NCBI RefSeq assembly: GCF_005403045.1
Contig: NZ_BJCL01000009.1
Span: forward strand, 1-64,000
Length of the DNA stretch: 64,000 bases
Reading direction: 5' to 3'
Origin: Pseudaquabacterium pictum
GTDB lineage: Bacteria; Pseudomonadota; Gammaproteobacteria; Burkholderiales; Burkholderiaceae_C
In this document: piece by piece, positions 1-64,000 of the stretch
Numbering within the stretch: the stretch's first letter is position 1
Layout of the letters: the number at the start of each line of letters is the position of its first letter
Translations under genes and position numbers: made by a program
The notes under the pieces: generated by a model
What the model was told of the DNA's origin: nothing
Database searches by the model: none
The model's input: only the letters and a program-made list of their open reading frames with translations

Positions 1-160
1 CGGGCGCGGGCGCAGCGGCCGGCGCCGCCGCAGAGGCGGCATCGGCGGTGGCCGATGCAGTGGCGGCGGGCGCGGACGCGGCGGCGTCCTGCGCCATCGC
101 GCCGCCCGCAAAGCCCAGGACGGCGAGGCCCAGGGCGAGGGAAGCGAGGAGCTTTCTCAT
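1..160 (-). CDS. amtB: Ammonium transporter, N-terminus only (partial)
   Basis: The reading frame starts at the ATG at 160-158 and runs off the window edge, so only about 53 residues are visible. They form a signal peptide (charged Met-Arg-Lys start, Leu/Ala-rich core, Ala-Met-Ala-Gln cleavage region near residue 23) followed by an Ala/Pro-rich linker. Betaproteobacterial AmtB proteins often have this cleavable leader before the membrane domain. The membrane domain itself is outside the window, so the call rests on the leader and on its place directly downstream of glnK on the same strand. Any other Ala-rich exported protein would look the same here. Confidence 0.6.
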   Translation of the reverse strand, partial: MRKLLASLALGLAVLGFAGGAMAQDAAASAPAATASATADAASAAAPAAAPAP

Positions 161-260
161 GGTGGATTCTTTCCTTGCGGATTCTTGTGGGCTCGTAGGG
201 GGCACGCGGCTGCCCGGCGGCGGCAGCCGCGGGCGGGGCCAGCCGGCGCGACAGGTCAGG

Positions 261-623
<363 letters not shown>

Positions 624-1334
624 TCAGAAGCCGTACTTGACGCCGAGGACCAGGGCCGACTTGCCCAGGTTCTTGCCGGCCGGCGACACGTACTGCTTGT
701 TGTCGGTGCCGACCACGGCGGCCGTCAGCGTGAGACCGGGCATGGCCTCGTAGCCCACGGTCAGCGAGTAGTCGGTGTACGAGAACGGATCGTTGCCGGT
801 GCCACGGACCTTCTGGTAGCCGATGTGCGGGGTGACCGACACCGGACCCACCGGGAAGGTGGCCGTCAGGTCGAGGTAGCCGCTGTTCTTGCTGTCGGCA
901 AAGCCGAACAGGTTGGTCACGCTGTGCGAGTACTTCAGCGTGGCGGGGCCGAAGGTGATGGCGCCGTACAGCTCGGTGGTGTTGGCGCTGGTGGGCAGGT
1001 CATTGCCGGGGTAGACATAGGCCAGGATGCCGACGTCGAAGCCGACGTCCTTGGCCAGCTCACCCTTGTAGCCGCCGTACAGGTCCAGCTCCATGTTGCC
1101 GTCGCCGCCGCCGTCCTTGACCCACTTGATCGAGGACGCCCAGGCACCCACGTAGAACGCGCCGGCCGCGTAGTCGGCACCGGCGGAGACAGCCGGCTTC
1201 AGGCGCGACTGTGACACGCCGCGGTAGCGGTAGTCCGTGGTGGCGCCGACGTTGAACGACAGCTGGGCCGAGGCGACGGTGGGGAATGCAGAGGCAGCCA
1301 GGGTGGCCGCAACAGCCAGCAGTGTTTTTTTCAT
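624..1334 (-). CDS. TorF-family putative outer-membrane porin
   Basis: The 236-residue protein has a typical signal peptide (residues 1 to about 23, ending VASAQ) followed by alternating aromatic/glycine beta-strand repeats and a C-terminal phenylalanine (VKYGF), the usual outer-membrane barrel signature. The opening segment after the leader (NVGATTDYRYRGVSQS) is characteristic of the TIGR02001/TorF family often found beside glnK and amtB in proteobacteria. It is the first gene of the porin-glnK-amtB set and sits 50 bp downstream of a sigma-54 promoter, suggesting uptake of a nitrogen compound under starvation. The substrate is unknown. Confidence 0.85.
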   Translation of the reverse strand: MKKTLLAVAATLAASAFPTVASAQLSFNVGATTDYRYRGVSQSRLKPAVSAGADYAAGAFYVGAWASSIKWVKDGGGDGNMELDLYGGYKGELAKDVGFDVGILAYVYPGNDLPTSANTTELYGAITFGPATLKYSHSVTNLFGFADSKNSGYLDLTATFPVGPVSVTPHIGYQKVRGTGNDPFSYTDYSLTVGYEAMPGLTLTAAVVGTDNKQYVSPAGKNLGKSALVLGVKYGF

Positions 1335-1383
1335 GGGTCAGTTCTCCAGAGGTGGGATGAGGGATCGCTTTCGATGCAATCTC

Positions 1384-1399
1384 TGCAGCTTCCATGCCA
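1384..1399 (-). promoter_or_regulatory. Sigma-54 (RpoN) promoter for porin-glnK-amtB
   Basis: Read on the minus strand the site is TGGCATGGAAGCTGCA. It matches the -24/-12 consensus TGGCACG-N4-TTGCW at every position except two pyrimidine changes, with the required GG and GC spacing. It lies about 50 bp upstream of the porin start codon, leaving a short leader. The operon content makes RpoN control expected. Confidence 0.75.
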
Positions 1400-1504
1400 C
1401 CTGCGGGTTCCCCCGGTGAAAGCGCCCCAAGCCGGTGACAAGCGGCACAAGGGCACACCAAGCCGCGGCATGGATGCGCACCAACAGCAGGCGCCGCCAC
1501 CAAA

Positions 1505-1520
1505 TGCACGCATTTGGTGC
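1505..1520. promoter_or_regulatory. NtrC-like enhancer site
   Basis: The sequence TGCACGCATTTGGTGC matches the NtrC-type pattern GCACC-N5-GGTGC with one mismatch. It sits inside a longer perfect palindrome (CACCAAATGC, 2 nt, GCATTTGGTG; about 1499-1520). It is about 105 bp upstream of the sigma-54 promoter, a usual enhancer distance. It also lies about 57 bp upstream of the divergent yifB start, so an effect on that gene cannot be excluded. Confidence 0.55.
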
Positions 1521-1576
1521 GGACCGGCCGGTTGCAGATCCACGCGCACAATGCAACGCCAGGAAGGATGGCTGCG

Positions 1577-3112
1577 ATGTCCCTGGCAGTGATCAAGAGC
1601 CGTGCGCTGGATGGCCTGGCGGCGCCGCCGGTGCAGGTGGAGGTGCACCTGGCCAACGGCCTGCCCAGCTTCACCCTGGTGGGACTGGCCGACACCGAGG
1701 TCAAGGAATCCCGCGAGCGGGTGCGCGCGGCGCTGACCAACTCGGGTTTTGCCTTTCCGCACAACAAGCGCATCACCGTCAACCTGGCACCGGCCGATCT
1801 GCCCAAGGAAAGCGGCCGCTTCGATCTGCCCATCGCGCTGGGCATCCTGGCCGCCGACGGCCAGCTGGACGCCGCCCGTCTGGCGGCCTGCGAATTCGCC
1901 GGCGAGCTGAGCCTGGCCGGCGCCCTGCGCCCGGTGCGCGGCGCACTGGCGCTGGCCCTGGCGGTGCAGCGCGACGCGGCCGGCGATGCGCCGCCCGTCA
2001 CCCTGGTACTGCCCCAGGCCAGTGCGGCCGAGGCCGCGCGCGCCCGCCAGGTGCGCGTGTGCGGTGCACCCGACCTGCTGACCGTGGTGCGCGCGCTGCT
2101 GCCGGGCGACGCCGCCGAAGCCCTGCCGCCCACCCTGCCGCCGCCCGATGCCGCCGGCCCGGCAGCGCCCGACCTGCGTGACGTGCGGGGCCAGGCCGCC
2201 GCCAAGCGGGCGCTGGAAGTGGCCGCCGCGGGTTTTCATGCGCTGCTGATGGTCGGCCCGCCCGGCAGCGGCAAGAGCATGCTGGCCCAGCGCCTGGCCG
2301 GCCTGCTGCCGCCGATGGGCGACGACGAGGCCCTGGCCAGCGCGGCCCTGGCCGGCCTGGCGCCAGGCGGCTTCGACCCCGCCAGCTGGCGGCAGCGGCC
2401 ACTGCGGGCGCCGCACCATTCGGCCAGCGCGGTGGCGCTGGTGGGCGGCGGCTCGCCGCCGCGGCCGGGCGAGATCTCGCTGGCCCATGGCGGCCTGCTG
2501 TTCCTGGACGAACTGCCCGAATTTCCCCGGGCCGCGCTGGAAGCCCTGCGCGAGCCGCTGGAGACCCGACGCATCACCATCGCCCGCGCCGCGCGGTCGG
2601 CGCAGTTCCCGGCCGAGTTCCAGCTGGTGGCGGCGATGAACCCCTGCCCCTGCGGCTGGCTGGGGGCGCAGGTGGCCGGGCGTGCCTGCCGCTGCACGCC
2701 CGAGCAGGTGGCGCGCTACCAGGGCAAGCTGTCGGGCCCGCTGCTCGACCGCATCGACCTGCAGGTGGAGGTGGCCGCCGTGCCGCCCGAGGCCCTGCTG
2801 GCCCAGCCCGAAGGGGAAGCCACGGCCGCCGTGGCCGCGCGCGTGGCCGCTGCCCACGCCCGCCAGCAGGCGCGCCAGGGCTGTGCCAATGCCCACCTGG
2901 ACGCGGCAGCGCTGGACCGCCATGCGCCGCTGGACGCCGCCGCCAGCCGCTTCCTGCAGCAGGCGGCGGCCCGGCTGGGCTGGTCAGGCCGTGGCGTGCA
3001 CCGGGCGCTGAAGGTGGCCCGCACCATCGCCGACCTGGCGGGCGCCGATGCCATCACCGTGGCGCACCTGGGCGAGGCGATGCAGTACCGGCGTGCCCTG
3101 CCCGGCGCCTGA
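1577..3112 (+). CDS. yifB: YifB/ComM family Mg-chelatase-like AAA+ ATPase
   Basis: The 511-residue protein has the three-part YifB layout: an N-terminal Lon-protease-like fold (residues about 1-190, opening MSLAVIKSRAL), an AAA+ core with Walker A GPPGSGKS near residues 227-234 and Walker B LFLDELPEF near 308-316, and a C-terminal helical domain with conserved cysteines (NPCPCGW). Homologues called ComM act as branch-migration helicases during integration of DNA in natural transformation. I chose the ATG at 1577 because AGGAAGG at 1561-1567 is 9 nt upstream. An in-frame ATG at 1568 abuts that ribosome site, and an upstream ATG at 1514 lies in the regulatory palindrome. Confidence 0.92.
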   Translation: MSLAVIKSRALDGLAAPPVQVEVHLANGLPSFTLVGLADTEVKESRERVRAALTNSGFAFPHNKRITVNLAPADLPKESGRFDLPIALGILAADGQLDAARLAACEFAGELSLAGALRPVRGALALALAVQRDAAGDAPPVTLVLPQASAAEAARARQVRVCGAPDLLTVVRALLPGDAAEALPPTLPPPDAAGPAAPDLRDVRGQAAAKRALEVAAAGFHALLMVGPPGSGKSMLAQRLAGLLPPMGDDEALASAALAGLAPGGFDPASWRQRPLRAPHHSASAVALVGGGSPPRPGEISLAHGGLLFLDELPEFPRAALEALREPLETRRITIARAARSAQFPAEFQLVAAMNPCPCGWLGAQVAGRACRCTPEQVARYQGKLSGPLLDRIDLQVEVAAVPPEALLAQPEGEATAAVAARVAAAHARQQARQGCANAHLDAAALDRHAPLDAAASRFLQQAAARLGWSGRGVHRALKVARTIADLAGADAITVAHLGEAMQYRRALPGA

Positions 3113-3126
3113 GGCACCCCAGTCGA

Positions 3127-4323
3127 TCAGGCGGCCGCCGCGCGGCGCGGCTCGCCCGGCATGGCCAGCAGCGCCGCAGCGGTGCACAGCGAGATGCCGG
3201 CCATCCACAGGAACAGCGTGCCAAAGCCGGCGGCCTTGACCACCGGCCCGAGCGCCCACACCGCCAGCGAGCTGAAGCCCAGGCTCAGCGTCAGCCGCAG
3301 CCCGGCCACGCGGCTGCGCATGTGGTCGTCGACATAACGCACGATCACCGCATCGGTGAACGGGATGGCGCCGAAGATCAGCACCATCACCCCCAGCAGC
3401 GCCGCATACAGCCACCAGCCCTGGGCCTGGCTGGCCAGCGCCAGCAAGGGCGCCTGGCACAGCACGATGCCCAGTTGCAGCCGCTTGAGCGGCACCCGGT
3501 CGAGCAGCCGGCCCACCACCACCTGCGACAGGCTGGCCAGCGCATACACGCCGGCCAGCAGCAGGCCGATGGTGGCCGGGTCGTTCACCAGGCCACCCAG
3601 CCGCTCGGTCAGCAACTGGGCATTGCCGTTGGTGGTGAGGTTGAACAGCAGCCCGGCGGTGGCCGAGGCCACCGTCATCACCACCAGCACCCTTGCCAGC
3701 TGGCCCGGCGCCAGGGCGATGGCGCTGGCCGTCTTGCGGCGTGACGGCGGCTGCGCCTCGGCTGGCACGACGCGGGCGAACAGCAGGCCCAGGGCGATGC
3801 ACAGCAGGCCCGGCACGGCAAAGGCGGCCCGCCAGCCCGCCAGGTGCACCAGGAAGCCGGTGGCCAGCGCCGCCGCGGCGATGCCCAGGTTGCCGCTCAG
3901 GCCATTGATGCCGATGGTGGCGCCCGGCTTCTTGGCGCCCTGCACCAGCATCGGGATGCCCACCGGGTGGTAGATGGCCGAGAACGCGCCCAGCAGCGTC
4001 AGCGCGGCGGCCAGCTGCCAGGCGTTCTGGGTGGCCGCGGCCAGCAGGGCCGAGGCGCCCATGCCGAAGAAGAACACCAGCATCATCGGCCGCCGGCCCC
4101 AGCTGTCGCCCAGCTTGCCGGCGGGCAGCGAGCCCAGGCCGAACATCAGGAAGGCGCCGACGCCGTAGGGCATCAGGTCTTCCCAGCGGCTGAAGCCGAA
4201 GTCTGCCGCGATGGCCGCCACCGCGGTGGCGAAGATCAGCAGGAAGAGGTGGTCCAGGGCATGCGCGATGTTGAGCAGCAGCGCCACGCTGCGGGCGGGG
4301 GGTGACATGCGCTGCATTGTCAC
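3127..4323 (-). CDS. MFS transporter
   Basis: This 398-residue integral membrane protein has about twelve hydrophobic segments and the MFS loop 2-3 motif (GKLGDSWGRRPMM, residues about 69-81), with a long cytoplasmic loop near residue 195-205 (PPSRRKT). The N-terminal half resembles the fosmidomycin-resistance/YfnC branch (HALDHLFLLIFATAVAAI). The substrate cannot be read from sequence. It converges on yifB with only 14 bp between the stop codons, and is 23 bp upstream of the end of the cytochrome gene on the same strand. Function beyond MFS transport is unassigned. Confidence 0.85.
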   Translation of the reverse strand: MTMQRMSPPARSVALLLNIAHALDHLFLLIFATAVAAIAADFGFSRWEDLMPYGVGAFLMFGLGSLPAGKLGDSWGRRPMMLVFFFGMGASALLAAATQNAWQLAAALTLLGAFSAIYHPVGIPMLVQGAKKPGATIGINGLSGNLGIAAAALATGFLVHLAGWRAAFAVPGLLCIALGLLFARVVPAEAQPPSRRKTASAIALAPGQLARVLVVMTVASATAGLLFNLTTNGNAQLLTERLGGLVNDPATIGLLLAGVYALASLSQVVVGRLLDRVPLKRLQLGIVLCQAPLLALASQAQGWWLYAALLGVMVLIFGAIPFTDAVIVRYVDDHMRSRVAGLRLTLSLGFSSLAVWALGPVVKAAGFGTLFLWMAGISLCTAAALLAMPGEPRRAAAA

Positions 4324-4346
4324 GCCACCGCCCGCCGCGGCAGGGC

Positions 4347-6266
4347 CTAGTTCAGGCCCAGGAACGGCACCGGGATGGCGGCGGCCGGGTAGCCGCTGCG
4401 CCCCACCGCCGGCAGCACCAGCAGGCTGTCGAGCGCGCGGCCGGCGGTGTCGCCGGTGGTGCTGGTGGTGTCGCCGGGGTGGCCGTTGGTCAGCGTGAGC
4501 TGCGGATGGTCGAATGGCGCGGCATGGCGGCGCACACGCTCGTCGGTCAGCGCCTTCATGAAGGCCACCAGCGAGGCCTTCTCGGTGGCGGTGAGCCCCA
4601 GCGGCTGGATGTCCGCATCCAGGTCGGCGATGTTCTCCATCGCGAAGTTGCCACCGCGGTTGTAGAACTCGACCACCTGCTCCAGCGTGGCGGCACCACC
4701 GTTGTGGAAGTACGGCGCGGTGAGCGCCACGTTGCGCAGGCCCGGCGTCTTGAATGCGCCGTTGACCGCGATGCGGGTCCAGGGCGAGACGGCCACGTTG
4801 GCCAGGTCCAGTTCGTAGGTGGCGAACAGCAGGCTGCGCTCCTTGGCCAGGCCGCTGAACGACAGCGGGTTGTTGTACGGGTCGCGGCCGCCCAGGCCGA
4901 TGTCATCGGACGTGCGGGTGACACCGATGTTGTAGAAGCCCTCGTCATAGACCGCGCTGGCGCCGTTGCCCATGGGCATGTTGCTCATGCGGCCGGTGAC
5001 GAACTTGCGGTGGATGCTGGCATTCGTCAGTGCGGCGCCGCCGTGGCAGTTGATGCACTTGCCCTTGCCCATGAACACCGCGAAGCCCTGCTGCTGCTCC
5101 ACCGTCAGCGCGGCGGTGTTGCCCTCCAGGTACTTGTCGAACGGCGTCTGGTCGGACACCAGCGTGGCCTGGTAGAGCTGCAGCGCCAGGCTGAAGAACA
5201 GGCTGAAGTTGGCCTCGATCTGCTGGTAGGGCTTGCCGGCCACGGTCACGCCGACATTGGCGTTCCACCACACCGGCTTGAAGGCGGTGCGCACCATGTC
5301 GGCATAGCTGGCGGGTGCCAGGCCATCGCCGCTGGCATGGCGCAGGCTGGCCAGCACGCTGTCGTCGGCAGCCACCGCCTGGCCGGCCAAGGGGCGCAGC
5401 GAATACATCTTGCGGCCCAGCTCGGGGAAGGTGCGGCCGGCGGCGCTCATCTCGAAGTCGCTCAGCGGCGGGCCCGAGGCCTGCGAGGCCAGGCTGGAAT
5501 CCTGCAGCGTGATGCTGGTGCCGAAGCTGGGGTTGGGCAGGTTCAGCGGGTTCCAGGACAGGCTGCTGCGGAACACCTTGGCGCCGGTGTCACGCTTGCC
5601 CCAGGGATTGACGCCGTTGAACACCGTCTGCGCCCGGCCGTCCCAGAAATTGCGCAGGTTGAACACGGCATTGATCACGCTGGGCGTGTTGCGCGGCTCC
5701 ACCCGGCGGGTGTTGCTGGTGCCGACATGGAACACCGGGTCGTAGACCACCTGGCGTGCATCGTCCGCCTGCCCCCGCACGATGTTGGCGTGCTGCTCGC
5801 GGAACACGCCCTGCGAACTGACCACCGCGCCCAGGCTGCGCACCACGGCGGAATGGCGGTCGTCGGGGTTGGCGAACTGGTGCAGCGGGAAGTCGCTCGG
5901 CTTGAACTGGTAGTTCGGGCCGGCGAAGGCGAAACTGGACTTGTTGGGGCCCGGCGACAGCTGGTTCTTGCTGCGGGTGTCGGCGCCGGCATGGAAGTGG
6001 CAAGAGGCGCAGCCGGTGCGGCCGTCGCTGCCCAGCCGGCCGTCCCAGAACAGGGCCTTGCCCAGTGCGATGGCGGCGGCCTTGTTGGCGACGAAGTCAC
6101 CCAGGTTGGACGGCTCGGGCCGGCTGGCCAAGGCCAGCGACGACGGCGGGCTGGGTGCGTTCTGGGCCTGGGCCAGGCTGGCGGCGGTGGCCAGCGCCGC
6201 GATCAGCGTGGCCAGTCGCCACGGGCGGGGCGCGCTGGCGGCGGTGTGCGGAAGTGTGTACTGCAT
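4347..6266 (-). CDS. Di-haem cytochrome c peroxidase-like (CcpA/MauG) protein, exported
   Basis: The 639-residue protein has a signal peptide (residues 1 to about 34, ending LAQAQ) and two CxxCH haem c sites, CASCH at 86-90 and CINCH at 404-408, the hallmark of the bacterial CcpA/MauG superfamily. It is much longer than classical CCPs (about 330 residues), with the haem sites over 300 residues apart, so it belongs to the large MauG-like group whose members reduce peroxide or oxidise protein partners in the periplasm. The ATG at 6266 was chosen because GAGGA lies just upstream; an ATG 39 nt earlier lacks support. Confidence 0.87.
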   Translation of the reverse strand: MQYTLPHTAASAPRPWRLATLIAALATAASLAQAQNAPSPPSSLALASRPEPSNLGDFVANKAAAIALGKALFWDGRLGSDGRTGCASCHFHAGADTRSKNQLSPGPNKSSFAFAGPNYQFKPSDFPLHQFANPDDRHSAVVRSLGAVVSSQGVFREQHANIVRGQADDARQVVYDPVFHVGTSNTRRVEPRNTPSVINAVFNLRNFWDGRAQTVFNGVNPWGKRDTGAKVFRSSLSWNPLNLPNPSFGTSITLQDSSLASQASGPPLSDFEMSAAGRTFPELGRKMYSLRPLAGQAVAADDSVLASLRHASGDGLAPASYADMVRTAFKPVWWNANVGVTVAGKPYQQIEANFSLFFSLALQLYQATLVSDQTPFDKYLEGNTAALTVEQQQGFAVFMGKGKCINCHGGAALTNASIHRKFVTGRMSNMPMGNGASAVYDEGFYNIGVTRTSDDIGLGGRDPYNNPLSFSGLAKERSLLFATYELDLANVAVSPWTRIAVNGAFKTPGLRNVALTAPYFHNGGAATLEQVVEFYNRGGNFAMENIADLDADIQPLGLTATEKASLVAFMKALTDERVRRHAAPFDHPQLTLTNGHPGDTTSTTGDTAGRALDSLLVLPAVGRSGYPAAAIPVPFLGLN

Positions 6267-6403
6267 GGTGATCCTCGGAAGTGGGTGCCGGGTGCCTTGG
6301 GCCACCCGAACGGGCCGTCAGGTGCCGGCCCTGCCATCCCCCGCCGGGGCTGATGCAGCCACCTCCGAAGTCCAACCTCTGCCCCGCACCTCACGTTGCT
6401 GAC

Positions 6404-6431
6404 ACGTTAATCGCTGGTGAAGCAGCGTCAA
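6404..6431 (-). promoter_or_regulatory. Possible sigma-70 promoter of the cytochrome gene
   Basis: On the minus strand TTGACG (6431-6426) and TAACGT (6409-6404) are separated by 16 bp, about 140 bp upstream of the cytochrome start. The 6267-6513 gap is otherwise noncoding and noticeably AT-richer around 6400-6480. The match is moderate and untested. Confidence 0.3.
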
Positions 6432-6513
6432 CCAGCGCCTTGGGGCTTGACGAAATGATAAATATGCCGACAAGCGCAAAATGGGCGCCCTGCGGTGCCC
6501 GCACCCCGGCAGA

Positions 6514-9267
<2,754 letters not shown>

Positions 9268-9330
9268 GGGCAGTTCAGGCAGCAGGCCCACTGTGGCGCC
9301 CGGCTCACCCGGCGCGCCTGCAGCAGGCGG

Positions 9331-9428
9331 TGGGTGAGCGCCGTTGCCAGGCACCGATGGACACCGGCACCGCCCCGAGCCTGGCAGCAGGTTCAGGGCT
9401 GAACCGCCGTCGCAACGCTCCTCGGGGA
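9331..9428 (-). promoter_or_regulatory. S-adenosylhomocysteine (SAH) riboswitch
   Basis: Read on the minus strand, the element has a 7-bp P1 stem (CCCCGAG at 9427-9421 with CTCGGGG at 9373-9379), the conserved core CGAGGAGCGTTGCGAC, the CCAGGCTCGG return strand, and a downstream AACGGCGCTCA that can form the pseudoknot with the GAGCG loop. These are the hallmarks of the SAH aptamer known from beta- and gammaproteobacterial metH and ahcY leaders. It sits between metH part 1 and part 2, so it would raise part 2 expression when SAH builds up. The pairing was traced by eye; a covariance-model score was not computed. Confidence 0.85.
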
Positions 9429-9497
9429 GACCCGCATTCTACGGGTGCCGCCCCGCCCGCGGCGTGTGCCGCACCGCGGGGCGTGACATCACACCGC

Positions 9498-10547
<1,050 letters not shown>

Positions 10548-10585
10548 CGGCCGATTGTAGAAGTCGCCTCTGCGGCGTGCGGGCG

Positions 10586-12079
10586 TCAGGCCTCCGCCGG
10601 CTGGGTGTCCAGGAACAGCGAGTCGCGGAAGTCCACCGCCTGCGGCGGCGGGCGCTCGTCGGCCAGCTGGGCCCACACCGCCAGCTGGGCGGCATGCATC
10701 GGCTTGGCGAACAGGAAGCCCTGCAGCTCGTCGCAGCCCAGCTGCACCAGCAGATCGCGCTGGCGCGCGGTCTCCACGCCTTCGGCCACCACCCGCAGGC
10801 CCAGGGCATGGGCCAGCTTGACCACCGCATCGACGATGGCGCGGGCATCGTCGCTGGTGCCCAGGTCTTGCACGAACGAGGCATCGATCTTCAGCTCGGC
10901 CGCCGGCAGGCGGCGCAGGTAGCTCAGGCTGGCCTGGCCGACGCCGAAGTCGTCGATCGACACATGCAGGCCGGCGCGGCGCAGGCGCTCGAAGCTGCGC
11001 TGGGTGACCTGCGTGTCCTCCATCGCCACCGATTCGGTGATCTCGCAGGTGAAGCGCCCGGGCTGCAGGTTGTGGCGCGCCAGCGCTGCCTCCAGCCGGT
11101 CGACCAGGTCGTCCTGCCGCATCTGGTAGGCCGAGATGTTGATGGCCACCCGCATGCGCAGGCCCAGCGCCCGCCAGGCCGCGGCCTGGCGGGTCGCGTC
11201 GTCGATCACCCAGTTGCCGATGGCGCCGATCAGCCCGTGGCGCTCGGCCAGCGGGATGAACAAAGCCGGGCTGACCATGCCGCGCTTCGGGTGGTGCCAG
11301 CGCAGCAGCGCCTCGGCGGCGGTGATCTGCAGGCTGCGTGCGTCCACCTTCGGCTGGTAGACCAGTTCCAGCTGGCCGCGCACCACCGCCTGGCGCAGGT
11401 CGGCCAGCAGCTCGGCCTGCTCGCGCTGGTCGACCGCCATCTTCGGGTCGAACACCATGTAGTCGCCGCCGCCGGCATGCTGCACCTGGCGCATGGCCAC
11501 CGCGGCATGGCCGACCAGGCGCGGACGCGCGCCGTGGGCGGGGTAGGCGGCCAGGCCGATGCTGCAGCTGAGCGTCACATCGGCACGTCCGGCCACGGGG
11601 TAGGGCCGGGCCAGCGCCTGGCAGACGGTGTCGGCCAGGTCGCAGGCGTCCGCCAGATCGGTGTGCACCATCAGCAGAAACTCCACCCCGCCCAGGCGGG
11701 CCAGCTGGGCATCGGGCCCGGCCAGCTGCTGCAGGCGGCCCGCGGCTTCGGCGATCAGCAGATCGGCCTGCAGGTGGCCGTAGCCGTCGTTGACGGCCTG
11801 CAGGTGGTCGAGGTTGATCAGCAGCAGGCACAGCGTGCCGGCCTCGCGGTCGCAGCGGTCGACGGCGGCATCCAGCGCCTGCGCCACCCGGTCGCCGGCC
11901 AGCAGGCCGCGCACGGCGGCGGCGCCGGTGCGCGCGCCGCGCTGGCGCGCCAGACTGCGCAGCAGCAGGCCGCGCTGCCACAGCAGCACGCCCAGCGCCA
12001 GCGCCAGGCCGGCCATCACCAGCAGCAAGGCAGGCACGGCCCAGCCAGGCAGGTGATCGGGGGTCAACCAGGACGGCAT
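10586..12079 (-). CDS. Membrane-anchored GGDEF-EAL protein, probable c-di-GMP phosphodiesterase
   Basis: The 497-residue protein has one transmembrane segment (residues about 13-35), a GGDEF domain (about 75-220) and an EAL domain (about 225-475). The GGDEF signature reads RLGGVEF, so the catalytic third position is valine and cyclase activity is unlikely. The EAL domain keeps its signature (AEALLRW), the metal and catalytic motifs ([31 protein letters not shown]) and the terminal QGFLFAKP, so hydrolysis of c-di-GMP is expected. It lies 38 bp upstream of metH part 1 on the same strand, without an obvious metabolic link. Confidence 0.9.
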
Positions 12080-12149
12080 GCGGTGATCTCGGCCGCTGCA
12101 CGGCCGACTTGAGCACCGCGGCAGCCCACCCGCCTGCCGGTTACCCGGC

Positions 12150-12434
12150 TCAGTGCAGCACGACGGGCTGCTGGGCCAGCGCGGTGTAGCCGGCGATGTA
12201 GTCGTCGATCAGCGCGTGCAGCGCATCGGCATCGCCTGGCGCCTGGCCGTCCACCAGGGCCTGCACGCCCTGCTTGAAGTGCTCGGCCAGCGCGCCTTCG
12301 ATGAAGATCTCCTTGCGCGCGAGCTTGTCGACGATCTCGAACCCGCCGCGCTGCAGGCGGGGCGCGGCATCGTCGCCGCCGGGCAGGTCGAAGGACACGA
12401 CCACGAAACTGTCGGAGTTGTAGAGGGTCTGCAT
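12150..12434 (-). CDS. DUF3567 family protein
   Basis: This acidic 94-residue protein begins MQTLYNSDSFVVVSFDLP, the typical opening of DUF3567, a small family found mainly in betaproteobacteria with no established function. The ATG at 12434 is preceded by AGGAGACCCC, a good ribosome site; a frame-extended start 18 nt earlier has none. No membrane segment or catalytic motif is visible. It is downstream of a DUF3108 gene on the same strand. Confidence 0.8.
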   Translation of the reverse strand: MQTLYNSDSFVVVSFDLPGGDDAAPRLQRGGFEIVDKLARKEIFIEGALAEHFKQGVQALVDGQAPGDADALHALIDDYIAGYTALAQQPVVLH

Positions 12435-12476
12435 GGGGTCTCCTGGTCTCAAGAGGTGCGGGCGCGGCCGGCGGTT

Positions 12477-13583
12477 TCAAGGCGGCGTGGCACGCAGCAG
12501 TTCCAGTTGGTGGCCCGAGCGCGGCACCAGCAGGCGCAGGCGCAGCGGCCAGGCGCCTGCAGGGCCGGCGGGGTCCGCCGGCAGCCAGACCTCGATGCGC
12601 AGGCCTTCGGGCCGCGGCGGCTCGCGCAACCAGCGCTGCGCCGGCCAGGCGCCGCCAGGCGTGCTGAGCAGCTCGTCGGGCTGGCGCTGCAACTGCCACA
12701 GGCCGGCCTGGCCGCGGGCATCGGTGACGAACAGCGTCACCGCCTCGGGCGGCGGGCTGCCGGTGGCCGCCAGCACCGCCACCAGCTGCGCCAGCCAGCT
12801 CAGCCGGTCCTGCGCACCGGGCCAGGCCGGGTGCTGCTGCGGCGGGCCGGAGTAGCTGATCTGGCCGGTGTCGCGCCGGAAGTTGGCGGCCTGCGTGCGG
12901 CCCTGGCGGCGGCGGTCGGTGAAGCGGTCGGGCGCCAGGCCGTGGGACTCCAGCAGACCGGCGCTGGCCTGCTGCAGCAGCGGCACACCGGCCGCCGTCT
13001 GCGCCTGCAGCGTGAGCTGGTAGCGCTGGCCGTCGTGCTGCCAGGTCAACCATGCGTCGCCAGCCTGGCCGTTGTGCAGCAGTGCGTAGCGCAGCTGCGT
13101 GGGGGGCGGCAGCTGGGTGGGGTACAGCGGCGGCGGCAGGCCGGCGGGGCCGGCTTCGCCGTCGGCCTCGGTGTCGATGGCGGCCTCCGCAGCCATGGGC
13201 AGCCCGGCATCCGGCATGGGCGCCCGGTCGGGTGGGACAGCCACCGGCGGTGCGTCCGCGGCCACCAGGCCCGGGGCGGCAGGCGGAGCGGGCGGGGACG
13301 CAGGTGGCAACAACGGTGCTGGTCGCGGCGATGCCGGAACGGCCGGCGTGGTCGAGCCGACACCTGCCGGCAGTGCGCCGGCCGGCGGCAGGCTGCGCAG
13401 CTGCACCAGCCCAGGCCGGGGCGGGCCGACCGGCGCGGCCGGTGGCGCCAGCCGGTCCACCAACCAGGCATGCCAGCCGGCCACTGCCAGGGCCAGCAGC
13501 AGCGCCGACCGCCAGCGGCCGGGTCGCCGCGGCCCGCGCGGGGCGGCGTGCAGCAAGCCTGCAGAGGCGCTGGGCGTGGCCAT
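12477..13583 (-). CDS. DUF3108 domain protein with N-terminal membrane anchor
   Basis: The 368-residue protein has an Arg-rich N-terminus, one hydrophobic segment (about residues 25-42), a Pro/Ala-rich linker of roughly 110 residues and a C-terminal beta-rich domain (from about residue 145). The motifs SAGLLESHGLAPDRF, RRQGRTQAANFRRD and ISYSG identify DUF3108, a periplasmic domain of unknown function. Its start is 55 bp from the divergent FAH-family gene, so the two share a promoter region. The linker suggests the domain stands off the inner membrane. Confidence 0.75.
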   Translation of the reverse strand: MATPSASAGLLHAAPRGPRRPGRWRSALLLALAVAGWHAWLVDRLAPPAAPVGPPRPGLVQLRSLPPAGALPAGVGSTTPAVPASPRPAPLLPPASPPAPPAAPGLVAADAPPVAVPPDRAPMPDAGLPMAAEAAIDTEADGEAGPAGLPPPLYPTQLPPPTQLRYALLHNGQAGDAWLTWQHDGQRYQLTLQAQTAAGVPLLQQASAGLLESHGLAPDRFTDRRRQGRTQAANFRRDTGQISYSGPPQQHPAWPGAQDRLSWLAQLVAVLAATGSPPPEAVTLFVTDARGQAGLWQLQRQPDELLSTPGGAWPAQRWLREPPRPEGLRIEVWLPADPAGPAGAWPLRLRLLVPRSGHQLELLRATPP

Positions 13584-13638
13584 CGGACAATGCTGCCACC
13601 GCGCGGCCGCCGGTCGCTTCCAGCCCTCCCCCACCCCG

Positions 13639-14682
13639 ATGAAACTCGCCACCTACCGAGACGGCTCGCGCGACGGCCAGCTGGTCGTCGTCTCGCGCGA
13701 CCTGAGCACGGCCCATTACGCCACCGGCATCGCCACCCGGCTGCAGCAGGTGCTGGACGACTGGAACTTCCTGTCGCCGCAGCTGCAGGATCTGTACGTC
13801 ACCCTGAACCAGGGCAAGGCGCGGCATGCCTTCGCCTTCGAGCCACGCCAGTGCATGGCGCCGCTGCCGCGCGCCTACCAGTGGGCCGACGGCTCGGCCT
13901 ACCTGCCGCACCTGGAGCGGGTGCGGCGCGCGCGCGGCGCCACGCTGCCGCCATCGGCCACCACCGACCCGTTGATGTACCAGGGCGGCAGCGACGACTT
14001 CCTCGGCCCCTGCGACGACGCCTGGTTCGGCAGCCCCAGCTGGGGCATCGACTTCGAGGCCGAGCTGGCGGTCATCACCGGCGACGTGGCCATGGGCGCC
14101 GATGCGGCCCAGGGCCTGGACGGCATCCGCCTGCTGCTGCTGGCCAATGACTGGAGCCTGCGCGAGCTGGTGCCGGCCGAGCTGGCCAAGGGCTTCGGTT
14201 TCGTGCAGAGCAAGCCGGCCACCGCCTTCGGCCCGGTGGCCGTCACGCCCGACGAGCTGGGCGAGGCCTGGCAGCACGGCCGGGTGCACGGGACGCTGCA
14301 GTCCAGCGTCAACGGCCGCAAGGTGGGGCTGAACGACGCCGGGCCGGAGATGCAGTTCCACTTCGGTGAACTGATCGCCCACCTGGCGAAGACGCGCAAC
14401 GTGCGGGCGGGCAGCATCATCGGCTCGGGCACGGTCAGCAACCAGGATGCGGCCAAGGGCTTCGGCTGCATCGTCGAGCGGCGGGCGGTGGAGGCGGTGG
14501 AGCTGGGCGCGCCGGCCACGCCGTACCTGGCGATCGGCGACACCGTGCGGCTGGAGATGACCGGCCGCGACGGGCTGAGCGTGTTCGGCGCCATCGTGCA
14601 GCGGGTGAGCGGCCCGCAGGCCGATGCACCGGCCGACGCAGACGGCGACGACGACACGCCGCCGCCGGACGGCACCGACTAG
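13639..14682 (+). CDS. Fumarylacetoacetate hydrolase family protein
   Basis: The 347-residue protein has an N-terminal SH3-like part (MKLATYRDGSRDG) and the FAH catalytic domain with the metal-binding cluster IDFEAELAVITGDV and the substrate-loop motifs LANDWSLREL and GSIIGSGTVSN. Family members hydrolyse C-C bonds of beta-diketo acids in aromatic catabolism or are oxaloacetate decarboxylases/isomerases; the substrate cannot be assigned. The C-terminus ends in a 25-residue acidic tail. Its stop codon overlaps the stop of the convergent helicase gene at the palindromic CTAG at 14679-14682. Confidence 0.88.
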   Translation: MKLATYRDGSRDGQLVVVSRDLSTAHYATGIATRLQQVLDDWNFLSPQLQDLYVTLNQGKARHAFAFEPRQCMAPLPRAYQWADGSAYLPHLERVRRARGATLPPSATTDPLMYQGGSDDFLGPCDDAWFGSPSWGIDFEAELAVITGDVAMGADAAQGLDGIRLLLLANDWSLRELVPAELAKGFGFVQSKPATAFGPVAVTPDELGEAWQHGRVHGTLQSSVNGRKVGLNDAGPEMQFHFGELIAHLAKTRNVRAGSIIGSGTVSNQDAAKGFGCIVERRAVEAVELGAPATPYLAIGDTVRLEMTGRDGLSVFGAIVQRVSGPQADAPADADGDDDTPPPDGTD

Positions 14683-16982
14683 CGCCGTCGCCCGCGTGGC
14701 CCGCCGCCCGGCCGGCCACCGCGCGCCTGCCACAGCGGCCGGCGCGCCCGCAGCTGGCTGGCGATGCCGTCGTTCAGCCGTTCACGCTGGGCCTGCACCT
14801 CGTCCACGTAGCCGAACACATTGGGAAAGCGCTGGTCCAGCCACAGCCACAGGGTGCAGGCGCGCAGCACCTGCTCCATGCGGTCGAGCCGGCTGTTCTC
14901 GCTGACCTCGTGCAGGAAGCCGGGCTCGCCGGCCTGGCCGTCCCAGGCATGGCGCTCGGTCCAGCCCAGGAACTGCTGCATCAATTGATCGGTGCGGGTG
15001 TCCACTGGCGCCTGGGCGTAGAGGAAGCGTTCGCGCAGGCTCAGCGGCGCGGCGCGTTCGTCCAGGTGGCCAGCGATCTCCAGCATCTGCGCCAGCTCGG
15101 CCACTGCGAAGTGGGCGTTGTCCAGCGTCAGCTGCTCGACGAACACGCCCAGCACCTCGCGCAGCTTGCGCTTGCCCAGCTTGCCGGCGATGGTCTCGAT
15201 GTGCCACCAGTTCGGTGCCACCGGCGCCTTGAAGTGCCGCGGCGCCCGCGGCTGCAGCGCCAGCAGTTCCCGCAGCGTGCGGCCGGCGCTGGGCTCGGCC
15301 TCGGCCAGCACGCCGGCAAAGCCTTCTTCATGGATGCCGTAGCGGCCGGCGCGGCCGGCGATCTGGTGCACCTCGCTCTCGTCCAGGGTGCGGTCGCCCT
15401 CGCCGTCGAACTTGGTCAGCGTGGAGAACAGCACCCGGCGGATCGGCAGGTTCAGGCCCATGCCGATGGCGTCCGTCGCCACCAGCACCTCGGTCTGGCC
15501 GGTGGCGAAGCGCTCGGCCTCGCGGCGGCGCACCTCCGGCGGCAGGGCACCGTAGATCACGCTGACCGACTTGCCGTTGTCCGAGACCTGGTCGCGCAGC
15601 ATCAGCACATCCTTGCGGCTGAAGGCCACCACCGCGTCGCCCAGCTTCAGGCTGGCGATGGGCACGGCCGCCGGCAGCAGCTGCACCTGCTGCTTGCGCT
15701 CGAAGTGGCGCACGGTGCAGCGCTCGCCGCACAGGCCCAGCAGGTTCTCGATGGCGGGCACGGCATACGCGCTGCAGATGATCAGCAGTTCCTTGGCCGG
15801 TGCGCCGACGATGGCCTGCGTCCAGGCCCAGCCGCGGCTGGGGTCGAAGATCATCTGGGCTTCGTCGATCACCGCCACGTCGATCAGGTCGCCGGTGCCC
15901 ATCATCTCGATGGTGCTGCTGACGACGCGGGCGCCCTCGACCGGCGCGCTTTCCTCGCCGGTGCGCAGGCTGCAGGGCACGCCGCGGGCCATCAGCCGAT
16001 CGCGCCCTTCCAGCGCCAGCAGGCGCAGCGGCGCCAGGTAGACGCCGCGCTCGCAGGTGGCCAGGCGCTCGAAGGCCTGGTGGGTCTTGCCGCTGTTGGG
16101 CGGGCCGACGAACAGCGTCACCGTGCGGTTGGCCCGGCGGGCGGTCTTGAAGCTGTCGGGGTAGCCCTGGAAGGCCAGCTCGCTGCTCAGGTCGTCCAGC
16201 GTGTCGAGCTCGTTGACGCGGTTGGCCCAGCGGTCGAGCGCGCGGGTGCAGGCGGCGCGCAGGCCCTCCAGCGGCTGTGGCGTGCTGCACTCGGCGGTCA
16301 GGCCGGGCAGCAGGCTGTCGATCCGGCCGGGGTTGATGTGGCCGGCCTGCTCCACCAGGGTGTCCAGCGCGGCCTGCAGCGCGGTGGCGTGGGGGTAGTC
16401 GGGCACATCGCGCAGGGCCAGCAGCAGGGCGGCCTTGTCGCCGTCGCGGAAGAAGCGCCACACCGGCGCGGCGTCCAGCGGCGTGAGGAAGACCACCGGC
16501 ACCCGCCAGCCATGCTGGGCCAGGTGGACCATGTGGGTGGCCTGGCGCTCCCAGCTGTCGGGGCCGGCGCGGCTGATGCCCAGGGCTTCCAGCACACCGC
16601 TGCGCTCGGTCATCAGCCCGCGCAGCTTGGGGCCGGTGCCCACGGCATCCAGGTGCTGCAGCGCGGTGGTGATCAGCGACGGCGCCAGCCAGCGGCTGGG
16701 GCGCTGGCCCGGCACGCCCTTCTGCAGCAGCAGCAGGCCCAGGGCGTCCATGCGGGCATCGGCGTCGGGCGCGTGCTCGGCCACCAGGTCGGCGGGCATG
16801 TCGTGCGCGGCCACCACCTGCGGCAACTGGTAGGCGGCCTGGCGGATGCGGTGCAGGCCGTCGAGCGGCGTGCCCGGCGGCAGGCGCGCCACATGGCGTG
16901 CGTTGGGCAGCGGATGCGGGGCCGGGCGCGGCGCGGGGGCCGGGGCGGCATGTGGGGTCAGGGGGGTGGGGGTGTCGGACAT
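14679..16982 (-). CDS. SUV3-like ATP-dependent RNA/DNA helicase
   Basis: The 767-residue superfamily 2 helicase shows Walker A GPPNSGKT near residues 292-299, a DEAQ box (VIDEAQMI, about 370) and motif VI QIAGRAGRYG near 538. The combination SGKT, DEAQ and GRAGRYG, plus the C-terminal helical region, matches the SUV3/SUPV3L1 family, which unwinds structured RNA with exonucleases in mitochondria and in some bacteria. The first about 270 residues are specific to the bacterial form and the C-terminus is Gly/Arg-rich (RGGRPGGGPRGRRR), a likely nucleic-acid tail. It starts at 16982, 123 bp from the divergent oxidoreductase gene. Confidence 0.85.
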   Translation of the reverse strand: MSDTPTPLTPHAAPAPAPRPAPHPLPNARHVARLPPGTPLDGLHRIRQAAYQLPQVVAAHDMPADLVAEHAPDADARMDALGLLLLQKGVPGQRPSRWLAPSLITTALQHLDAVGTGPKLRGLMTERSGVLEALGISRAGPDSWERQATHMVHLAQHGWRVPVVFLTPLDAAPVWRFFRDGDKAALLLALRDVPDYPHATALQAALDTLVEQAGHINPGRIDSLLPGLTAECSTPQPLEGLRAACTRALDRWANRVNELDTLDDLSSELAFQGYPDSFKTARRANRTVTLFVGPPNSGKTHQAFERLATCERGVYLAPLRLLALEGRDRLMARGVPCSLRTGEESAPVEGARVVSSTIEMMGTGDLIDVAVIDEAQMIFDPSRGWAWTQAIVGAPAKELLIICSAYAVPAIENLLGLCGERCTVRHFERKQQVQLLPAAVPIASLKLGDAVVAFSRKDVLMLRDQVSDNGKSVSVIYGALPPEVRRREAERFATGQTEVLVATDAIGMGLNLPIRRVLFSTLTKFDGEGDRTLDESEVHQIAGRAGRYGIHEEGFAGVLAEAEPSAGRTLRELLALQPRAPRHFKAPVAPNWWHIETIAGKLGKRKLREVLGVFVEQLTLDNAHFAVAELAQMLEIAGHLDERAAPLSLRERFLYAQAPVDTRTDQLMQQFLGWTERHAWDGQAGEPGFLHEVSENSRLDRMEQVLRACTLWLWLDQRFPNVFGYVDEVQAQRERLNDGIASQLRARRPLWQARGGRPGGGPRGRRR

Positions 16983-17105
16983 GGCCAGCCGGCGAATGTA
17001 CCCCGGCACCTGACAGCGGCACGTCAGTCGCCCGGGGTCGCCTGGGTGACCCGGCCGGCGTGGCGGCACTTCCAGAATCCTGCGCCAACCCTGGAGCACC
17101 CGCGC

Positions 17106-18095
17106 ATGCCTGCACCCACCGACACCCTGGCCCTGGTCTGCGAGCACCTGGCCGACGACCTGGCCAGCCTGCAGTTGCGCCGCTGGCCGCTGCCGCCCAT
17201 GGGCCCGGCCGATGTGCGGGTGGCGATGGCGGCGGTGGCGCTGAACTTCCCCGATCTGCTGATGACCCGCGGCCTGTACCAGTTCAAGCCGCCGGTGCCC
17301 TACATCCCGGGCATGGAAGGCACCGGCGTGGTGGTCGAAGCCGGGCCCGACAGCGGCTGGACGCCGGGCGACCGCGTCGGCCTGGGCGGCAAGCACGGCC
17401 TGCTGGCCGAGCAGGTGGTGGTGCCCGGCGCCAGCCTGCGCGCCCTGCCGGCCGGCATGCCGCTGGACGCCGCCGCCGCGGTGATGGTGACCGGCCTGAC
17501 CGCCTGGGTGGCGCTGGCCCGCATCGGCCGGCTGCAGCGTGGCGAGACGCTGCTGGTGCACGGCGCGCGTGGCGGCGTGGGCCAGGCCTGCGTGCAGATC
17601 GGTCTGCACCTGGGCGCCCAGGTGATCGCCACCGCCACCCAGCCCGAGCGCCTGGCCGAACTGGTGCCACTGGGCGTGCAGGTGCTGCCGTCCAGCGGCT
17701 TCCGCGCGGCGGTGCTGGAGGCCACCGGCGGTCGCGGCGCCGATGTGGTGGCCGACCCGGTGGGTGGCGATGTGTTCGACGAGAGCGCCCGCTGCACCGC
17801 CTTCGGCGGCCGGCTGCTGGTGCTGGGCTTCGCCAGCGGCCGCATCGCCAGCATTGACAGCAACCGGCCGCTGATCAAGGGCTTCAGCGTGGTGGGCGTG
17901 CGCGCCGGCGAGTACGGCCGCCACTTCCCGGCCCACCATGCCGAACACCTGGCCGCGGTGCACCGCCTGGCCGAGACCGGCGTGCTGCGGCCGTCGATCG
18001 GCGCGCGATTCCCGCTGTCGCAGGCCAAGGAGGCGCTGACGGCGATGGCGCGGCGCGAGGTGACGGGGAAGATCGTGGTGACGATCGGACGCTGA
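17106..18095 (+). CDS. NADPH:quinone oxidoreductase family protein
   Basis: The 329-residue protein is a zinc-free medium-chain dehydrogenase/reductase: a GroES-like N-terminal domain (ALNFPDLLMTRGLYQ, IPGMEGTGVV) and a Rossmann domain with GARGGVGQACVQIG near residue 153. The catalytic-zinc cysteine of true alcohol dehydrogenases is absent, as in quinone reductases and crotonyl-CoA-type enzymes. The start at 17106 follows a divergent promoter gap with the helicase gene. It is the last host gene before the prophage; the palindromic repeat at 18167 lies in its 3' region and may serve as its transcription end. Confidence 0.88.
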   Translation: MPAPTDTLALVCEHLADDLASLQLRRWPLPPMGPADVRVAMAAVALNFPDLLMTRGLYQFKPPVPYIPGMEGTGVVVEAGPDSGWTPGDRVGLGGKHGLLAEQVVVPGASLRALPAGMPLDAAAAVMVTGLTAWVALARIGRLQRGETLLVHGARGGVGQACVQIGLHLGAQVIATATQPERLAELVPLGVQVLPSSGFRAAVLEATGGRGADVVADPVGGDVFDESARCTAFGGRLLVLGFASGRIASIDSNRPLIKGFSVVGVRAGEYGRHFPAHHAEHLAAVHRLAETGVLRPSIGARFPLSQAKEALTAMARREVTGKIVVTIGR

Positions 18096-18166
18096 GCGGG
18101 TCGGGCTGCTCTGGACTCGAAGCGGAAGTTGCCGACTTGCCATCTTCGGCGCGAGGCCGAGGCCGC

Positions 18167-18255
18167 CGGGTACCTGGCCGACTCCATGTCCCCCGTCCTA
18201 CACGCCGCAAGCGGCGCATAGGACTCCGCCTCTACTTCCGTCGGCCAGGTACCCG
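18167..18255. repeat. 57-nt hairpin element inside a 16-bp palindromic stem, copy 1
   Basis: Outer arms CGGGTACCTGGCCGAC (18167-18182) and GTCGGCCAGGTACCCG (18240-18255) are a perfect 16-bp inverted repeat. They enclose a 57-nt core (18183-18239) that has its own hairpin built on GTCCTA-GCGCCGC and GCGGCG-TAGGAC. The core matches the one at 60171-60227 in 54 of 57 positions, in inverted orientation, but the arms of the two copies have unrelated sequences. The ACCCG at the end of the right arm abuts the prophage. Confidence 0.85.
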
Positions 18256-18272
18256 ACGTCCTGTAACGCGCC

Positions 18273-18307
18273 ACATGGTTTGAGGCATCACGTCAAATGG
18301 TTTGATG
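18273..18307. repeat. Left-end transposase-binding-type repeats
   Basis: ACATGGTTTGAG at 18273-18284 and the related AAATGGTTTGATG at 18295-18307 are 22 bp apart, about two helical turns. The first is the perfect inverse of the right-end motif at 59950-59961. Paired end sites of this kind are expected for MuA-type transposases. The inner copy also sits in a small dyad (GGCATCA to TGATGCC, 18284-18309). Confidence 0.7.
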
Positions 18308-18347
18308 CCCCAGACCAAGTGTCGCATTCGCACCGCCCTGGTGCGCC

Positions 18348-19034
18348 TCAGGTCTTGATGCAGTACAGCAGCGCCACGTTCCGCGGCCTGGTTTCCGAAC
18401 CTACCACTCCCGCGGCGTTCACCGGGCCGTCGTAGTCCGAACCGTCGTTCGTGTGGGGCCGCGGGTTGTTGGTGTCGCTGGCGCCGATGCCGTTGTAGAG
18501 GCTGGTCGCCGTCGTCCCGAACAGGGCCTGACCGTTCTCACCCTGGGGCACCACGTGCTTGTGATGCTGCACCTGCTGTGCCTGCGAAGACCCCAGCGCG
18601 CGGCCGGCGTCCACTCCACGCCCGCCGTCCAAGCCGCGGATGAACTCGCCCCGCAGATCGGGCAGGCGAAACGTCGTGCTGCCGTCGCCAGCACCGAACA
18701 CCACCCCGATCGCAGCGAACAACACCGGGTAGGCGGTGCGGCTGATCGTCGCCCCGTCGCAAACCAACCACCCGGTCGGTGCACTCGCGCGGGCAAACGC
18801 CTGCACGGCGCCGGCCGGAATCGAGGCGGCGATCAACGAGCGGATCGCCGTCAGCATCTGTGTGTTGTCGGCCTTGTTCAGCGCCGCGCCGGCCGAGGTA
18901 GCCACCGCCTCGATCTCCGCCTGAACCGCGTTCATCCAGTCGTCGGTCACCACGGTTGCCGGCGTCCCAACCGACGGGTCGCCCTCGGTGAAGTACCCAC
19001 CAGGCGCCGCTGCCGGCCCGTCAATTCGATGCAT
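18348..19034 (-). CDS. Phage tail collar/fibre protein
   Basis: The 228-residue protein contains a phage tail-collar domain: GAVQAFARASAPTGWLVCDG, then the FRLPDLRGEFIRG motif (about residues 105-130), and it ends with the typical ETRPRNVALLYCIKT. Such proteins form the distal tail-fibre or tail-tip receptor-binding part. AGGGGG lies just upstream of the ATG at 19034, which I prefer to an ATG 45 nt earlier. It is the last gene of the leftward late operon and lies next to the prophage end, the usual place for host-range genes in Mu-like phages. Confidence 0.88.
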   Translation of the reverse strand: MHRIDGPAAAPGGYFTEGDPSVGTPATVVTDDWMNAVQAEIEAVATSAGAALNKADNTQMLTAIRSLIAASIPAGAVQAFARASAPTGWLVCDGATISRTAYPVLFAAIGVVFGAGDGSTTFRLPDLRGEFIRGLDGGRGVDAGRALGSSQAQQVQHHKHVVPQGENGQALFGTTATSLYNGIGASDTNNPRPHTNDGSDYDGPVNAAGVVGSETRPRNVALLYCIKT

Positions 19035-19062
19035 GGTCAATCCCCCTTCAGTGCAGCCTGGA

Positions 19063-19686
19063 TCAGGCCGCGTAGGCAAACAGAACGCGGGTGTGGGCGG
19101 GCTTGTACCGGTTGAACTGGCACTCGATCACCTCGTTGCTCCACACCCGCAGCGGCTCCCCCACCGCCCCGGCACCCACGCGGAAAGGTGTCACTGCCAC
19201 AGTCGTCGGGATGTTCACGCGCCAGGTGTGCGCCCAGCCGTCGCCGGTGAACGAAATCCCCGCAGCCGTGGCCGCAGCGGCTGATGCGAACTCATCGATG
19301 GTGATGCTGTAGCCCAGGCGCGCCGCCAGCTCGATGAAGAACCGCCTCGACTGCCCTCCCACACTGGTGAGCCGCCCTTCAAGCGCCTGGCGCCGCTCGG
19401 CCACCGTCTGGCCCGTGGTGACGCACGGATCAGGCAAGCCGACCACGCGCTCCCAGTCGGGCAGAAGCTCCGTGGTGGTCGCCGGGTCGGTTTCGGCCAG
19501 CAGCTGTGCAGCCCGCATGTCCAGCCGCTCCAGCTCGGCAGCGAAGCTGCGCACCAGCTGCAGCAGGGCAGATGCCGGATCGCGCGGCCAGGCAGCGCCC
19601 GTTGGCAGCAGGCCCGCCAGCGCATCGCGGTACTCATCCTGGGTGTGTTGCACCAGGCCGTATTGCTGGCGCAGCTGCTGCAGCAT
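19063..19686 (-). CDS. YmfQ/DUF2313 baseplate-tail protein (Mu gp48-like)
   Basis: The 207-residue protein shows the DUF2313 pattern: LLPTGAAWPRD near the N-terminus, the acidic TELLPDWERVVGLPDPC segment and a beta-rich C-terminus. Mu gp48 belongs to this family and helps close the baseplate. I take the ATG at 19686, which has GGGAG upstream and aligns with family starts. The frame stays open for 28 more codons to an ATG at 19770 (MLDDYLYLVAPSGAYLVW...), which overlaps the preceding stop codon and could be a real extension. In Mu this gene directly follows gp47; here two genes are placed between them. Confidence 0.82.
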   Translation of the reverse strand: MLQQLRQQYGLVQHTQDEYRDALAGLLPTGAAWPRDPASALLQLVRSFAAELERLDMRAAQLLAETDPATTTELLPDWERVVGLPDPCVTTGQTVAERRQALEGRLTSVGGQSRRFFIELAARLGYSITIDEFASAAAATAAGISFTGDGWAHTWRVNIPTTVAVTPFRVGAGAVGEPLRVWSNEVIECQFNRYKPAHTRVLFAYAA

Positions 19687-19759
19687 CGAGGTCTCCCAGA
19701 TCAGGTAGGCGTCACGCCACACCAGGTAGGCCCCGGATGGCGCGACCAGGTAGAGGTAG

Positions 19760-20146
19760 TCATCCAGCATTGCCAGGCTTCAACGGCCAGTCGATCGACA
19801 ACGGGTAGCCAGGCTGGTCCGTGATGTCGCGCAGCGCCTGCCGGTACGTCTCCCAGGCTGCCCGTTGCTCAGCGGCCAGGGGCGCGTTCGGCAGCTGCGT
19901 CCAGTCGCTCGCCAGCAGCTGGTTTCGGCGCTTGTGGAGCACCAGGCGCTCGGCCGCTTCTTGAGCCACCTGGTCGGCATCCAGCCGCGGGACGAACTGC
20001 CCATCGACCAGCTGCAGCCCGTCGCCGTTGAAGTCAGGCTCCACCTCGACGAAGCTGACCCCTGGCATCGATGGCAGCTCGCCGTCGACGCTGTCGATGA
20101 CGAAGCGCACCACACCCGCCTGATCGCATGCTGCAACGCGGATCAC
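19760..20146 (-). CDS. Small tail-fibre-associated protein, possible fibre assembly chaperone
   Basis: The 128-residue protein begins at a GTG (20146-20144) whose last bases form the fibre gene's stop codon (GTGA overlap), indicating translational coupling. The C-terminal half contains LVLHKRRNQLLASDWTQLP and a WETYRQALRDI segment, a pattern common in phage proteins encoded right after tail-fibre genes and often annotated as tail-fibre assembly or XkdW-like proteins. No membrane segment or enzyme motif is visible. The family assignment is moderate. Confidence 0.65.
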   Translation of the reverse strand: MIRVAACDQAGVVRFVIDSVDGELPSMPGVSFVEVEPDFNGDGLQLVDGQFVPRLDADQVAQEAAERLVLHKRRNQLLASDWTQLPNAPLAAEQRAAWETYRQALRDITDQPGYPLSIDWPLKPGNAG

Positions 20147-22383
20147 TTCTTCGCTCCCAACGCCCACATGAAGGTGCGTCCACCGGTGGCCAACATCGTG
20201 CAGGGCGCACCATTGCAGGTGGCCGACATCGTGATCGTGACCGGACCAGAGGACGACGTGCTGCCCAGGTAGACCGCAAAGAGCCCGGTGCTGAGAATGC
20301 CGTTCTGCGAGATGGGGCCCTCCCTGACGTAGACCTGTGAGGAGCCCGCGAAGATCGCGATCGACACCGAGTCCGTGTCGATGTCCGCAAAGAAGGTGGC
20401 CTCGCACAGGATCAGCAACGGCGCGCCGCCGGTGGTGATCGACATGGCCATGATGGGCACCAGCCCGCCTTGGGTGAACCCAGCATTGCTGGCAAGCACC
20501 ACGCTCGACGTCACGGTGGCGGCGTTGTTCGCCAGCTTCTCGGTGATGACCGCCAGGTTGCCGATCTTCGCGGTACCGACGGTCAGGTCGCCGATGCGGG
20601 CAGCCGGCACTGCCAGCGTTGTCACCCCGTCGACCACGGCCACATCCAACAGCTGCGCTGGCGCCGCGTTCGGGTTGCCGGGCGGCACAAACAGCAGCCT
20701 GTCGGCCTGCAGGATGATCTCGCTCTGCCCGCCCGTGGCATCGTTCGGCGCGGTGGCCGCCAAGCCAATGGCACCGAACACCTTCTTGCCGTCACTGCGC
20801 GTTGCGCTGACCTTCAGCACTTGCTGTGCGGTCACCCCGTTGGGGCCGGCAATGGCTTGAGACAGGCTCTCGACTTCTGCGGTCAGCTCGCCTGTCGCTG
20901 CAACCGTCGCGCTGTAGTGGGATGCCGCTGCACTGGCTGATCCAGCCGCGTTCGATGCCGAGGCACTGGCACTGGCGGCCGAGTTCGAAGCCGCCGACGC
21001 TGACGAACCCGCCGAACCAGCTGCCGATGCCGCCACACCCGCTTGAGAGGTAGCAGTCGCCGCGCTGCTGCTCGCCGATGAGCTGGAGCTCGCCGCCTCG
21101 TTCCGAAAGGTGGCAGCCTCACTCGCCCTGGTGGCCGCTGTGTTGGCTGACGCGCTTGCCGCATTGGCCGAGGTGCTGGCGGCGGTCGCCGCGGTGGAAG
21201 CATTGCTGGCCGAAGTCGCCGCGGCGTTCGCACTGCCCAGCGCATTGCTCGCCGAGGTAGCTGCGGCGCTCGCAGAGGTGCTGGCGCTTGCTGCAGCTGA
21301 GGCAGCGTCACTGCTCGAGGTGGCTGCATTGCCCGCACTCACCGCTGCATTGCTGGCAGCAGTTTCTGCCGACAGCCTGGCGCTGTTGGCAGCGCTGGCA
21401 CTGTTGGCCGCCTGGGTGGCAGAGGCGGATGCATTGGATGCCGAGGTGCTGGCAGCACTGGCCGAGCCGGCCCCAGCTGCAGCCGCCGTGGCAGCCTCAG
21501 TCGCCTTTGTGCTGGCCGTGCTCGCCGAGCCAGCGGCAGATGTGGCCGAGCTGGCGGCGCTGGATGCGCCAGTGCTCGCTGAGCCCGCCGCCGTCTCGGC
21601 TGACAGCCTGGCGCTGTTTGCTGCCGTTGCCGCTGAGCCGGCTGCCGTTGCGGAGGTGCTGGCCGACTGAGCAGACTCGACGGCCGCTACCGCGGCGCCA
21701 GACGCCGTGCTTGCTGATGCCGCGGCAAGGCCGGCCTGGGTGCTGGCAGTGCTGGCCGATCCTGCCGCGCTGCTGGCCGACGTGGCTGCCGTGGTCGCGC
21801 TGGCGCTGGCAGCGCCAGCTGCCGTCTCCGCGGCCAGCTTGGCATCCTGGGTCAGCGTCACGCTCTCCAGCGCGTCACCAGCGCTCACGGCGGCGGCATT
21901 GCTGGCCATCAGCGCGTCAGCCGCTGCCGTGGCCGCATCGGCAGCTGCATCGGCTGCGGCGCTAGCACTGGCAGCGGCGGCCACCGTGTCGCCATAGGCA
22001 GCCTGCAGGTCATCCACGCGCGCCAGCAGGCCCGTGCCCGGCTGGTCGATCAGCTCAAGCAGCGCCACGATCGACGGGTCCAGGGCAGTCTCACCCAGCC
22101 GGCCCTCGAGCTCGGCCACCAGCGCGTCCACATCGGCCCAGGGCTGGCCCTCACCAATGCCGGTGAGGATTGCCTTCAGCCGGGCGCCTACGGTGCCCGG
22201 CGGGTAGTTGATCGCGATGTTGAAGCCCAGCAACCCGGCCGCGCGATCGGGCCGGGTGGTGTCCAGCAGGTCGGCGATGTAGGCCACCACATCGCGCCGC
22301 ACGGACACGGTCAGCTTCTGCAGCACTGGGTCTTCCAGCAGCTGCGCGCCGTCGCCCTCCGTCAGCCTGCGCACCACGGCCAT
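20143..22383 (-). CDS. Long tail fibre with Ala/Ser-rich repeat shaft
   Basis: The 746-residue protein has three parts. Residues 1-135 form a globular head (opening MAVVRRLTEGDGAQLL). Residues about 136-480 are almost entirely Ala, Ser and Thr with regular Asn/Gly, a low-complexity shaft. Residues about 490-746 form a globular tip with a DUF1983-like part (VSATRSDGKKVFGAIGLAAT) and a beta-rich end (FMWALGAKK). The shaft periodicity suggests a trimeric coiled or beta-stacked fibre. It lies 4 bp downstream of the baseplate J gene. Repeat shafts of this kind readily change length by recombination. Confidence 0.8.
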   Translation of the reverse strand: MAVVRRLTEGDGAQLLEDPVLQKLTVSVRRDVVAYIADLLDTTRPDRAAGLLGFNIAINYPPGTVGARLKAILTGIGEGQPWADVDALVAELEGRLGETALDPSIVALLELIDQPGTGLLARVDDLQAAYGDTVAAAASASAAADAAADAATAAADALMASNAAAVSAGDALESVTLTQDAKLAAETAAGAASASATTAATSASSAAGSASTASTQAGLAAASASTASGAAVAAVESAQSASTSATAAGSAATAANSARLSAETAAGSASTGASSAASSATSAAGSASTASTKATEAATAAAAGAGSASAASTSASNASASATQAANSASAANSARLSAETAASNAAVSAGNAATSSSDAASAAASASTSASAAATSASNALGSANAAATSASNASTAATAASTSANAASASANTAATRASEAATFRNEAASSSSSASSSAATATSQAGVAASAAGSAGSSASAASNSAASASASASNAAGSASAAASHYSATVAATGELTAEVESLSQAIAGPNGVTAQQVLKVSATRSDGKKVFGAIGLAATAPNDATGGQSEIILQADRLLFVPPGNPNAAPAQLLDVAVVDGVTTLAVPAARIGDLTVGTAKIGNLAVITEKLANNAATVTSSVVLASNAGFTQGGLVPIMAMSITTGGAPLLILCEATFFADIDTDSVSIAIFAGSSQVYVREGPISQNGILSTGLFAVYLGSTSSSGPVTITMSATCNGAPCTMLATGGRTFMWALGAKK

Positions 22384-22387
22384 CGCA

Positions 22388-23440
22388 TCAACTCCAGGTG
22401 ATGGTGCCCAGCACCGGCATCTGGCCAGCGCTGTGCGCCACGTCCGCAGTCGGCGTGGTCAGCACGCTGTTGGTCTCGCCGGCCGCCACGCTGATCGCCT
22501 CGCGCAGGTGGCTCAGCAGAATGGTGCCGCCGGGGTAGGCCTCGCGCTGCAGCACGTCGGCCAGCTCGGCCGTGACGGCATTGCGCACCGCCAGCGTGTT
22601 CGGGGTTAGCGTGATGGCCATGTCGAGCGGCAGCGCGGTTGGCGCCGCCACCGTCACCTGCGCGCACACCGGGCGGCGATCGTCGATGTAGGCCTGCACG
22701 GCTGCCACCTCGCCGCTGTCTGGAATCAGGCTGGCGTCGCCGTCGCGCACGAAGCGCACGGTCACCGTGCCGGGGCCGCCCTCGAGCGGGTAGCACCAGG
22801 CGCGCGTCACGCCCGGCACCTGCAGCGCCCAGGCCACGTAGTCGGCCTGCGCACCACCCATCGGCGCTTGCTGGATGCGGGCCAGTACACGCGCCCGCAG
22901 GGCGTCGTCGGTCTCGCGGTCTGCGCCGCCCACCAGGCCGCCGGCGCCAACGGCCGCCACGCTGGCCACACCGGCCAGCGGTTGCACAAAGCTCATCTGC
23001 GTGCCGGCCAGCGCGTTACCAGCTGCCCCCGACTCGACCGCAGCCACCGGCACCGAAGCCGTGCCCGATGCCAGCGTCACATCGACCGTCGAAACAAAGG
23101 CTGCTCCGTCACTGCGCAGCATCTGGGTGCCCGTGGGCACTACCACACCGCTGGTGCCTGTCACCGCCACCGGGCCCGAGGCGAAGGCGGCCGGCACCCG
23201 CAGCACACCCCAAATGCCGGCGTGCCGGTCCAGGAAGATCGTCTCGGCCGTGTCCACCAGCAGCTGCTGCGCCAGCCAGTCCAGGTAGCCATAGAGGCCG
23301 TGCACCCCGCCGGCATGCATGCGGGCCAGCACGGCCAGGTTGCTGCGGCGCAGCCGCGCATCGGTGCCAGGCAGGCCGGCCTCGATGTCGGCCGCCGCGC
23401 GGTCGATCAGGTCAGCTTGCGATGGGCGTGAGAAAGGCAT
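22388..23440 (-). CDS. Baseplate J-like protein (Mu gp47)
   Basis: The 350-residue protein matches the baseplate J family: FSRPSQADLIDRAAADIEAGLPG at the N-terminus and a middle segment with GADRETDDALRARVL and a GTVTVRFVRD strand. These proteins form the wedge of the contractile-tail baseplate. It directly follows gp46 on the minus strand (adjacent stop and start) and is followed by the fibre gene. The length agrees with Mu gp47 (about 360). Confidence 0.9.
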   Translation of the reverse strand: MPFSRPSQADLIDRAAADIEAGLPGTDARLRRSNLAVLARMHAGGVHGLYGYLDWLAQQLLVDTAETIFLDRHAGIWGVLRVPAAFASGPVAVTGTSGVVVPTGTQMLRSDGAAFVSTVDVTLASGTASVPVAAVESGAAGNALAGTQMSFVQPLAGVASVAAVGAGGLVGGADRETDDALRARVLARIQQAPMGGAQADYVAWALQVPGVTRAWCYPLEGGPGTVTVRFVRDGDASLIPDSGEVAAVQAYIDDRRPVCAQVTVAAPTALPLDMAITLTPNTLAVRNAVTAELADVLQREAYPGGTILLSHLREAISVAAGETNSVLTTPTADVAHSAGQMPVLGTITWS

Positions 23441-23884
23441 TCAAGCCCCCTTCCAGAAGGTTTCGAAGCGGAATCGGATCACCGGCGTCGCGCTGCGCGT
23501 GATGGTGACCAGCAGGCCCAGCACGCCCTGGCGCACCACCTCGGCCTGCACCGTAACGCTGCTGGCCACACCATCGTCCACCAGCCACTGCAGGGCCTCG
23601 CGGGCATACAGCTCAGCGCGTGCCAGCACAGCGGGCAGCTGCTTCTCACGGGCCAGCTGCCACAGCCTGCTGCCGATCTGGTCACCAGCCACCTCGGGGT
23701 AAGCGTCGCCCCACCAGCCACGGCGGGCAGTGGGCTCCACCGCGGTGTCGCCCTCGGCCGCGACGCGGTCGGTGAACAGGCTCAGCACCACGGCGGTCTC
23801 CAGCCCGTCGTCTTCTGCCAGGGACGGGCCGGCCACCAGCCAGTCGCCACCCAGGTCGCGCCATACGGTCCGCAGGTCGCTCAT
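23441..23884 (-). CDS. Baseplate protein GP46 (gpW/gp25-like family)
   Basis: This 147-residue protein starts at the ATG at 23884, overlapping the gp45 stop by ATGA. The segment DDGLETAVVLSLFTDRVA, followed by RRGWWGDAYPEV and a VTITRS beta region, is the Mu gp46 pattern, a baseplate wedge component related to T4 gp25. Gene order gp45-gp46-gp47 is exactly as in Mu. Confidence 0.88.
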   Translation of the reverse strand: MSDLRTVWRDLGGDWLVAGPSLAEDDGLETAVVLSLFTDRVAAEGDTAVEPTARRGWWGDAYPEVAGDQIGSRLWQLAREKQLPAVLARAELYAREALQWLVDDGVASSVTVQAEVVRQGVLGLLVTITRSATPVIRFRFETFWKGA

Positions 23885-24414
23885 ACAGGCACCCCGGTGT
23901 TGCCCACGCCGGTGTCCACACCGCCGTGGCGGTGGCCCACCAGGCTGATGCCGTCGGCCACCACATCCACGCCGGCCGTCACCGTGCCGGCCACCGTCAC
24001 GTCGCCCGTGCACTGCACCAGCGGCGTGTCCAGCACCACCTTGGTCGCCGCCGTCACTTCGATGGTGCCGCCTCGCTTGATCACGATCTTGTCGCCCTCG
24101 TCGGTGTAGATCGCCACCTCGCCCTGTTGCAGCGCGGTCAGCCGGTACCGGCGATCGTCCACCGCGATCACCAGTACGTGGTCCCGGTTGCCGGCCACGC
24201 TGGCCGCCACGGCCTCAGCGCCCGGCAGCGGGTGGCTGGTGAAGCCGTAGTTCTGGAAGCGCTCGACCTGGTCGCGCACCTCGTCGGCGAGCAGGCTAAC
24301 CTGCAGGCCCTGCAGCTTGCTGCCGTCGTTCACCAGCAGCACCACCGCGCGGCCGATCATCAGCTGCAGGCGCTGCAGCATTGGCCGCATCGCACGTTGA
24401 AGCGCGCCGCTCAT
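23881..24414 (-). CDS. Baseplate assembly protein V / tail spike (Mu gp45)
   Basis: The 177-residue protein has the gp45 layout: a helical start (MSGALQRAMRPMLQRLQLMI), an OB-fold (LVNDGSKLQGLQVSL), a triple-stranded beta region (GTIEVTAATKVVLDTPLVQC) and an apex with HRH (VGHRHGGVDTG) near residue 162. In Mu gp45 the apex HxH binds iron at the membrane-piercing tip, and the motif is conserved here. It overlaps the gp44 stop by ATGA. Confidence 0.9.
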   Translation of the reverse strand: MSGALQRAMRPMLQRLQLMIGRAVVLLVNDGSKLQGLQVSLLADEVRDQVERFQNYGFTSHPLPGAEAVAASVAGNRDHVLVIAVDDRRYRLTALQQGEVAIYTDEGDKIVIKRGGTIEVTAATKVVLDTPLVQCTGDVTVAGTVTAGVDVVADGISLVGHRHGGVDTGVGNTGVPV

Positions 24415-25484
24415 CGCCCATCCTTTGCCGGCAGCGTCCAGAATCCTGCTGAGCCAACTGCAGCCGCTTTCAGCGGCAGCGCCGTGTATGCGTCGGGCCG
24501 CGTGAGGCGCAAGGCGGTGGTGGTGCCTTGATCATCCAGCGAGTACAGAACGTTGGTGACCAGAAGATCGGCATCCAGCCGCAATGCCGTGGCAATCACG
24601 GACACCAGCGTGTTGGGCCGCCACAGACCTCCGGCGTGCCGCCATCCCTGCACCGTGAGCTCGACGTCCAGCGACCGCGCGGCCCGAACGTTGGCTTCCC
24701 ACTCGGCGCGTTGCGTGAGCGTGGCAGCCAGATCGGGCGCGTCATTGGTGATGATGAGCGGCCGGTACCGCTTCACGCCGGTGTCGCTGGCGAGGGCCTT
24801 GATCTGCGACGCGCTGGGCCCACTGAAGAAGTCATTGCCCGGCGCCTGGCCCTTGACGATGTAGCTGCTGAACCGGTCCCGCATGTCCAGGCCTACCCGC
24901 GCCTGCAGGATGTTCTCGCCCAGCACCAGCGGGGTTGGCACGCGCTGCGTGCCTGCGCGTGTGATGAGAAGCCCGCCGCGGCCGTCGCTCACCAGCAGCA
25001 GCGCGCGGATGCGTGCTGCACGCTCGATCGCTTCGAATGCCGTCTCGCCCTCCTGCAGCGCAAAGCTCGGCAGTGGCTTGCCGGTGTCCACATCCGCACG
25101 CACCGCAACACCGAACGGCGCGGCCAGTTCGGTCGCGATCTGCTCGATGCGCAGGCCCCGCCACTGTCCCGCCTTGCGCACGGCACTGCAGTCGACCAGG
25201 TCGCCAGTAGCGTCACGTCCGCTCAGCTCGACCTGGTGGCTGCCGGCGTCCATGCTCAGCCGCGTCTCATCAACCCAGCCGGTGATGACGGTCTCGCCGC
25301 CGATCAGCAGCTCGCACCGCTCGCCCGCAGGGATCGCCCAGTCCAGATCTTGGCCGATCCACCGCTCGCTCACCATCAAGCGGAACCCGCCAGCGCACTG
25401 ATCCATGCCCAGCCGAACCTGCACGCTTTGCCAGCCCGCATGACTGCGGCCACCAGCCAGCAGATCGATCTGACTCTCAACCAT
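24411..25484 (-). CDS. Baseplate hub protein (Mu gp44, P)
   Basis: The 357-residue protein resembles the gp44/gpP baseplate hub: LMVSERWIGQDLDWAI and ELLIGGETVITGWVDETR in the first domain, then LELSGRD-type motifs (here VELSGRDATGDLVDCSA) and LLITRAGTQR. The start at 25484 overlaps the end of the gp43 gene by 8 bp. Its place between gp43 and gp45 follows the Mu order. Confidence 0.87.
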   Translation of the reverse strand: MVESQIDLLAGGRSHAGWQSVQVRLGMDQCAGGFRLMVSERWIGQDLDWAIPAGERCELLIGGETVITGWVDETRLSMDAGSHQVELSGRDATGDLVDCSAVRKAGQWRGLRIEQIATELAAPFGVAVRADVDTGKPLPSFALQEGETAFEAIERAARIRALLLVSDGRGGLLITRAGTQRVPTPLVLGENILQARVGLDMRDRFSSYIVKGQAPGNDFFSGPSASQIKALASDTGVKRYRPLIITNDAPDLAATLTQRAEWEANVRAARSLDVELTVQGWRHAGGLWRPNTLVSVIATALRLDADLLVTNVLYSLDDQGTTTALRLTRPDAYTALPLKAAAVGSAGFWTLPAKDGR

Positions 25485-26679
25485 CTGCCAGCACCTCCAG
25501 CGGCACGCCGCCAGCGACGAACAGCGGATGGCGCACCCCATTGCGTTGCAGCAGCTCAGGCTCCCGCAGCGCGTTGGCATACAGCTGCTGCGCAAGCGCC
25601 AGCGAAGGCACGGTGCCTTGCGGAGTCCAGGTCACTAGCCGGGCCAGATCAGCGCCGCGGGCGGCAACGTCACGCACCACTGCAGTCCGCAATGCGTGCA
25701 GGGCCTGGTACACCTCGTCGGCCAGGTCGGCCGACAACATCACCTCGTCGAGCGTGTCGACCAGGTCGTTGCGCGCGGTCACCGCGTCCTGGTAGCTCTC
25801 CCACACCACGCCTGTCGCAGCACGGGCGCCCTCGGCCGCGGCCACCACCCGCACCAGGCGCACCATCTCGGCCTGGGCCACTGCCTGGGCACGCCGGCTG
25901 GTCGTGTTGGGAGCCACCGGCGGCAGCAGGCTGCCGAAGCGGTAGAGCGCACGTGCCAGGCTCAGCGCATCGCGCGGCGCCGTAGCCACGCTGCGCACCA
26001 GCTGGCGGATGCTGCCCACCAGCGCCTGGGCTGCGCTGGCCGGCACGTAGATCAGCGTGGTCAGGTCGCGCTTGTAGCTGTCGACCATGCGCTGCAGCTT
26101 GGCCACCTGGTCTGCAGCACCGCGCACCTTGGACAGCGCGCCTTGCATGCCACCCAGCGCCGATGTGAAGACGTTGCCACTGGCCTCGGCCACAAAGGCC
26201 GGCTTGCCGGCCACTGCATAGCGCCGCTCGAAGTTGCTTTGAACCGCCTGCGCAGCGAAGTCGGCCGAGGCCGTCACAGCCGCCGAGGTGCTGACGCTGG
26301 CCGTTGGGAAACGCGCCGTGCCCGCCTCCACGAACTGCATGGTGATCCGCGCCATGCCGCCTTCGGCCGTGGCCTCGCGCAGCTTGCAGTCGACCAGCGA
26401 CGCGCGCACCTCGCCCATGTACGGGTGCACCAGCGCACCCGGGCCTGGCTGCTCGATCGCCTGCAGCAGCCGGTTCCGGGTCTGCATATAGTCGCCGCCC
26501 AGCACGAAGGCTTCGACCGTGAAAACCCGTGCTCTGCGGCCCAGGTCTTCGACATAGGGCGTGTCCCGCTGCGGGAACTCGTGCACCTGGCCGCGGCGGC
26601 CCAACACCGCCTCGTGGCTGTCCACAAAGAACGGCACACCGCGGAACGATGCCGCCTGGAGCTGGTCACGCCAGGTCAT
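25477..26679 (-). CDS. DNA circularisation/tail protein (Mu gp43, N family)
   Basis: The 400-residue protein starts MTWRDQLQAASFRGVPFFV, the typical opening of the DNA_circ_N family to which Mu gp43 belongs. The N-terminal 130 residues are conserved (GGRRGQVHEFPQRD-type motif reads GRRGQVHEFPQRDTPYVEDLG), and the rest is helical. The ATG at 26679 forms an ATGA overlap with the tape-measure stop. Despite the historical name, these proteins are tail or baseplate components. Confidence 0.87.
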   Translation of the reverse strand: MTWRDQLQAASFRGVPFFVDSHEAVLGRRGQVHEFPQRDTPYVEDLGRRARVFTVEAFVLGGDYMQTRNRLLQAIEQPGPGALVHPYMGEVRASLVDCKLREATAEGGMARITMQFVEAGTARFPTASVSTSAAVTASADFAAQAVQSNFERRYAVAGKPAFVAEASGNVFTSALGGMQGALSKVRGAADQVAKLQRMVDSYKRDLTTLIYVPASAAQALVGSIRQLVRSVATAPRDALSLARALYRFGSLLPPVAPNTTSRRAQAVAQAEMVRLVRVVAAAEGARAATGVVWESYQDAVTARNDLVDTLDEVMLSADLADEVYQALHALRTAVVRDVAARGADLARLVTWTPQGTVPSLALAQQLYANALREPELLQRNGVRHPLFVAGGVPLEVLADG

Positions 26680-28205
26680 GAGCCCGCCATCACCTGGCCG
26701 CTGTACACGTCGAAGTCGAGCACGCTGCCCGGCGCCTTGCGCAGCTCGCGAACACGCGGCTGGCCGTTGCCGTCGAACTCGATCTTCAGCGTGCCGCCCA
26801 CCTCGGCCTTGAAGGGCCCGCCGCGCTGCGCGATCGCGCTGGGCGCAGCTGCACCCACAGCCGAGCCGGGCACCGGCGCTGCAGGCGCTGCGGCGGCGCC
26901 GGCAGCGCCGATCTGGGGCACGCGCGGCAGCCAACTGGGCATCATGCTGTCCAGACGGTTCAGACCGTTGATGATGCTGGCCCAGAGCTCGGAGAAGAAG
27001 GTCTTGATCGGCTCCCACTTCGAGTAGACCAGTGCCGCACCGGCAGCCAGCCCGGCCACGCCAGCAGCAAACCAGCCAAAGGGCGTGGCCATCAGCGCCA
27101 CACCAACTGCGTAGATGGCAGGCACCAGCATCGACAGCGCGAACAGGCCCTGGCCCAGGATCACCCCGGTGACGATGGCAAACACCGTCTCCCAGCCGCC
27201 CAGCGCCTGAGCGAAGCGATCGGCCAGGCCGATGACGGTGACCAGCGCGCCGCCGATCTGCGCCAGCGAGGTGGCGATCGCCGGCAGCCGCGGCACGATC
27301 TGCTCGACATACTCGGCCAGGCGCGTTGCGATCAGGGCTCTGTTTGCAACGGTCCAGTTCGTGATGCGCTGCACCAGGTCGTTGAGCACCGGCAGCGCGG
27401 CTGAGGCGATCGCCGACACCGCGCCAGTCATGCTGAAGCGCATGCGGTCCCAGTTGTCGTTGAAGTCGCCCATCGCCTCGGCGACTTCAACAGACACCAC
27501 ACCACCCAGCGCGTCGGCTTCAGCGTAGAACTTGCGCAGCCCTGCCGAACCGAGGTCCAGCGTCTGCTTCAGTTCAGCACCGCTGCGGCCCATCAGCGCA
27601 CGCATCAGCGCGATCTTCTTCTCAGCGTTCTGGCCAGCATCACCCACCGCGGCAAACCGGTCGGCGATTGCCTCCATCACCTGCACCGCGTTCATCTTGC
27701 GCAGCGCATCCATGCTGATGCCGACGCGGGCGAACCACAGCGCGGTTTCCTTGCTGCCGTTGATGGCCTCCACCATGTTCTGGCTGATGAACTGCAGCGC
27801 CTGGCCCATCTCTTGACTGTTGCTGCCGTTCATCTGAGCCGCGTAACCGAGCCGCTGATACATCTCGATGGGGATGTTCAGCTTCTTGGCCTGGTCGAGC
27901 ATGGCGTCGACCGCGTCGATGTTGCTCTTCAGCGCAAAGCCGGCACCGCCGGCTGCGATGGCAACTGCCGCACCAACTGCAACCACACCACGGCCCCAGG
28001 CCTGGACGGCCTGCAGGCGGCCGCCCAGCTCGCCGATCGCATCACGCACGCGATCCATGCGGCTGGCGTCGAGAAGGTTGTTCAGCGATGCGCGCACACG
28101 ACGCGCCGGCTCCGAGAGCTTGTCGATCGACTTGGTGATGCGCGTGACATTCGCGGTCGCGCGGTCTACCGCATCGATCACGAATTGCAGGCGCAGGTTG
28201 CTCAC
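26676..28205 (-). CDS. Tail tape measure protein (Mu gp42)
   Basis: The 509-residue protein has a helical N-terminal half (FVIDAVDRATANVTRITKSI), several hydrophobic segments (VVAVGAAVAIAAGGAGFAL near 75-93; AIVTGVILGQGLFAL and AVGVALMATPFGWFAAGVAGLAAG in the middle) and a Pro/Ala-rich tail, as in tape measure proteins. It starts at a GTG (28205-28203) that overlaps the stop of the frameshifted chaperone (GTGA). It follows the chaperone pair as usual. Tape length sets tail length; 509 residues implies a short tail. Confidence 0.87.
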   Translation of the reverse strand: MSNLRLQFVIDAVDRATANVTRITKSIDKLSEPARRVRASLNNLLDASRMDRVRDAIGELGGRLQAVQAWGRGVVAVGAAVAIAAGGAGFALKSNIDAVDAMLDQAKKLNIPIEMYQRLGYAAQMNGSNSQEMGQALQFISQNMVEAINGSKETALWFARVGISMDALRKMNAVQVMEAIADRFAAVGDAGQNAEKKIALMRALMGRSGAELKQTLDLGSAGLRKFYAEADALGGVVSVEVAEAMGDFNDNWDRMRFSMTGAVSAIASAALPVLNDLVQRITNWTVANRALIATRLAEYVEQIVPRLPAIATSLAQIGGALVTVIGLADRFAQALGGWETVFAIVTGVILGQGLFALSMLVPAIYAVGVALMATPFGWFAAGVAGLAAGAALVYSKWEPIKTFFSELWASIINGLNRLDSMMPSWLPRVPQIGAAGAAAAPAAPVPGSAVGAAAPSAIAQRGGPFKAEVGGTLKIEFDGNGQPRVRELRKAPGSVLDFDVYSGQVMAGS

Positions 28206-28623
28206 TTCGGGGCCTCGTTGATCAGCTTGTTGATGCGAATGGCCTGGCGGTGCCAGGCCATCAGCTCATCCACCTCCATCGCTTCCAGCACCGGGATGGG
28301 CTGGTGCAGCGTGAAGGCCACGTCGGCAATCACGTCTTCGAGATTGCTGGGGCAACCCCCAAAAAACCGCCCGCCACCTCCGCCGCGGCCACGATGTCCT
28401 CGGCGTCCAGCTGATCGAAGGTGCTGGGCGGAATGCGCGCGCTGGCGCACAGCAGCGCGGCGATGAAGTCGCCCGCGCCCTTCTCACGCAGATTCAGCAC
28501 CTTGCGCGCATCGCCGCCCTTCAGGCGGTGCAGCTGCAGTTCGCTGATGGTCTCGATCACGCTGCCATCGGCGCGCTTCAGCTCCACCGGGTGCTTCAGC
28601 GGGTGCGGGATGGGCGCGCTCAC
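28202..28623 (-). CDS. Tail assembly chaperone fusion made by -1 frameshift
   Basis: Reading gp41-like frame from 28623 to the heptamer at 28366-28360 and then slipping back one base continues into an open frame ending at 28202. This appends about 50 residues (DVIADVAFTLHQPIPVLEAM, VDELMAWHRQAIRIN). That extension has the P2 gpE-prime/T4-like helix-turn-helix signature of the long chaperone and has no start codon or ribosome site of its own. Many phages make short and long chaperones this way just before the tape measure gene, which is exactly where this lies. Confidence 0.85.
28330..28623 (-). CDS. Tail assembly chaperone, short form (Mu gp41-like)
   Basis: The 97-residue protein (MSAPIPHPLKHPVELKRADG; LHRLKGGDARKVLNL; DFIAALLCASARIP) is the standard-frame product, a gpE/gp41-type chaperone that coats the tape measure protein during tail assembly. 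It starts at 28623, overlapping the tube gene stop by ATGA. After the slippery site the zero frame runs only 10 more codons. The ratio of short to long product should be set by frameshift efficiency. Confidence 0.87.
   Translation of the reverse strand: MSAPIPHPLKHPVELKRADGSVIETISELQLHRLKGGDARKVLNLREKGAGDFIAALLCASARIPPSTFDQLDAEDIVAAAEVAGGFLGVAPAISKT
28360..28366 (-). other. Programmed -1 frameshift slippery heptamer
   Basis: On the minus strand the heptamer is TTTTTTG, in the required X XXY YYZ register of the gp41 frame (ggT TTT TTG). It is immediately followed by GGGGTTGCCCC, which can form a short G-C stem that would stall the ribosome. Both halves of the expected chaperone are on either side of it. 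Confidence 0.88.
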
Positions 28624-28985
28624 GAGAGCATCTCCTCGGCCGGATCGCCGCAGAACTCCACCGCCACCTTGCCGCCCTCGCCGGCCTGCACCGTCAGGGT
28701 CTTGGTGACGAAGGCGTGGCGGATCACGTAGGTCTGGCCGGTGTCGGCCTCGTAGGTGACGGTGGCGTCGGTGATCTTCTCGATCTCGGCCAGGCTGGTG
28801 CCCTGGGCCAACGAGATCTCGCAGGTCAGCATGCCGGGCTTCTTCACCTCGCTGTAGCCATGCAGGCCGGTCGAGCCCATCACCGGCGATCGCTCCACAC
28901 CGCCCTTGTCCAGCTTGGCACCATCCAGCGTCTGCAGCAGCTTGCCGTCGGTCTTGATGTATGCCTGCGAATGCACCTTGCCCAT
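28620..28985 (-). CDS. Tail tube protein (Mu gpM family)
   Basis: The 121-residue protein matches the Mu gpM tail tube family: HSQAYIKTDGKLLQTLDGAKLD near the N-terminus and a beta-rich body with EISLAQGTSLAEIEKITDATVTYEA-type strands (quoted in part). Tube monomers stack inside the sheath. It follows the sheath gene with one small gene between, the usual Mu order. Confidence 0.88.
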   Translation of the reverse strand: MGKVHSQAYIKTDGKLLQTLDGAKLDKGGVERSPVMGSTGLHGYSEVKKPGMLTCEISLAQGTSLAEIEKITDATVTYEADTGQTYVIRHAFVTKTLTVQAGEGGKVAVEFCGDPAEEMLS

Positions 28986-28986
28986 G

Positions 28987-29169
28987 TCAGGCTCCCTTCT
29001 CGTCGACCATCACGAACTGGCCCTTGTGCACATGCACCGTGGCCTCCTGCCCGCCGGTGAGCTGGATCACCTGCTCGCTGGCCTCGGGGTTGCCCACGGT
29101 GACCACCGTCACCTTCAGGGTGGCGGCACTGCCTTCATCAGCGTGCCTGATCGTCACTTGGATCGTCAT
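28987..29169 (-). CDS. Small phage protein between sheath and tube genes
   Basis: A 60-residue frame starts at the ATG at 29169 with AAAGGA 6 nt upstream and stops directly before the tube gene. It is predicted all-beta (TIQVTIRHADEG, ATLKVTVVTVGN, ATVHVHKGQFVMVDEKGA). The last ten residues resemble motifs in other small virion beta proteins, but I do not recognise a family. Location suggests a tail component. Confidence 0.7.
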   Translation of the reverse strand: MTIQVTIRHADEGSAATLKVTVVTVGNPEASEQVIQLTGGQEATVHVHKGQFVMVDEKGA

Positions 29170-29201
29170 CTGTGTCCTTTCGCGTGCGCTAAAGCAAGGG
29201 C

Positions 29202-30662
29202 CTACAGGCGGAACTGCACCTGCGCCGCGAACACGCGGAACTGGTTGACGACGTCGGGCGGGATGATCGCGTCCACCCGGTTCGGGTCGCCCGAGGCGCG
29301 CTGCACCAGCAGGTCGGTCTTGAACTGCTCCAGGCCCTCGGCCAGGCCGGCGTCCATCCAGTCCATGAACAGCGCCACCAGCTCGTCGCGGATCACCTTG
29401 GGCGTCACCACCGCCTGGCCGGGGCCGTACAGCGTGCCGTCGTCGGCCAGCTTGTGCCGCGGGAACTTCTGCGCGATGCGCGCCCGCACGGTGTAGCGCA
29501 GGTAGGCGATGGTGCGCACTGTCTCCACGTCCAGGTAGCTGGTGTCGGCCACGCCGAAGGCATTGGTCTGGTAGGTGGTGATCAACCGCTCGATCAGCAC
29601 CTGGCCGCCCGCATCCACCACCGTGGTACTGATGCCGTCGAACAGCGCCAGGTTGCGCTCGTCGCGCGTCCAGCGGTCGGCGATCGCCGGGGCCAGCACG
29701 CCGGGCAGCACCAGCGTCTGGCGCGGCCGGGCGGGGTCGGGCTCGTAGGCATCGACGGCCGCCGCCACCGCGGCCCACACCCAGGTGGGCGTGGGGCTCT
29801 TACCGGCGCCCATGATGGTGAGGTGCGGGCTGTTGCGCGCGCCGCCCAGCGTGGTGATGGTGGCGTGGCTGCCGGCCGCCGCGGCAAAGGCGTGGCCTTC
29901 CTTCTGCACCATCGGGCCAAAGCGGGTGGCCAGCAGCGTCTCCAGCTTGCCCAGGTTGCTGCTGTCGGTGTAGGGCATCACCACGGTGTGGTACTGCTCG
30001 TCGCCGATGGCGGTGATGGCCGCTTGCACGTCGGGGTTGCTGGTTCCGCTGCCCAGGGGCACCACGGTGGTGGTCAGGCCATCGGGAGTGCGCTCGCCGC
30101 TGAAGTAGCTGAACCGCACGTCCAGGCCGTTGGCCGCCTCCCCCTTGTGGCGGGCGGTCAGCGTCACCACCGCGCCCAGCACGGTGGCCGTCACCGGCAG
30201 CGTTGAGTCGGCCATGATCGCCGCGCCCAGCGCCGTGGCCAGCGCGCTGGCGGTGGCGCCGCTGGCCACCGCGATCTGCACCACCTTGCCGCCGATGTAG
30301 CAGTTGAGCGTGCCCGACTTGGTGGGGCTGCCTGCCAGGGTGATGGTGCCGGTGGCCGCCACGCCCGCGCCGTTGTCGTCCAGCGCCACGGCCCAGCACT
30401 CTGTGTAGGTGTTGGCGGCCTTCAGGGCGCCCAGCATGGCCGCCAGCATGGAGCCGCGACCGAAGTACTCCTCGGCCTGCGCCGCAGTCAGGATGCGCGT
30501 GGGCACACCGGCCGCCACCGTGCCGGTGGTCAGGCGCTGGCCCAGCACCAGGATCTTGTGCTCGATGGCCGGCAGGCCGCGCAGGGCACGCGAGTTGTCG
30601 AACTCGATGTACTGGCCAGGCGTGCGGATGTTGATCGGGATGGCGTTGAAGCTGAGGGTCAT
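29202..30662 (-). CDS. Tail sheath protein (Mu gpL)
   Basis: The 486-residue protein has the Mu gpL pattern: FNAIPINIRTPGQYIEFDNSRA at the N-terminus, KILVLGQRL, and the C-terminal insertion and polymerisation domain with LIERLITTYQTNAFGVADTS and TVRTIAYLRYTVRARI. Together with tube and baseplate genes it shows a contractile (myovirus) tail. The length is close to Mu gpL (495). Confidence 0.93.
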   Translation of the reverse strand: MTLSFNAIPINIRTPGQYIEFDNSRALRGLPAIEHKILVLGQRLTTGTVAAGVPTRILTAAQAEEYFGRGSMLAAMLGALKAANTYTECWAVALDDNGAGVAATGTITLAGSPTKSGTLNCYIGGKVVQIAVASGATASALATALGAAIMADSTLPVTATVLGAVVTLTARHKGEAANGLDVRFSYFSGERTPDGLTTTVVPLGSGTSNPDVQAAITAIGDEQYHTVVMPYTDSSNLGKLETLLATRFGPMVQKEGHAFAAAAGSHATITTLGGARNSPHLTIMGAGKSPTPTWVWAAVAAAVDAYEPDPARPRQTLVLPGVLAPAIADRWTRDERNLALFDGISTTVVDAGGQVLIERLITTYQTNAFGVADTSYLDVETVRTIAYLRYTVRARIAQKFPRHKLADDGTLYGPGQAVVTPKVIRDELVALFMDWMDAGLAEGLEQFKTDLLVQRASGDPNRVDAIIPPDVVNQFRVFAAQVQFRL

Positions 30663-30880
30663 TGGGCGCTCCCTTGAGGTGCCTTCAAAGCGGCCTTGGC
30701 CGCGGGTTGGGTCGTGGCGGCCGCATCGGCCACCAGGTGCACATCACCATCGAGCAGGCGGCGGCTCCAGTAGGTGTCGAGCGTCTTCAGCTCGCCCTCG
30801 GTCGCCAGCGGCGCGCGGGTGGCGGGGTCTCGCACCACCAGGCCGGCGGCCGGCCTGATGGTGACGGTGGTGTCGGGCAT
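30659..30880 (-). CDS. DUF2635 protein (Mu gp38)
   Basis: The 73-residue protein contains IRPAAGLVVRDPATRAPLATEG and YWSRRLLDGDV, the DUF2635/Mu gp38 signature. It overlaps the sheath start by ATGA. The function is unknown; conserved placement before the sheath suggests a head-tail joining or sheath-initiator role. Confidence 0.85.
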   Translation of the reverse strand: MPDTTVTIRPAAGLVVRDPATRAPLATEGELKTLDTYWSRRLLDGDVHLVADAAATTQPAAKAALKAPQGSAQ

Positions 30881-30903
30881 GCAATGGCTCCTGTGGGGGT
30901 TGG

Positions 30904-31512
30904 TCAGGGCTGCACGGGCAGCTGCACGGTGTCTTGCGCATCAGGCCGGCTGGTGGCGTAGTTGGCGGCCAGCCAGGCCTGGTGGTCGGTCAGCGTGCTG
31001 TGGGGCGGCACGTCGTACTGCGCGTGGAAGGTCTCGAAGTCGTCCAGGCCCTGCGGCAGCGTCAGGTCGAACTGCATCGGCTGCGAGAAGATGGCCCCGT
31101 ACACCGTGAGGCCCTGCCGGTCGACAGCGCCGGTGAACAGGTTCTCCACGCGCTGCAGCTGCAGGCTGCCGTCGTCACCGGCGTCCAGGTTGTGCAGGTT
31201 GGCGCAGACCAGCTGCAGCATCTCGTAGGTGCCGATCTGCAGGGCATCGCCCAGCCGGCGCGCATCGGGGCCGCTGGCATGCGCGGTGCCGACGTAAACC
31301 TCCCACTGGGCGTTGATTCCGGCCGTCTGCGCGCCAGGCCGCGGGTTCGTCCCGCCGTTGAAGTGCAGCAGCACGAACGGCGCCAGGGTCAGCATGGAGC
31401 GCAGCAGCTCGTCGCTGAACTCGCCGGGCAGCACGCCCACAGTGCGCACCCGGTTGCCGAACACGGAGCGCACCTTGGCCAGCACGGCGGCCTCGGTGGT
31501 GGCGACGGTCAT
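30904..31512 (-). CDS. DUF1834 protein (Mu gp37)
   Basis: The 202-residue protein matches Mu gp37/DUF1834: a helical N-terminus (AAVLAKVRSVFGNRVRTVGVLPG), a beta core with QWEVYVGTAH and a QRVENLFTGAVDRQGLTVYG segment. It is thought to be a tail-completion or terminator component. It overlaps gp36 by ATGA and precedes gp38. Confidence 0.86.
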   Translation of the reverse strand: MTVATTEAAVLAKVRSVFGNRVRTVGVLPGEFSDELLRSMLTLAPFVLLHFNGGTNPRPGAQTAGINAQWEVYVGTAHASGPDARRLGDALQIGTYEMLQLVCANLHNLDAGDDGSLQLQRVENLFTGAVDRQGLTVYGAIFSQPMQFDLTLPQGLDDFETFHAQYDVPPHSTLTDHQAWLAANYATSRPDAQDTVQLPVQP

Positions 31513-31937
31513 GCGTAGTCCCCGAGCAGCTTAGAGCTGAAGACGCGGGCGCCCGCGGTGAACTGCGGGCCGTCGCTGCTGGGCGCTGCCTGGCCGGCGT
31601 CGTCCAGGCCCAGCTGGAGCTTGCCCTGCGCGATCTCGTCGAGCAGCTTCAGGGCGGCCGTCTCGCGCTTGGCCACGTGGTCGGTGATGCGGTCCTCGTA
31701 CAGCCGGGCGCGCACCAGGTCGCAGGCGATGTTGCGCAGCACGCGCGGCACTGCGGCCAGGGGCAGCGTGTAGCGGGCCTGCAGCTTGGCGTCGATCAGC
31801 GCGTCGATGTCGGCAATGCCATCGTCGACGCGCGTGGCGTTGACGGTGACGGCGGCCGGGTCGGTCGGGTTGGTGAGCTGGATCAGCTCGACCTGGCCGA
31901 AGCGGTCGACGAGGTTGGCCTGGGTGCAGTAGGGCAT
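31509..31937 (-). CDS. DUF1320 protein (Mu gp36), head-tail connector
   Basis: The 142-residue protein begins MPYCTQANLVDRFGQVELIQLT, a textbook DUF1320/Mu gp36 start, and has LIDAKLQARYTLPLA in the middle. The family is placed at the head-tail joint. It is separated from the capsid genes by a cargo gene on the other strand and a large lectin-like gene, which is unusual since gp36 normally follows gp35 closely. Confidence 0.88.
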   Translation of the reverse strand: MPYCTQANLVDRFGQVELIQLTNPTDPAAVTVNATRVDDGIADIDALIDAKLQARYTLPLAAVPRVLRNIACDLVRARLYEDRITDHVAKRETAALKLLDEIAQGKLQLGLDDAGQAAPSSDGPQFTAGARVFSSKLLGDYA

Positions 31938-32012
31938 ACGTCCTCACCATTGGGGTATGGTTTGATTCACGAGTCAGGTCGAGAATGGCTGATCAACTTG
32001 GGAGCGCAAGAA

Positions 32013-32663
32013 ATGGCAGCAAAGAACAAGGTACCGACTTCAGACAGCGAACGCTGGCAGCAGCTGCATGAGCAGATGGGCTTTCTTGCGCGCTCATGCA
32101 GGGACTTCGACGAGGGGCATGTTTCCGAGGCAAAACGCATGGCCAACGAGGTTGTGAAGCTGGTGCTTGAGAAAGGTCGAAACTACAAGTCTCTTCTTCA
32201 TCAGGTGGGACTCATGCCTGGCCTGCAGTTCATCAGCTCTTGCCCACCTTTGGAGCCCAAGACCATCTTCATTGGCCCGCGCCTTGTTTACTGGGAGCAT
32301 TCGCCTAGCGGCTCTGTTAGCTTTCATGCCAATCTCGACTCAGTACCGATGAACCGCTTCTTGTCATTTGATGATTGGTGGGCGGAGCCTGTGATTCCAA
32401 AATCTGACGGGCAGCTCATGAATCGAATGGGGCTTGTGACTTCGCTACGAAACGAGCTAGGAGGGGCGCATGTCGACGCGGAAATCAGCGAGGACATAGC
32501 GGAGATGCAACGCGAAGGTCCCTTCCGAGTTTTTTCGGGCGCTCGCGCATCCATGTCTCGCGTCCCGGACGTCGAACTCCACACCATGCGGCAAATTGCT
32601 CACGAGGTGTTGAGGTCAATTGAGTTGGGGGTAAGAGGTCAGCAGGCCGGGAGCGGCCAGTAA
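32013..32663 (+). CDS. Cargo gene (moron) of unknown function, AT-richer than neighbours
   Basis: The 216-residue frame runs against the surrounding late genes and has clearly lower GC (roughly mid-50s % by eye against about 68-70%). The ATG at 32013 has GGGAG 8-12 nt upstream. The protein has a helical N-terminus (ERWQQLHEQMGFLARSCRDF, then EAKRMANEVVKLVLEKGRNYKSLLHQVG), which resembles chromosomal proteins with a CK-type EAKRIA...SLLxQLG pattern that I know only as hypothetical. No catalytic motif is evident. Its own orientation, composition and position suggest it is expressed in the lysogen, for example in phage exclusion or defence, but that is inference. Confidence 0.75.
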   Translation: MAAKNKVPTSDSERWQQLHEQMGFLARSCRDFDEGHVSEAKRMANEVVKLVLEKGRNYKSLLHQVGLMPGLQFISSCPPLEPKTIFIGPRLVYWEHSPSGSVSFHANLDSVPMNRFLSFDDWWAEPVIPKSDGQLMNRMGLVTSLRNELGGAHVDAEISEDIAEMQREGPFRVFSGARASMSRVPDVELHTMRQIAHEVLRSIELGVRGQQAGSGQ

Positions 32664-32668
32664 TGTCA

Positions 32669-34618
32669 TCAGACTCCTTCAAGCAACACAGCCGCGCTTG
32701 AAGCCACCCCGTTGTTGGCGCTGTTGACCGTGGCTGGCAGCAACGCACCGCTGGCGGCATTGGCTGCCAGCCATTCCTCGGTGAAGTCGGGGGTAGGAGT
32801 GGCGGCGTTGTCGCTGAACAGCGCGTTGTAGTTGTTCCGCGCCTCCGCGACCGAGAGTTCACGCGCGTACACCCTGCCGCCGTACAGCGTCGTCTGAAAG
32901 TTGGTCATGGCTGGCGTCCCAGTCCGCTTTCGAGCACCGAAGCACATGGTGTGGCCCGCGCCACCTGAGATGTTCGGGCGGGCAGGTGCCGCTTGTTGCA
33001 GGTTCCGGTCGCGCTCCTTGACGAGCTGGCCGTTGAGGTAGACCCGCCACAGTCCTGCACCATCGTGCGTCACCAGCAAATGCTGCATCGTGCGCGGGAT
33101 GATCGGTACCCCGGTCTGCCACGGCTGGTTGTTGTCCACCTGGATGTTGTTGGCCACCGGCAGATCAAACAGGTCCGTCACCGCCACCCACAAGGGAGCG
33201 GCAATGCCAGAGGACGCGACAGGCCTGATGACTGCCAATCCGAACGACACACTTCCCGCAACGCCGTCCGCCCCGTTGGATCGCCACATCAGCGGGCATT
33301 GCGAGTTGACATCGTCATTGGCCCCGCTGCCAGGCATAGACACCGCTGAAGTCAGATAGTGCGATCCCCACCATTCCAGCGTGATTGCCCCGCTGATCCG
33401 AAGTGAGTCGCTGGTACCGCAGTTGATGAAGGCGCCAGCCGGCATGGTCATGTGCTTGGTGGACCGAAGGGGGCGGTAGTTCTGACCAGAGGCCAGCCCG
33501 GGCGCCTGACGGGCCTTGCGGAATGCGATCAACGTGTATGCGACACCGTTGGCGTTGCAGCGAGCGTCCGTCCCGACCGTCAATCGGCCGCCGGTGACGC
33601 CGGTGACGGCTTGGGCGCCGACCGCTGCCGCCGTCTCGTTGATGGTGGACAGGGTGGTGCCAGCAGCAAGCCGCGAAGTCCAGAAGGCTCCGGCTTTGCC
33701 CGATGCTCCACGCGGGAAGATGAACGCGGCCTCGATCTCATCGAACGGGGTCTGCAGAACCTTGCTCGCGCCAGTGCCCATGTATCGCGTGACATAGATG
33801 GATCGCGCGCCGTCCGCAAAGCCCAGGAAAGTGCAAGCCTCGCCGGCATCAGCAGACCAGATGTTGATGTCCGCGCCCTGGCCAGTGGTGATGGTTCCGT
33901 CGGAGTTGATGGTCACGTCGGTGGACAAACTGCCATCCGCCCGAGTTCCCGGATAGCCCGCCAGAGCAATGACTGGGAAGGCCACGTTGTCCCGCTTGAA
34001 CAGCGCCGCCTTCAGCTTCGCTCCGGTGGCGTAGCGCAACGTACGAGTGGGCTGGTCATTGCCGCTGTGATCGCAGATCAGCAGGTCGCCGACACCGTTG
34101 TCGCGGTACGCAAACCACTCGTATTGGGCCGCGTTGGTGTTGATGGCAGCAAACACTCCGATGGTGATGGTGCCATCGCTATTGATGATCGGCCCATCGT
34201 TCTGCGCTGCCTCGGCGGTCATCGGGTAGTGACGGCCCATCCAGGTGCCATTGCGAGCGACCCACATTAGGCGAGTGCCACCTGACACATCCTTGATGAC
34301 CAGGAAGTCGGGGACGAAGCCGACCGTGATGGTCAGCGCGGCGCCGGTGCCGGCGAATGTGCCCACCGCAGTGACGGGTCGCCGGGATGCCAGCTGATCG
34401 CGGCTTTCCGCAGGCAAGGTCGCAATGCCACCATCCGCGACCAAGGCCTCCACGAGCGGGACTGAAGAAGGCTTCAACATCCGTGCAGGCACATCGAACG
34501 CATCCCCACCCTGCTTGGCGAGCGCCTCTTGTGCTGGGCTCAGCCAGTCAATGTATGCGTGGGGAGGAAAGTTGTAGCCGGGGATGCTTGCGCCCTTGGC
34601 GCCGATCTGGATGGGCAT
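32669..34618 (-). CDS. Large virion-associated protein with LamG-like C-terminal domain
   Basis: The 649-residue protein ends a few bases from the convergent cargo gene. Residues about 75-400 contain two similar beta units (TVGFVPDFLVIKDVSGG; YEWFAYRDNGVGDLLICDHSG), of the DUF7483 type found in phage surface proteins. Residues about 410-625 look like a concanavalin/LamG jelly roll (ITLEWWGSHYLTS, LLVTHDGAGLWRVYLNGQLV, GGRVYARELSVAEARNNYNALF). It probably decorates the capsid or binds carbohydrate. GC is lower than in the capsid genes, so the gene may have been acquired together with the adjoining cargo gene. Confidence 0.7.
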   Translation of the reverse strand: MPIQIGAKGASIPGYNFPPHAYIDWLSPAQEALAKQGGDAFDVPARMLKPSSVPLVEALVADGGIATLPAESRDQLASRRPVTAVGTFAGTGAALTITVGFVPDFLVIKDVSGGTRLMWVARNGTWMGRHYPMTAEAAQNDGPIINSDGTITIGVFAAINTNAAQYEWFAYRDNGVGDLLICDHSGNDQPTRTLRYATGAKLKAALFKRDNVAFPVIALAGYPGTRADGSLSTDVTINSDGTITTGQGADINIWSADAGEACTFLGFADGARSIYVTRYMGTGASKVLQTPFDEIEAAFIFPRGASGKAGAFWTSRLAAGTTLSTINETAAAVGAQAVTGVTGGRLTVGTDARCNANGVAYTLIAFRKARQAPGLASGQNYRPLRSTKHMTMPAGAFINCGTSDSLRISGAITLEWWGSHYLTSAVSMPGSGANDDVNSQCPLMWRSNGADGVAGSVSFGLAVIRPVASSGIAAPLWVAVTDLFDLPVANNIQVDNNQPWQTGVPIIPRTMQHLLVTHDGAGLWRVYLNGQLVKERDRNLQQAAPARPNISGGAGHTMCFGARKRTGTPAMTNFQTTLYGGRVYARELSVAEARNNYNALFSDNAATPTPDFTEEWLAANAASGALLPATVNSANNGVASSAAVLLEGV

Positions 34619-34725
34619 GTGCTGGCCTTGCGCTGTTGTTGGGTGCCGGGGCTTCAGCCAACACCATCCTCGCGCTCTGAGCCCCGGCGTGAGGCAACGC
34701 GATTGAGTCGTGCTCGGGCTCCGCA

Positions 34726-34747
34726 GGGGCGGCCACGACGCCGCCCC
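34726..34747. terminator. GC hairpin in the 34619-34782 gap
   Basis: GGGGCGGC and GCCGCCCC form a perfect 8-bp stem with a 6-nt loop, downstream of the gp35-like gene on the minus strand. No T-tract follows, so it is at best a weak terminator or RNA processing site. A second dyad (GCCGGGGCT with AGCCCCGGC) lies at about 34652-34688. The rest of the gap shows nothing else I can support. Confidence 0.35.
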
Positions 34748-34782
34748 GGCCTCACTGCCCTCTCTGGGGGGGGTATCTCGCG

Positions 34783-34980
34783 TCAGCCCTTCACGGGCTG
34801 GACGGTGTGGCCCAGCAGCGGGGCTGCCTCGGCCTCGGTGAGATCGACCTGGTCGCCGATCTCGTAGCGGGTCTCCACCGGCTTGTCCTTCACCAGCACG
34901 CCGTGGGTGAGCGGGCTGATGACGTTGTAGGTGGCGGTCTTGGCCTGTTCGGCCGATGCGGGGTTGCGGTTCGTTGCCAT
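34783..34980 (-). CDS. Mu gp35-like small head protein
   Basis: The 65-residue protein (TYNVISPLTHGVLVKDKPVETRY, EIGDQVDLTEAEAAPLLGHTV; quoted in parts) matches the small protein that follows the capsid gene in Mu-like phages (gp35, FluMu-type). AGGAGACAGCG precedes the ATG at 34980. The function is unknown, with a structural or connector role likely. Confidence 0.78.
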   Translation of the reverse strand: MATNRNPASAEQAKTATYNVISPLTHGVLVKDKPVETRYEIGDQVDLTEAEAAPLLGHTVQPVKG

Positions 34981-35002
34981 CGCTGTCTCCTGCACCTTGC
35001 CG

Positions 35003-35956
35003 TCAGGCCACCGCCGCGGCGAAGTAGTAGCCCAGGTCGTTGGCGGTGAGCAGTTCCTTCACCGACTCGGCCGAGCGCACCCGCTTGCCGCCGCGGATGC
35101 CCATGTCCGGGTCTTCCACGTAGCCACCGATGCGGTTGCCGAAGCGGGCGGTGAAGCCGAAGGTGATGCCGAAGTCGGTGTCGGCGTTCATGTTGCGGTG
35201 CAGGAAGGCCGCGCCCTTGCCCCACAGCCGGGTCATGGTGGGCGCCTGGCCCTTCGCGGCGGTGTTGATCCAGCCGTCGCCCACCAGCACCTCCTCCAGC
35301 TCGAACAGGTCGGCGAACGCCTGGCGGCTGATGCTGCCGGCCGTGGTGCCGTTCTTGTAGACGGCCGCGCACAGCTTCGGGTGCTGGCTCAGCGCCGTCC
35401 ACACGCTTCGGCCGAAGACCGCGATGTTGGGCCGCATGATCATGCTGTCCAGCGCCTGGCTGATGGCCGTCTGCGGGTTGCTGTTGGTGTAGTCGCTCCA
35501 CTGGCCGGTGCCGCTGAGGGTCTGCTTGTTGGGCGTGCCGTAGCTGCTCAGGTTGAACACCAGGTCGGCCACGCGCTTCTCGCGGGCCGTCAGCATCAGC
35601 TGCATGCCCTGGCTGGTGGCGCGCATGGTCGGGTCAGTGCCCGCCGCGTTGCCGGCCGCACGGGCACGCTCGAAGGCTTCCTGGTCGGCGTTGGGCACCG
35701 GCACGTCCAGGCCGTGGTCCTGCACGCTGTCGGTCACCTCGGTCTCGCCGAACTCGATCTGCTGCGGTGCGCCCTTGCGGCCCACCAGGGTGGCGGGCAC
35801 GCTGAAGTCGTCGCCCAGGCTGAACTTCTTGTAGCGGAACTCCTGCGTGGCCACGGGCACGTAGGGCAGCACCTGGTCTGCGATGAGGCCGCCTTGGCGG
35901 TAGGCCACCGCGATGGCGGTGAGCTCGGGAACGATGACGAACGGGGTCTTGGCCAT
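35003..35956 (-). CDS. Major capsid protein (Mu gpT)
   Basis: The 317-residue protein matches the Mu-like gpT capsid family: AYRQGGLIADQVLPYVPVA at the N-terminus, DQEAFERARAAGN in the E-loop/spine region and RPNIAVFGRSVWTALSQHPKL in the core. It has the HK97-fold length of the family (about 300). It is 39 bp downstream of the decoration-like gene and precedes gp35, as in Mu. Confidence 0.92.
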   Translation of the reverse strand: MAKTPFVIVPELTAIAVAYRQGGLIADQVLPYVPVATQEFRYKKFSLGDDFSVPATLVGRKGAPQQIEFGETEVTDSVQDHGLDVPVPNADQEAFERARAAGNAAGTDPTMRATSQGMQLMLTAREKRVADLVFNLSSYGTPNKQTLSGTGQWSDYTNSNPQTAISQALDSMIMRPNIAVFGRSVWTALSQHPKLCAAVYKNGTTAGSISRQAFADLFELEEVLVGDGWINTAAKGQAPTMTRLWGKGAAFLHRNMNADTDFGITFGFTARFGNRIGGYVEDPDMGIRGGKRVRSAESVKELLTANDLGYYFAAAVA

Positions 35957-35995
35957 GATGTGGGGTCAGTCCTTTGAAGGTGCTTCGGGCTGGGG

Positions 35996-36355
35996 TTACA
36001 GCGTGCCCGGGGACACGCGGTAGCGGATCACGTCGTCGGCCGCGCCGCTCTGCTCGGCGTAGCCGATGATCCGGTTGCCGGTGGTGGTGGTGCTGATCGC
36101 CTTGCTGCTGGCGTTGGCGGTCAGCGCGGCGCCGCGGGTCACCGTGCCGCCGAGGCGCACCTCGCCGATCTCGCCGATGTGCACGTCGACCAGCTCGCCG
36201 ATGGCCTTGTCCAGGCCGTCGGCCGCGCCGATCAGGGCATCGGTGGCGGCGGTGGCCAGCGTGGCGGCGCCATCGGCGCTGCCGTAGCGCACGATCAGGT
36301 AGGCGGCCACGGCCACCTCGGCGCGGTAGCTCTCGAAACGTTGCTTGTTGCTCAT
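35996..36355 (-). CDS. Capsid decoration/stabilisation protein (DUF2190-like)
   Basis: The 119-residue protein has a helical start (FESYRAEVAVAAYLIVRYG) and a beta-rich C-terminal half with VHIGEIGEVRLGGTVTRGAALTA and NRIIGYAEQSGAADDVIRYRV, like small capsid cement proteins encoded next to the capsid gene. It corresponds in position to Mu gp33. The family name is a moderate assignment. Confidence 0.7.
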   Translation of the reverse strand: MSNKQRFESYRAEVAVAAYLIVRYGSADGAATLATAATDALIGAADGLDKAIGELVDVHIGEIGEVRLGGTVTRGAALTANASSKAISTTTTGNRIIGYAEQSGAADDVIRYRVSPGTL

Positions 36356-36361
36356 GGTGGG

Positions 36362-37552
36362 TCAGGCTTCCTTGCGCTGGGTGGTGATGACGTGCTGGAC
36401 CGCCGCGTCGATGGCGACGGTGCGGCCGGCCTTGGCCTCGGCCTCGACGAACTCGAGCGCGGCCTTGGCGATGGCGTTGCCGTCGGCCAGGTCGACGGTG
36501 GCGCCGGTGCGATCGGTGTGGGCCAGCTCGCTGAACTCGACGCGCGGCGGCAGGCCCTTCAGGAAGGCCTGGAACACCTCCAGGGCGGGCGACTTCACCG
36601 GCTTGGCCGGGTCGCCATCGGCGAACTCGATCACCTCGGCGTCGTCGGGCAGGCCCTCCATGAAGGCCACGATGCGGGCCCGCTCGGCAGGCAGCAGGCG
36701 GCCCTGCTGCACCAGGCCATCGCAGAAGGCGGCAATGCCGGCGCTGCGGGCCTGCTTGACCAGGGCGGCCTGGGCGGCCTCCCGGCTCTGCAGGGCCGCC
36801 TCGCGGGCGTCCAGTTCGGCCTGGCGGGCCGTGATTGCCGCCTGGTCGGCGGCCGTGGTGGCAGTGGTCACTGCGGGGGCTCCTTCGGCATAGGCCGTGG
36901 TGGGGTTGGGGGCGGGGATCAGTTCGGGCTCGGGGCGCATGGCCTCGCGCTGCAGGGTGTCGACGTCCCAGGCGGGGATCACCTTGTCGGCGGTATCGGC
37001 GCCGAACTGGCCGATGAACCACTCGCGCATGCGGCGCCAGAGGCCGGCGTTGACTTCGTCGTCCCAGCCGGCGAACTCGACCAGCCCTTCTTCAGGCGCG
37101 GCGAAGTTGTCGGCCAGGCCCTTGACGGCCGGGGGCGTGGCGCCCAGCCAGCCCACGTGCTTGAGGTAGTAGCCCTCGGGCTTGGGGTTGCCCGGGTGGC
37201 CCGGCGGGTAGAAGCTGGCGCTGCGCTTCTTGAAACGGCCGGCGCCCACCAGCTCGGCGAACTGGGGCTCGACCTGGCGGCTGCTGGTGACGCAAAGGCG
37301 CCCGGCCGCGTTGACGCCCAGCGCCCGCACCCAGCCGTAGGCCGGGCCGTCGGTGGTGGGGTGGCCCACCACGTGGGGCGCCTCGTGCACCGCGGGGTCA
37401 TAGGCGGTGGCGATGGCCTCCACGTCGGCCGCGGTGAACTCGATCACCTGGCCGCTCATGGCCACGTGCCGGCCTGGGCGGAAGATCTCGACCTGGTCGA
37501 GCAGCGCCGGGGCGGCGCCGGTGGGGGTGGGTTTCGTCGTCACAGCCCGCAC
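36362..37552 (-). CDS. Prohead protease with C-terminal scaffold (Mu gpI/Z)
   Basis: The 396-residue protein has a protease domain (about residues 25-160; VEIFRPGRHVAMSGQVIEFT, APHVVGHPTTDGPAYGWV with a candidate catalytic His) and a long helical Ala/Gln/Glu-rich part (about 230-290) typical of scaffolding regions, as in Mu gpI, whose 3' part also yields scaffold gpZ. The annotated start is a GTG at 37552; a second GTG at 37543 (MTTKPTPTG) gives the same distance to the late-promoter dyad as the first gene of the other late operon and may be the true start. Confidence 0.88.
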   Translation of the reverse strand: MRAVTTKPTPTGAAPALLDQVEIFRPGRHVAMSGQVIEFTAADVEAIATAYDPAVHEAPHVVGHPTTDGPAYGWVRALGVNAAGRLCVTSSRQVEPQFAELVGAGRFKKRSASFYPPGHPGNPKPEGYYLKHVGWLGATPPAVKGLADNFAAPEEGLVEFAGWDDEVNAGLWRRMREWFIGQFGADTADKVIPAWDVDTLQREAMRPEPELIPAPNPTTAYAEGAPAVTTATTAADQAAITARQAELDAREAALQSREAAQAALVKQARSAGIAAFCDGLVQQGRLLPAERARIVAFMEGLPDDAEVIEFADGDPAKPVKSPALEVFQAFLKGLPPRVEFSELAHTDRTGATVDLADGNAIAKAALEFVEAEAKAGRTVAIDAAVQHVITTQRKEA

Positions 37553-37579
37553 TGTCGGCGGGGCTGGCGTTGCGCTCTA

Positions 37580-37593
37580 TTCGCGCGTGCGAA
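37580..37593 (-). promoter_or_regulatory. Late-operon activator dyad, leftward arm
   Basis: On the minus strand TTCGC-ACGC-GCGAA lies 8 nt after a terminator hairpin and about 28-37 nt before the protease start. A 37-nt stretch from the hairpin 3' arm through this dyad matches the equivalent stretch at 49386-49422 in 31 positions. It is the probable binding site of a Mor/C-type activator at the head of the capsid-tail operon. Confidence 0.65.
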
Positions 37594-37601
37594 AAGCAGA
37601 A

Positions 37602-37621
37602 GGCCCGCGTGTTGGCGGGCC
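37602..37621 (-). terminator. Terminator after the lysogenic cargo genes
   Basis: On the minus strand GGCCCGC and GCGGGCC form a 7-bp stem with a 6-nt loop, followed by TTCTGCTTTTCG. It closes the repressor-side transcription unit (genes at 38100 and 37647), separating it from the late capsid operon that starts just after. Confidence 0.7.
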
Positions 37622-37646
37622 GTCTTCGCTGGATTCTAGGCTTTGA

Positions 37647-38093
37647 TCAGGGCTTCAAGCGCGACTTCTCGCTGAGCCCAAGGCGGCGCCAGACCTCTGC
37701 AGCAAACGCCTCGACTGCGGCCTCATCCTTCAATGCTCCAACTTGCGCCGCGTAGGACTGCAGCTCAGGCGGCGCCTCGCATCCGTCCAGCACGGCCTGC
37801 CATGTTGCCGCACTGATGGCCACCTTCACTTCCGCCTTCCGGTCGCGCTGCAGCACCAGGCCGGCGATCCACCAAGCGTGTTTGATCATGCGGTAGCCCA
37901 CGGCCTCGCTCGAGGCGCCCGGGAATCGAAGCGCGATCCAGCCGTAGAGCTGATGAAGCCGCATGGCGAGCATCCCGCGCTTCTCCAGCTTGGTGCACTG
38001 GGGAAAGTCGTGGGCCACATCGACTTCAGCCGTGCACAAGGCCCCGATCAACGCCTTGAGATCGGCCCCCGAGCCAACGCGGTCAGTCTTCAT
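37647..38093 (-). CDS. Unknown protein in the repressor-side transcription unit
   Basis: The 148-residue protein is mainly helical with cysteines early on (LCTAEVDVAHDFPQCTKL) and conserved-looking aromatic segments (LHQLYGWIALRFPG, IKHAWWIAGLVLQRD). I do not recognise a family. It lies 6 bp after the secreted-protein gene and ends just before the terminator, so it is probably co-transcribed in the same direction as the repressor and could be expressed in the lysogen. Confidence 0.65.
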   Translation of the reverse strand: MKTDRVGSGADLKALIGALCTAEVDVAHDFPQCTKLEKRGMLAMRLHQLYGWIALRFPGASSEAVGYRMIKHAWWIAGLVLQRDRKAEVKVAISAATWQAVLDGCEAPPELQSYAAQVGALKDEAAVEAFAAEVWRRLGLSEKSRLKP

Positions 38094-38099
38094 GGTTGG

Positions 38100-38474
38100 T
38101 TAGTCCATCACCAGGCCGCCGGCCTGGACCGAGAACCGGCCCACCCGCTTGCCGCTGGTCGCGTCGTACACCGCAACGTAGTCGGTTCCCGGGTGAAGCT
38201 GAGCGAAGTAGGCGTGCACCACGCCGACGATCTTGCGCTTCTCGCTGAAGTCGGCCGCGTAGAAGCGGGGGCGTACCCAGACACGGGCAATGTCGCGTGG
38301 TCGCTCGATCCGGTCCAGCACCCCGGCGCCGATCAGCGACTGGATCAGCGCCAGGCGCTGCTGCTGGACATCCGGCCGAGCTTCAGCCGTCGCCGCATTC
38401 GGCGCTGCGGCCTGCGCCGGAGCCACCGTCGAAACCGCAGCCGCCACCAGCCCGGCAAACAGCATCTTCCACAT
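38100..38474 (-). CDS. Secreted small protein of unknown function
   Basis: The 124-residue protein has a clear signal peptide (MWKMLFAGLVAAAVSTVAPAQA, cleavage near residue 22-24). The mature part carries RPRDIARVWVRPRFYAADF, VGVVHAYFAQLHPGTDY and VYDATSGKRVGRFS, suggesting a compact beta domain in the periplasm. No family is recognised. Its position between the repressor gene and a terminator suggests lysogenic expression, for example altering the cell surface against superinfection; that role is inference. Confidence 0.7.
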   Translation of the reverse strand: MWKMLFAGLVAAAVSTVAPAQAAAPNAATAEARPDVQQQRLALIQSLIGAGVLDRIERPRDIARVWVRPRFYAADFSEKRKIVGVVHAYFAQLHPGTDYVAVYDATSGKRVGRFSVQAGGLVMD

Positions 38475-38603
38475 GCATCAGCCCTCCTTTGCAGATTTCA
38501 CCCGCCCGCCGCACCCGGAAGAGCGCCGCAAAGGCCTCGCACATGGCGCAGGCGGCTTTAAATGTCGGCCGCCGCGGCCAGGGTAGCGACCACCACTCAA
38601 AAA

Positions 38604-38630
38604 TTCGCCTGAGGCGCAGCTTCGCTTTTG
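38604..38630. promoter_or_regulatory. Operator-like half sites between repressor and cargo genes
   Basis: TTCGCCTGAG (38604-38613) and TTCGCTTTTG (38621-38630) resemble the TTCGCTTGAG unit repeated at the repressor promoter. They lie in the 157-bp gap upstream of the secreted-protein gene. The gap also contains an AT-rich CTTTAAATG at about 38551-38559 that could be part of a promoter. Confidence 0.45.
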
Positions 38631-38631
38631 T

Positions 38632-39186
38632 TCACCCGGGGTCCTCGATAGCCTGGATCAGAGTCGATATTGCACGTCGATTGACCTGGCCAGCATCGAT
38701 GCTCAGCTCGTAGACGCCCCAGTACAGCCGCAGCCGCCGGTGCGGCGGCAGCTGCAACCCTCGCGCCGCGAGCGCTGCGGCAGTTGCGTCGACCACCTGC
38801 TGCAGCAGCTGCGCATCAGTCGCCGAGTTTGGCGGCGCCTGCCAGCGCGGAGGGTCCTCAGCCGCCAGCAATGCCGTAGGCCCCGACGCTTTGGGGCCAT
38901 CGCCATCGGGAGGCGGCGGCACATAGCCGGGCGGTGGCGGGCCTGTCCCGTCGACCAGCCACGCCCGTGGCAATCCATAGGCCGCCTCAAGCCGCGAGAT
39001 CTCCTCGGCCCGCAGCCGCACGGCCCTGCCGAGCACCAGGGTCTTCACCCGGTCCACGCCAACGCCCATCACCTCGGCCAGCTGCTTCTGCTGCAGCCCG
39101 TGTTGCGCCAACAACCAGCGAATTCGCGTGGCGAGCGAATTCTCCCCTTGCAGGCTTCGCTTGAGTTCGCTCGAGTTCGCTTGCAT
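38632..39186 (-). CDS. Prophage repressor, XRE-type helix-turn-helix
   Basis: The 184-residue protein has an N-terminal HTH (ATRIRWLLAQHGLQQKQLAE, with VMGVGVDRVKTLVLG as the recognition part), a Pro-rich hinge (GPPPPGYVPPPPDGDG) and a C-terminal helical part that may mediate multimerisation. It diverges from the early genes, with operator repeats at its 5' end, so it is the likely lysogeny repressor. The start is uncertain: ATG at 39186 is adopted, an ATG 60 nt upstream would overlap the divergent early gene, and neither has a good ribosome site. Confidence 0.8.
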   Translation of the reverse strand: MQANSSELKRSLQGENSLATRIRWLLAQHGLQQKQLAEVMGVGVDRVKTLVLGRAVRLRAEEISRLEAAYGLPRAWLVDGTGPPPPGYVPPPPDGDGPKASGPTALLAAEDPPRWQAPPNSATDAQLLQQVVDATAAALAARGLQLPPHRRLRLYWGVYELSIDAGQVNRRAISTLIQAIEDPG

Positions 39187-39209
39187 GAATTCGCTTGATT
39201 TCGCTTGAG
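39156..39209. promoter_or_regulatory. Operator array of TTCGCTTGA-type direct repeats
   Basis: Five units start at 39156, 39166, 39176, 39190 and 39200 (TTCGCTTGAG, TTCGCTCGAG, TTCGCTTGCA, TTCGCTTGAT, TTCGCTTGAG), spaced 10, 10, 14 and 10 bp, so all lie on one face of the helix. They span the repressor start and the gap to the divergent early gene. A further perfect dyad, AATTCGC-N7-GCGAATT, is at 39121-39141. This is the expected place and form of a repressor operator. Confidence 0.7.
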
Positions 39210-39224
39210 CCCCAAGGCTAGCAG

Positions 39225-39470
39225 ATGACCTCCGCGACACGTACACCCAAAGATGTAAGGAAGGACCTCCGCCGCCGGGGCGTCTCGATCGCTGCTCTGG
39301 CTCGCCAGCTGCAGGCGCACGACCAGACCGTGCGCGACCTGCTGAGCGGCAAGGCCAAGGGCTATCGGGGGGAGGCGCACCGCGTCGCCGTGCTTCTCGG
39401 CCTAAAGGAAGGCGTCATCACCGATCACCAGCCGGCCGCCAACGCCGCAACGGAGGCACGGGCCGCATGA
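39225..39470 (+). CDS. BcepMu gp16-family DNA-binding protein (Ner-like position)
   Basis: The 81-residue HTH protein (TPKDVRKDLRRRGVSIAALAR; VRDLLSGKAKGYRGEAHRVAV; LLGLKEG) matches the BcepMu gp16 family of phage-associated DNA-binding proteins. It is the first rightward gene after the operator array and overlaps the transposase start by ATGA. By position it resembles Ner, which shuts down the repressor and early promoters in Mu. Confidence 0.85.
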   Translation: MTSATRTPKDVRKDLRRRGVSIAALARQLQAHDQTVRDLLSGKAKGYRGEAHRVAVLLGLKEGVITDHQPAANAATEARAA

Positions 39471-41812
39471 CCGCCGCCCACGCCACCGCCGCCCAGATCG
39501 CCCAGGTGATGGGCGTTCCCAAGTCCACCGTCATCCGCCGCGCGGAGCGCGAGGCCTGGGCCTTCCAGGAGCAGCCCGGCCGCGGCGGCACGCGGCGCCT
39601 CTACAGCGTCGACAAGCTGCCGCCCGAGGCGCGCGCCGCGCTGGCCTGGCGCCAGCCGGCTACCCTGGTGCCGGGCACCGACCCCGAGGCTGCCCGCGCC
39701 CAGGTGGCCACCGCCGGCCAGGTGGAAGGCGCCCGCCTGGCACTGCGCGGCGGCCTGCAGCAGCGCGCGGCCCAGGCCAGGCAGCAGGCCAGCCTGCGCC
39801 AGGCGGCCGAGCTGGCCCCGGCCGCCCAGGCCCGCATGGATGCCCGCCTGGCCGTTGTGCGCGCCTGCGAAAGCTACACCCGCGCCAGCGGCCTGCCGGC
39901 GCACCAGGCGCGGCTGGCCTTCGCCCTGGCCTACAACGACGGCGCCATCCAGGTACCCGAGGCCGTGCGCGCCGAGGTGCCCAGCACCAGCGACAGCAGC
40001 ATCGAGCGCTGGCAGGCGCTGATCAAGAAGCACGGCATCACCGCGCTGGCCGGCAGCTACGGCAACCGCGCCGGCTCCGGCCGCATCGACAGCCAGCCGG
40101 CGCTGCAAGAGTTCATCCAGGCGATGCTGGTCACCTACCCGCACGCCCGCGCCACCCAGGTCTTGCAGGGCCTGCAAGCCCGGTTCGCAGGCGCATCCAG
40201 CCCGGTGCGGGCGGTGCTGCCCAGCCTGCGCAGCCTGGAACGGTGGATGGACACCTGGCGCAGCGCCAACGCCGGCACGCTGCTGGCCCTGGCCAACCCC
40301 GACGCCTGGAAGAACACCCAGATGGTGGCCTTCGGCAGCAAGAGCGAGGGCATCGACCAGCTCGGCCAGCTGTGGGAGCTGGACAGCAGCCCGGCCGACC
40401 TGATGCTGACCGACGGCCGCCACACCCTGGTGGGCGGCATCGACGTGGGCACCCGCACGCCCCGCCTGGTGGTCAGCAAGACCAGCAAGGCCACCGCGGT
40501 GGCTGCGCTCATCCGCCGGATGCTGCTGGACCTGGGCGTGCCCCAGCGGGTCAAGACCGACAACGGCAGCGACTACACCAGCCACCACATCACCCGCGTC
40601 TTCACCGCCCTCAGCCCGGTGGGGCAGGACATCCAGGAACTGTGCCCGCCGTTCCAGCCCTGGCACAAGCCGCACATCGAGCGGTTCTTCGGCACCTTCA
40701 CGCGCGACCTGGTCGAGCTGTGCCCTGGCTTCATCGGGCATGACGTGGCCGAGCGCAGCGCGATCGAGGCCCGCAAGAGCTTTGCCGACCGGCTGATGAA
40801 GCGCGGCGAGGTGGTCGAGCTGCAGATGAGCAGCGCCGAGCTGCAGACCTTCTGCGACGAGTGGATCCAGTCGGTCTACCTGCACAACCCGCACGAGGGC
40901 CTGGGTGGCATCACCCCCTTCGAGGCGCTGGCCCGCAACACCGCCGAGGTACGCCGCATCGACGACGAGCACGCGCTGGACGTGCTGCTGGCCGAGGCCC
41001 CGGGCAACAACGGCCGGCGCACCGTGGGCAAGAAGGGCATCCGCCTGGATGACACCCACTTCATCGCGCCAGAGCTGGAAGCCTGGGTGGGCCGCGAGGT
41101 GTACGTGCGCTACGACGCGCTGCAGGGCGACCTGGGAACGCTGCACGTCTTCGGCGGCGACGACATGCGCTTCATCTGCCTGGCCCGGGCGCCCGAGCGC
41201 ACCGGCATCAGCCGGCATGACGTGGCGGTGCAGGCCAAGGCCATGCAGACGAAGCGCGTGCAGGACGAGCGCCGCGCCCTGCGGGCCGCCGCCAAGAAGG
41301 TCGGCACCGACCAGGTGGTGGGCGAGATCCTGCGCAGCCGCGCCGCGGCGGCCGGCAAGCTGGCCAGCCTGCCGGCGCGCCCGGCACCTGCGCACAGCAG
41401 CCCCGGCCTGGATGCCGCGGCCGATGCTGCCCGTGCGGCGCTGGCGCCGGCCCGCAGCACCGCCGACCTGGTCGGCATCGAGCAGGCGCAGGCCCGCATC
41501 GTCGCGCGCCAGCAGGCCGAGGCGGCCAACGTGCCGGCCGGCACCCCCAACCAGCTGGCCGCAGCCCGCCTGGCGCGCGCTGGCGGCCTGGTGGCGGCGC
41601 CGCGCTTCGAGAGCCGCGCCCAGCGCGTGCAGTGGCTGCTGGGCCAGGCCCTGGTGCGTGAGCTGGGCGACGAGGAGCGCCAGTTCCTGGCCGCCTTCAA
41701 GGCCGAGCAGCCCGCCAGCTACCGCCGCATGAACGACATGGTGGCCGAGCAGGCCGAGGCCATGAAAGAAGAACCCCGCACTGGCAGTGAAGGCCAGAGC
41801 GGGGCTGTTTAA
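39467..41812 (+). CDS. DDE transposase (MuA-type)
   Basis: The 781-residue protein has an N-terminal Mu DNA-binding HTH (AAQIAQVMGVPKSTVIRRAE; LPPEARAAL), a second DNA-binding segment and an RNase-H-fold catalytic core. The acidic residues are D306 (WELDSSPAD), D365 (VKTDNGSDY) and E405 (HKPHIERFFG). A beta-barrel domain and an Ala-rich C-terminal region, the B-protein contact in MuA, follow. It carries out replicative transposition and integration using the end sites at 18273 and 59950. The start overlaps the preceding stop (ATGA). Confidence 0.93.
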   Translation: MTAAHATAAQIAQVMGVPKSTVIRRAEREAWAFQEQPGRGGTRRLYSVDKLPPEARAALAWRQPATLVPGTDPEAARAQVATAGQVEGARLALRGGLQQRAAQARQQASLRQAAELAPAAQARMDARLAVVRACESYTRASGLPAHQARLAFALAYNDGAIQVPEAVRAEVPSTSDSSIERWQALIKKHGITALAGSYGNRAGSGRIDSQPALQEFIQAMLVTYPHARATQVLQGLQARFAGASSPVRAVLPSLRSLERWMDTWRSANAGTLLALANPDAWKNTQMVAFGSKSEGIDQLGQLWELDSSPADLMLTDGRHTLVGGIDVGTRTPRLVVSKTSKATAVAALIRRMLLDLGVPQRVKTDNGSDYTSHHITRVFTALSPVGQDIQELCPPFQPWHKPHIERFFGTFTRDLVELCPGFIGHDVAERSAIEARKSFADRLMKRGEVVELQMSSAELQTFCDEWIQSVYLHNPHEGLGGITPFEALARNTAEVRRIDDEHALDVLLAEAPGNNGRRTVGKKGIRLDDTHFIAPELEAWVGREVYVRYDALQGDLGTLHVFGGDDMRFICLARAPERTGISRHDVAVQAKAMQTKRVQDERRALRAAAKKVGTDQVVGEILRSRAAAAGKLASLPARPAPAHSSPGLDAAADAARAALAPARSTADLVGIEQAQARIVARQQAEAANVPAGTPNQLAAARLARAGGLVAAPRFESRAQRVQWLLGQALVRELGDEERQFLAAFKAEQPASYRRMNDMVAEQAEAMKEEPRTGSEGQSGAV

Positions 41813-41857
41813 CCCGGGGCGCAGCGTCCAAGCAAAGCCCCTTCGAAAGCCGATCGT

Positions 41858-42565
41858 ATGCGAAACAACCTCGCTATCACCAAGTCAGTCGCCGCCCTGC
41901 AGGTGGCCTATGAAGAGCTGGCCGGCCGCAGTGCCGGCATCCCGGGCATGGCCCTGGTCCACGGCTACACCGGCGCCGGCAAGACCACCGCCATCACCTG
42001 GCTGGTCAACCGCACCGAGGGCGTCTACGTGCGCGCCATGCGCACCTGGACGCCCAACACCATGCTCCGAAAGATCATGGCCGAGCTGCAGGCCGCCGGC
42101 ATGGGGCGCAACGCCGACATGGTCGACCACATCGTCACCGCGCTGCAGGAGAGCAACCGCCCGCTGTTCGTCGACGAGGCCGACTACCTGCTGAAGGACG
42201 GCGACATGATCGAGACGCTGCGCGACATCCATGACCTGAGCGGCGTGCCGGTGGTGATGGTGGGCATGGAGGGCATCGAGAAGCGACTGAACGCCCGCCC
42301 GCAGCTGGCCCGGCGCATCAGCCACTGGGTGGAGTTCCTTCGCAGCGACCTGGCCGATGCCCGCGACATCGCCCGCGCCACCTGCGAGGTGCAGGTCGAC
42401 GACGAGCTGCTGCAGCGGCTGCACCAGGAGGCGGGCGGCAGCGTGGGCCTGATGGTGGTGGGCCTGGCCCGCATCGAGCAGCTGGCCCGCGCCAACGGTT
42501 GGGCCGCGATTGACGCCGAGCAGTGGGGCGCGCGCAAGCTGTTCATCGGCCAACGCGGGGTCTGA
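41858..42565 (+). CDS. AAA ATPase transposition protein (MuB-like)
   Basis: The 235-residue protein has Walker A GYTGAGKT (residues 36-43), Walker B LFVDEADY (103-110) and the downstream GMEGIEKRL sensor region. It is the short TniB/MuB form lacking the N-terminal HTH of Mu B (312 residues). MuB-type ATPases coat target DNA and deliver it to the transposase, and confer target immunity. It follows the transposase gene by 45 bp. Confidence 0.9.
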   Translation: MRNNLAITKSVAALQVAYEELAGRSAGIPGMALVHGYTGAGKTTAITWLVNRTEGVYVRAMRTWTPNTMLRKIMAELQAAGMGRNADMVDHIVTALQESNRPLFVDEADYLLKDGDMIETLRDIHDLSGVPVVMVGMEGIEKRLNARPQLARRISHWVEFLRSDLADARDIARATCEVQVDDELLQRLHQEAGGSVGLMVVGLARIEQLARANGWAAIDAEQWGARKLFIGQRGV

Positions 42566-42566
42566 C

Positions 42567-43142
42567 ATGGCAGGCGTCAAGGGCTGCGTCAAGCGCAGCC
42601 AGTTTCAGCCCGGCCAGCAGCAGGCCTGGCAGGCGATGCGGATCCTGCGGCGCTTCACGCTGCCGCAGCTGCTCACCACCTGCCCGCTGCTGGCGCACCG
42701 CACCGCCCGCCACTACCTGGGCCGGCTGCGCCGCTGCGGCTACGTGGAGCGCGTGGCACGGCGGATGTCTGGCGTGCCCGGCAGCTACGACACCTACAGC
42801 CTGCGCCGCAACACCGGTCCGGTGGCGCCGATCACCCGCAAGGGCAGCCTGACCATGTACGACCCGAACACGCAGGACGTGTGGGGCGACGGTGGCGTGC
42901 TGATGCCGCCTGATGCGCCGCCGGAGCCGAAGCTGTCCCCGCTGAAGCCGGCCTCGGTGCGCTGGCTGGCGCTGGCCGCGGCAGGCCGCCGGCCCGAGGG
43001 TGCGCTGCCCGACCCGGAGAACACCGGTGCCCGCGCCGCGGTACTGAAGGCCCTGCGAAATCGCGACCTGGTCGACGAGCGTGGCGACCTGACACCCGCC
43101 GGTCGCGCCATCGGCCTGGCCAACGCGAAGGTGATCGCGTGA
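42567..43142 (+). CDS. Early-region winged-helix protein, unknown role
   Basis: The 191-residue protein has a winged-helix-like N-terminus (AWQAMRILRRFTLPQLLTTC, RTARHYLGRLRRCGYVERV) and a second similar unit near the C-terminus (RAAVLKALRNRDLVDERGDL). It may be a DNA-binding early protein. It lies 1 bp after the B gene stop and overlaps the next start by GTGA. I do not recognise a named family. Confidence 0.7.
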   Translation: MAGVKGCVKRSQFQPGQQQAWQAMRILRRFTLPQLLTTCPLLAHRTARHYLGRLRRCGYVERVARRMSGVPGSYDTYSLRRNTGPVAPITRKGSLTMYDPNTQDVWGDGGVLMPPDAPPEPKLSPLKPASVRWLALAAAGRRPEGALPDPENTGARAAVLKALRNRDLVDERGDLTPAGRAIGLANAKVIA

Positions 43143-43768
43143 CCCCGCGCAACCCGCCCATCCGCAGCGCGCCGCTGCCGGCGGCCGAGCGCGCCGAGCT
43201 GCTCACCCGCCTGGCCGACGAATGCCGCTCAGGCACCCAGCAGGAGGTGGCCGCCCGGATCGGCTTCTCCATCGCCGCCATCAACCGCGTCTTGAAAGGC
43301 ACCTACGTGGCCAAGCCCGACAACCTGCTGCGCGCCCTGCGCGACAGCGCCCCCAGCTCGGCCGCTGCGCCGGGTGAAGCGGGCAACTGGATCGGCGCAC
43401 TGCGCGCCGAGTGCGCCCGCACCACCCAGGCCGCCGCAGCGCGCCGCATCGGCGTGGGTGACACCACCGTCAGCCAGGTGCTCAGCGGCAACTACGCGGC
43501 CAGCACCCAGCGCATCGAGCGCCGCGTGCGCGGCGCGCTGATGGGCGCGCAGTGCACCTGCCCGGTGATGGGCGAGGTGTCCACCAAGGTCTGCCAGGAC
43601 GTGCAGGAGCGCCGGCCCGGCAAGGGCGGCACCGGCATCGGCAACCCGCAGCACGCCACCGCCTGGTACGCCTGCCGCGGCCAGGGCCGCTTCACCGCCG
43701 CGGGCCCGTGCCCGCACTTCAACGCCGGTGGCCGCCAGGCCACCACCACCCCAGCCCAGGAGGCTTGA
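43139..43768 (+). CDS. Tandem helix-turn-helix protein with C-terminal cysteine cluster
   Basis: The 209-residue protein starts at a GTG overlapping the previous stop (GTGA). Two XRE-like HTH units are arranged in tandem (EVAARIGFSIAAINRVLKGTY at about 37-57, quoted in part; AAARRIGVGDTTVSQVLSGNY at about 96-116, likewise). The C-terminus has CTCPVMG, KVCQDVQ, YACRGQ and GPCPHF, a possible metal-binding module. This looks like a LacI-type/transcriptional regulator paired with a zinc motif, as in other Mu-like early regions. Confidence 0.75.
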   Translation: MTPRNPPIRSAPLPAAERAELLTRLADECRSGTQQEVAARIGFSIAAINRVLKGTYVAKPDNLLRALRDSAPSSAAAPGEAGNWIGALRAECARTTQAAAARRIGVGDTTVSQVLSGNYAASTQRIERRVRGALMGAQCTCPVMGEVSTKVCQDVQERRPGKGGTGIGNPQHATAWYACRGQGRFTAAGPCPHFNAGGRQATTTPAQEA

Positions 43769-43771
43769 ACC

Positions 43772-43972
43772 ATGCGCACCCAGAGCAACACCCGCGTCAT
43801 CTACACCCGCAACCACACGCTGCGCACCGCGCTGCACGCCATCGCGGTGTGCAACTGGCTACTGCTGGCTGACTGCCTGCAGGGCATGGGCCACGCCACG
43901 CGGCACCTGTGGCGCCAGTACAGGCAGCAACGCGCCCAGGCCGCCTGCCAGCAAACCGATCTTCAGGGCTGA
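43772..43972 (+). CDS. Small early protein, unknown
   Basis: The 66-residue frame starts 14 nt after a strong AGGAGG and lies in a tightly packed operon. It has a mildly hydrophobic middle (AIAVCNWLLLADCLQGMG) and a basic C-terminus. No family is recognised; a small membrane-associated peptide is possible. Confidence 0.6.
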   Translation: MRTQSNTRVIYTRNHTLRTALHAIAVCNWLLLADCLQGMGHATRHLWRQYRQQRAQAACQQTDLQG

Positions 43973-43975
43973 GCC

Positions 43976-44773
43976 ATGCGCGCCCCTCGCAACAGCGTTC
44001 TCCCGCAGATCGTGGCCGTGGCCTGGGTGCGCGGCTACGTCGACCACATCACCGTGCGCGCCATCATCCAGTGCAGCCACAACGCGGTGGGGGCGCGCAT
44101 CCACGGCGCCATCGCCGGTGGCCACCTGGTGGAACTGCCCGGCCACAAGCCCAAGCGCTGGGGCCTGACGCCCGAGCGGCTGGATGCCATCCGCAGCATG
44201 CCCACACAGGCCGAGCTGCGCGTGCTGGCCGAGCAGACCGCCCAGAAGGTGCAGCGCATCGCTGCAATTCAGGCGGCCGAGCGTGAAGAGCGCGTCGCCG
44301 CGCGACGCGCTGCCCTGGCCAGGGCAGCGACCGACCAGGCGCAGGCCCGCAAGGCCAAGCGCGAAGCTGCCCGGGCAGCCACCGCCGCTGCCCGCGCCGA
44401 GGCCAAGGCCGCCCGGCAGCAGGCGCTAGACAAGGCCAGGGCAGCGGCCACCCGCGAGCCCAGCGCTGGCCAGCGCCCGCCCTTGCTGCCCGGCAGCCAG
44501 ATGCTGGTGCCGCCGCCTGCCGGCGCTGCACCCGGCGTGGTGGTGCGCGACCAGGCCCTGCAGCTGGCCCAGCAGCCCGTGCAAGACCCCAAGGGCCTGC
44601 TGACGCCCAGGCCGCAGCCGGCTGCGGGCGCGGCTCCCATCCTGCTGCGTGGTGGCCTGCTGGCGCCTGCAGACGGCCCCTACATCCGCCCCGGCGCGCA
44701 GGCCCACCAGGCCGTGCTGTCCCGCCGCGGCGATGCCCTGGTACCGCACCGCCCGCCGCTGTCGCAGCCCTGA
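43976..44773 (+). CDS. Early protein with winged-helix start and long basic coiled coil
   Basis: The 265-residue protein begins with a possible DNA-binding unit (VAWVRGYVDHITVRAIIQCS, GARIHGAIAGGHLVELPG). Residues about 80-160 are an Ala/Arg/Lys/Glu-rich coiled coil (AEREERVAARRAALARAATD), and the C-terminal 100 residues are Pro/Ala-rich and disordered. No family is recognised. Its place before Gam suggests an early DNA-associated function. Confidence 0.65.
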   Translation: MRAPRNSVLPQIVAVAWVRGYVDHITVRAIIQCSHNAVGARIHGAIAGGHLVELPGHKPKRWGLTPERLDAIRSMPTQAELRVLAEQTAQKVQRIAAIQAAEREERVAARRAALARAATDQAQARKAKREAARAATAAARAEAKAARQQALDKARAAATREPSAGQRPPLLPGSQMLVPPPAGAAPGVVVRDQALQLAQQPVQDPKGLLTPRPQPAAGAAPILLRGGLLAPADGPYIRPGAQAHQAVLSRRGDALVPHRPPLSQP

Positions 44774-44792
44774 CCCCGAGACGAGGCCGCCG

Positions 44793-45152
44793 ATGACCGA
44801 CATCCCGATCCCCATGCCCTACGTGTCACCCGAGGCCGCCAAGGCCCTGCTGCTGCAGCGCCTGGCCGCCCAGCACACCGGCGCGGCCAAGGGCATCAGC
44901 GCGGCCAGGCTGGCCGCCGCCTGCTGCACCAGCGAGCGCATGTTGCGCACGCTGATCAGCGAGGCCCGGGAGGAGGGCATCGCCATCTGCGGCACACCCG
45001 CCACCGGCTACTACATCGCCGAGACGGCCGGGGAGCTGGAGGCGTGCTGCGCCTTCCTGCGCAGCCGGGCGCTGCACAGCCTGCGCATCGAGGCGCAGCT
45101 GCGCCGCCAACCGCTGCCCGACCTGCTCGGCCAGCTCCACCTGCAGACCTGA
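44793..45152 (+). CDS. Winged-helix DNA-binding protein, unknown role
   Basis: The 119-residue protein has the pattern GISAARLAAACCTSERMLRTLI-like HTH (about residues 35-57) followed by EAREEGIAICGTPATGYYI, a winged-helix arrangement also found in phage proteins that prepare recombination or replication. It starts at 44793 with GAGG upstream. No specific partner can be named. Confidence 0.7.
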   Translation: MTDIPIPMPYVSPEAAKALLLQRLAAQHTGAAKGISAARLAAACCTSERMLRTLISEAREEGIAICGTPATGYYIAETAGELEACCAFLRSRALHSLRIEAQLRRQPLPDLLGQLHLQT

Positions 45153-45161
45153 AAGGCCACC

Positions 45162-45467
45162 ATGCCCGATCCCATCATCCCCCCGGGCGAGCAGCCCAGC
45201 CCACGGCACGTTGAGGCGGTTACCGACCTGGCGCAAGGCCTGATCGGCGCCGCGCAGTCCACAGGCCACCCGCATGGCGTGCTGCTCGATGCCCTGCTCA
45301 GCGCCTACGGCAGCTTGCTGACGCGCCACCCGTGCTGCTGGGCTGGTGCCGCATGGGGCCTGCGCGAGTTCGCCAGCCGCCTGGACGCCATGCAGCTGCA
45401 CCAGGCCGCCGCCGCCCAGACGGAGGCCGAGCGCGCGATCGCCGCCGCGGCCCGCCGCCCCGCCTGA
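45162..45467 (+). CDS. Early-region hypothetical protein
   Basis: The 101-residue protein is helical with one amphipathic core (GVLLDALLSAYGSLLTRHPCC) and an Ala/Glu-rich C-terminus. The gene is packed 9 bp after its neighbour and 28 bp before gam. Similar small proteins with a tryptophan-rich middle (WAGAAWGLREFA) occur in this position in related prophages, without known function. Confidence 0.6.
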   Translation: MPDPIIPPGEQPSPRHVEAVTDLAQGLIGAAQSTGHPHGVLLDALLSAYGSLLTRHPCCWAGAAWGLREFASRLDAMQLHQAAAAQTEAERAIAAAARRPA

Positions 45468-45495
45468 CCCGCTTTCCATCACCAGGAGAACCCAC

Positions 45496-46083
45496 ATGGC
45501 CACCAAGCGCCTGAAGACCGCCGCCGCCGCCGCACCGCAGACCCGCGACGCGGTGGCTGCCGACATCCGCACCATCGGTGATCTGCAGCGCCAGATCACC
45601 CGCATCACCGCCGACATGAACGACGCGATCGCGGCGATCACCGCGAAGCACCAGCCCGAGCTCGATCGCCTGAGCGGCGACGTCAAGCGCCTGGCGGCCG
45701 GCGTGCAGACCTGGTGCGAGGCGAACCGCGCCGAGATCACCGACGGCAACAAGGTGAAGTTCGCCAACCTGATCACCGGCGAGGTGAACTGGCGCCAGCG
45801 CCCGCCCAGCGTGAAGATCACCAAGGCCGACATGGTGATGAAGACGCTGAAGGCCCTGGGCCTGAGCCGCTACCTGCGCACCAAGGAGGAGATCGACAAG
45901 GACGCCATCCTGGCCGCCCACAACGCCACCAAGGGCGCGCCCAGCGCCGACCCGCAGCGCGCCGAGCTGCTGGCCGAGGCCGTGAAGCTGGACAGCGTGA
46001 GCGGCATCGAGATCGTCACCGGGCTCGAAGACTTCAGCATCACACCGTTCGAGCAGGAGGCCGCCTCGGCGGTTGCAGCATGA
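45496..46083 (+). CDS. gam: Host-nuclease inhibitor protein Gam (Mu Gam family)
   Basis: The 195-residue protein has the Mu Gam layout: a long N-terminal helix (IRTIGDLQRQITRITADMND), the strand NKVKFANLITGEVNWRQRPP and SVKITKADMVMKTLKALGLS. Mu Gam is a Ku-like protein that binds double-strand ends and protects phage DNA from RecBCD. AGGAGAACCCAC precedes the ATG at 45496. Confidence 0.92.
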   Translation: MATKRLKTAAAAAPQTRDAVAADIRTIGDLQRQITRITADMNDAIAAITAKHQPELDRLSGDVKRLAAGVQTWCEANRAEITDGNKVKFANLITGEVNWRQRPPSVKITKADMVMKTLKALGLSRYLRTKEEIDKDAILAAHNATKGAPSADPQRAELLAEAVKLDSVSGIEIVTGLEDFSITPFEQEAASAVAA

Positions 46084-46355
46084 GCGGCGGCGCCTTCATC
46101 TACTCGGCCTGGGCCGGCCTGGTGGCGTGGGCCAGCAAGCCGGCGCAGCAGCAGCCCCTGCGCGCGGGCGTGCTGAACACCGGCGAGCTGGTGCTGGTCG
46201 ACGACACCGGCGCCGCCCAGGTCTTCAGCGCCGGCACCACCGCGCTGATCCGCGAGCAGCTGATCCACACCGACTTCGCGACCAGCGAGCTGCTGCTGTT
46301 TCCGCAGGAAGGCGCGCTGGGCAGCGAGCCTGTGCGGGCTGGGGGCACCTCATGA
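46080..46355 (+). CDS. Small early protein, unknown
   Basis: The 91-residue protein overlaps gam by ATGA. It is predicted mainly beta (RAGVLNTGELVLVDDTGAAQ, FATSELLLFPQEG). No family is recognised. Translational coupling to gam and to the next gene (both ATGA) supports that it is real. Confidence 0.6.
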   Translation: MSGGAFIYSAWAGLVAWASKPAQQQPLRAGVLNTGELVLVDDTGAAQVFSAGTTALIREQLIHTDFATSELLLFPQEGALGSEPVRAGGTS

Positions 46356-46732
46356 GCGCATCCAAGTACTTCGAGCTGTTGCAGTGGCATGACGCCAGCG
46401 CCAGCAAGCCCGACGCCGAGTTGACAGTGAACGTCTGGTCGACCCAGGACGCGCTGTTAACAGCGCACTGGGATGACGAGCGAGGCGCCTGGATTGACTG
46501 CGCCCACGGCGGCCTCATCACCGACGTGACGCATTGGGCCGACCCGAAAGGCCCGATCGATGGCCTGGCGATCGCGCCGGCCGATGTGTCGGTTGACCAG
46601 GTGCGCGGCGCGCTACTCAACGCGCTCGAGCTGCTGGCCGGATGGGTGGCCTGGAAGAGCCCGAAGCGGCATTTGCGAGAGCACCTAGCGTCGATCGAGG
46701 CGCTGGCCAAGGCCGGTGGAGTGAAGCAATGA
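46352..46732 (+). CDS. DUF551-like small protein
   Basis: The 126-residue protein contains WHDASASKPDAELTVNVWST and VTHWADPKGPIDGLA, a pattern like DUF551 (a WISV...P-vLvy...ViHWmpLP type), a small phage-associated domain with no known activity. Tandem ATGA overlaps place it in a coupled operon. The assignment is moderate. Confidence 0.62.
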   Translation: MSASKYFELLQWHDASASKPDAELTVNVWSTQDALLTAHWDDERGAWIDCAHGGLITDVTHWADPKGPIDGLAIAPADVSVDQVRGALLNALELLAGWVAWKSPKRHLREHLASIEALAKAGGVKQ

Positions 46733-46974
46733 AGCCGGTTCAATTCCCCCTCAACGTGAAGGTGTCCGGCATCGGCGGCGCCTACACCACCCAGACCGTG
46801 GGCGGCCAGCGGGCCAGCAGCACCAGCAGCGCGGCGATGGCGATCGAGCGTCTGGTCGACAAGCTGACCGTGGCGCTGGCGCTGCAGCCGGGTACGCTGA
46901 CGGCGCGCGACCTGCAGGCCAAGGGCCAGCGGCCGACGTGCTCGGTCTGGCAGATCACCCAGCGGGAGGCGTGA
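46729..46974 (+). CDS. Small early protein, unknown
   Basis: The 81-residue frame overlaps its upstream neighbour by ATGA and abuts the gemA start. It has a Gly/Ser/Thr-rich first half (GIGGAYTTQTVGGQRASSTS) and a helical middle (AMAIERLVDKLTVALAL). No family is recognised. Confidence 0.6.
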   Translation: MKPVQFPLNVKVSGIGGAYTTQTVGGQRASSTSSAAMAIERLVDKLTVALALQPGTLTARDLQAKGQRPTCSVWQITQREA

Positions 46975-47474
46975 TGGCATTCCCCGCAGCACGCCAGGTG
47001 CGGCCCCGCAAGAACGACCTGGCCGAGATCCACATCGCCGCCGGCAAGCTGGGCATGGACACCAGCGACAAGAACCCGGAGAGCGAGTACCGCCAGATGC
47101 TGTGGACCCACGGCCGCGTGCGCAGCGCTGGTGACCTGGACCACGCCGGCCGCGCCCGCGTGGTGGCCCACCTGCGCCAGCTGATGCAGGCCCGCGGCCT
47201 GGCCAAGCCGGGGCAGACCTATCCCGGCCGGCCAGCGCGCCCGCCGGCCAGCAAGGCCGAGCAGATCAAGAAGGTGGAGGCGCTGCTCGCCGACTCGGGC
47301 CGCGGGTGGGACTACGCCAACGGCATGTGCAAGCGCATGTTCAAGGTCGACGCGATCGAGTTCGCCACCAGCGCCGATCTGCAGAAGCTGATCGCCGCGC
47401 TGGTGTACGACCAGCGGCGCCAGGCCAAGCGCATCGCGCAGGAAGTCTTCCCCAACCTGAAAGGACAGGCATGA
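46974..47474 (+). CDS. GemA-like regulatory protein (DUF1018, Mu gp16)
   Basis: The 166-residue protein carries the DUF1018 pattern: LAEIHIAAGKLGMDTSD, YRQMLWTHGRVRSAGDL, RARVVAHLRQLMQARG and the C-terminal WDYANGMCKRMFKVD. In Mu, GemA/Mor-region proteins alter host gyrase and gene expression. GGGAGGCG lies just upstream of the ATG. It follows the usual order before mor. Confidence 0.85.
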   Translation: MAFPAARQVRPRKNDLAEIHIAAGKLGMDTSDKNPESEYRQMLWTHGRVRSAGDLDHAGRARVVAHLRQLMQARGLAKPGQTYPGRPARPPASKAEQIKKVEALLADSGRGWDYANGMCKRMFKVDAIEFATSADLQKLIAALVYDQRRQAKRIAQEVFPNLKGQA

Positions 47475-47956
47475 AGCTCACGCCTGATCAGTGGGCGGCG
47501 GTGGAGAAGTCGCTGTCCTTTCCGCACGGCCGCGCTGAGCTGCTGTGCGATGGCACCACCAAGGTGGTGGCCGAGGTGCGGCAGACCAAGCCGCTGCGCT
47601 TCGAGGTGATGGTTTTCATCGACGGCTTCTGGCGCGGCGAATGGCTGCGCCCCGAGCCCAGCCGCAACGAGCACCGCTTCTTGAACATGCACCAGCGCGC
47701 CATGTACAGCGCGAAGGACCTGGCCTTGGCCAAGAGGGTGTACAGCGCCAAGCAGCACCGCCAGATGGCCGAGAAGAAGTACTCGTACTACTCGCCGACC
47801 TTCCCCACCGGCAAAGCCTTCCGCCGTCGCATCAGCAGCACCTGCCAAGACATCCGCCTGGTCGATTGCACCGAAGTGGCTGTGGCCATGCTGGAGATGA
47901 AGCGCAAGGCCCTGATGGACGAGCTCGACGGGTGCACCCAGAAGGAGCCATCGTGA
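47471..47956 (+). CDS. Early-middle hypothetical protein
   Basis: The 161-residue protein overlaps gemA by ATGA. It has a beta N-terminal half (HGRAELLCDGTTKVVAEVRQ, RFEVMVFIDGFWRGEWL) and a basic C-terminal half (YSAKQHRQMAEKKYSYYSPT). I know similar proteins only as hypothetical in Mu-like prophages. No enzyme motif is visible. Confidence 0.65.
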   Translation: MKLTPDQWAAVEKSLSFPHGRAELLCDGTTKVVAEVRQTKPLRFEVMVFIDGFWRGEWLRPEPSRNEHRFLNMHQRAMYSAKDLALAKRVYSAKQHRQMAEKKYSYYSPTFPTGKAFRRRISSTCQDIRLVDCTEVAVAMLEMKRKALMDELDGCTQKEPS

Positions 47957-48420
47957 TGCAACTGAACTGCCCCGTGTGCCACGCCACCTTCCCCATCGAG
48001 AGCGCCCTGCAGCACGAAGCCGGGCGCGAGGTGATGGCGATGCTGGCCGGCATGCAGCCCGATCTGAGCCTGCCGCTGATGCACTACATCGGCTACTTCC
48101 GCCCGGCCAAGCAGCAGCTGGGCTGGGGCCGCGCGCTGCGGCTGATGCGCGAGGTGGTGGGCCTGCTGCCCGTGCCGGCCGAGACGCTGGTGCTCGGCCT
48201 GGTGGAGGCGGCCCGCGGCCTGGACGAGAAGCGCGCCCAGCCGGGCTGGAAGCCGCTGGGCAACCACAACTACCTGAAGCGCTGCCTGGAGAGTGCCCAG
48301 GCCCGCCACGAGGCCGGCACGGTGGTGCAGGCTGCGCTGGCCAACGCCGCGCCCACCGCTCGCCTGCCGCGCAGCCAGGCCGGCCAGGCGCTGGTGGCGC
48401 TGGAGGGCATGAAAGGATGA
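47956..48420 (+). CDS. Zinc-motif protein of Mu-like prophages
   Basis: The 154-residue protein starts MQLNCPVCHATFPIE with one CxxC pair, followed by a helical body (LMHYIGYFRPAKQQLGWGRA, LMREVVGLLPVPAETLVLGL). It overlaps the previous gene by one base and the next by ATGA. The CPVC pair may bind metal with later histidines (NHNYLKR). Function unknown. Confidence 0.65.
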   Translation: MQLNCPVCHATFPIESALQHEAGREVMAMLAGMQPDLSLPLMHYIGYFRPAKQQLGWGRALRLMREVVGLLPVPAETLVLGLVEAARGLDEKRAQPGWKPLGNHNYLKRCLESAQARHEAGTVVQAALANAAPTARLPRSQAGQALVALEGMKG

Positions 48421-48929
48421 CCGCCGCCACCACCACCGCAGAGGATGACCGCTGGCTGCGCAACGCCGTGATCGACGGCGTGCAGCTGCTCTACAGCCTG
48501 GCGCTGCCAGGCAGCCCGGCCGGCGAGGTGCTACCCCTCACCGCACAGGGGTGGATCGAGGTGCTGTGCCGCTGTCACCGGTGGGACGCCGAGCGCGACT
48601 CGGCGCGCCTGCACCCGGCCTTCGTCAGCCTGGCCGGCGCGGTGGACCGGTGGCCGGCGCCCAAGCAGCTGCTGGACCACCTGCCGGCGCTGCCGGCCGA
48701 GCCGGTGCTGGCCTACAGGCCGCCGCCGCTCACGCCCGAGCGGCGGGCCCAGCTGGAGGCCCTGCGCCGCAGGCTGGCAGACAGGCTGACGGCAACCCCG
48801 CAGTCGCGGGCTGTAAACCCTTGCAGGGCCGAGCCGGACGCACTGCAACGAATTGCAACTTCTGGCATCTTCCCCAGTGCACCCCCAAGCACTGGCCAAG
48901 ACCAGCCGGGGTGTGCAGAAACCGCATAA
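48417..48929 (+). CDS. Middle-operon hypothetical protein
   Basis: The 170-residue protein contains VLPLTAQGWIEVLCRCHRWD, RLHPAFVSLAGAVDRWPAPKQL and PPLTPERRAQLEALRRRLAD, a pattern that resembles Mu-like phage proteins encoded just before mor. The last 35 residues are lower in GC and poorly structured. No activity is known. Confidence 0.65.
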   Translation: MTAATTTAEDDRWLRNAVIDGVQLLYSLALPGSPAGEVLPLTAQGWIEVLCRCHRWDAERDSARLHPAFVSLAGAVDRWPAPKQLLDHLPALPAEPVLAYRPPPLTPERRAQLEALRRRLADRLTATPQSRAVNPCRAEPDALQRIATSGIFPSAPPSTGQDQPGCAETA

Positions 48930-48942
48930 GGGACCCTCTGTC

Positions 48943-49347
48943 ATGACATCGCAAGCCACGCTCGATGGGCTTGAACCGCCCATCACCCAAGACCCCGACT
49001 ATCCTGAGCTGATCCGCGAGCTGGCCTCCGTTGTGGAGCGCCAGCTGATCGGCATCGACATCGAGCCCGACCGCGCCGCCGCGGTGGCCGAGGCCACCGC
49101 CGAGGCGGTGCGCGAGCACTTCGGCGGCAGCCCGCTGTACTGGGCCAAGGGCGAGACGATGCGACAGAGACGCAGGCGCGAGCGGATGTGGAACGAGTTC
49201 ACCGGCAACAACTACGCGGCGCTGGCCCGGCGCTATGGCATCTGCCTGCAGCAGGCATACCGGGTGATCGCGGTGGCGCGGCGCGAGCATGCGGCGCGCG
49301 TGCAGGGTGACATGTTCGCCCAGCAGGATCCGCCGGCCAAGCAGTAG
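48943..49347 (+). CDS. Mor transcription activator family protein
   Basis: The 134-residue protein matches the Mor/C family: YPELIRELASVVERQLIGID, AAAVAEATAEAVREHFGG and a C-terminal HTH (FTGNNYAALARRYGICLQQA). Mor activates the middle promoter in Mu, and C, its relative, the late promoters. No separate C gene was found, so this protein may serve both roles and act on the dyads at 49401 and 37580. The ATG at 48943 is preceded by a weak ribosome site; the gene ends 28 bp before a strong terminator. Confidence 0.88.
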   Translation: MTSQATLDGLEPPITQDPDYPELIRELASVVERQLIGIDIEPDRAAAVAEATAEAVREHFGGSPLYWAKGETMRQRRRRERMWNEFTGNNYAALARRYGICLQQAYRVIAVARREHAARVQGDMFAQQDPPAKQ

Positions 49348-49374
49348 GCCGCCGGTCGCCAGGCTGAACCGCAG

Positions 49375-49392
49375 GGCCCGCTTCGGCGGGCC
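49375..49392 (+). terminator. Rho-independent terminator after mor
   Basis: GGCCCGC and GCGGGCC form a 7-bp stem closed by a TTCG tetraloop, followed by TTGTGCTTTT. It ends the early/middle operon. The 3' arm and tract continue into the late-operon dyad. Confidence 0.85.
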
Positions 49393-49400
49393 TTGTGCTT

Positions 49401-49414
49401 TTCGCATCCGCGAA
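49401..49414 (+). promoter_or_regulatory. Late-operon activator dyad, rightward arm
   Basis: TTCGC-ATCC-GCGAA follows the terminator by 8 nt and lies 35 nt before the first lysis-block gene at 49450. It matches the element at 37580-37593 in position, spacing and sequence context. This is the likely late promoter for lysis, terminase and portal genes. Confidence 0.65.
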
Positions 49415-49449
49415 ATGACCGCGGCGCCGCTGCTGGCCACCATGCCAGC

Positions 49450-49779
49450 ATGATGCGCAACACCTCTCGGCGGACCGGACTCTTCAGAGCCGCACTGGCG
49501 GCCACCGGCGCGATGGCAGCGATGGCACTGGCCACCCCCCCCGAAAGGGGGGCATCGGCCACCAGCGCCAGCGAGAGCATCCAGGCCAAGCGCGTGGCCG
49601 ACATGCAGGGCAACAGCCGCCAGGCGGCTGCCATCGAGCGGGCCGCCTGGCTGCGGGCCGGCCGCGGTACGTGGCGCCCGCCGGGCTACCCCCGGCCCGG
49701 TGACAGCGTGCGCCAGCACGCGCGCAAGGCTGCGGCCAGGCGCAACAAGGTGCGCGCCCGCCGCGCCGCCCGGGGCTGA
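49450..49779 (+). CDS. Small exported or anchored basic protein at start of lysis block
   Basis: The 109-residue frame begins MMRNTSRRTGLFRAALAATG with a hydrophobic segment (AALAATGAMAAMALATPP), resembling a signal peptide or signal anchor, and ends in an Arg/Lys-rich tail. No family is recognised. It is the first gene after the late dyad. A twin-Arg-type RR is present, but the rest of that motif is poor. Confidence 0.55.
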   Translation: MMRNTSRRTGLFRAALAATGAMAAMALATPPERGASATSASESIQAKRVADMQGNSRQAAAIERAAWLRAGRGTWRPPGYPRPGDSVRQHARKAAARRNKVRARRAARG

Positions 49780-49781
49780 GC

Positions 49782-50045
49782 ATGGCCCAGCAGAGCGACA
49801 CCCGCGCCAACGTGCTGGCCATCGGCGCCGTGGCGGTGCTGATCGCCTGCCTGGGCGTGCTGACCGTCTGGCGCAAGGAGATCCCCGGCGAGGTGGTCGG
49901 CGTCATCAGCACCGTGGCCGGCATTGCCGGCGCCTGCCTGCGCGATGCCTTCCAGTTCGAGTTCGGCAGCAGCCGGGGCAGCCGCGAGAAGGATGCGCTG
50001 CTGGCCCAGCGCATGGACAAGGACGGCCCGGGGCCTGCCGCATGA
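49782..50045 (+). CDS. Putative holin (two transmembrane segments)
   Basis: The 87-residue protein has two hydrophobic segments (VLAIGAVAVLIACLGVLTVW, about 11-30; VVGVISTVAGIAGACLRDAF, about 38-57) and a charged C-terminus (RGSREKDALLAQRMDKD), the size and topology of a class II holin. It lies 2 bp after its neighbour at the head of the late operon. The holin role rests on topology and position only. Confidence 0.6.
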   Translation: MAQQSDTRANVLAIGAVAVLIACLGVLTVWRKEIPGEVVGVISTVAGIAGACLRDAFQFEFGSSRGSREKDALLAQRMDKDGPGPAA

Positions 50046-50299
50046 GCGACATCGCCGACCGCGCCAACGACGAGACCGCCATGCTGCTGCGCCACTCGCT
50101 CGCTGCACAGCGGCTGAAGGGTGCGTTGCAGGCCGGCGCGCTGGCCGACCAGGCGCGCTGGCGGGTGTTGAGCGCCGAGTACTGCGAGGGCGCGCATTGC
50201 GGCGAGCCCATCCCTGATGACCGGCGGCGCCTGCTGCCAGGCGTGAGCCTCTGCGTGGAGTGCCAGGCCCGAATCGAGAAAGGCTACGGCACCAAATGA
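50042..50299 (+). CDS. TraR/DksA-type zinc-finger protein
   Basis: The 85-residue protein has the four-cysteine pattern EYCEGAHCGEPI ... LCVECQARIE of the TraR/DksA C4 zinc finger (cysteines near 49, 54, 71 and 74) after a helical N-terminus. Phage TraR-like proteins bind RNA polymerase in the secondary channel and mimic DksA-ppGpp. It overlaps both neighbours by ATGA. Confidence 0.85.
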   Translation: MSDIADRANDETAMLLRHSLAAQRLKGALQAGALADQARWRVLSAEYCEGAHCGEPIPDDRRRLLPGVSLCVECQARIEKGYGTK

Positions 50300-50673
50300 C
50301 CATCCAGCTTGAGGCATACCAGCTGTTCATCATCATCGCCACGGTGATCGGCGCGTTCTGGGCAATCGCGCAGTTGCTCATCAAGGGCAGCCAGGACCAC
50401 CTGGCCGACAAGTTCACCGCCGTCACCGACCTGATCAAGGCCCAGAGCCGAATGATCGAGGGCCAGGGCGATGACATGCGGCGCATCGAGCGCGACCTGA
50501 TGGGCCTGAAGGCTGAGCTGCCGCGCGACTACGTGCGGCGCGAGGACTACAACCAGGCCATCGCCACGATCATGACCAAGATCGATCACGCGACGCTGCT
50601 CATGCAGAACTCAGTGCGCGAGATCTATGCCCAGGCGGCCAAGGCCAACCCCCAGAAGGACCACCAAGCATGA
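50296..50673 (+). CDS. DUF2730-like membrane-anchored coiled-coil protein (Mu gp25 position)
   Basis: The 125-residue protein has an N-terminal transmembrane segment (YQLFIIIATVIGAFWAIAQL, about 7-26) and a coiled coil (DDMRRIERDLMGLKAELPRD). This is the Mu gp25/DUF2730 layout, and it precedes gp26- and gp27-like genes as in Mu. It may have a role in lysis or envelope interaction. Confidence 0.7.
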   Translation: MTIQLEAYQLFIIIATVIGAFWAIAQLLIKGSQDHLADKFTAVTDLIKAQSRMIEGQGDDMRRIERDLMGLKAELPRDYVRREDYNQAIATIMTKIDHATLLMQNSVREIYAQAAKANPQKDHQA

Positions 50674-50990
50674 GCACCCCCGACGTCGCCATGACCATGC
50701 AGCGCGTGCGCCGCGAGAGCATCCGCTGGTATCTGCTGGTGGCGCTGAACGTGAGCCGGCCCGCCGGCTGCGGCACCACGGTGCTGCTGAGCGTGATGCA
50801 GGCCAACTACCACGACGCCACCGAGCAGGAGATCCGCCGCGAGCTGGACTACCTGCACGACCGGCAGCTGATCACCATCGACAAGCGCCCCGATGGCCGC
50901 TGGCACTGCGAGCTGAACCGCCTGGGCGTCGACCTGGTCGAGTACACGATCGACTGTGAGCCGGGCATTGCCCGGCCGGCGATCGCCTGA
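50670..50990 (+). CDS. Mu gp26-like winged-helix protein
   Basis: The 106-residue protein has a helical, winged-helix-like fold (ESIRWYLLVALNVSRPAGC, ATEQEIRRELDYLHDRQLIT, DGRWHCELNRLGVDLVEYTI). It sits between gp25- and gp27-like genes exactly as Mu gp26. The function is unknown, with a packaging or DNA-binding role possible. Confidence 0.75.
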   Translation: MSTPDVAMTMQRVRRESIRWYLLVALNVSRPAGCGTTVLLSVMQANYHDATEQEIRRELDYLHDRQLITIDKRPDGRWHCELNRLGVDLVEYTIDCEPGIARPAIA

Positions 50991-51004
50991 CCCAGGCGCA
51001 TGCA

Positions 51005-51529
51005 ATGGGCGAGCGCAGCAAGATCCTGACCCTGCCCGAGGCCACGCGGGCGGAGCTGGACCAGCGGCTAATCAGCGGCGGATTCCAGGGCTATGTGGAG
51101 CTGGAGGACTGGCTGCGGCAGCAGGGCTACGAGGTGGGCAAGAGCAGCATCCACCGCTACGGCAGCGCGATGGAGCGCCGCCTGGCCGAACTGCAGCGTA
51201 GCACCCAGGAAGCCCGCGCCCTGGTGGCCGCCGCGCCCGACGACACCGACGCGATGGCCCGCGCCACCATGCAGATGCTGCAGCAGCGCCTGTTCGGCCT
51301 GCTGCGCGACATGGACGAGATCGACCCCGACTCGGTCGACATCGCCAAGATCGCCAAGGCGATGGCGCCGCTGGTGCGGGCCAGCATCGCGCAGCAGCAG
51401 TTCATGCGCGAGGTGGCGGAGCGTGCCAAGGCCGCGGCCGAGCAGGTCGACAAGCTCACCAAGACCGGCGGGCTGTCCGCCGACTCGGCGGCAGAGCTCC
51501 GCCGCGCCATCCTGGGCATCGCGCAGTGA
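51005..51529 (+). CDS. DUF3486 protein (Mu gp27), probable small terminase
   Basis: The 174-residue protein matches DUF3486/Mu gp27: KILTLPEATRAELDQRLISG, YEVGKSSIHRYGSAMERRL and a long helical C-terminus. It lies directly upstream of the large terminase, the usual position of the small subunit, which recognises phage DNA. It overlaps a small Cys-rich gene by GTGA. Confidence 0.87.
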   Translation: MGERSKILTLPEATRAELDQRLISGGFQGYVELEDWLRQQGYEVGKSSIHRYGSAMERRLAELQRSTQEARALVAAAPDDTDAMARATMQMLQQRLFGLLRDMDEIDPDSVDIAKIAKAMAPLVRASIAQQQFMREVAERAKAAAEQVDKLTKTGGLSADSAAELRRAILGIAQ

Positions 51530-51714
51530 CGGCGGCCGACATGCCAGACGGCGATTGCGGCGGTTGCGGTTCGACTGCCGCCGAGCGCCTGAAGAACAAG
51601 CCAGGCGAGACGCAAGAAGTGCGCGAGTGCCCGCACTGCTACTCGGACAAGTGCTGCATGTGCGACATGGGCGACGACGTCGAGTGCGGCAACTGCCCGG
51701 ACGAAGGCGAGTGA
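51526..51714 (+). CDS. Cysteine-rich mini-protein between terminase genes
   Basis: The 62-residue frame starts at a GTG overlapping the gp27 stop and ends in a GTGA overlap with the terminase start, so it is coupled on both sides. It contains CGGCG, CPHC, CCMCD and CGNC, ten cysteines likely forming zinc sites. No family is recognised; it does not resemble the Mu Com zinc finger beyond size. Confidence 0.6.
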   Translation: MTAADMPDGDCGGCGSTAAERLKNKPGETQEVRECPHCYSDKCCMCDMGDDVECGNCPDEGE

Positions 51715-53273
51715 CCACCGTCCCCCTCGATCTGCCCAACACGGCCGGCGTTGAAGCGCCGGCCGTGCTGCTGCCATACCAGCAGCGCTGGGTGGCGGAT
51801 CGAAGCCCCTTCAAGGTGGCGCGCAAGAGCCGTCGAACCGGCTTGACCTGGGCCGAGGCGGCCGACAACGTGCTGACTGCCGCCAGCGACCGATCGGCCG
51901 GCGGCCAGAACGTCTACTACATCGCCTACAACCAGGACATGACGGTGGAATACATCCAGGCCGCCGCCATGTGGGCCCGGGTGTTCAACAAGGCCGCGGG
52001 CGAGATCGAAGAGGGCTTCTGGGGCGACGAGGAAGACGAGAAGAACATCAAGACTTTCACGATCCGGTTCCCGGGCTCGGGCTTCCGCATCGTGGCGCTG
52101 AGCAGCCGGCCCAGCAACCTGCGCGGCCGGCAAGGCGTGATCGTGATCGACGAGGCCGGCTTCCACGAGAAGCTCGACGAGCTGCTCAAGGCCGCGATGG
52201 CCATGCTGATCTGGGGTGGTGCGGTGCACGTCATCTCCACGCTCAACGGCGTGGAGAACCCCTTCACGGTCCTGGCCGTCGACATCGAGGCCGGCCGGCG
52301 CAAGGGCACGGTGCATGACATCCCGTTCCGCCAGGCGGTGGCCGAGGGCCTGTATCGCCGCGTGTGCCTGCGCCTGGGCAAGCCCTGGACACAGGCGGAG
52401 GAAGACGCCTGGGTGGCCGGCGTGTATGCCTTCTACGGCGCCGGTGCAGCCGAGGAACTGGACTGCATCCCCGCCAACAGCGGCGGGGCCTGGCTGAGCC
52501 GCGCCCTGATCGAAAGCCGCATGTCGGCCGACCTGCCGGTGCTGCGCTGGGAGTGCAAGCCCGGCTTCGACACGCTGCCTGACCACATCCGCAAGGCCGA
52601 CTGCCAGGACTGGATCGACGAGCACCTTGCGCCGCTGCTGGCCAGGTTGGATCCAGCGCTGCAGAGCTTCTTCGGCAGCGACTTCGGCCGCAGCGGTGAC
52701 CTGACGGTGGACGTGCCGGTGCAGCTCACCCAGCAGCTGGTGCGGCGCGTGCCCTTCATGGTGGAGCTGCGCAACGTGCCCTTCAAGCAGCAAGAGCAGG
52801 TGGCGTTCTTCATCATCGACCGGCTGCCGCGCTTCATGCACGGCAAGTTCGACGCCCGCGGCAACGGCCAGTACATGGCCGAGGTGGCCATGCAGCGCTA
52901 CGGCGCCGCCCGCATCGAGCAGGTGATGCTCAGCGAGACCTGGTACCGGGAGAACACCGCGCCCTTCAAGGCCGCCTTCGAAGACGGCACCATCGAGCTG
53001 CCGCGCGATGCCGACGTGATGGGCGATCTGCGGGCCTTCGAGGTGGTGCGGGGCGTGCCTCGCATCCCGGACAAGCGCACCAAGGATGCCGACGGCAACA
53101 AGCGCCACGGCGATGCCGGCGTGGCGCTGCTGCTGGCCGATGCGGCAACCCGCGCCGAGGTGACGCCGATGGAGTTCGAAGCGCTGGGCGTGCAGCGCGC
53201 ATCCAGCGGCATGGATGGCTGGCTCGACGGTGACACCCGCGCGCTGCGCCGCAGCTACCTCTACAGCGCATGA
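51711..53273 (+). CDS. Terminase large subunit (Mu gp28)
   Basis: The 520-residue protein has the ATPase motifs ARKSRRTGLT (Walker A-like, residues about 37-46) and VIVIDEAGF (Walker B, 143-151) and a C-terminal nuclease region beginning GSDFGRSGDLTVDV with its metal aspartate. It packages DNA into the prohead by headful. The start is a GTG at 51711 overlapping the previous stop. The Walker A deviates from the classical GKT, as usual for Mu-type terminases. Confidence 0.92.
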   Translation: MTTVPLDLPNTAGVEAPAVLLPYQQRWVADRSPFKVARKSRRTGLTWAEAADNVLTAASDRSAGGQNVYYIAYNQDMTVEYIQAAAMWARVFNKAAGEIEEGFWGDEEDEKNIKTFTIRFPGSGFRIVALSSRPSNLRGRQGVIVIDEAGFHEKLDELLKAAMAMLIWGGAVHVISTLNGVENPFTVLAVDIEAGRRKGTVHDIPFRQAVAEGLYRRVCLRLGKPWTQAEEDAWVAGVYAFYGAGAAEELDCIPANSGGAWLSRALIESRMSADLPVLRWECKPGFDTLPDHIRKADCQDWIDEHLAPLLARLDPALQSFFGSDFGRSGDLTVDVPVQLTQQLVRRVPFMVELRNVPFKQQEQVAFFIIDRLPRFMHGKFDARGNGQYMAEVAMQRYGAARIEQVMLSETWYRENTAPFKAAFEDGTIELPRDADVMGDLRAFEVVRGVPRIPDKRTKDADGNKRHGDAGVALLLADAATRAEVTPMEFEALGVQRASSGMDGWLDGDTRALRRSYLYSA

Positions 53274-53287
53274 CCGGAGCCTGACAC

Positions 53288-54937
53288 ATGGCCACCATCC
53301 TGGACCAGAACGGCCAGCCCATCCTGCAGGAGATCGCCAGCATCAAGCGGGACATCCACCGGGTGTTCTACGGCGGCATCCTGCAGCTCAACGAGGACGA
53401 CACGCTCAAGAGCCGTGGCGGCGGCAAGGGCCTGAAGATCTACGACGAGCTCAAGCGCGACGCCCATGCCGGCGCCGTGCTGGCCAAGCGCAAGCTGGCA
53501 GTGACCAGCCGGCCCTGGAAGGTGGAGCCCGCCAGCGAGAGCGCGATCGACAAGCAGGCGGCCGAGCTGGTGGAGAAGGCGCTGAAGCACCTGCGCTTCA
53601 ACCACCTGTGCAAGCGCCTGCTGGAGGCCACGCTCAAGGGCTACTCGGTGGCCGAGGTGCTGTGGGAGGTGCGCGACGGCTACGTGCTGCCGGCCCGGGT
53701 GATGGCGCGCGATGCGCGGCGCTTCGTCTTCGGCATCGACGACGAGCTGCGGCTGCTGACGCGCGAGAACATGGTGATGGGCGAGGCCATGCCGCCGCGC
53801 AAGTTCATCGTGCACCGCCGCGGGGCCGACGACGACAGCCCCTACGGCACGGGCCTGGGCGGCATGCTGTTCTGGCCGGTGTTCTTCAAGCGCAACGGCA
53901 TCACTTTCTGGCTGACCTTCGCCGACAAGTTCGGCAGCCCGACGGCGGTGGGCAAGTACCCCAACGGCAGCGACAAGGCCAGCCAGGCCAAGCTGCTGCA
54001 GGCGCTGAGCGCGATCGCGCAGGATGCAGGCGTGATCGTGCCCGACGGCATGGTGATCGAACTGCTGGAGGCCAGCCGCACCGGCAGTGTGGACACCTAC
54101 GAGAAGCTGGTCCGCTACATGGACGAGCAGATCAGCAAGGCCGTGCTCGGCGAGACCATGAGCACCACCGCCGCCGCGGCTGGCCTGGGCAGCAACCAGG
54201 CCGGCGTGCAGAACGATGTGCGGCTGGAGGTGGCCAAGGACGATGGCGACGAGCTCGACGAGACGCTGAGCGACAGCCTGGTGCGCTGGATCGTCGAGTA
54301 CAACCTGCCCGGCGCCGGCCTGCCGCGGCTGGAGCACTGCTTTGAAGAGCCCGAGGACCTGGCCAAGCGCGCCCAGCGCGACAAGACCATCACCGAGATG
54401 GGCTGGGAGCCGACCGAGGCCTACATGCTGGAGACCTATGGCGACGGCTGGGTGAAGAAGGCCCCGGCGCCCATGCCGCAGATGCTGCTGCCTGGCGCCG
54501 CCCCGGGCACCGACCCTGGTGCCGACCCGGCCGCCGTGCAGCCGATGGGCGACACCGCGGAGGACCCGGCCGCTGACCCGGCCGATGCCGCCTTTGCAGA
54601 TGGCGTGCCGCTGGGCAAGGCCGGCGCGCAGCGGGCATTCAACAAGGCCCGGCAGCAGGCCATCAGCGACGGCGCCGAAGCGCTGGCGGCCGAGTGGCAG
54701 GCGCTGGTGCGCAAGCCGGTGGAAGACGTGCTGGCGCTGGCCGAGGCCAGCGGCGGCGACCTGGTGCAGTTCCGCGAGCGGCTGACGACGCTGCTGGACG
54801 CGAAGCCCGACCCGGAGGTGGTGCAGCGATTCGCTCAAGCCGCCTTCGCAGCCAATGTCATGGGGCGCGGGCTGGCGCCGAAGAAGACCTGGGGCCAGAA
54901 GCTGGCCGACCTGGTGAAACGACGCACGAGGACCTGA
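53288..54937 (+). CDS. Portal protein (DUF935, Mu gp29)
   Basis: The 549-residue protein matches DUF935: QEIASIKRDIHRVFYGGILQ, LKIYDELKRDAHAGAVLAKR, GYSVAEVLWEVRDGY and the clip/stem region VIELLEASRTGSVDTYEKLV. Portals form the dodecameric DNA channel at one capsid vertex. The last 120 residues are Pro/Ala-rich and helical. It shares a TGATG stop-start with the next gene. Confidence 0.92.
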   Translation: MATILDQNGQPILQEIASIKRDIHRVFYGGILQLNEDDTLKSRGGGKGLKIYDELKRDAHAGAVLAKRKLAVTSRPWKVEPASESAIDKQAAELVEKALKHLRFNHLCKRLLEATLKGYSVAEVLWEVRDGYVLPARVMARDARRFVFGIDDELRLLTRENMVMGEAMPPRKFIVHRRGADDDSPYGTGLGGMLFWPVFFKRNGITFWLTFADKFGSPTAVGKYPNGSDKASQAKLLQALSAIAQDAGVIVPDGMVIELLEASRTGSVDTYEKLVRYMDEQISKAVLGETMSTTAAAAGLGSNQAGVQNDVRLEVAKDDGDELDETLSDSLVRWIVEYNLPGAGLPRLEHCFEEPEDLAKRAQRDKTITEMGWEPTEAYMLETYGDGWVKKAPAPMPQMLLPGAAPGTDPGADPAAVQPMGDTAEDPAADPADAAFADGVPLGKAGAQRAFNKARQQAISDGAEALAAEWQALVRKPVEDVLALAEASGGDLVQFRERLTTLLDAKPDPEVVQRFAQAAFAANVMGRGLAPKKTWGQKLADLVKRRTRT

Positions 54938-55476
54938 TGAACGACGCACAGATCGAGACTGAGATCCAGGCCAAGGGCCTGACCGCTCCACGCATCACGC
55001 CAGCCGACCTTGAAGCCAACATCGTCAGCGAGCACTACTTCACCGCTGGTGATGGAGTGGTTGGCGTGCTGGCCGTCGCCGACGCACAGGGCAAGCAGCT
55101 CGGCGACAAGGTGCAGCTTCGCGCTGCGGAGATCCCCGACGAGCTGGATCTGCTGACCTTCTGCGTACTCATCCTGCGCAACGGCTTCACGGTTACCGGC
55201 GAATCGGCCTGTGCCAGCCCCGAGAACTTCGACGCCGAGATGGGTCGCAAGATTGCCAGGGCGAATGCCATCAACAAGATGTGGCCGTTGATGGGCTACG
55301 CCCTCAAGAACCGGCTGGCTGGGCCAACCGATGAGCAGGTGGGCCGCTTTCTGACCTGGCCAGTGCCGGCCGACGTGTACCCGGACGGCACGCCTGGCCA
55401 GCCAGGGCGCACCGGCACCAACCTCATGTCGGCGCCGCAGGCCAAGGCCATGCTGCAGTACGTCCTGGGCGGCTGA
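54937..55476 (+). CDS. N4 gp49/Sf6 gp66-family protein (cargo between portal and gpF)
   Basis: The 179-residue protein contains ANIVSEHYFTAGDGVVGV, LDLLTFCVLILRNGFTVTGE, SPENFDAEMGRKIARANAIN and MWPLMGYALKNRL, the Pfam family named after N4 gp49 and Sf6 gene 66, of unknown function. Such genes are usually in early or middle regions, so its place between portal and gpF is unusual. Start and stop are coupled to the portal gene. Confidence 0.8.
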   Translation: MNDAQIETEIQAKGLTAPRITPADLEANIVSEHYFTAGDGVVGVLAVADAQGKQLGDKVQLRAAEIPDELDLLTFCVLILRNGFTVTGESACASPENFDAEMGRKIARANAINKMWPLMGYALKNRLAGPTDEQVGRFLTWPVPADVYPDGTPGQPGRTGTNLMSAPQAKAMLQYVLGG

Positions 55477-55501
55477 TCCCATCGTCACAGGTGAGGCCAG
55501 C

Positions 55502-56041
55502 ATGAGCACACAACCCGTCGTCACTGGCCGCCTTGCGATCGTCAGCGAGTGCAAGCGATTCCGCTATGTGCTCGGCCGTCGCTGGGGCGCCGGTCAGCCG
55601 TTGCTGTTCGTCATGCTCAACCCCAGCACTGCGGATGACAAGAAGGACGATCCGACCATCCGCCGGTGCATTGCCTTTGCGCATGCGCACGGATTCCCGG
55701 CCTTCGAGGTGGTGAACCTGTTCGCCTTCCGAACGCCCAAGCCGGCCGCGCTCAAGCAGGCCGGGTGGCCGGTAGGTCCGCACAACGACACCCAGATCGC
55801 GGAGGCCGCTTCAAACGCGGCGGCCATTTGCCTGGCCTGGGGCGCCCAAGCAGGCCACGCGCGTGCTGAAGCGAGAGTGCAGGAGGTGCTGCCGTAGCTG
55901 CGCCGCGCTGGCAAGCCGCTGATGTGCTTACGCATCACCGCCAGCGGCCACCCTGAGCATCCGCTGATGCTGCCCAGCGTGTGCCGGCTGACAGAGTTCA
56001 CTGACGAGGCGATCGACGCGGCCATGAGAGGTGAAGCATGA
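55502..56041 (+). pseudogene. DUF1643 protein gene interrupted by in-frame amber codon
   Basis: Residues 1-131 match DUF1643 (FVMLNPSTADDKKDDPTIRR, VVNLFAFRTPKP, ICLAWGAQAGH). A TAG at 55895-55897 ends the frame, but without any shift the same frame continues for 48 codons (LRRAGKPLMCLRITASGHPEHPLML) to a TGA at 56039-56041. The continuation contains the family's C-terminal GKPL-C-L...GHP-HPL motif. One base change such as CAG to TAG explains it. It could be a recent pseudogene, a sequencing error or, less likely, a readthrough product. Confidence 0.8.
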
Positions 56042-56526
56042 CCATCCCTGCAAGCGCATTGACCGCCATCTATCAGGGCCTGGCCCAGCTGCCAGCCGCG
56101 ATGGACAGCGAGCCCGCCCGCATCATGCTGCTGGCCATCGGCCTGCAGGAGAGCGGCCTGACCGCCCGGGTCCAGATCGTGGACGGCGGCGGGCAGGGGC
56201 CAGCGCGTGGCCTGTGGCAATTCGAGCGTGGCGGTGGCTGCGCTGGCGTGCTGCGCCACAGCGCCAGCCGCTACTGGATGCACAGCGTCTGCGCTGCCCG
56301 GGGTGTGCAGCCGACGCCAGCCGCGCTGTGGTCGGCGCTGGCCACCGATGACGCGCTGGCCGCTGCCGCCGCCCGCCTGCTGCTGTTCACCGACCCGCGC
56401 CGACTGCCCGAGCTGGGAGACGAGGCAGGCGCGTGGGCGCTGTACCTGCGGGTGTGGCGCCCTGGCAAACCGCACATCGACCGCTGGCCAGCCAACTACG
56501 AGCGCGCCGTGGGCGTGGCAGCCTGA
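56038..56526 (+). CDS. Lysozyme-like endolysin/transglycosylase
   Basis: The 162-residue protein has LLAIGLQESGLTARVQIVDG with a candidate catalytic glutamate at residue 38, followed by GPARGLWQFERGGG and a C-terminal segment (AWALYLRVWRPGKPHIDRW). This is the arrangement of small lysozyme-like phage muramidases. It lacks a signal peptide, so it would need the holin. It overlaps the interrupted DUF1643 frame by ATGA and precedes a membrane protein gene. Confidence 0.75.
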   Translation: MTIPASALTAIYQGLAQLPAAMDSEPARIMLLAIGLQESGLTARVQIVDGGGQGPARGLWQFERGGGCAGVLRHSASRYWMHSVCAARGVQPTPAALWSALATDDALAAAAARLLLFTDPRRLPELGDEAGAWALYLRVWRPGKPHIDRWPANYERAVGVAA

Positions 56527-56786
56527 TGTTCGAGACCAACTCAGCCTGGCTGCTCTTCTGGTTCGATGCGTTCCAGTGGGTCTTCCCTGCCTTCATCTGG
56601 GGCGCGACGACGCTGGCTGTGCTTGGCGTGTGGATCTGCATCGTGCATGTTGCACGGCTCGCCCTGCTGCGCACGCTGGAGGTGGTGGTGATCGTGGAGG
56701 CTGCGCGCGAGGCGAAGCGGCAGGGTCGCTCACCCATCCTGCGCGCATGGACCAGGCTGGATCGAAGGTGGGGCAATGGCAGCTGA
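56526..56786 (+). CDS. Small membrane protein next to endolysin
   Basis: The 86-residue protein has one long or two short hydrophobic segments (WLLFWFDAFQWVFPAF, IWGATTLAVLGVWICIVHVA) and a basic cytoplasmic tail (AREAKRQGRSPILRAW). Its place beside the endolysin gene suggests a holin, antiholin or spanin-like role. It shares a base with the endolysin stop and overlaps gpF by 11 bp. Confidence 0.6.
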   Translation: MFETNSAWLLFWFDAFQWVFPAFIWGATTLAVLGVWICIVHVARLALLRTLEVVVIVEAAREAKRQGRSPILRAWTRLDRRWGNGS

Positions 56787-57549
56787 AGCCCGCTTCGACC
56801 TGGAGCCACGCAAGGCCCTGGAGTTCTTCCGCGGCAAGGGATACGCCACCGGCTTCGCATGGCAGGACGTCTGGCAGTACCAGCACGACGAGGCCTTCAC
56901 CGTGGCCAAGATGATGCAGGTGGATCTGCTGAAGGACGTGCGCGCCGCCGTCGACAAGGCGATCGCCAGTGGCCAGACGCTGGATCAGTTCCGCGACGAG
57001 CTGAAGCCGCGCTTGCTGGAGGCCGGCTGGTGGGGCAAGGCCGACATGACCGACCCGGTCACCGGCGAAACCCGCACCGTGCAGCTGGGCAGCCCGCGCC
57101 GCCTGCGCGTGATCTTCGAGACCAACATGCAGACGGCCTACGCCGCCGGCCACTGGGCGCAGATCCAGCAGACGAAGACCGACGCGCCGTACCTCATGTA
57201 CGACGCGGTCAACGACGCCAACACCCGCCCCGAGCACGCCGCCTGGGACGGCCTGGTGCTGCGTGCCGATGACCCGTGGTGGCAGACCCACTACCCGCCC
57301 AACGACTGGGGCTGCCGGTGCGGGGTGATCCAGCTCAGCGCCGACCAGGCGGCCGGCATGGGCAAGGCCGAGCCCGACAGTGCCCCGCCCATGCAGATGC
57401 GCGAGTACACCAACCCCCGCACCGGTGAGGTTGAGCAGGTGCCCAAGGGCGTGGGCCCGGGCTGGGCCTACGCGCCGGGTTCAAGCCGGGTGGAGCTGCT
57501 GCGCGAGCAGCTGGCCACGAAGCAGAAGGAGTTCCGCGATGGCCGGTGA
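56776..57549 (+). CDS. Minor head protein gpF (Mu gp30, MuF domain), short form
   Basis: The 257-residue protein contains the MuF domain: LRVIFETNMQTAYAAGHWAQ, APYLMYDAVNDANTRPEHAA, VLRADDPWWQTHYPPNDWGC and RCGVIQLS. Mu gpF is about 430 residues, so this version lacks roughly the first or last third. The N-terminus (FDLEPRKALEFFRGKGYAT) looks complete. It sits inside the capsid near the portal. It overlaps gpG by 11 bp. Confidence 0.88.
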   Translation: MAAEARFDLEPRKALEFFRGKGYATGFAWQDVWQYQHDEAFTVAKMMQVDLLKDVRAAVDKAIASGQTLDQFRDELKPRLLEAGWWGKADMTDPVTGETRTVQLGSPRRLRVIFETNMQTAYAAGHWAQIQQTKTDAPYLMYDAVNDANTRPEHAAWDGLVLRADDPWWQTHYPPNDWGCRCGVIQLSADQAAGMGKAEPDSAPPMQMREYTNPRTGEVEQVPKGVGPGWAYAPGSSRVELLREQLATKQKEFRDGR

Positions 57550-58138
57550 TGTGACAGTCAAGATCGACGACGCGCGGGTGAAGGCCGCGCTCGATCGGGT
57601 GCGCCTGGCGCTGCCGCTGGGCGGGCAGATGCTGCCCCTGATGCAGAACATCGGCCGGGTGCTGAGGACCGGCGCGCAGCTGCGGTTCAGGTCGACAACC
57701 GGGCCAGATGGCAAGGCGTGGGAGAAGAGCTTCCGCGCCAAGACCGAGGGCGGCCAGACCCTGAGCCTGACGCGGCGCCTGCGCAACAGCATCACCACCG
57801 AGGCCACGAACACCAGCGTGGCGGTGGGCACCAACGTGCTGTACGCGGCGGTCCATCAGTTCGGTGGCGTCATCAGGGCCAAGAAAGGTCCGTTCCTCTC
57901 CATCCCGGTGACGCCAGCGGCCCGCGCCGCCGGCAGCCCGCGCAACATGCAGGGCCTGCACGTGGCGCAGACGCTCAAGGGCCAGTTCATCCTGGTCGAC
58001 GAGAAGGGCATCACGCAGTTCTTGCTGCGCCAGCAGGTGACCATCCCGGCCCGCCCATTCCTGGGGGCCAGCGAGGCCGACAACACCGAGATGGTGTCGG
58101 CCGGCGCGCGCTTCTTCAACTCACGGTGGAGCGGCTGA
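57539..58138 (+). CDS. Phage virion morphogenesis protein (Mu gpG)
   Basis: The 199-residue protein matches the gpG/virion morphogenesis family: RVLRTGAQLRFRSTTGPDGK, AWEKSFRAKTEGGQTLSLTR, VLYAAVHQFGGVI and the C-terminal IPARPFLG. It completes tails or joins heads and tails. In Mu the protease gene follows; here the block stops and the protease lies 20 kb away on the other strand. Confidence 0.88.
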   Translation: MAGDVTVKIDDARVKAALDRVRLALPLGGQMLPLMQNIGRVLRTGAQLRFRSTTGPDGKAWEKSFRAKTEGGQTLSLTRRLRNSITTEATNTSVAVGTNVLYAAVHQFGGVIRAKKGPFLSIPVTPAARAAGSPRNMQGLHVAQTLKGQFILVDEKGITQFLLRQQVTIPARPFLGASEADNTEMVSAGARFFNSRWSG

Positions 58139-58204
58139 CCGTGCTGCAACGCCACAGCATCAGCAGGAGGCCGGCGCCCAACCCTGAACCGTAGAACAGG
58201 GCGA

Positions 58205-58234
58205 CCGGTGAGGGTGTTGGAGCACCCGCACCGG
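58205..58234. repeat. Long hairpin upstream of the adenine methylase gene
   Basis: CCGGTG-A-GGGTG and CACCC-G-CACCGG form an 11-bp stem with one bulged pair around a 6-nt loop, in the 173-bp gap before the methylase. No T-tract follows. It could terminate or regulate translation of the methylase; nothing else is evident in the gap. Confidence 0.5.
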
Positions 58235-58311
58235 CCGCCTCCCCGCAGCGTGAGTGCGGATCAGCCAAGGCCCTGACACCGTCGCGACGGCAGGGCGAAT
58301 GATGAACCGCA

Positions 58312-59085
58312 ATGGCCCAACCTCTCATCCCGTGGATAGGTGGCAAGCGCCGCCTCGCAGACCGTCTTCTTCCCCTGCTCGCTGACCACGAGCACAGCTG
58401 CTACGTCGAGCCCTTCTGCGGCGCGGCAGCCCTGTTCTTTTTCAGAGAGCACCGCTGCAAGGTCGAGGTGCTCAACGACATCAACGGCGACCTGGTCAAC
58501 CTCTACCGGGTGGTGCAGCACCACCTCGAGGAGTTCGTCCGGCAGTTCAAGTGGGCGTTGAGCAGCCGCCAGCTCTACGAGTGGGCCAAGCTCAGCCAGC
58601 CCGACACGCTGACCGACATCCAGAAGGCCGCCCGGTTCTTCTACCTGCAGAAGCTGGGCTTCGGCGGCAAGGTGCAGGGCAGGACCTTCGGCACCGCCAC
58701 CACGGCGCCGGCCAGGCTGAACCTGCTGCGGCTGGAGGAGGATCTGAGCGACGTGCACCTGCGCCTGAACGGCGTGTTCGTCGAGCACCAGCCCTGGGAC
58801 GTGTGCGTGGCTCGGTACGACCGGGCGCACACCATGTTCTTCATGGACCCGCCCTACTGGGGGACCGAGGGCTACGGCGTGGACTTCGGCCTTCAGCAGT
58901 ACGACCGCATGGCGGAGCTGATGCGGTCGATGAAGGGCAAGGCGCTGGTGACGGTGAACGACGTGCCGGAGATGCGGCAGGCCTTTGCCGGGCTAACGAT
59001 GCAGCGGGTGTCCATCACCTACACGGTGGCGGCCAACCCGGGCGATCGCAAGGCCACCGGTGAGCTGATCATCCGCAACTGGTGA
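58312..59085 (+). CDS. DNA adenine methyltransferase (Dam/D12 class)
   Basis: The 257-residue protein has the D12 class motifs: PLIPWIGGKRRLADRLLPLL at the N-terminus (SAM site), YVEPFCGAAALFFF, EVLNDINGDLVNLYR and the catalytic DPPY at residues 179-182. It methylates adenine N6, probably in a short palindrome such as GATC, though specificity cannot be read. In Mu the right-end cargo is the DNA-modification gene mom; this gene takes that place and may protect phage DNA from restriction. Confidence 0.92.
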   Translation: MAQPLIPWIGGKRRLADRLLPLLADHEHSCYVEPFCGAAALFFFREHRCKVEVLNDINGDLVNLYRVVQHHLEEFVRQFKWALSSRQLYEWAKLSQPDTLTDIQKAARFFYLQKLGFGGKVQGRTFGTATTAPARLNLLRLEEDLSDVHLRLNGVFVEHQPWDVCVARYDRAHTMFFMDPPYWGTEGYGVDFGLQQYDRMAELMRSMKGKALVTVNDVPEMRQAFAGLTMQRVSITYTVAANPGDRKATGELIIRNW

Positions 59086-59145
59086 TGGTTTCCGACTGGG
59101 GTGGTCTGGCACCTGCAGAACTGCTTCACTTCTGGTGCAGGCAGA

Positions 59146-59164
59146 GCGACGCTGGAGGCGTCGC
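59146..59164. terminator. Hairpin after the methylase gene
   Basis: GCGACGC and GCGTCGC form a 7-bp stem with a 5-nt loop between the methylase stop and the last phage gene. There is no T-tract, so termination is uncertain. Confidence 0.35.
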
Positions 59165-59187
59165 AACCCACCACCAGGACCACCGCC

Positions 59188-59553
59188 ATGACGCAAGCAG
59201 CCACCCCCACCACCCGCAACGAAGGCTGGGGCTTCTGGGGCACGATGACCGACCGCGCCGCGGCCGCCTGGCCGCTGGCGGTGGCCTCGATCAGCGCCGC
59301 CACGGGCGAAGACGCGGAGGCAGCAGCCACCTTCCTGGACAGCCGCCACGGCCGGCACTTTGCCGACGAGCTGCTCAACCAGCTGGGCGAAGGCGGCGAC
59401 CTGGCCGGCGCGATCGAGCGCACCACCAGCCGGTTCATGGCCTGGAAGATCGGCCGCGCGACCAGTCTGCGCACCGGCATTCCGCGCGGCTTGCCCTACC
59501 TGCTCGGCCACGTCATCAACGAGCAGGTCAACGCCGAGGCCGTCGCCGCCTGA
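59188..59553 (+). CDS. Right-end cargo protein of unknown function
   Basis: The 121-residue protein (GWGFWGTMTDRAAAAWPLAV; DAEAAATFLDSRHGRHFADE; LGHVINEQVNAEA) resembles a small plasmid- and island-borne family that I know only as hypothetical. The ATG at 59188 is preceded by ACCAGGACCACC. It is the last gene before the right end, where Mu-like phages often carry accessory genes. No motif gives a function. Confidence 0.65.
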   Translation: MTQAATPTTRNEGWGFWGTMTDRAAAAWPLAVASISAATGEDAEAAATFLDSRHGRHFADELLNQLGEGGDLAGAIERTTSRFMAWKIGRATSLRTGIPRGLPYLLGHVINEQVNAEAVAA

Positions 59554-59698
59554 TCAGCCAGCACCGCCCCGACCGGGGCCTGCAGTCGGCCGGATTTCAG
59601 GCCCTGCAGGCCCTTTTCCCTTCTGGTTGGGGCGCTGGTACCGGCGGGTGGACGATCGAGGCGCCTGGGCCGTTCTGGTGGGTCGGCTTTCCGGCTGG

Positions 59699-59856
59699 AA
59701 GTGTTGCGCAGCGCAACACTTCGCGCGCCAGTTCGGCTTTTCGGCCTGGTCAGGGCTTGGCCCGGGTCTTCATAGGAGGAGCGGGCCAGAAAGGGCTGCA
59801 GAACGGCGCAACACTTCGCGCTCCACTTCTGCAACACTTCGGAGCGCAACACTTCG
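59699..59856. repeat. Noncoding cluster of GCAACACTTCG repeats near the right end
   Basis: GCAACACTTCG occurs four times, at 59713, 59808, 59831 and 59846, and the first copy is part of a perfect palindrome (AAGTGTTGCGC, A, GCGCAACACTT; 59699-59721). The last 11 bp of the prophage read on the minus strand (GCAACAGTTCG, 59977-59967) differ from the unit at one position. The whole 59554-59966 stretch has no convincing gene. Confidence 0.75.
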
Positions 59857-59918
59857 GCGCCTTCCAACCTGCCTTGCGGCCCGTTCTCCCCGGTGAAGAG
59901 GGTAGATTGAAGGGCCCG

Positions 59919-59978
59919 CAAACCATGCGCCAACCTTGCCGGCCGATCCCTCAAACCATGTGTCGGCGAACTGTTGCA
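59919..59978. repeat. Right prophage end with transposase-binding-type repeats
   Basis: CTCAAACCATGT at 59950-59961 is the perfect inverse of the left-end ACATGGTTTGAG, and GCAAACCATGCG at 59919-59930 is a second, weaker copy 33 bp further in (three helical turns). The end itself is at about 59977-59978, next to ACCCG. Confidence 0.7.
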
Positions 59979-60152
59979 CCCGTTTTCGGGCCAGATCCCG
60001 CTAAGTCATTGATTTTGCGGGCCATCCCAGCCGTTCCGACCCATTCCCGCCCCTTCCCACCTCTCCCCCAGACCACCTGCGGGTTCACACGTCCTCGTCC
60101 AACCACCACTTCCGCACGCGGCGCCGGCCTCGGTGGTGGTGGAGCGTCGGGG

Positions 60153-60245
60153 CGGGTGGGCCTGTTTTGCGGAAGTGCAGGAGGAGTCCTATGCGCCGCT
60201 TGCGGCGTGTAGGACGGGGGACATGGAGCAAAACAGGCCCACCCG
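60153..60245. repeat. 57-nt hairpin element inside an 18-bp palindromic stem, copy 2
   Basis: Arms CGGGTGGGCCTGTTTTGC (60153-60170) and GCAAAACAGGCCCACCCG (60228-60245) pair perfectly over 18 bp around a 57-nt core (60171-60227). The core equals the reverse complement of 18183-18239 except at three positions. The arms share no sequence with those of copy 1 beyond the outermost CGGGT. It lies in the gap between the prophage and the glutaminase gene. The rest of 59979-60295 holds only a small dyad (CCCGC...GCGGG, 59997-60021). Confidence 0.85.
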
Positions 60246-60295
60246 TCCCGGCGCGATCGCTCCAAGAAAACGAACGCAACGAGCCCCAAGCGGCC

Positions 60296-62140
60296 CTAAC
60301 CCTCCAGCGCAGCCACCTCCGCCGTCAGCCGTCCGATGGTCTCGCTGGCGCTGCTCAGCAGGTTGTGCAGCAGGGTGATGGCCAGGCGAGGCTGTTCCAG
60401 TTTCAGCCGCTCGAAGACCTCGGCGCGCAGGGACCAGCAGTCCACCGCAGTGTCGGCCCGCACATCGGCCGAACGCTGGCCGCCGGCGATCAGGGCCGAT
60501 TCGCCGAACACCATGCCGGCCGACAGCGTCGACAGGCGCTTGTGGCCGCCGCCGGGCAGATCGACGATCACGCTCACTTCGCCGGCGGCCAGCAGGTAGA
60601 TGGCATCGGCCGGATCGCCACGCTGCACGATCAGCGCACCCGATTCATGCTGGCTGCGGTGCAGCTGGGCCTGCAGCTGGCCGACCTCGTCGGCCGTCAG
60701 ACCACGGCAAAGACGGCTGTCGGCCAGCGGCAACACCACCGGCAATGCGCCGCGGTCGGCCGGGCGGGCGAGCAGGCGGCGCTCGCACCACTCCAGCGCG
60801 GCGTCCAGCGCGGGCTGGAAGCTGACCACCGGGATGGCCTGCGGCGCCAGCATCGCGTCCAGCCCGGCCAGCAGTTCGCCACGGCGCACGCGGCTCAGCA
60901 CCAGCTGGTGGCCCAGGGCCGCGCAGCGGCTGGCCAGGCCGGCCAGCATGCGCGCCGCGCCGCCGTCGACATGGCCGACACGCTTGAAGTCCAGCACCGT
61001 GATCTGCGCCGCGCCGGCCACCACCGCCCGCAGCACCGGCTCCAGCGTGGCGAAGCGCAGGTCGCCCTGCAGCTCGAAGACCTCGGCCTGCGGCCCCAGG
61101 GCATCGAGCTGGCGGCCCTCGGCCGCCGTGCGGCGTCGCTTGGAGCGCACGCTCTGCAGCGTGTAGCGCGCCCGCACCGTGGCCACCGACGGCCGCGGCG
61201 GCTGCAGGAAGTGCAGCCCCAGGTCGGCCGAGATGCGCCGGCACACCGCCACGCCACGGGCGCTGTTGCCACGCTCGTCCAGCCGGGGCGAGTACACGCC
61301 GATGCCCAGCTGCCCCGGCAAGACCGCGATGATGCCGCCGCCCACGCCGCTCTTGGCCGGCAGGCCGACGTTGTAGACCCAGGAACCGGAGTAGTCGTAC
61401 ATGCCGCAGGTGGTCATCAGGCTCAGCATCGGCTCGATGAACTCGCTGCGCACGGCGCGCTGGCCGGTGGCCGGATGGACGCCGCCGTTGGCCAGGGTGG
61501 CGGCCATCAGCGCCAGATCGCGGCAGTCCACCCGCACCGCACACTGGCGGAAGTACAGGCCCAGCGCCGGCTCGGGGTCCCCATCGACGATGCCGTAGTT
61601 GCGCAGCATGTGGCCGATGGCGCGGTTGCGGTGGCCGGTGTCGCGCTCGGATTCGAAGATCGCCTGGTCGATGTCCAGCGGCCGGCCGGCAAAGGCCGAC
61701 AGCGCGTCCAGCACCCGCGCCAGCCGCGCGGCCTCGGTGGTGCCGGCCACCAGCGCCGCGGCGGCGATGGCGCCGGCATTGATCATCGGGTTCAGCGGCC
61801 GGCCGGTGCCCGGCTCCAGGCTGATGGCATTGAACGGGTCGCCGGTGGGCTCCATGCCGATGGCCTGCTCGACCCGCGCGCGGCCGTTGTCCTCCAGCGC
61901 GATGCCGTAGACGAAGGGCTTGGACACCGACTGGATGGAGAAGGCGTGCCGGGCATCGCCGACCTCGTAGACCTGGCCGTCGACCGTGGCCAGCACGATG
62001 CCGAAGCCGTCGGGCGCCACCTTGGCCAGCTCGGGGATGTAGGTGGCCACCTCGCCAGCGGTCAGGCCGCTGAACTCACGGTGCAGGGTGTCCAGGTAGG
62101 CCTGGATCGGTGATGGTGTGGCGGACGGCGGCAAGCTCAT
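60296..62140 (-). CDS. glsA: Glutaminase fused to STAS and cyclic-nucleotide-binding domains
   Basis: The 614-residue protein has a complete glutaminase domain (about residues 1-310; catalytic S71-V-S-K74 in FSIQSVSKPF, MINAGAIAAAALV, GLPAKSGVGGGI), which hydrolyses glutamine to glutamate and ammonia. A STAS-like domain (about 350-450; VLDFKRVGHVDGGAARMLAG) and a cNMP-binding domain (about 490-600; LIVQRGDPADAIYLLAAGEV, FGESALIAGG) follow. Ordinary GlsA stops after the first domain. The fusion points to nucleotide- or partner-dependent control of glutaminase. Confidence 0.93.
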   Translation of the reverse strand: MSLPPSATPSPIQAYLDTLHREFSGLTAGEVATYIPELAKVAPDGFGIVLATVDGQVYEVGDARHAFSIQSVSKPFVYGIALEDNGRARVEQAIGMEPTGDPFNAISLEPGTGRPLNPMINAGAIAAAALVAGTTEAARLARVLDALSAFAGRPLDIDQAIFESERDTGHRNRAIGHMLRNYGIVDGDPEPALGLYFRQCAVRVDCRDLALMAATLANGGVHPATGQRAVRSEFIEPMLSLMTTCGMYDYSGSWVYNVGLPAKSGVGGGIIAVLPGQLGIGVYSPRLDERGNSARGVAVCRRISADLGLHFLQPPRPSVATVRARYTLQSVRSKRRRTAAEGRQLDALGPQAEVFELQGDLRFATLEPVLRAVVAGAAQITVLDFKRVGHVDGGAARMLAGLASRCAALGHQLVLSRVRRGELLAGLDAMLAPQAIPVVSFQPALDAALEWCERRLLARPADRGALPVVLPLADSRLCRGLTADEVGQLQAQLHRSQHESGALIVQRGDPADAIYLLAAGEVSVIVDLPGGGHKRLSTLSAGMVFGESALIAGGQRSADVRADTAVDCWSLRAEVFERLKLEQPRLAITLLHNLLSSASETIGRLTAEVAALEG

Positions 62141-62203
62141 GCCGCTGCGTGTGGCAAAAATCGTGCACGGGGCCGCGCACCAAAGATGTGCAAGGTCGGC
62201 CGC

Positions 62204-62887
62204 TCAGGCCGCCAGCTGCCGCCGCATCGCGTCGATCACCGCCTTGTAGTCGGGCTGGCCGAAGATGGCGCTGCCAGCCACGAAGGTGTCGGCGCCGGCA
62301 TCGGCCACGGCGCGGATGTTGTCGGTCTTGATGCCGCCATCCACTTCCAGCCGGATGTCGCGGCCCGAGGCCTCGATGAGGCGGCGCAGCTTCTCCACCT
62401 TGCGCAGCGCCGACGGGATGAAGCTCTGGCCGCCGAAGCCCGGGTTCACGCTCATCACCAGCACCAGGTCGACCTTGTCGATCACCCACTCCAGCACGTC
62501 CACCGGCGTGGCCGGGTTGAACACCAGGCCGGCCTGGCAGCCGGCAGCCTTGATCAGCTGCAGCGTGCGGTCGACATGGGCGCTGGCATCGGGGTGGAAG
62601 CTGATCAGGTCGGCGCCCGCCTGGGCAAAGGCCTGGGCCAGCGCATCCACCGGCTGCACCATCAGGTGCACGTCGATCGGCACGCGGCTGCCGTCGGCAC
62701 GCACTGCATGCGGGCGCAGCGCCTGGCAGACCATCGGGCCGAAGGTGAGGTTGGGCACGTAATGGTTGTCCATCACGTCGAAGTGGATCCAGTCGGCGCC
62801 GGCGGCGACGACGGTCTTGACCTCGTCGCCCAACCGGGCGAAGTCGGCCGAGAGCAGGCTGGGGGCGATGCGGAAGGTGCGGGACAT
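62204..62887 (-). CDS. rpe: Ribulose-phosphate 3-epimerase
   Basis: The 227-residue TIM-barrel enzyme contains the metal and catalytic motifs of Rpe: [31 protein letters not shown] (His/Asp metal ligands), [22 protein letters not shown] and [11 protein letters not shown]. It interconverts ribulose-5-P and xylulose-5-P in the pentose phosphate and Calvin pathways. Start at 62887; it diverges from apaG with a 56-bp promoter gap. Confidence 0.96.
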
Positions 62888-62943
62888 GGCAGGCCAGTGG
62901 ATGGGATGGCGCGGATTTTCACTTGCTTCCTAGAATGCGCCGC

Positions 62944-63318
62944 ATGGCCCAACCCCGCTTCACCTCCTCCGTGGCCGTGCGGCCGCTGCCCGAGCAGACC
63001 GACGCCGCACAGCAGCTCTACGGCTTCGCCTACACCGTCACCATCCGCAACACCGGGGATGTGGCGGCGCAGCTGGTGGCGCGCCACTGGCGGATCAGCG
63101 ACCACCGCGGCGGCGTGCAGGAAGTGCGCGGCCTGGGCGTGGTGGGCCACCAGCCCCTGCTCAAGCCCGGTGAGCAGTTCGAATACACCAGCTGGGCGCA
63201 GATCGCCACGCCGCAGGGCTCGATGCAGGGCGCCTTCGTCTGCATCACCGAAGACGCGCAGTGGTTCGACAGCCCGGTGCCCGAATTCGCCCTGGCCGAC
63301 ACGGCCGCGCTGCATTGA
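62944..63318 (+). CDS. apaG: Co2+/Mg2+ efflux protein ApaG
   Basis: The 124-residue protein has the ApaG/DUF525 fold: YTVTIRNTGDVAAQLVARHW, RISDHRGGVQEVRGLGVVG and the QPLLKPGEQFEYTSW...GSMQGAF stretch (quoted in parts). ATG at 62944 matches family starts; a TAGAAT only 8 nt upstream suggests a very short or absent leader. Stop and next gene are close (TGATG), and the family often sits near rpe in betaproteobacteria. Confidence 0.93.
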   Translation: MAQPRFTSSVAVRPLPEQTDAAQQLYGFAYTVTIRNTGDVAAQLVARHWRISDHRGGVQEVRGLGVVGHQPLLKPGEQFEYTSWAQIATPQGSMQGAFVCITEDAQWFDSPVPEFALADTAALH

Positions 63319-63352
63319 TGCGGGCGCTTGCGCACCTGCGGCGTCCTGCCGC

Positions 63353-64000
63353 ATGAAGACCACCACCTGGGACCTGACGGCGCTGCTCAACGCCGCCGAC
63401 CCCAAGGCCAGCCGCCCCGAACGCCACCTGTGGCTGGTGCGCCTGCTCGAATGGCTGCGCCACGGCCAGACCGGGGGCGAGGCCGACAGCGGCAAAACCC
63501 CGAAGCCGGTGCTGCGCCTGAAGCACCTGCTGAACATGCTGGAGCGCAACCCCGAGCCGCGGGCGCGCATCCAGGCCCTGCTGGGCCGCTTCTGGCGCGA
63601 GACCGATCTGGCCGCCCTGCTGGCGGACTTCGGCTTCACCGCCCGGCGCGACCTCGGCGGCGAGATCGGCGAGCGCCTGGCGCTGCGCTTCCTGCCCGGC
63701 ACGCCCGACACCGACGACGGCGCGGCGCTGTTCCAGCTGCTGTTCCGCGACGATGCCGACGCCGCCTGGCTGGCCGCGATCGACGCCACCACCCTGGCCC
63801 GGCTGGCCACGCTGCTGAGCGCCGCCCGCGGTGGCGACAGCCAGACCGCCGCCGCCGGCAGCGTGGACGACTGGCGCGCGCCCCTGCTGCAGGCCAGCAC
63901 CTGGCTGATCAGCGCGATCCGCGCCGCCGCCTTTGCCCCGGCGCTGCGCCGGCGCATGGGGCCTGACCTGCTGGCCGACCGGCCGTTCGAGCAACTGGTG
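63353..64000 (+). CDS. Site-specific recombinase (SpecificRecomb family), N-terminal part
   Basis: A frame opens at the ATG at 63353 and stays open for 216 codons to the window edge. The sequence (MKTTTWDLTALLNAADPKAS, RPERHLWLVRLLEWLRHG, LKHLLNMLERNPEPRARIQA, LLGRFWRETDLAALLADFGF) is the typical N-terminus of the betaproteobacterial SpecificRecomb family (Gcr-like), membrane-associated proteins of about 650-700 residues. The recombinase label comes from the family name; biochemical evidence is thin. The remainder is outside the window. Confidence 0.85.
   Translation, partial: MKTTTWDLTALLNAADPKASRPERHLWLVRLLEWLRHGQTGGEADSGKTPKPVLRLKHLLNMLERNPEPRARIQALLGRFWRETDLAALLADFGFTARRDLGGEIGERLALRFLPGTPDTDDGAALFQLLFRDDADAAWLAAIDATTLARLATLLSAARGGDSQTAAAGSVDDWRAPLLQASTWLISAIRAAAFAPALRRRMGPDLLADRPFEQLV

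Follow-up and report, generated by a model that had tools for sequence, protein, structure and literature searches.

A REP/RPE-like palindromic element of Burkholderiales, probably recognised as a folded single strand

The two inverted hairpins of the window (the whole stretch of 64,000 nucleotides that was analysed) are the halves of one palindromic repeat element, whose family occurs in Burkholderiales and has apparently not been described before. In this family we observed a common anatomy, covariation in both helices and in the loop between them, a strand asymmetry that is independent of the transcription of neighbouring genes, changes that compensate each other at a fixed site, and copies within genes. 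In our view the family is probably a REP/RPE-like element that is recognised in single-stranded, folded form.

The window pair and the Mu-like prophage

An inverted match between two cores, each enclosed by perfect arms of 16 or 18 bp, had been described in an earlier note, and recomputation reproduced it exactly. Core 18183-18239 is identical to the reverse complement of 60171-60227 in 54/57 positions, with mismatches at 18228, 18232 and 18233. Fold z-scores ranged from -7.4 to -8.9 for both copies on both strands, and two copies of the 30-nt inner hairpin were found in the window when up to 3 mismatches were allowed, with 0 matches across 100 shuffles. The features of the pair are as follows.

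18113..18261, minus strand: left half of the element, comprising a degenerate terminal repeat (GGACTCGAAGCGG on the plus strand) and hairpin A, up to the prophage target repeat
18167..18182, no strand: hairpin A outer arm 1 (P1, 16 bp, perfect Watson-Crick), paired with 18240-18255
18183..18239, minus strand: hairpin A core; the sense (purine-loop) strand is minus
18195..18224, minus strand: hairpin A inner hairpin P2
18240..18255, no strand: hairpin A outer arm 2 (P1)
18257..18261, no strand: left 5-bp target repeat CGTCC at the prophage junction
18262..60089, no strand: Mu-like prophage of 41,828 bp with ends TGTAAC...TTCACA, in the linker between the hairpins, delimited by its junctions
39467..41812, plus strand: MuA-like transposase of the prophage (PF09299, PF02316)
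60090..60094, no strand: right 5-bp target repeat CGTCC at the prophage junction
60090..60286, plus strand: right half of the element, comprising linker, hairpin B and terminal repeat CGCAACGAGCCC
60153..60170, no strand: hairpin B outer arm 1 (P1, 18 bp, perfect Watson-Crick), paired with 60228-60245
60171..60227, plus strand: hairpin B core; the sense strand is plus
60186..60215, plus strand: hairpin B inner hairpin P2
60228..60245, no strand: hairpin B outer arm 2 (P1)

The prophage carries Mu-transpos_C, HTH_Tnp_Mu_1, Portal_Mu, Phage_Mu_F, Phage_Mu_Gp48 and tail collar domains. Once joined, its flanks align over 324 bp to an intact element elsewhere; positions 18113-18262 match positions 1-150 of a composite full-element query at 98%, and 60089-60286 match its positions 144-341 at 84%. 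Hairpins A and B are thus not independent copies, since the prophage occupies the linker of a single two-hairpin element, and the layout of the window is explained by one element and one Mu-like insertion. Descent of both copies from one ancestral region, which the earlier note named as an observation that would refute its reading, therefore applies in part to the window pair; the covariation in the wider sample, described below, is independent of it. It had also been proposed that ACCCG was the prophage target site and that removal of the prophage would place hairpin A before TTTT, as an intrinsic terminator of the oxidoreductase gene. This idea does not hold: the target repeat reads CGTCC, and the joined flanks give CGTCCTCGTCC after hairpin A in place of TTTT.

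Anatomy, distribution and genomic setting of the family

The genome of the window holds 27 strong core matches. Patterns written for the loop matched 12/21 genomes of the genus and 32/200 of the family, own genome included, and the matches extended to another family. Hairpins were collected by the loop alone, with patterns that carry no information on the arms, which yielded 160 distinct hairpins from 44 genomes, 159 of them with complete arms. The unit, of about 70-125 nt, consists of an outer helix P1 of free sequence (median length 28 bp), an asymmetric internal loop and an inner helix P2, also of free sequence. Between the two helices the loop is nearly fixed across the 160 hairpins, its commonest form being CGCAGGTAAAGGAGGA on the 5' side and GGGGGACACGGAG on the 3' side. 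Of 140 hairpins, 74 had an inverted partner no more than 300 bp away by the strict or the loose pattern. Terminal repeats GGGCTCGTTGCGG accompany the paired hairpins in the window's genome, where the end motif has 46 copies compared to 1 for a reversed-pattern control; other genera have single hairpins or different ends.

The loop pattern is absent from 9/21 genomes of the genus, one of which (G007) has a diverged copy by BLAST, and any host role of the element is therefore not essential. Among the alignments listed, weak BLAST matches in G014, G018 and G019 fell in coding sequence without the fold. Two of the five genomes matched in an order-wide pattern search (G272 and G117) had no matching hairpin and were counted as chance. 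No paper on the family was found among the titles and abstract openings listed, and a full-text search with the loop strings gave two unrelated papers. Rfam gave no match over the gathering score at the window hairpins; its sole match over threshold in the window, an SAH riboswitch, lies away from them. Below threshold, the surroundings of hairpin B (E up to 10) gave long-hairpin miRNA models as well as SNORD17 and scr4677 at 9.2 bits; across 20 loci (E up to 0.5), some hairpins matched miRNA models, and CcsR1 and IRES_Bip matched away from hairpins.

Both neighbouring genes could be called for 72 intergenic hairpins, 26 of which lie between convergent genes and 3 between divergent genes; relative to tandem transcription, orientation was even (22 sense, 21 antisense). 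Copies also lie in frame within genes for a Mur ligase (6 genomes), a proline dehydrogenase, an HrpA-like and a CobB-like protein. The peptide AQVKEEPA(T/K)RAGDTEQS is encoded in two Mur ligases and in HrpA, and the proline dehydrogenase uses another frame. One Mur-ligase site holds copies in both core orientations, and in-gene copies at one Mur-ligase site have diverged arms in which pairing is kept. Four hairpins flagged as in-gene by a crude gene caller (L239, L224, L231 and L169) were excluded from this claim; that of L239 sits ahead of the recognised domain.

An adjacent direct repeat of at least 2 bases was found at 0/12 sites of the window's genome. As for the empty sites, for which the earlier note asked whether they are plain hairpins, element-free sites do exist, but the sites aligned offered no clean junction. 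At one orthologous site the element is missing from G020 together with about 28 bp of flank, and in G006 this site holds about 50 bp of different sequence. At two further sites, five alignments (G020, G016 and G012; G004 and G012) had no element and no readable junction. No autonomous transposon with GGGCTCG ends was noticed among the 46 end-motif places of the window's genome. At ten contig ends of this genome (C16, C34 twice, C20, C39, C35, C21, C15, C14 and C6), the loop is interrupted by the ends of apparently one insertion sequence. Two short fragments of its protein had no Pfam match, and the protein ends resemble IS110, which we take to be its putative family.

Covariation, strand asymmetry and alternative explanations

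With G.T counted as paired, each of the 159 hairpins whose arms are complete has 70-100% of 20 positions paired. The flanks thus do pair in related genomes, with a mean of 96.5% compared to 52.6% after arms were re-paired between genomes. In an alignment of 27 hairpins, 97.0% of cells were paired, all 20 P1 pairs changed on both sides, and P1 covariation reached 0.805, compared to 0.193 when shuffled and at most 0.131 when slid. Loop positions R5/Y9 were G-C in 102 hairpins, A-T in 53, G-T in 5 and A-C in 0, counts that are confined to the four combinations permitted by the search pattern. Moreover, the loop pair A13.G3 is replaced by G.A in 4 hairpins from 4 genomes.

On the purine-loop (sense) strand we counted 210 G.T and 12 A.C mismatches. 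The excess persisted with one hairpin per genome (61 and 7, n=44) and in hairpins antisense to tandem genes (31 and 0); in-gene sense copies had a weaker ratio (16 and 6, 3 of the A.C coming from hairpin L182). Since G.T far exceeds A.C, also where the neighbouring genes leave the strand untranscribed, selection acts on one folded strand, and the wobble bias names that strand without any expression data. Other mismatches were common (98 in the sample). In the window's own genome they exceed G.T (16 and 8), so the copies there are decaying.

Arms of orthologous copies evolve in place. Across four genera, the 23 innermost P1 pairs at a pccB-pccA-like site included 5 changed on both sides, 3 one-sided wobbles and 0 broken pairs. 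Selection at transposition alone would not predict such compensation at a fixed site, which points to a role in place. Together with the pairing and the covariation, the compensation strongly supports the view in the earlier note that arms are rewritten while pairing is kept in a selected structure. The other possibility raised there, insertion of a core into the loop of pre-existing terminators, does not agree with this evolution in place.

Nor do the hairpins look like terminators, whether intrinsic or bidirectional, into which a core has been inserted, an explanation to which we give almost no credence. Convergent and downstream positions would suit it (26/72 convergent), but TTTT just outside the stem was found on either strand at 0/161 hairpins, compared to 0.6% of random 12-mers from the same loci, and the absence of T runs rules out an intrinsic terminator; copies in frame inside genes also argue against it. 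Template switching within the hairpin, by which one arm would be rewritten from the other, would yield perfect arms without any function, and could account for pairing that outlasts divergence at a Mur-ligase site. Such symmetric mutation predicts equal numbers of G.T and A.C, and the observed ratio rules it out as the sole cause; the nearly fixed loop and its covariation would also be left unexplained, and we consider this origin of the paired arms very improbable. More credible, though still unlikely, is a host RNA function in mRNA stability, processing or attenuation, with selection on the transcript at each site. The G.U-tolerant covariation, the compensation at a fixed operon site and the few copies between divergent genes (3/72) fit such a function. 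However, the even orientation and the antisense counts indicate that the neighbouring mRNA is not the selected molecule, so that an antisense or pervasive transcript would be required, and Rfam returned nothing above threshold for the window hairpins.

Recognition and relation to known elements

REP, REPIN and BIME elements are palindromic and strand specific, form inverted dimers, lie between tandem or convergent genes and keep complementary changes, as described in PMC2817692, PMC8266576 and PMC3733652; the hairpin family resembles these descriptions in all of these respects. Mobilisation by a RAYT-like HUH protein encoded between dgt-like and gltB-like genes would fit the inverted dimers and strand-specific fold (as in PMC8266576 and PMC3733652), and a RAYT-like gene is present in 21/21 genomes of the genus. 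In the window's genome this gene was detected by alignment, a PF01797 search having missed it (a false negative). The helper suggested by the earlier note thus exists as a gene, but its HxH motif, kept in other genomes of the genus, is lost in the window's genome and in G006, which read TEVLLLL and NQVLLLL at the place where both histidines are conserved in all 9 aligned RAYTs, yet both genomes carry many copies. Furthermore, 9/21 genomes of the genus have the gene and no loop-pattern match, and 0 hairpins lay in 19 loci, mostly with 0.5-1.5 kb of flank, that hold 15 distinct Y1/RAYT-like genes, whereas rayt genes of REP systems are flanked by two inverted repeat copies. REP units also differ in size (20-40 compared to about 70-125 nt) and have no nearly fixed internal loop that separates helices of free sequence; conversely, a constant GTAG/CGTC tag beside a 20-40 bp palindrome was not seen in the loop forms of the 160 hairpins. 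Because the protein of the window's genome lacks HxH, we keep RAYT mobilisation as a weak rival only, and think it quite improbable.

For the favoured reading, a folded single strand, we propose that the purine-loop strand, once folded, is bound by a putative protein that would read loop and shape and not arm sequence. The recognised form would most likely be single-stranded DNA, although the data would fit RNA equally well. Recognition by this protein would spread the element and keep the fold under selection. Units are often two inverted hairpins, with terminal repeats in the window's genome, where a Mu-like prophage later split one pair. No helper protein was found among the candidates scanned, the RAYT-like genes. 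This counts against the reading, as do the missing target repeat and clean empty site, the compensation at a fixed site, the weaker G.T excess of in-gene sense copies and the decay of copies in the window's genome. It is possible, and we suggest it only tentatively, that the family represents a new class of strand-specific nucleic-acid device under host-level selection in place: a near-fixed internal loop of about 29 nt between two helices whose sequence is arbitrary, which a putative widespread Burkholderiales protein would read on folded single-stranded DNA or on an opposite-strand transcript, and which would spread between and inside genes. The many arm sequences around one loop, together with compensatory change at a fixed site, form a natural experiment, and the hairpins can serve directly as bait for the recognising protein.

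Integron attC sites are recognised by structure as one folded strand and have freely varying stem sequence. The hairpin family may be analogous in its structure-based recognition of one strand with free stem sequence; the layout and loop of attC sites are different. MITEs are likewise small and repeated, and share terminal inverted repeats with the elements of the window's genome, but the family differs from them in its lack of a target repeat, in that no transposase with these ends was noticed, and in the single hairpins or other ends of other genera. Rickettsia palindromic elements, which according to PMC10969869 are about 150 bp long and lie in frame within protein-coding genes, resemble the family in this placement. 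They occur in different bacteria; the hairpin family is mostly intergenic, what it conserves is an internal loop flanked by helices that covary, and both core orientations occur at one gene site. The family extends REP-like elements to Burkholderiales, with another logic of recognition, and shows that Mur ligase and other genes tolerate palindromes in frame.

A prophage-split element in the window

The two hairpins of the window are called A (copy 1) and B (copy 2), and the purine-loop strand is taken as the sense strand of a hairpin. G000 is the window's own genome, and other G numbers are comparison genomes; C and L numbers denote contigs and extracted loci. The hairpins and other features of the window are as follows.

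9329-9429, - strand: SAH riboswitch (60 bits), the sole Rfam gathering-score match in the window
18183-18239, - strand: core of hairpin A
58312-59085, + strand: D12-class adenine DNA methyltransferase gene, within the Mu-like prophage
60171-60227, + strand: core of hairpin B
60296-62140, - strand: glutaminase gene adjoining the element; its product has a C-terminal cyclic-nucleotide-binding domain and, below cut-off, a weak STAS match

As the earlier note had claimed, the two cores agree in inverted orientation at 54 of 57 positions, and their perfect arms, 16 bp in one copy and 18 bp in the other, are unlike in sequence. The inner 30-nt hairpin occurred twice in the window and never in 100 shuffles, and both strands of both copies folded with z-scores of -7.4 to -8.9 relative to shuffles. 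The copies are separated by a Mu-like prophage encoding a transposase with Mu domains, a Mu portal protein, proteins that resemble Mu F and Gp48, and a tail collar domain. Its junctions read CGTCC/TGTAAC at 18261/18262 and TTCACA/CGTCC at 60089/60090, and this 5-bp repeat brackets 41,828 bp. The sequence thus contradicts the proposal that ACCCG was the prophage target and that copy 1 would otherwise precede TTTT as a terminator. Joining the flanks without the prophage gave 402 bp, of which 324 bp aligned in one piece (89%) to an intact element on contig C7, spanning the junction. Other intact elements share this layout: a terminal repeat at either end and, between them, hairpin A in reverse, the linker and then hairpin B. 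Thus, the arm types that seemed unrelated belong to the two hairpins of a single inverted-pair element, split by the prophage.

Arm pairing and the internal loop

We extracted 160 distinct hairpins from 44 genomes by the loop pattern; their loci came from full-element BLAST for some genus loci and from loop patterns without arm sequence for the remainder. With one hairpin at a contig end dropped, the arms of 159 paired at a mean of 96.5% over 20 positions, G.T counted (minimum 70%). The figure fell to 52.6% when arms were re-paired across genomes and to 67.4% when they were swapped among the hairpins of a single genome, indicating that the flanks do pair. We then aligned 27 of the 35 available hairpins with a 15-nt inner hairpin (8 rows from G581 were excluded). 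In this alignment, 97.0% of cells were paired, all 20 outer pairs had changed on both sides, and the covariation score was 0.805, versus 0.193 for shuffled and at most 0.131 for slid alignments. This bears out one explanation in the earlier note, that the arms are rewritten while pairing is kept.

One hairpin between pccB- and pccA-like genes (names read from the flanks, without a family search) is common to G358, G546, G451 and G573, whose neighbourhoods of 1.7-3 kb show 80-84% alignment identity. Among its 23 innermost outer-helix pairs, both members had changed in 5 and a single member in 3 (each giving G.T or T.G), and none was broken. The purine-loop strand is antisense to both genes at this site.

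In the loop, position 5 of the 5' strand and position 9 of the 3' strand were G-C in 102 hairpins, A-T in 53, G-T in 5 and A-C in none, the pattern permitting exactly these four combinations. Positions 13 and 3 were A.G (146), C.G (8), G.A (4, in 4 genomes) or A.A (2), and positions 12 and 4 were G.G (153), A-T (6, G222 only) or A.G (1). These counts understate loop variety, since the search pattern restricts the possible letters. They suggest that the loop itself is folded, with non-standard pairs. The feature conserved among the hairpins is their fold, with the loop nearly fixed.

Strand bias and comparison with terminators and REPs

On the purine-loop strand, the non-Watson-Crick pairs of the outer helix comprised 210 G.T, 12 A.C and 98 others (unfiltered). 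With one hairpin per genome the counts were 61, 7 and 24, and in the window's own genome 8, 0 and 16; the inner helix, in the register picked for maximum pairing, had 79, 4 and 74. A strand-blind process would give G.T and A.C equally. In a neighbour-orientation survey of 119 hairpins with a crude gene caller, 43 lay between tandem genes: 21 were antisense (18 genomes; G.T 31, A.C 0) and 22 sense (G.T 18, A.C 1). Within genes, 3 antisense hairpins had 7 G.T and no A.C, and 11 sense ones had 16 and 6. The G.T bias is independent of neighbour transcription, so the molecule under selection is the purine-loop strand itself, either as folded single-stranded DNA or as a transcript from outside the neighbouring genes. 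Strand-specific fold recognition is the best reading of the mechanism; in this respect the family would resemble REP and attC systems.

The other explanation in the earlier note, a core inserted into existing intrinsic terminators, was rejected, as TTTT stood beside the stem on either strand in 0/161 hairpins. Random 12-mers contain it at 0.6%, so this reflects no TTTT enrichment rather than avoidance. A search for the suggested RAYT helper did find a RAYT-like gene, between dgt- and gltB-like genes in both of two loci tested and in 21/21 genus genomes, 9 of them without the motif pattern, but its HxH, which the 9 aligned relatives retain, has been lost from the copies of the window's genome and of G006. 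In these two proteins (L306 1534-2211, + strand, G000:C15:90233-90910; L307 of G006) the HUH histidines are lost and the frames are open and conserved, which suggests a non-catalytic role. A PF01797 search matched in 14/17 motif genomes, and its absences are unsafe because it missed the RAYT-like gene of the window's genome. Whereas RAYT genes are described as always REP-flanked (PMC2817692), we found no hairpin in any of 19 loci that together hold 15 distinct Y1/RAYT-like genes. By the features tested, the family is thus not a REP.

Copies, range and insertion sites

We regard the hairpins as a real family of structured palindromic elements, widespread and apparently not described before; no published description was found in open-access PMC text. 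The proposed core search gave 37 matches in the window's genome, 27 of them strong (E <=3.8e-13), and loop patterns also matched related Burkholderiales genomes. Two of the 27 are opposite strands of one chimeric palindrome (L097, G000:C33:11943-12126), in which two right halves, of types A and B, are joined at the inner hairpin; it is probably a recombination product. The end motif CCGCWWMGAGCCC occurred 46 times in this genome, versus once for the reversed control, and the genome also has short forms (73-127 bp) that lack the big hairpins. At 10 contig ends the loop is broken by what looks like one insertion sequence, whose protein ends look IS110-like. Pfam gave no match on the fragments of its protein. 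REPs are known targets of IS110 members (PMC1525189).

The full-element search matched 17/60 genomes, the window's own among them; of the weakest matches, some were coding sequence. The two-loop-strand pattern with free spacer matched 12/21 genus genomes, own included (reversed control: 2 matches in 2 genomes), and 5/399 genomes across the order, own included; among the other four, the fold was seen in G222 (another family) and G358 and was absent in G272 and G117. A longer pattern matched 32/200 family genomes from 28/141 genera, own included, with no control matches, and a further, looser pattern matched G222 29 times, with overlap among some of the matches. The loop string is also present in records of uncultured Aquabacterium and of a Burkholderiaceae. 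In L044 and L055 (G025, another genus), a variant hairpin has both loop strands lengthened by additional nucleotides (GGAGTGAAGTAAAGGAGGA / GGGGGACATGAACGGAG).

One site differs between genomes: the window's genome and G002 carry the element, G020 lacks it and its convergent genes abut, and G006 shows about 50 bp of different sequence. The comparison shows that the element was gained or lost; a clean boundary was not seen at this site, and no target repeat was found at 12 sites inspected in the window's genome.

Hairpins also lie within open frames of Mur ligase genes (G534, G454, G583, G456, G527 and, twice, G573) and of proline dehydrogenase (G465), HrpA-like helicase (G531) and CobB-like (G534) genes. 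In L241 964-1183 (G573), one Mur ligase gene carries two hairpins in the same orientation. In all three proteins compared with solved structures (Mur ligase, PutA, HrpA), the additional residues fall between matched stretches as insertions, and Mycetohabitans HrpA lacks 44 residues at the insertion position. The residues SARLGG precede the insert in all four Mur ligases that were aligned, and the insert is sense in G534 and G456 and antisense in G454 and G583; inversion by arm-arm recombination would explain these opposite orientations.
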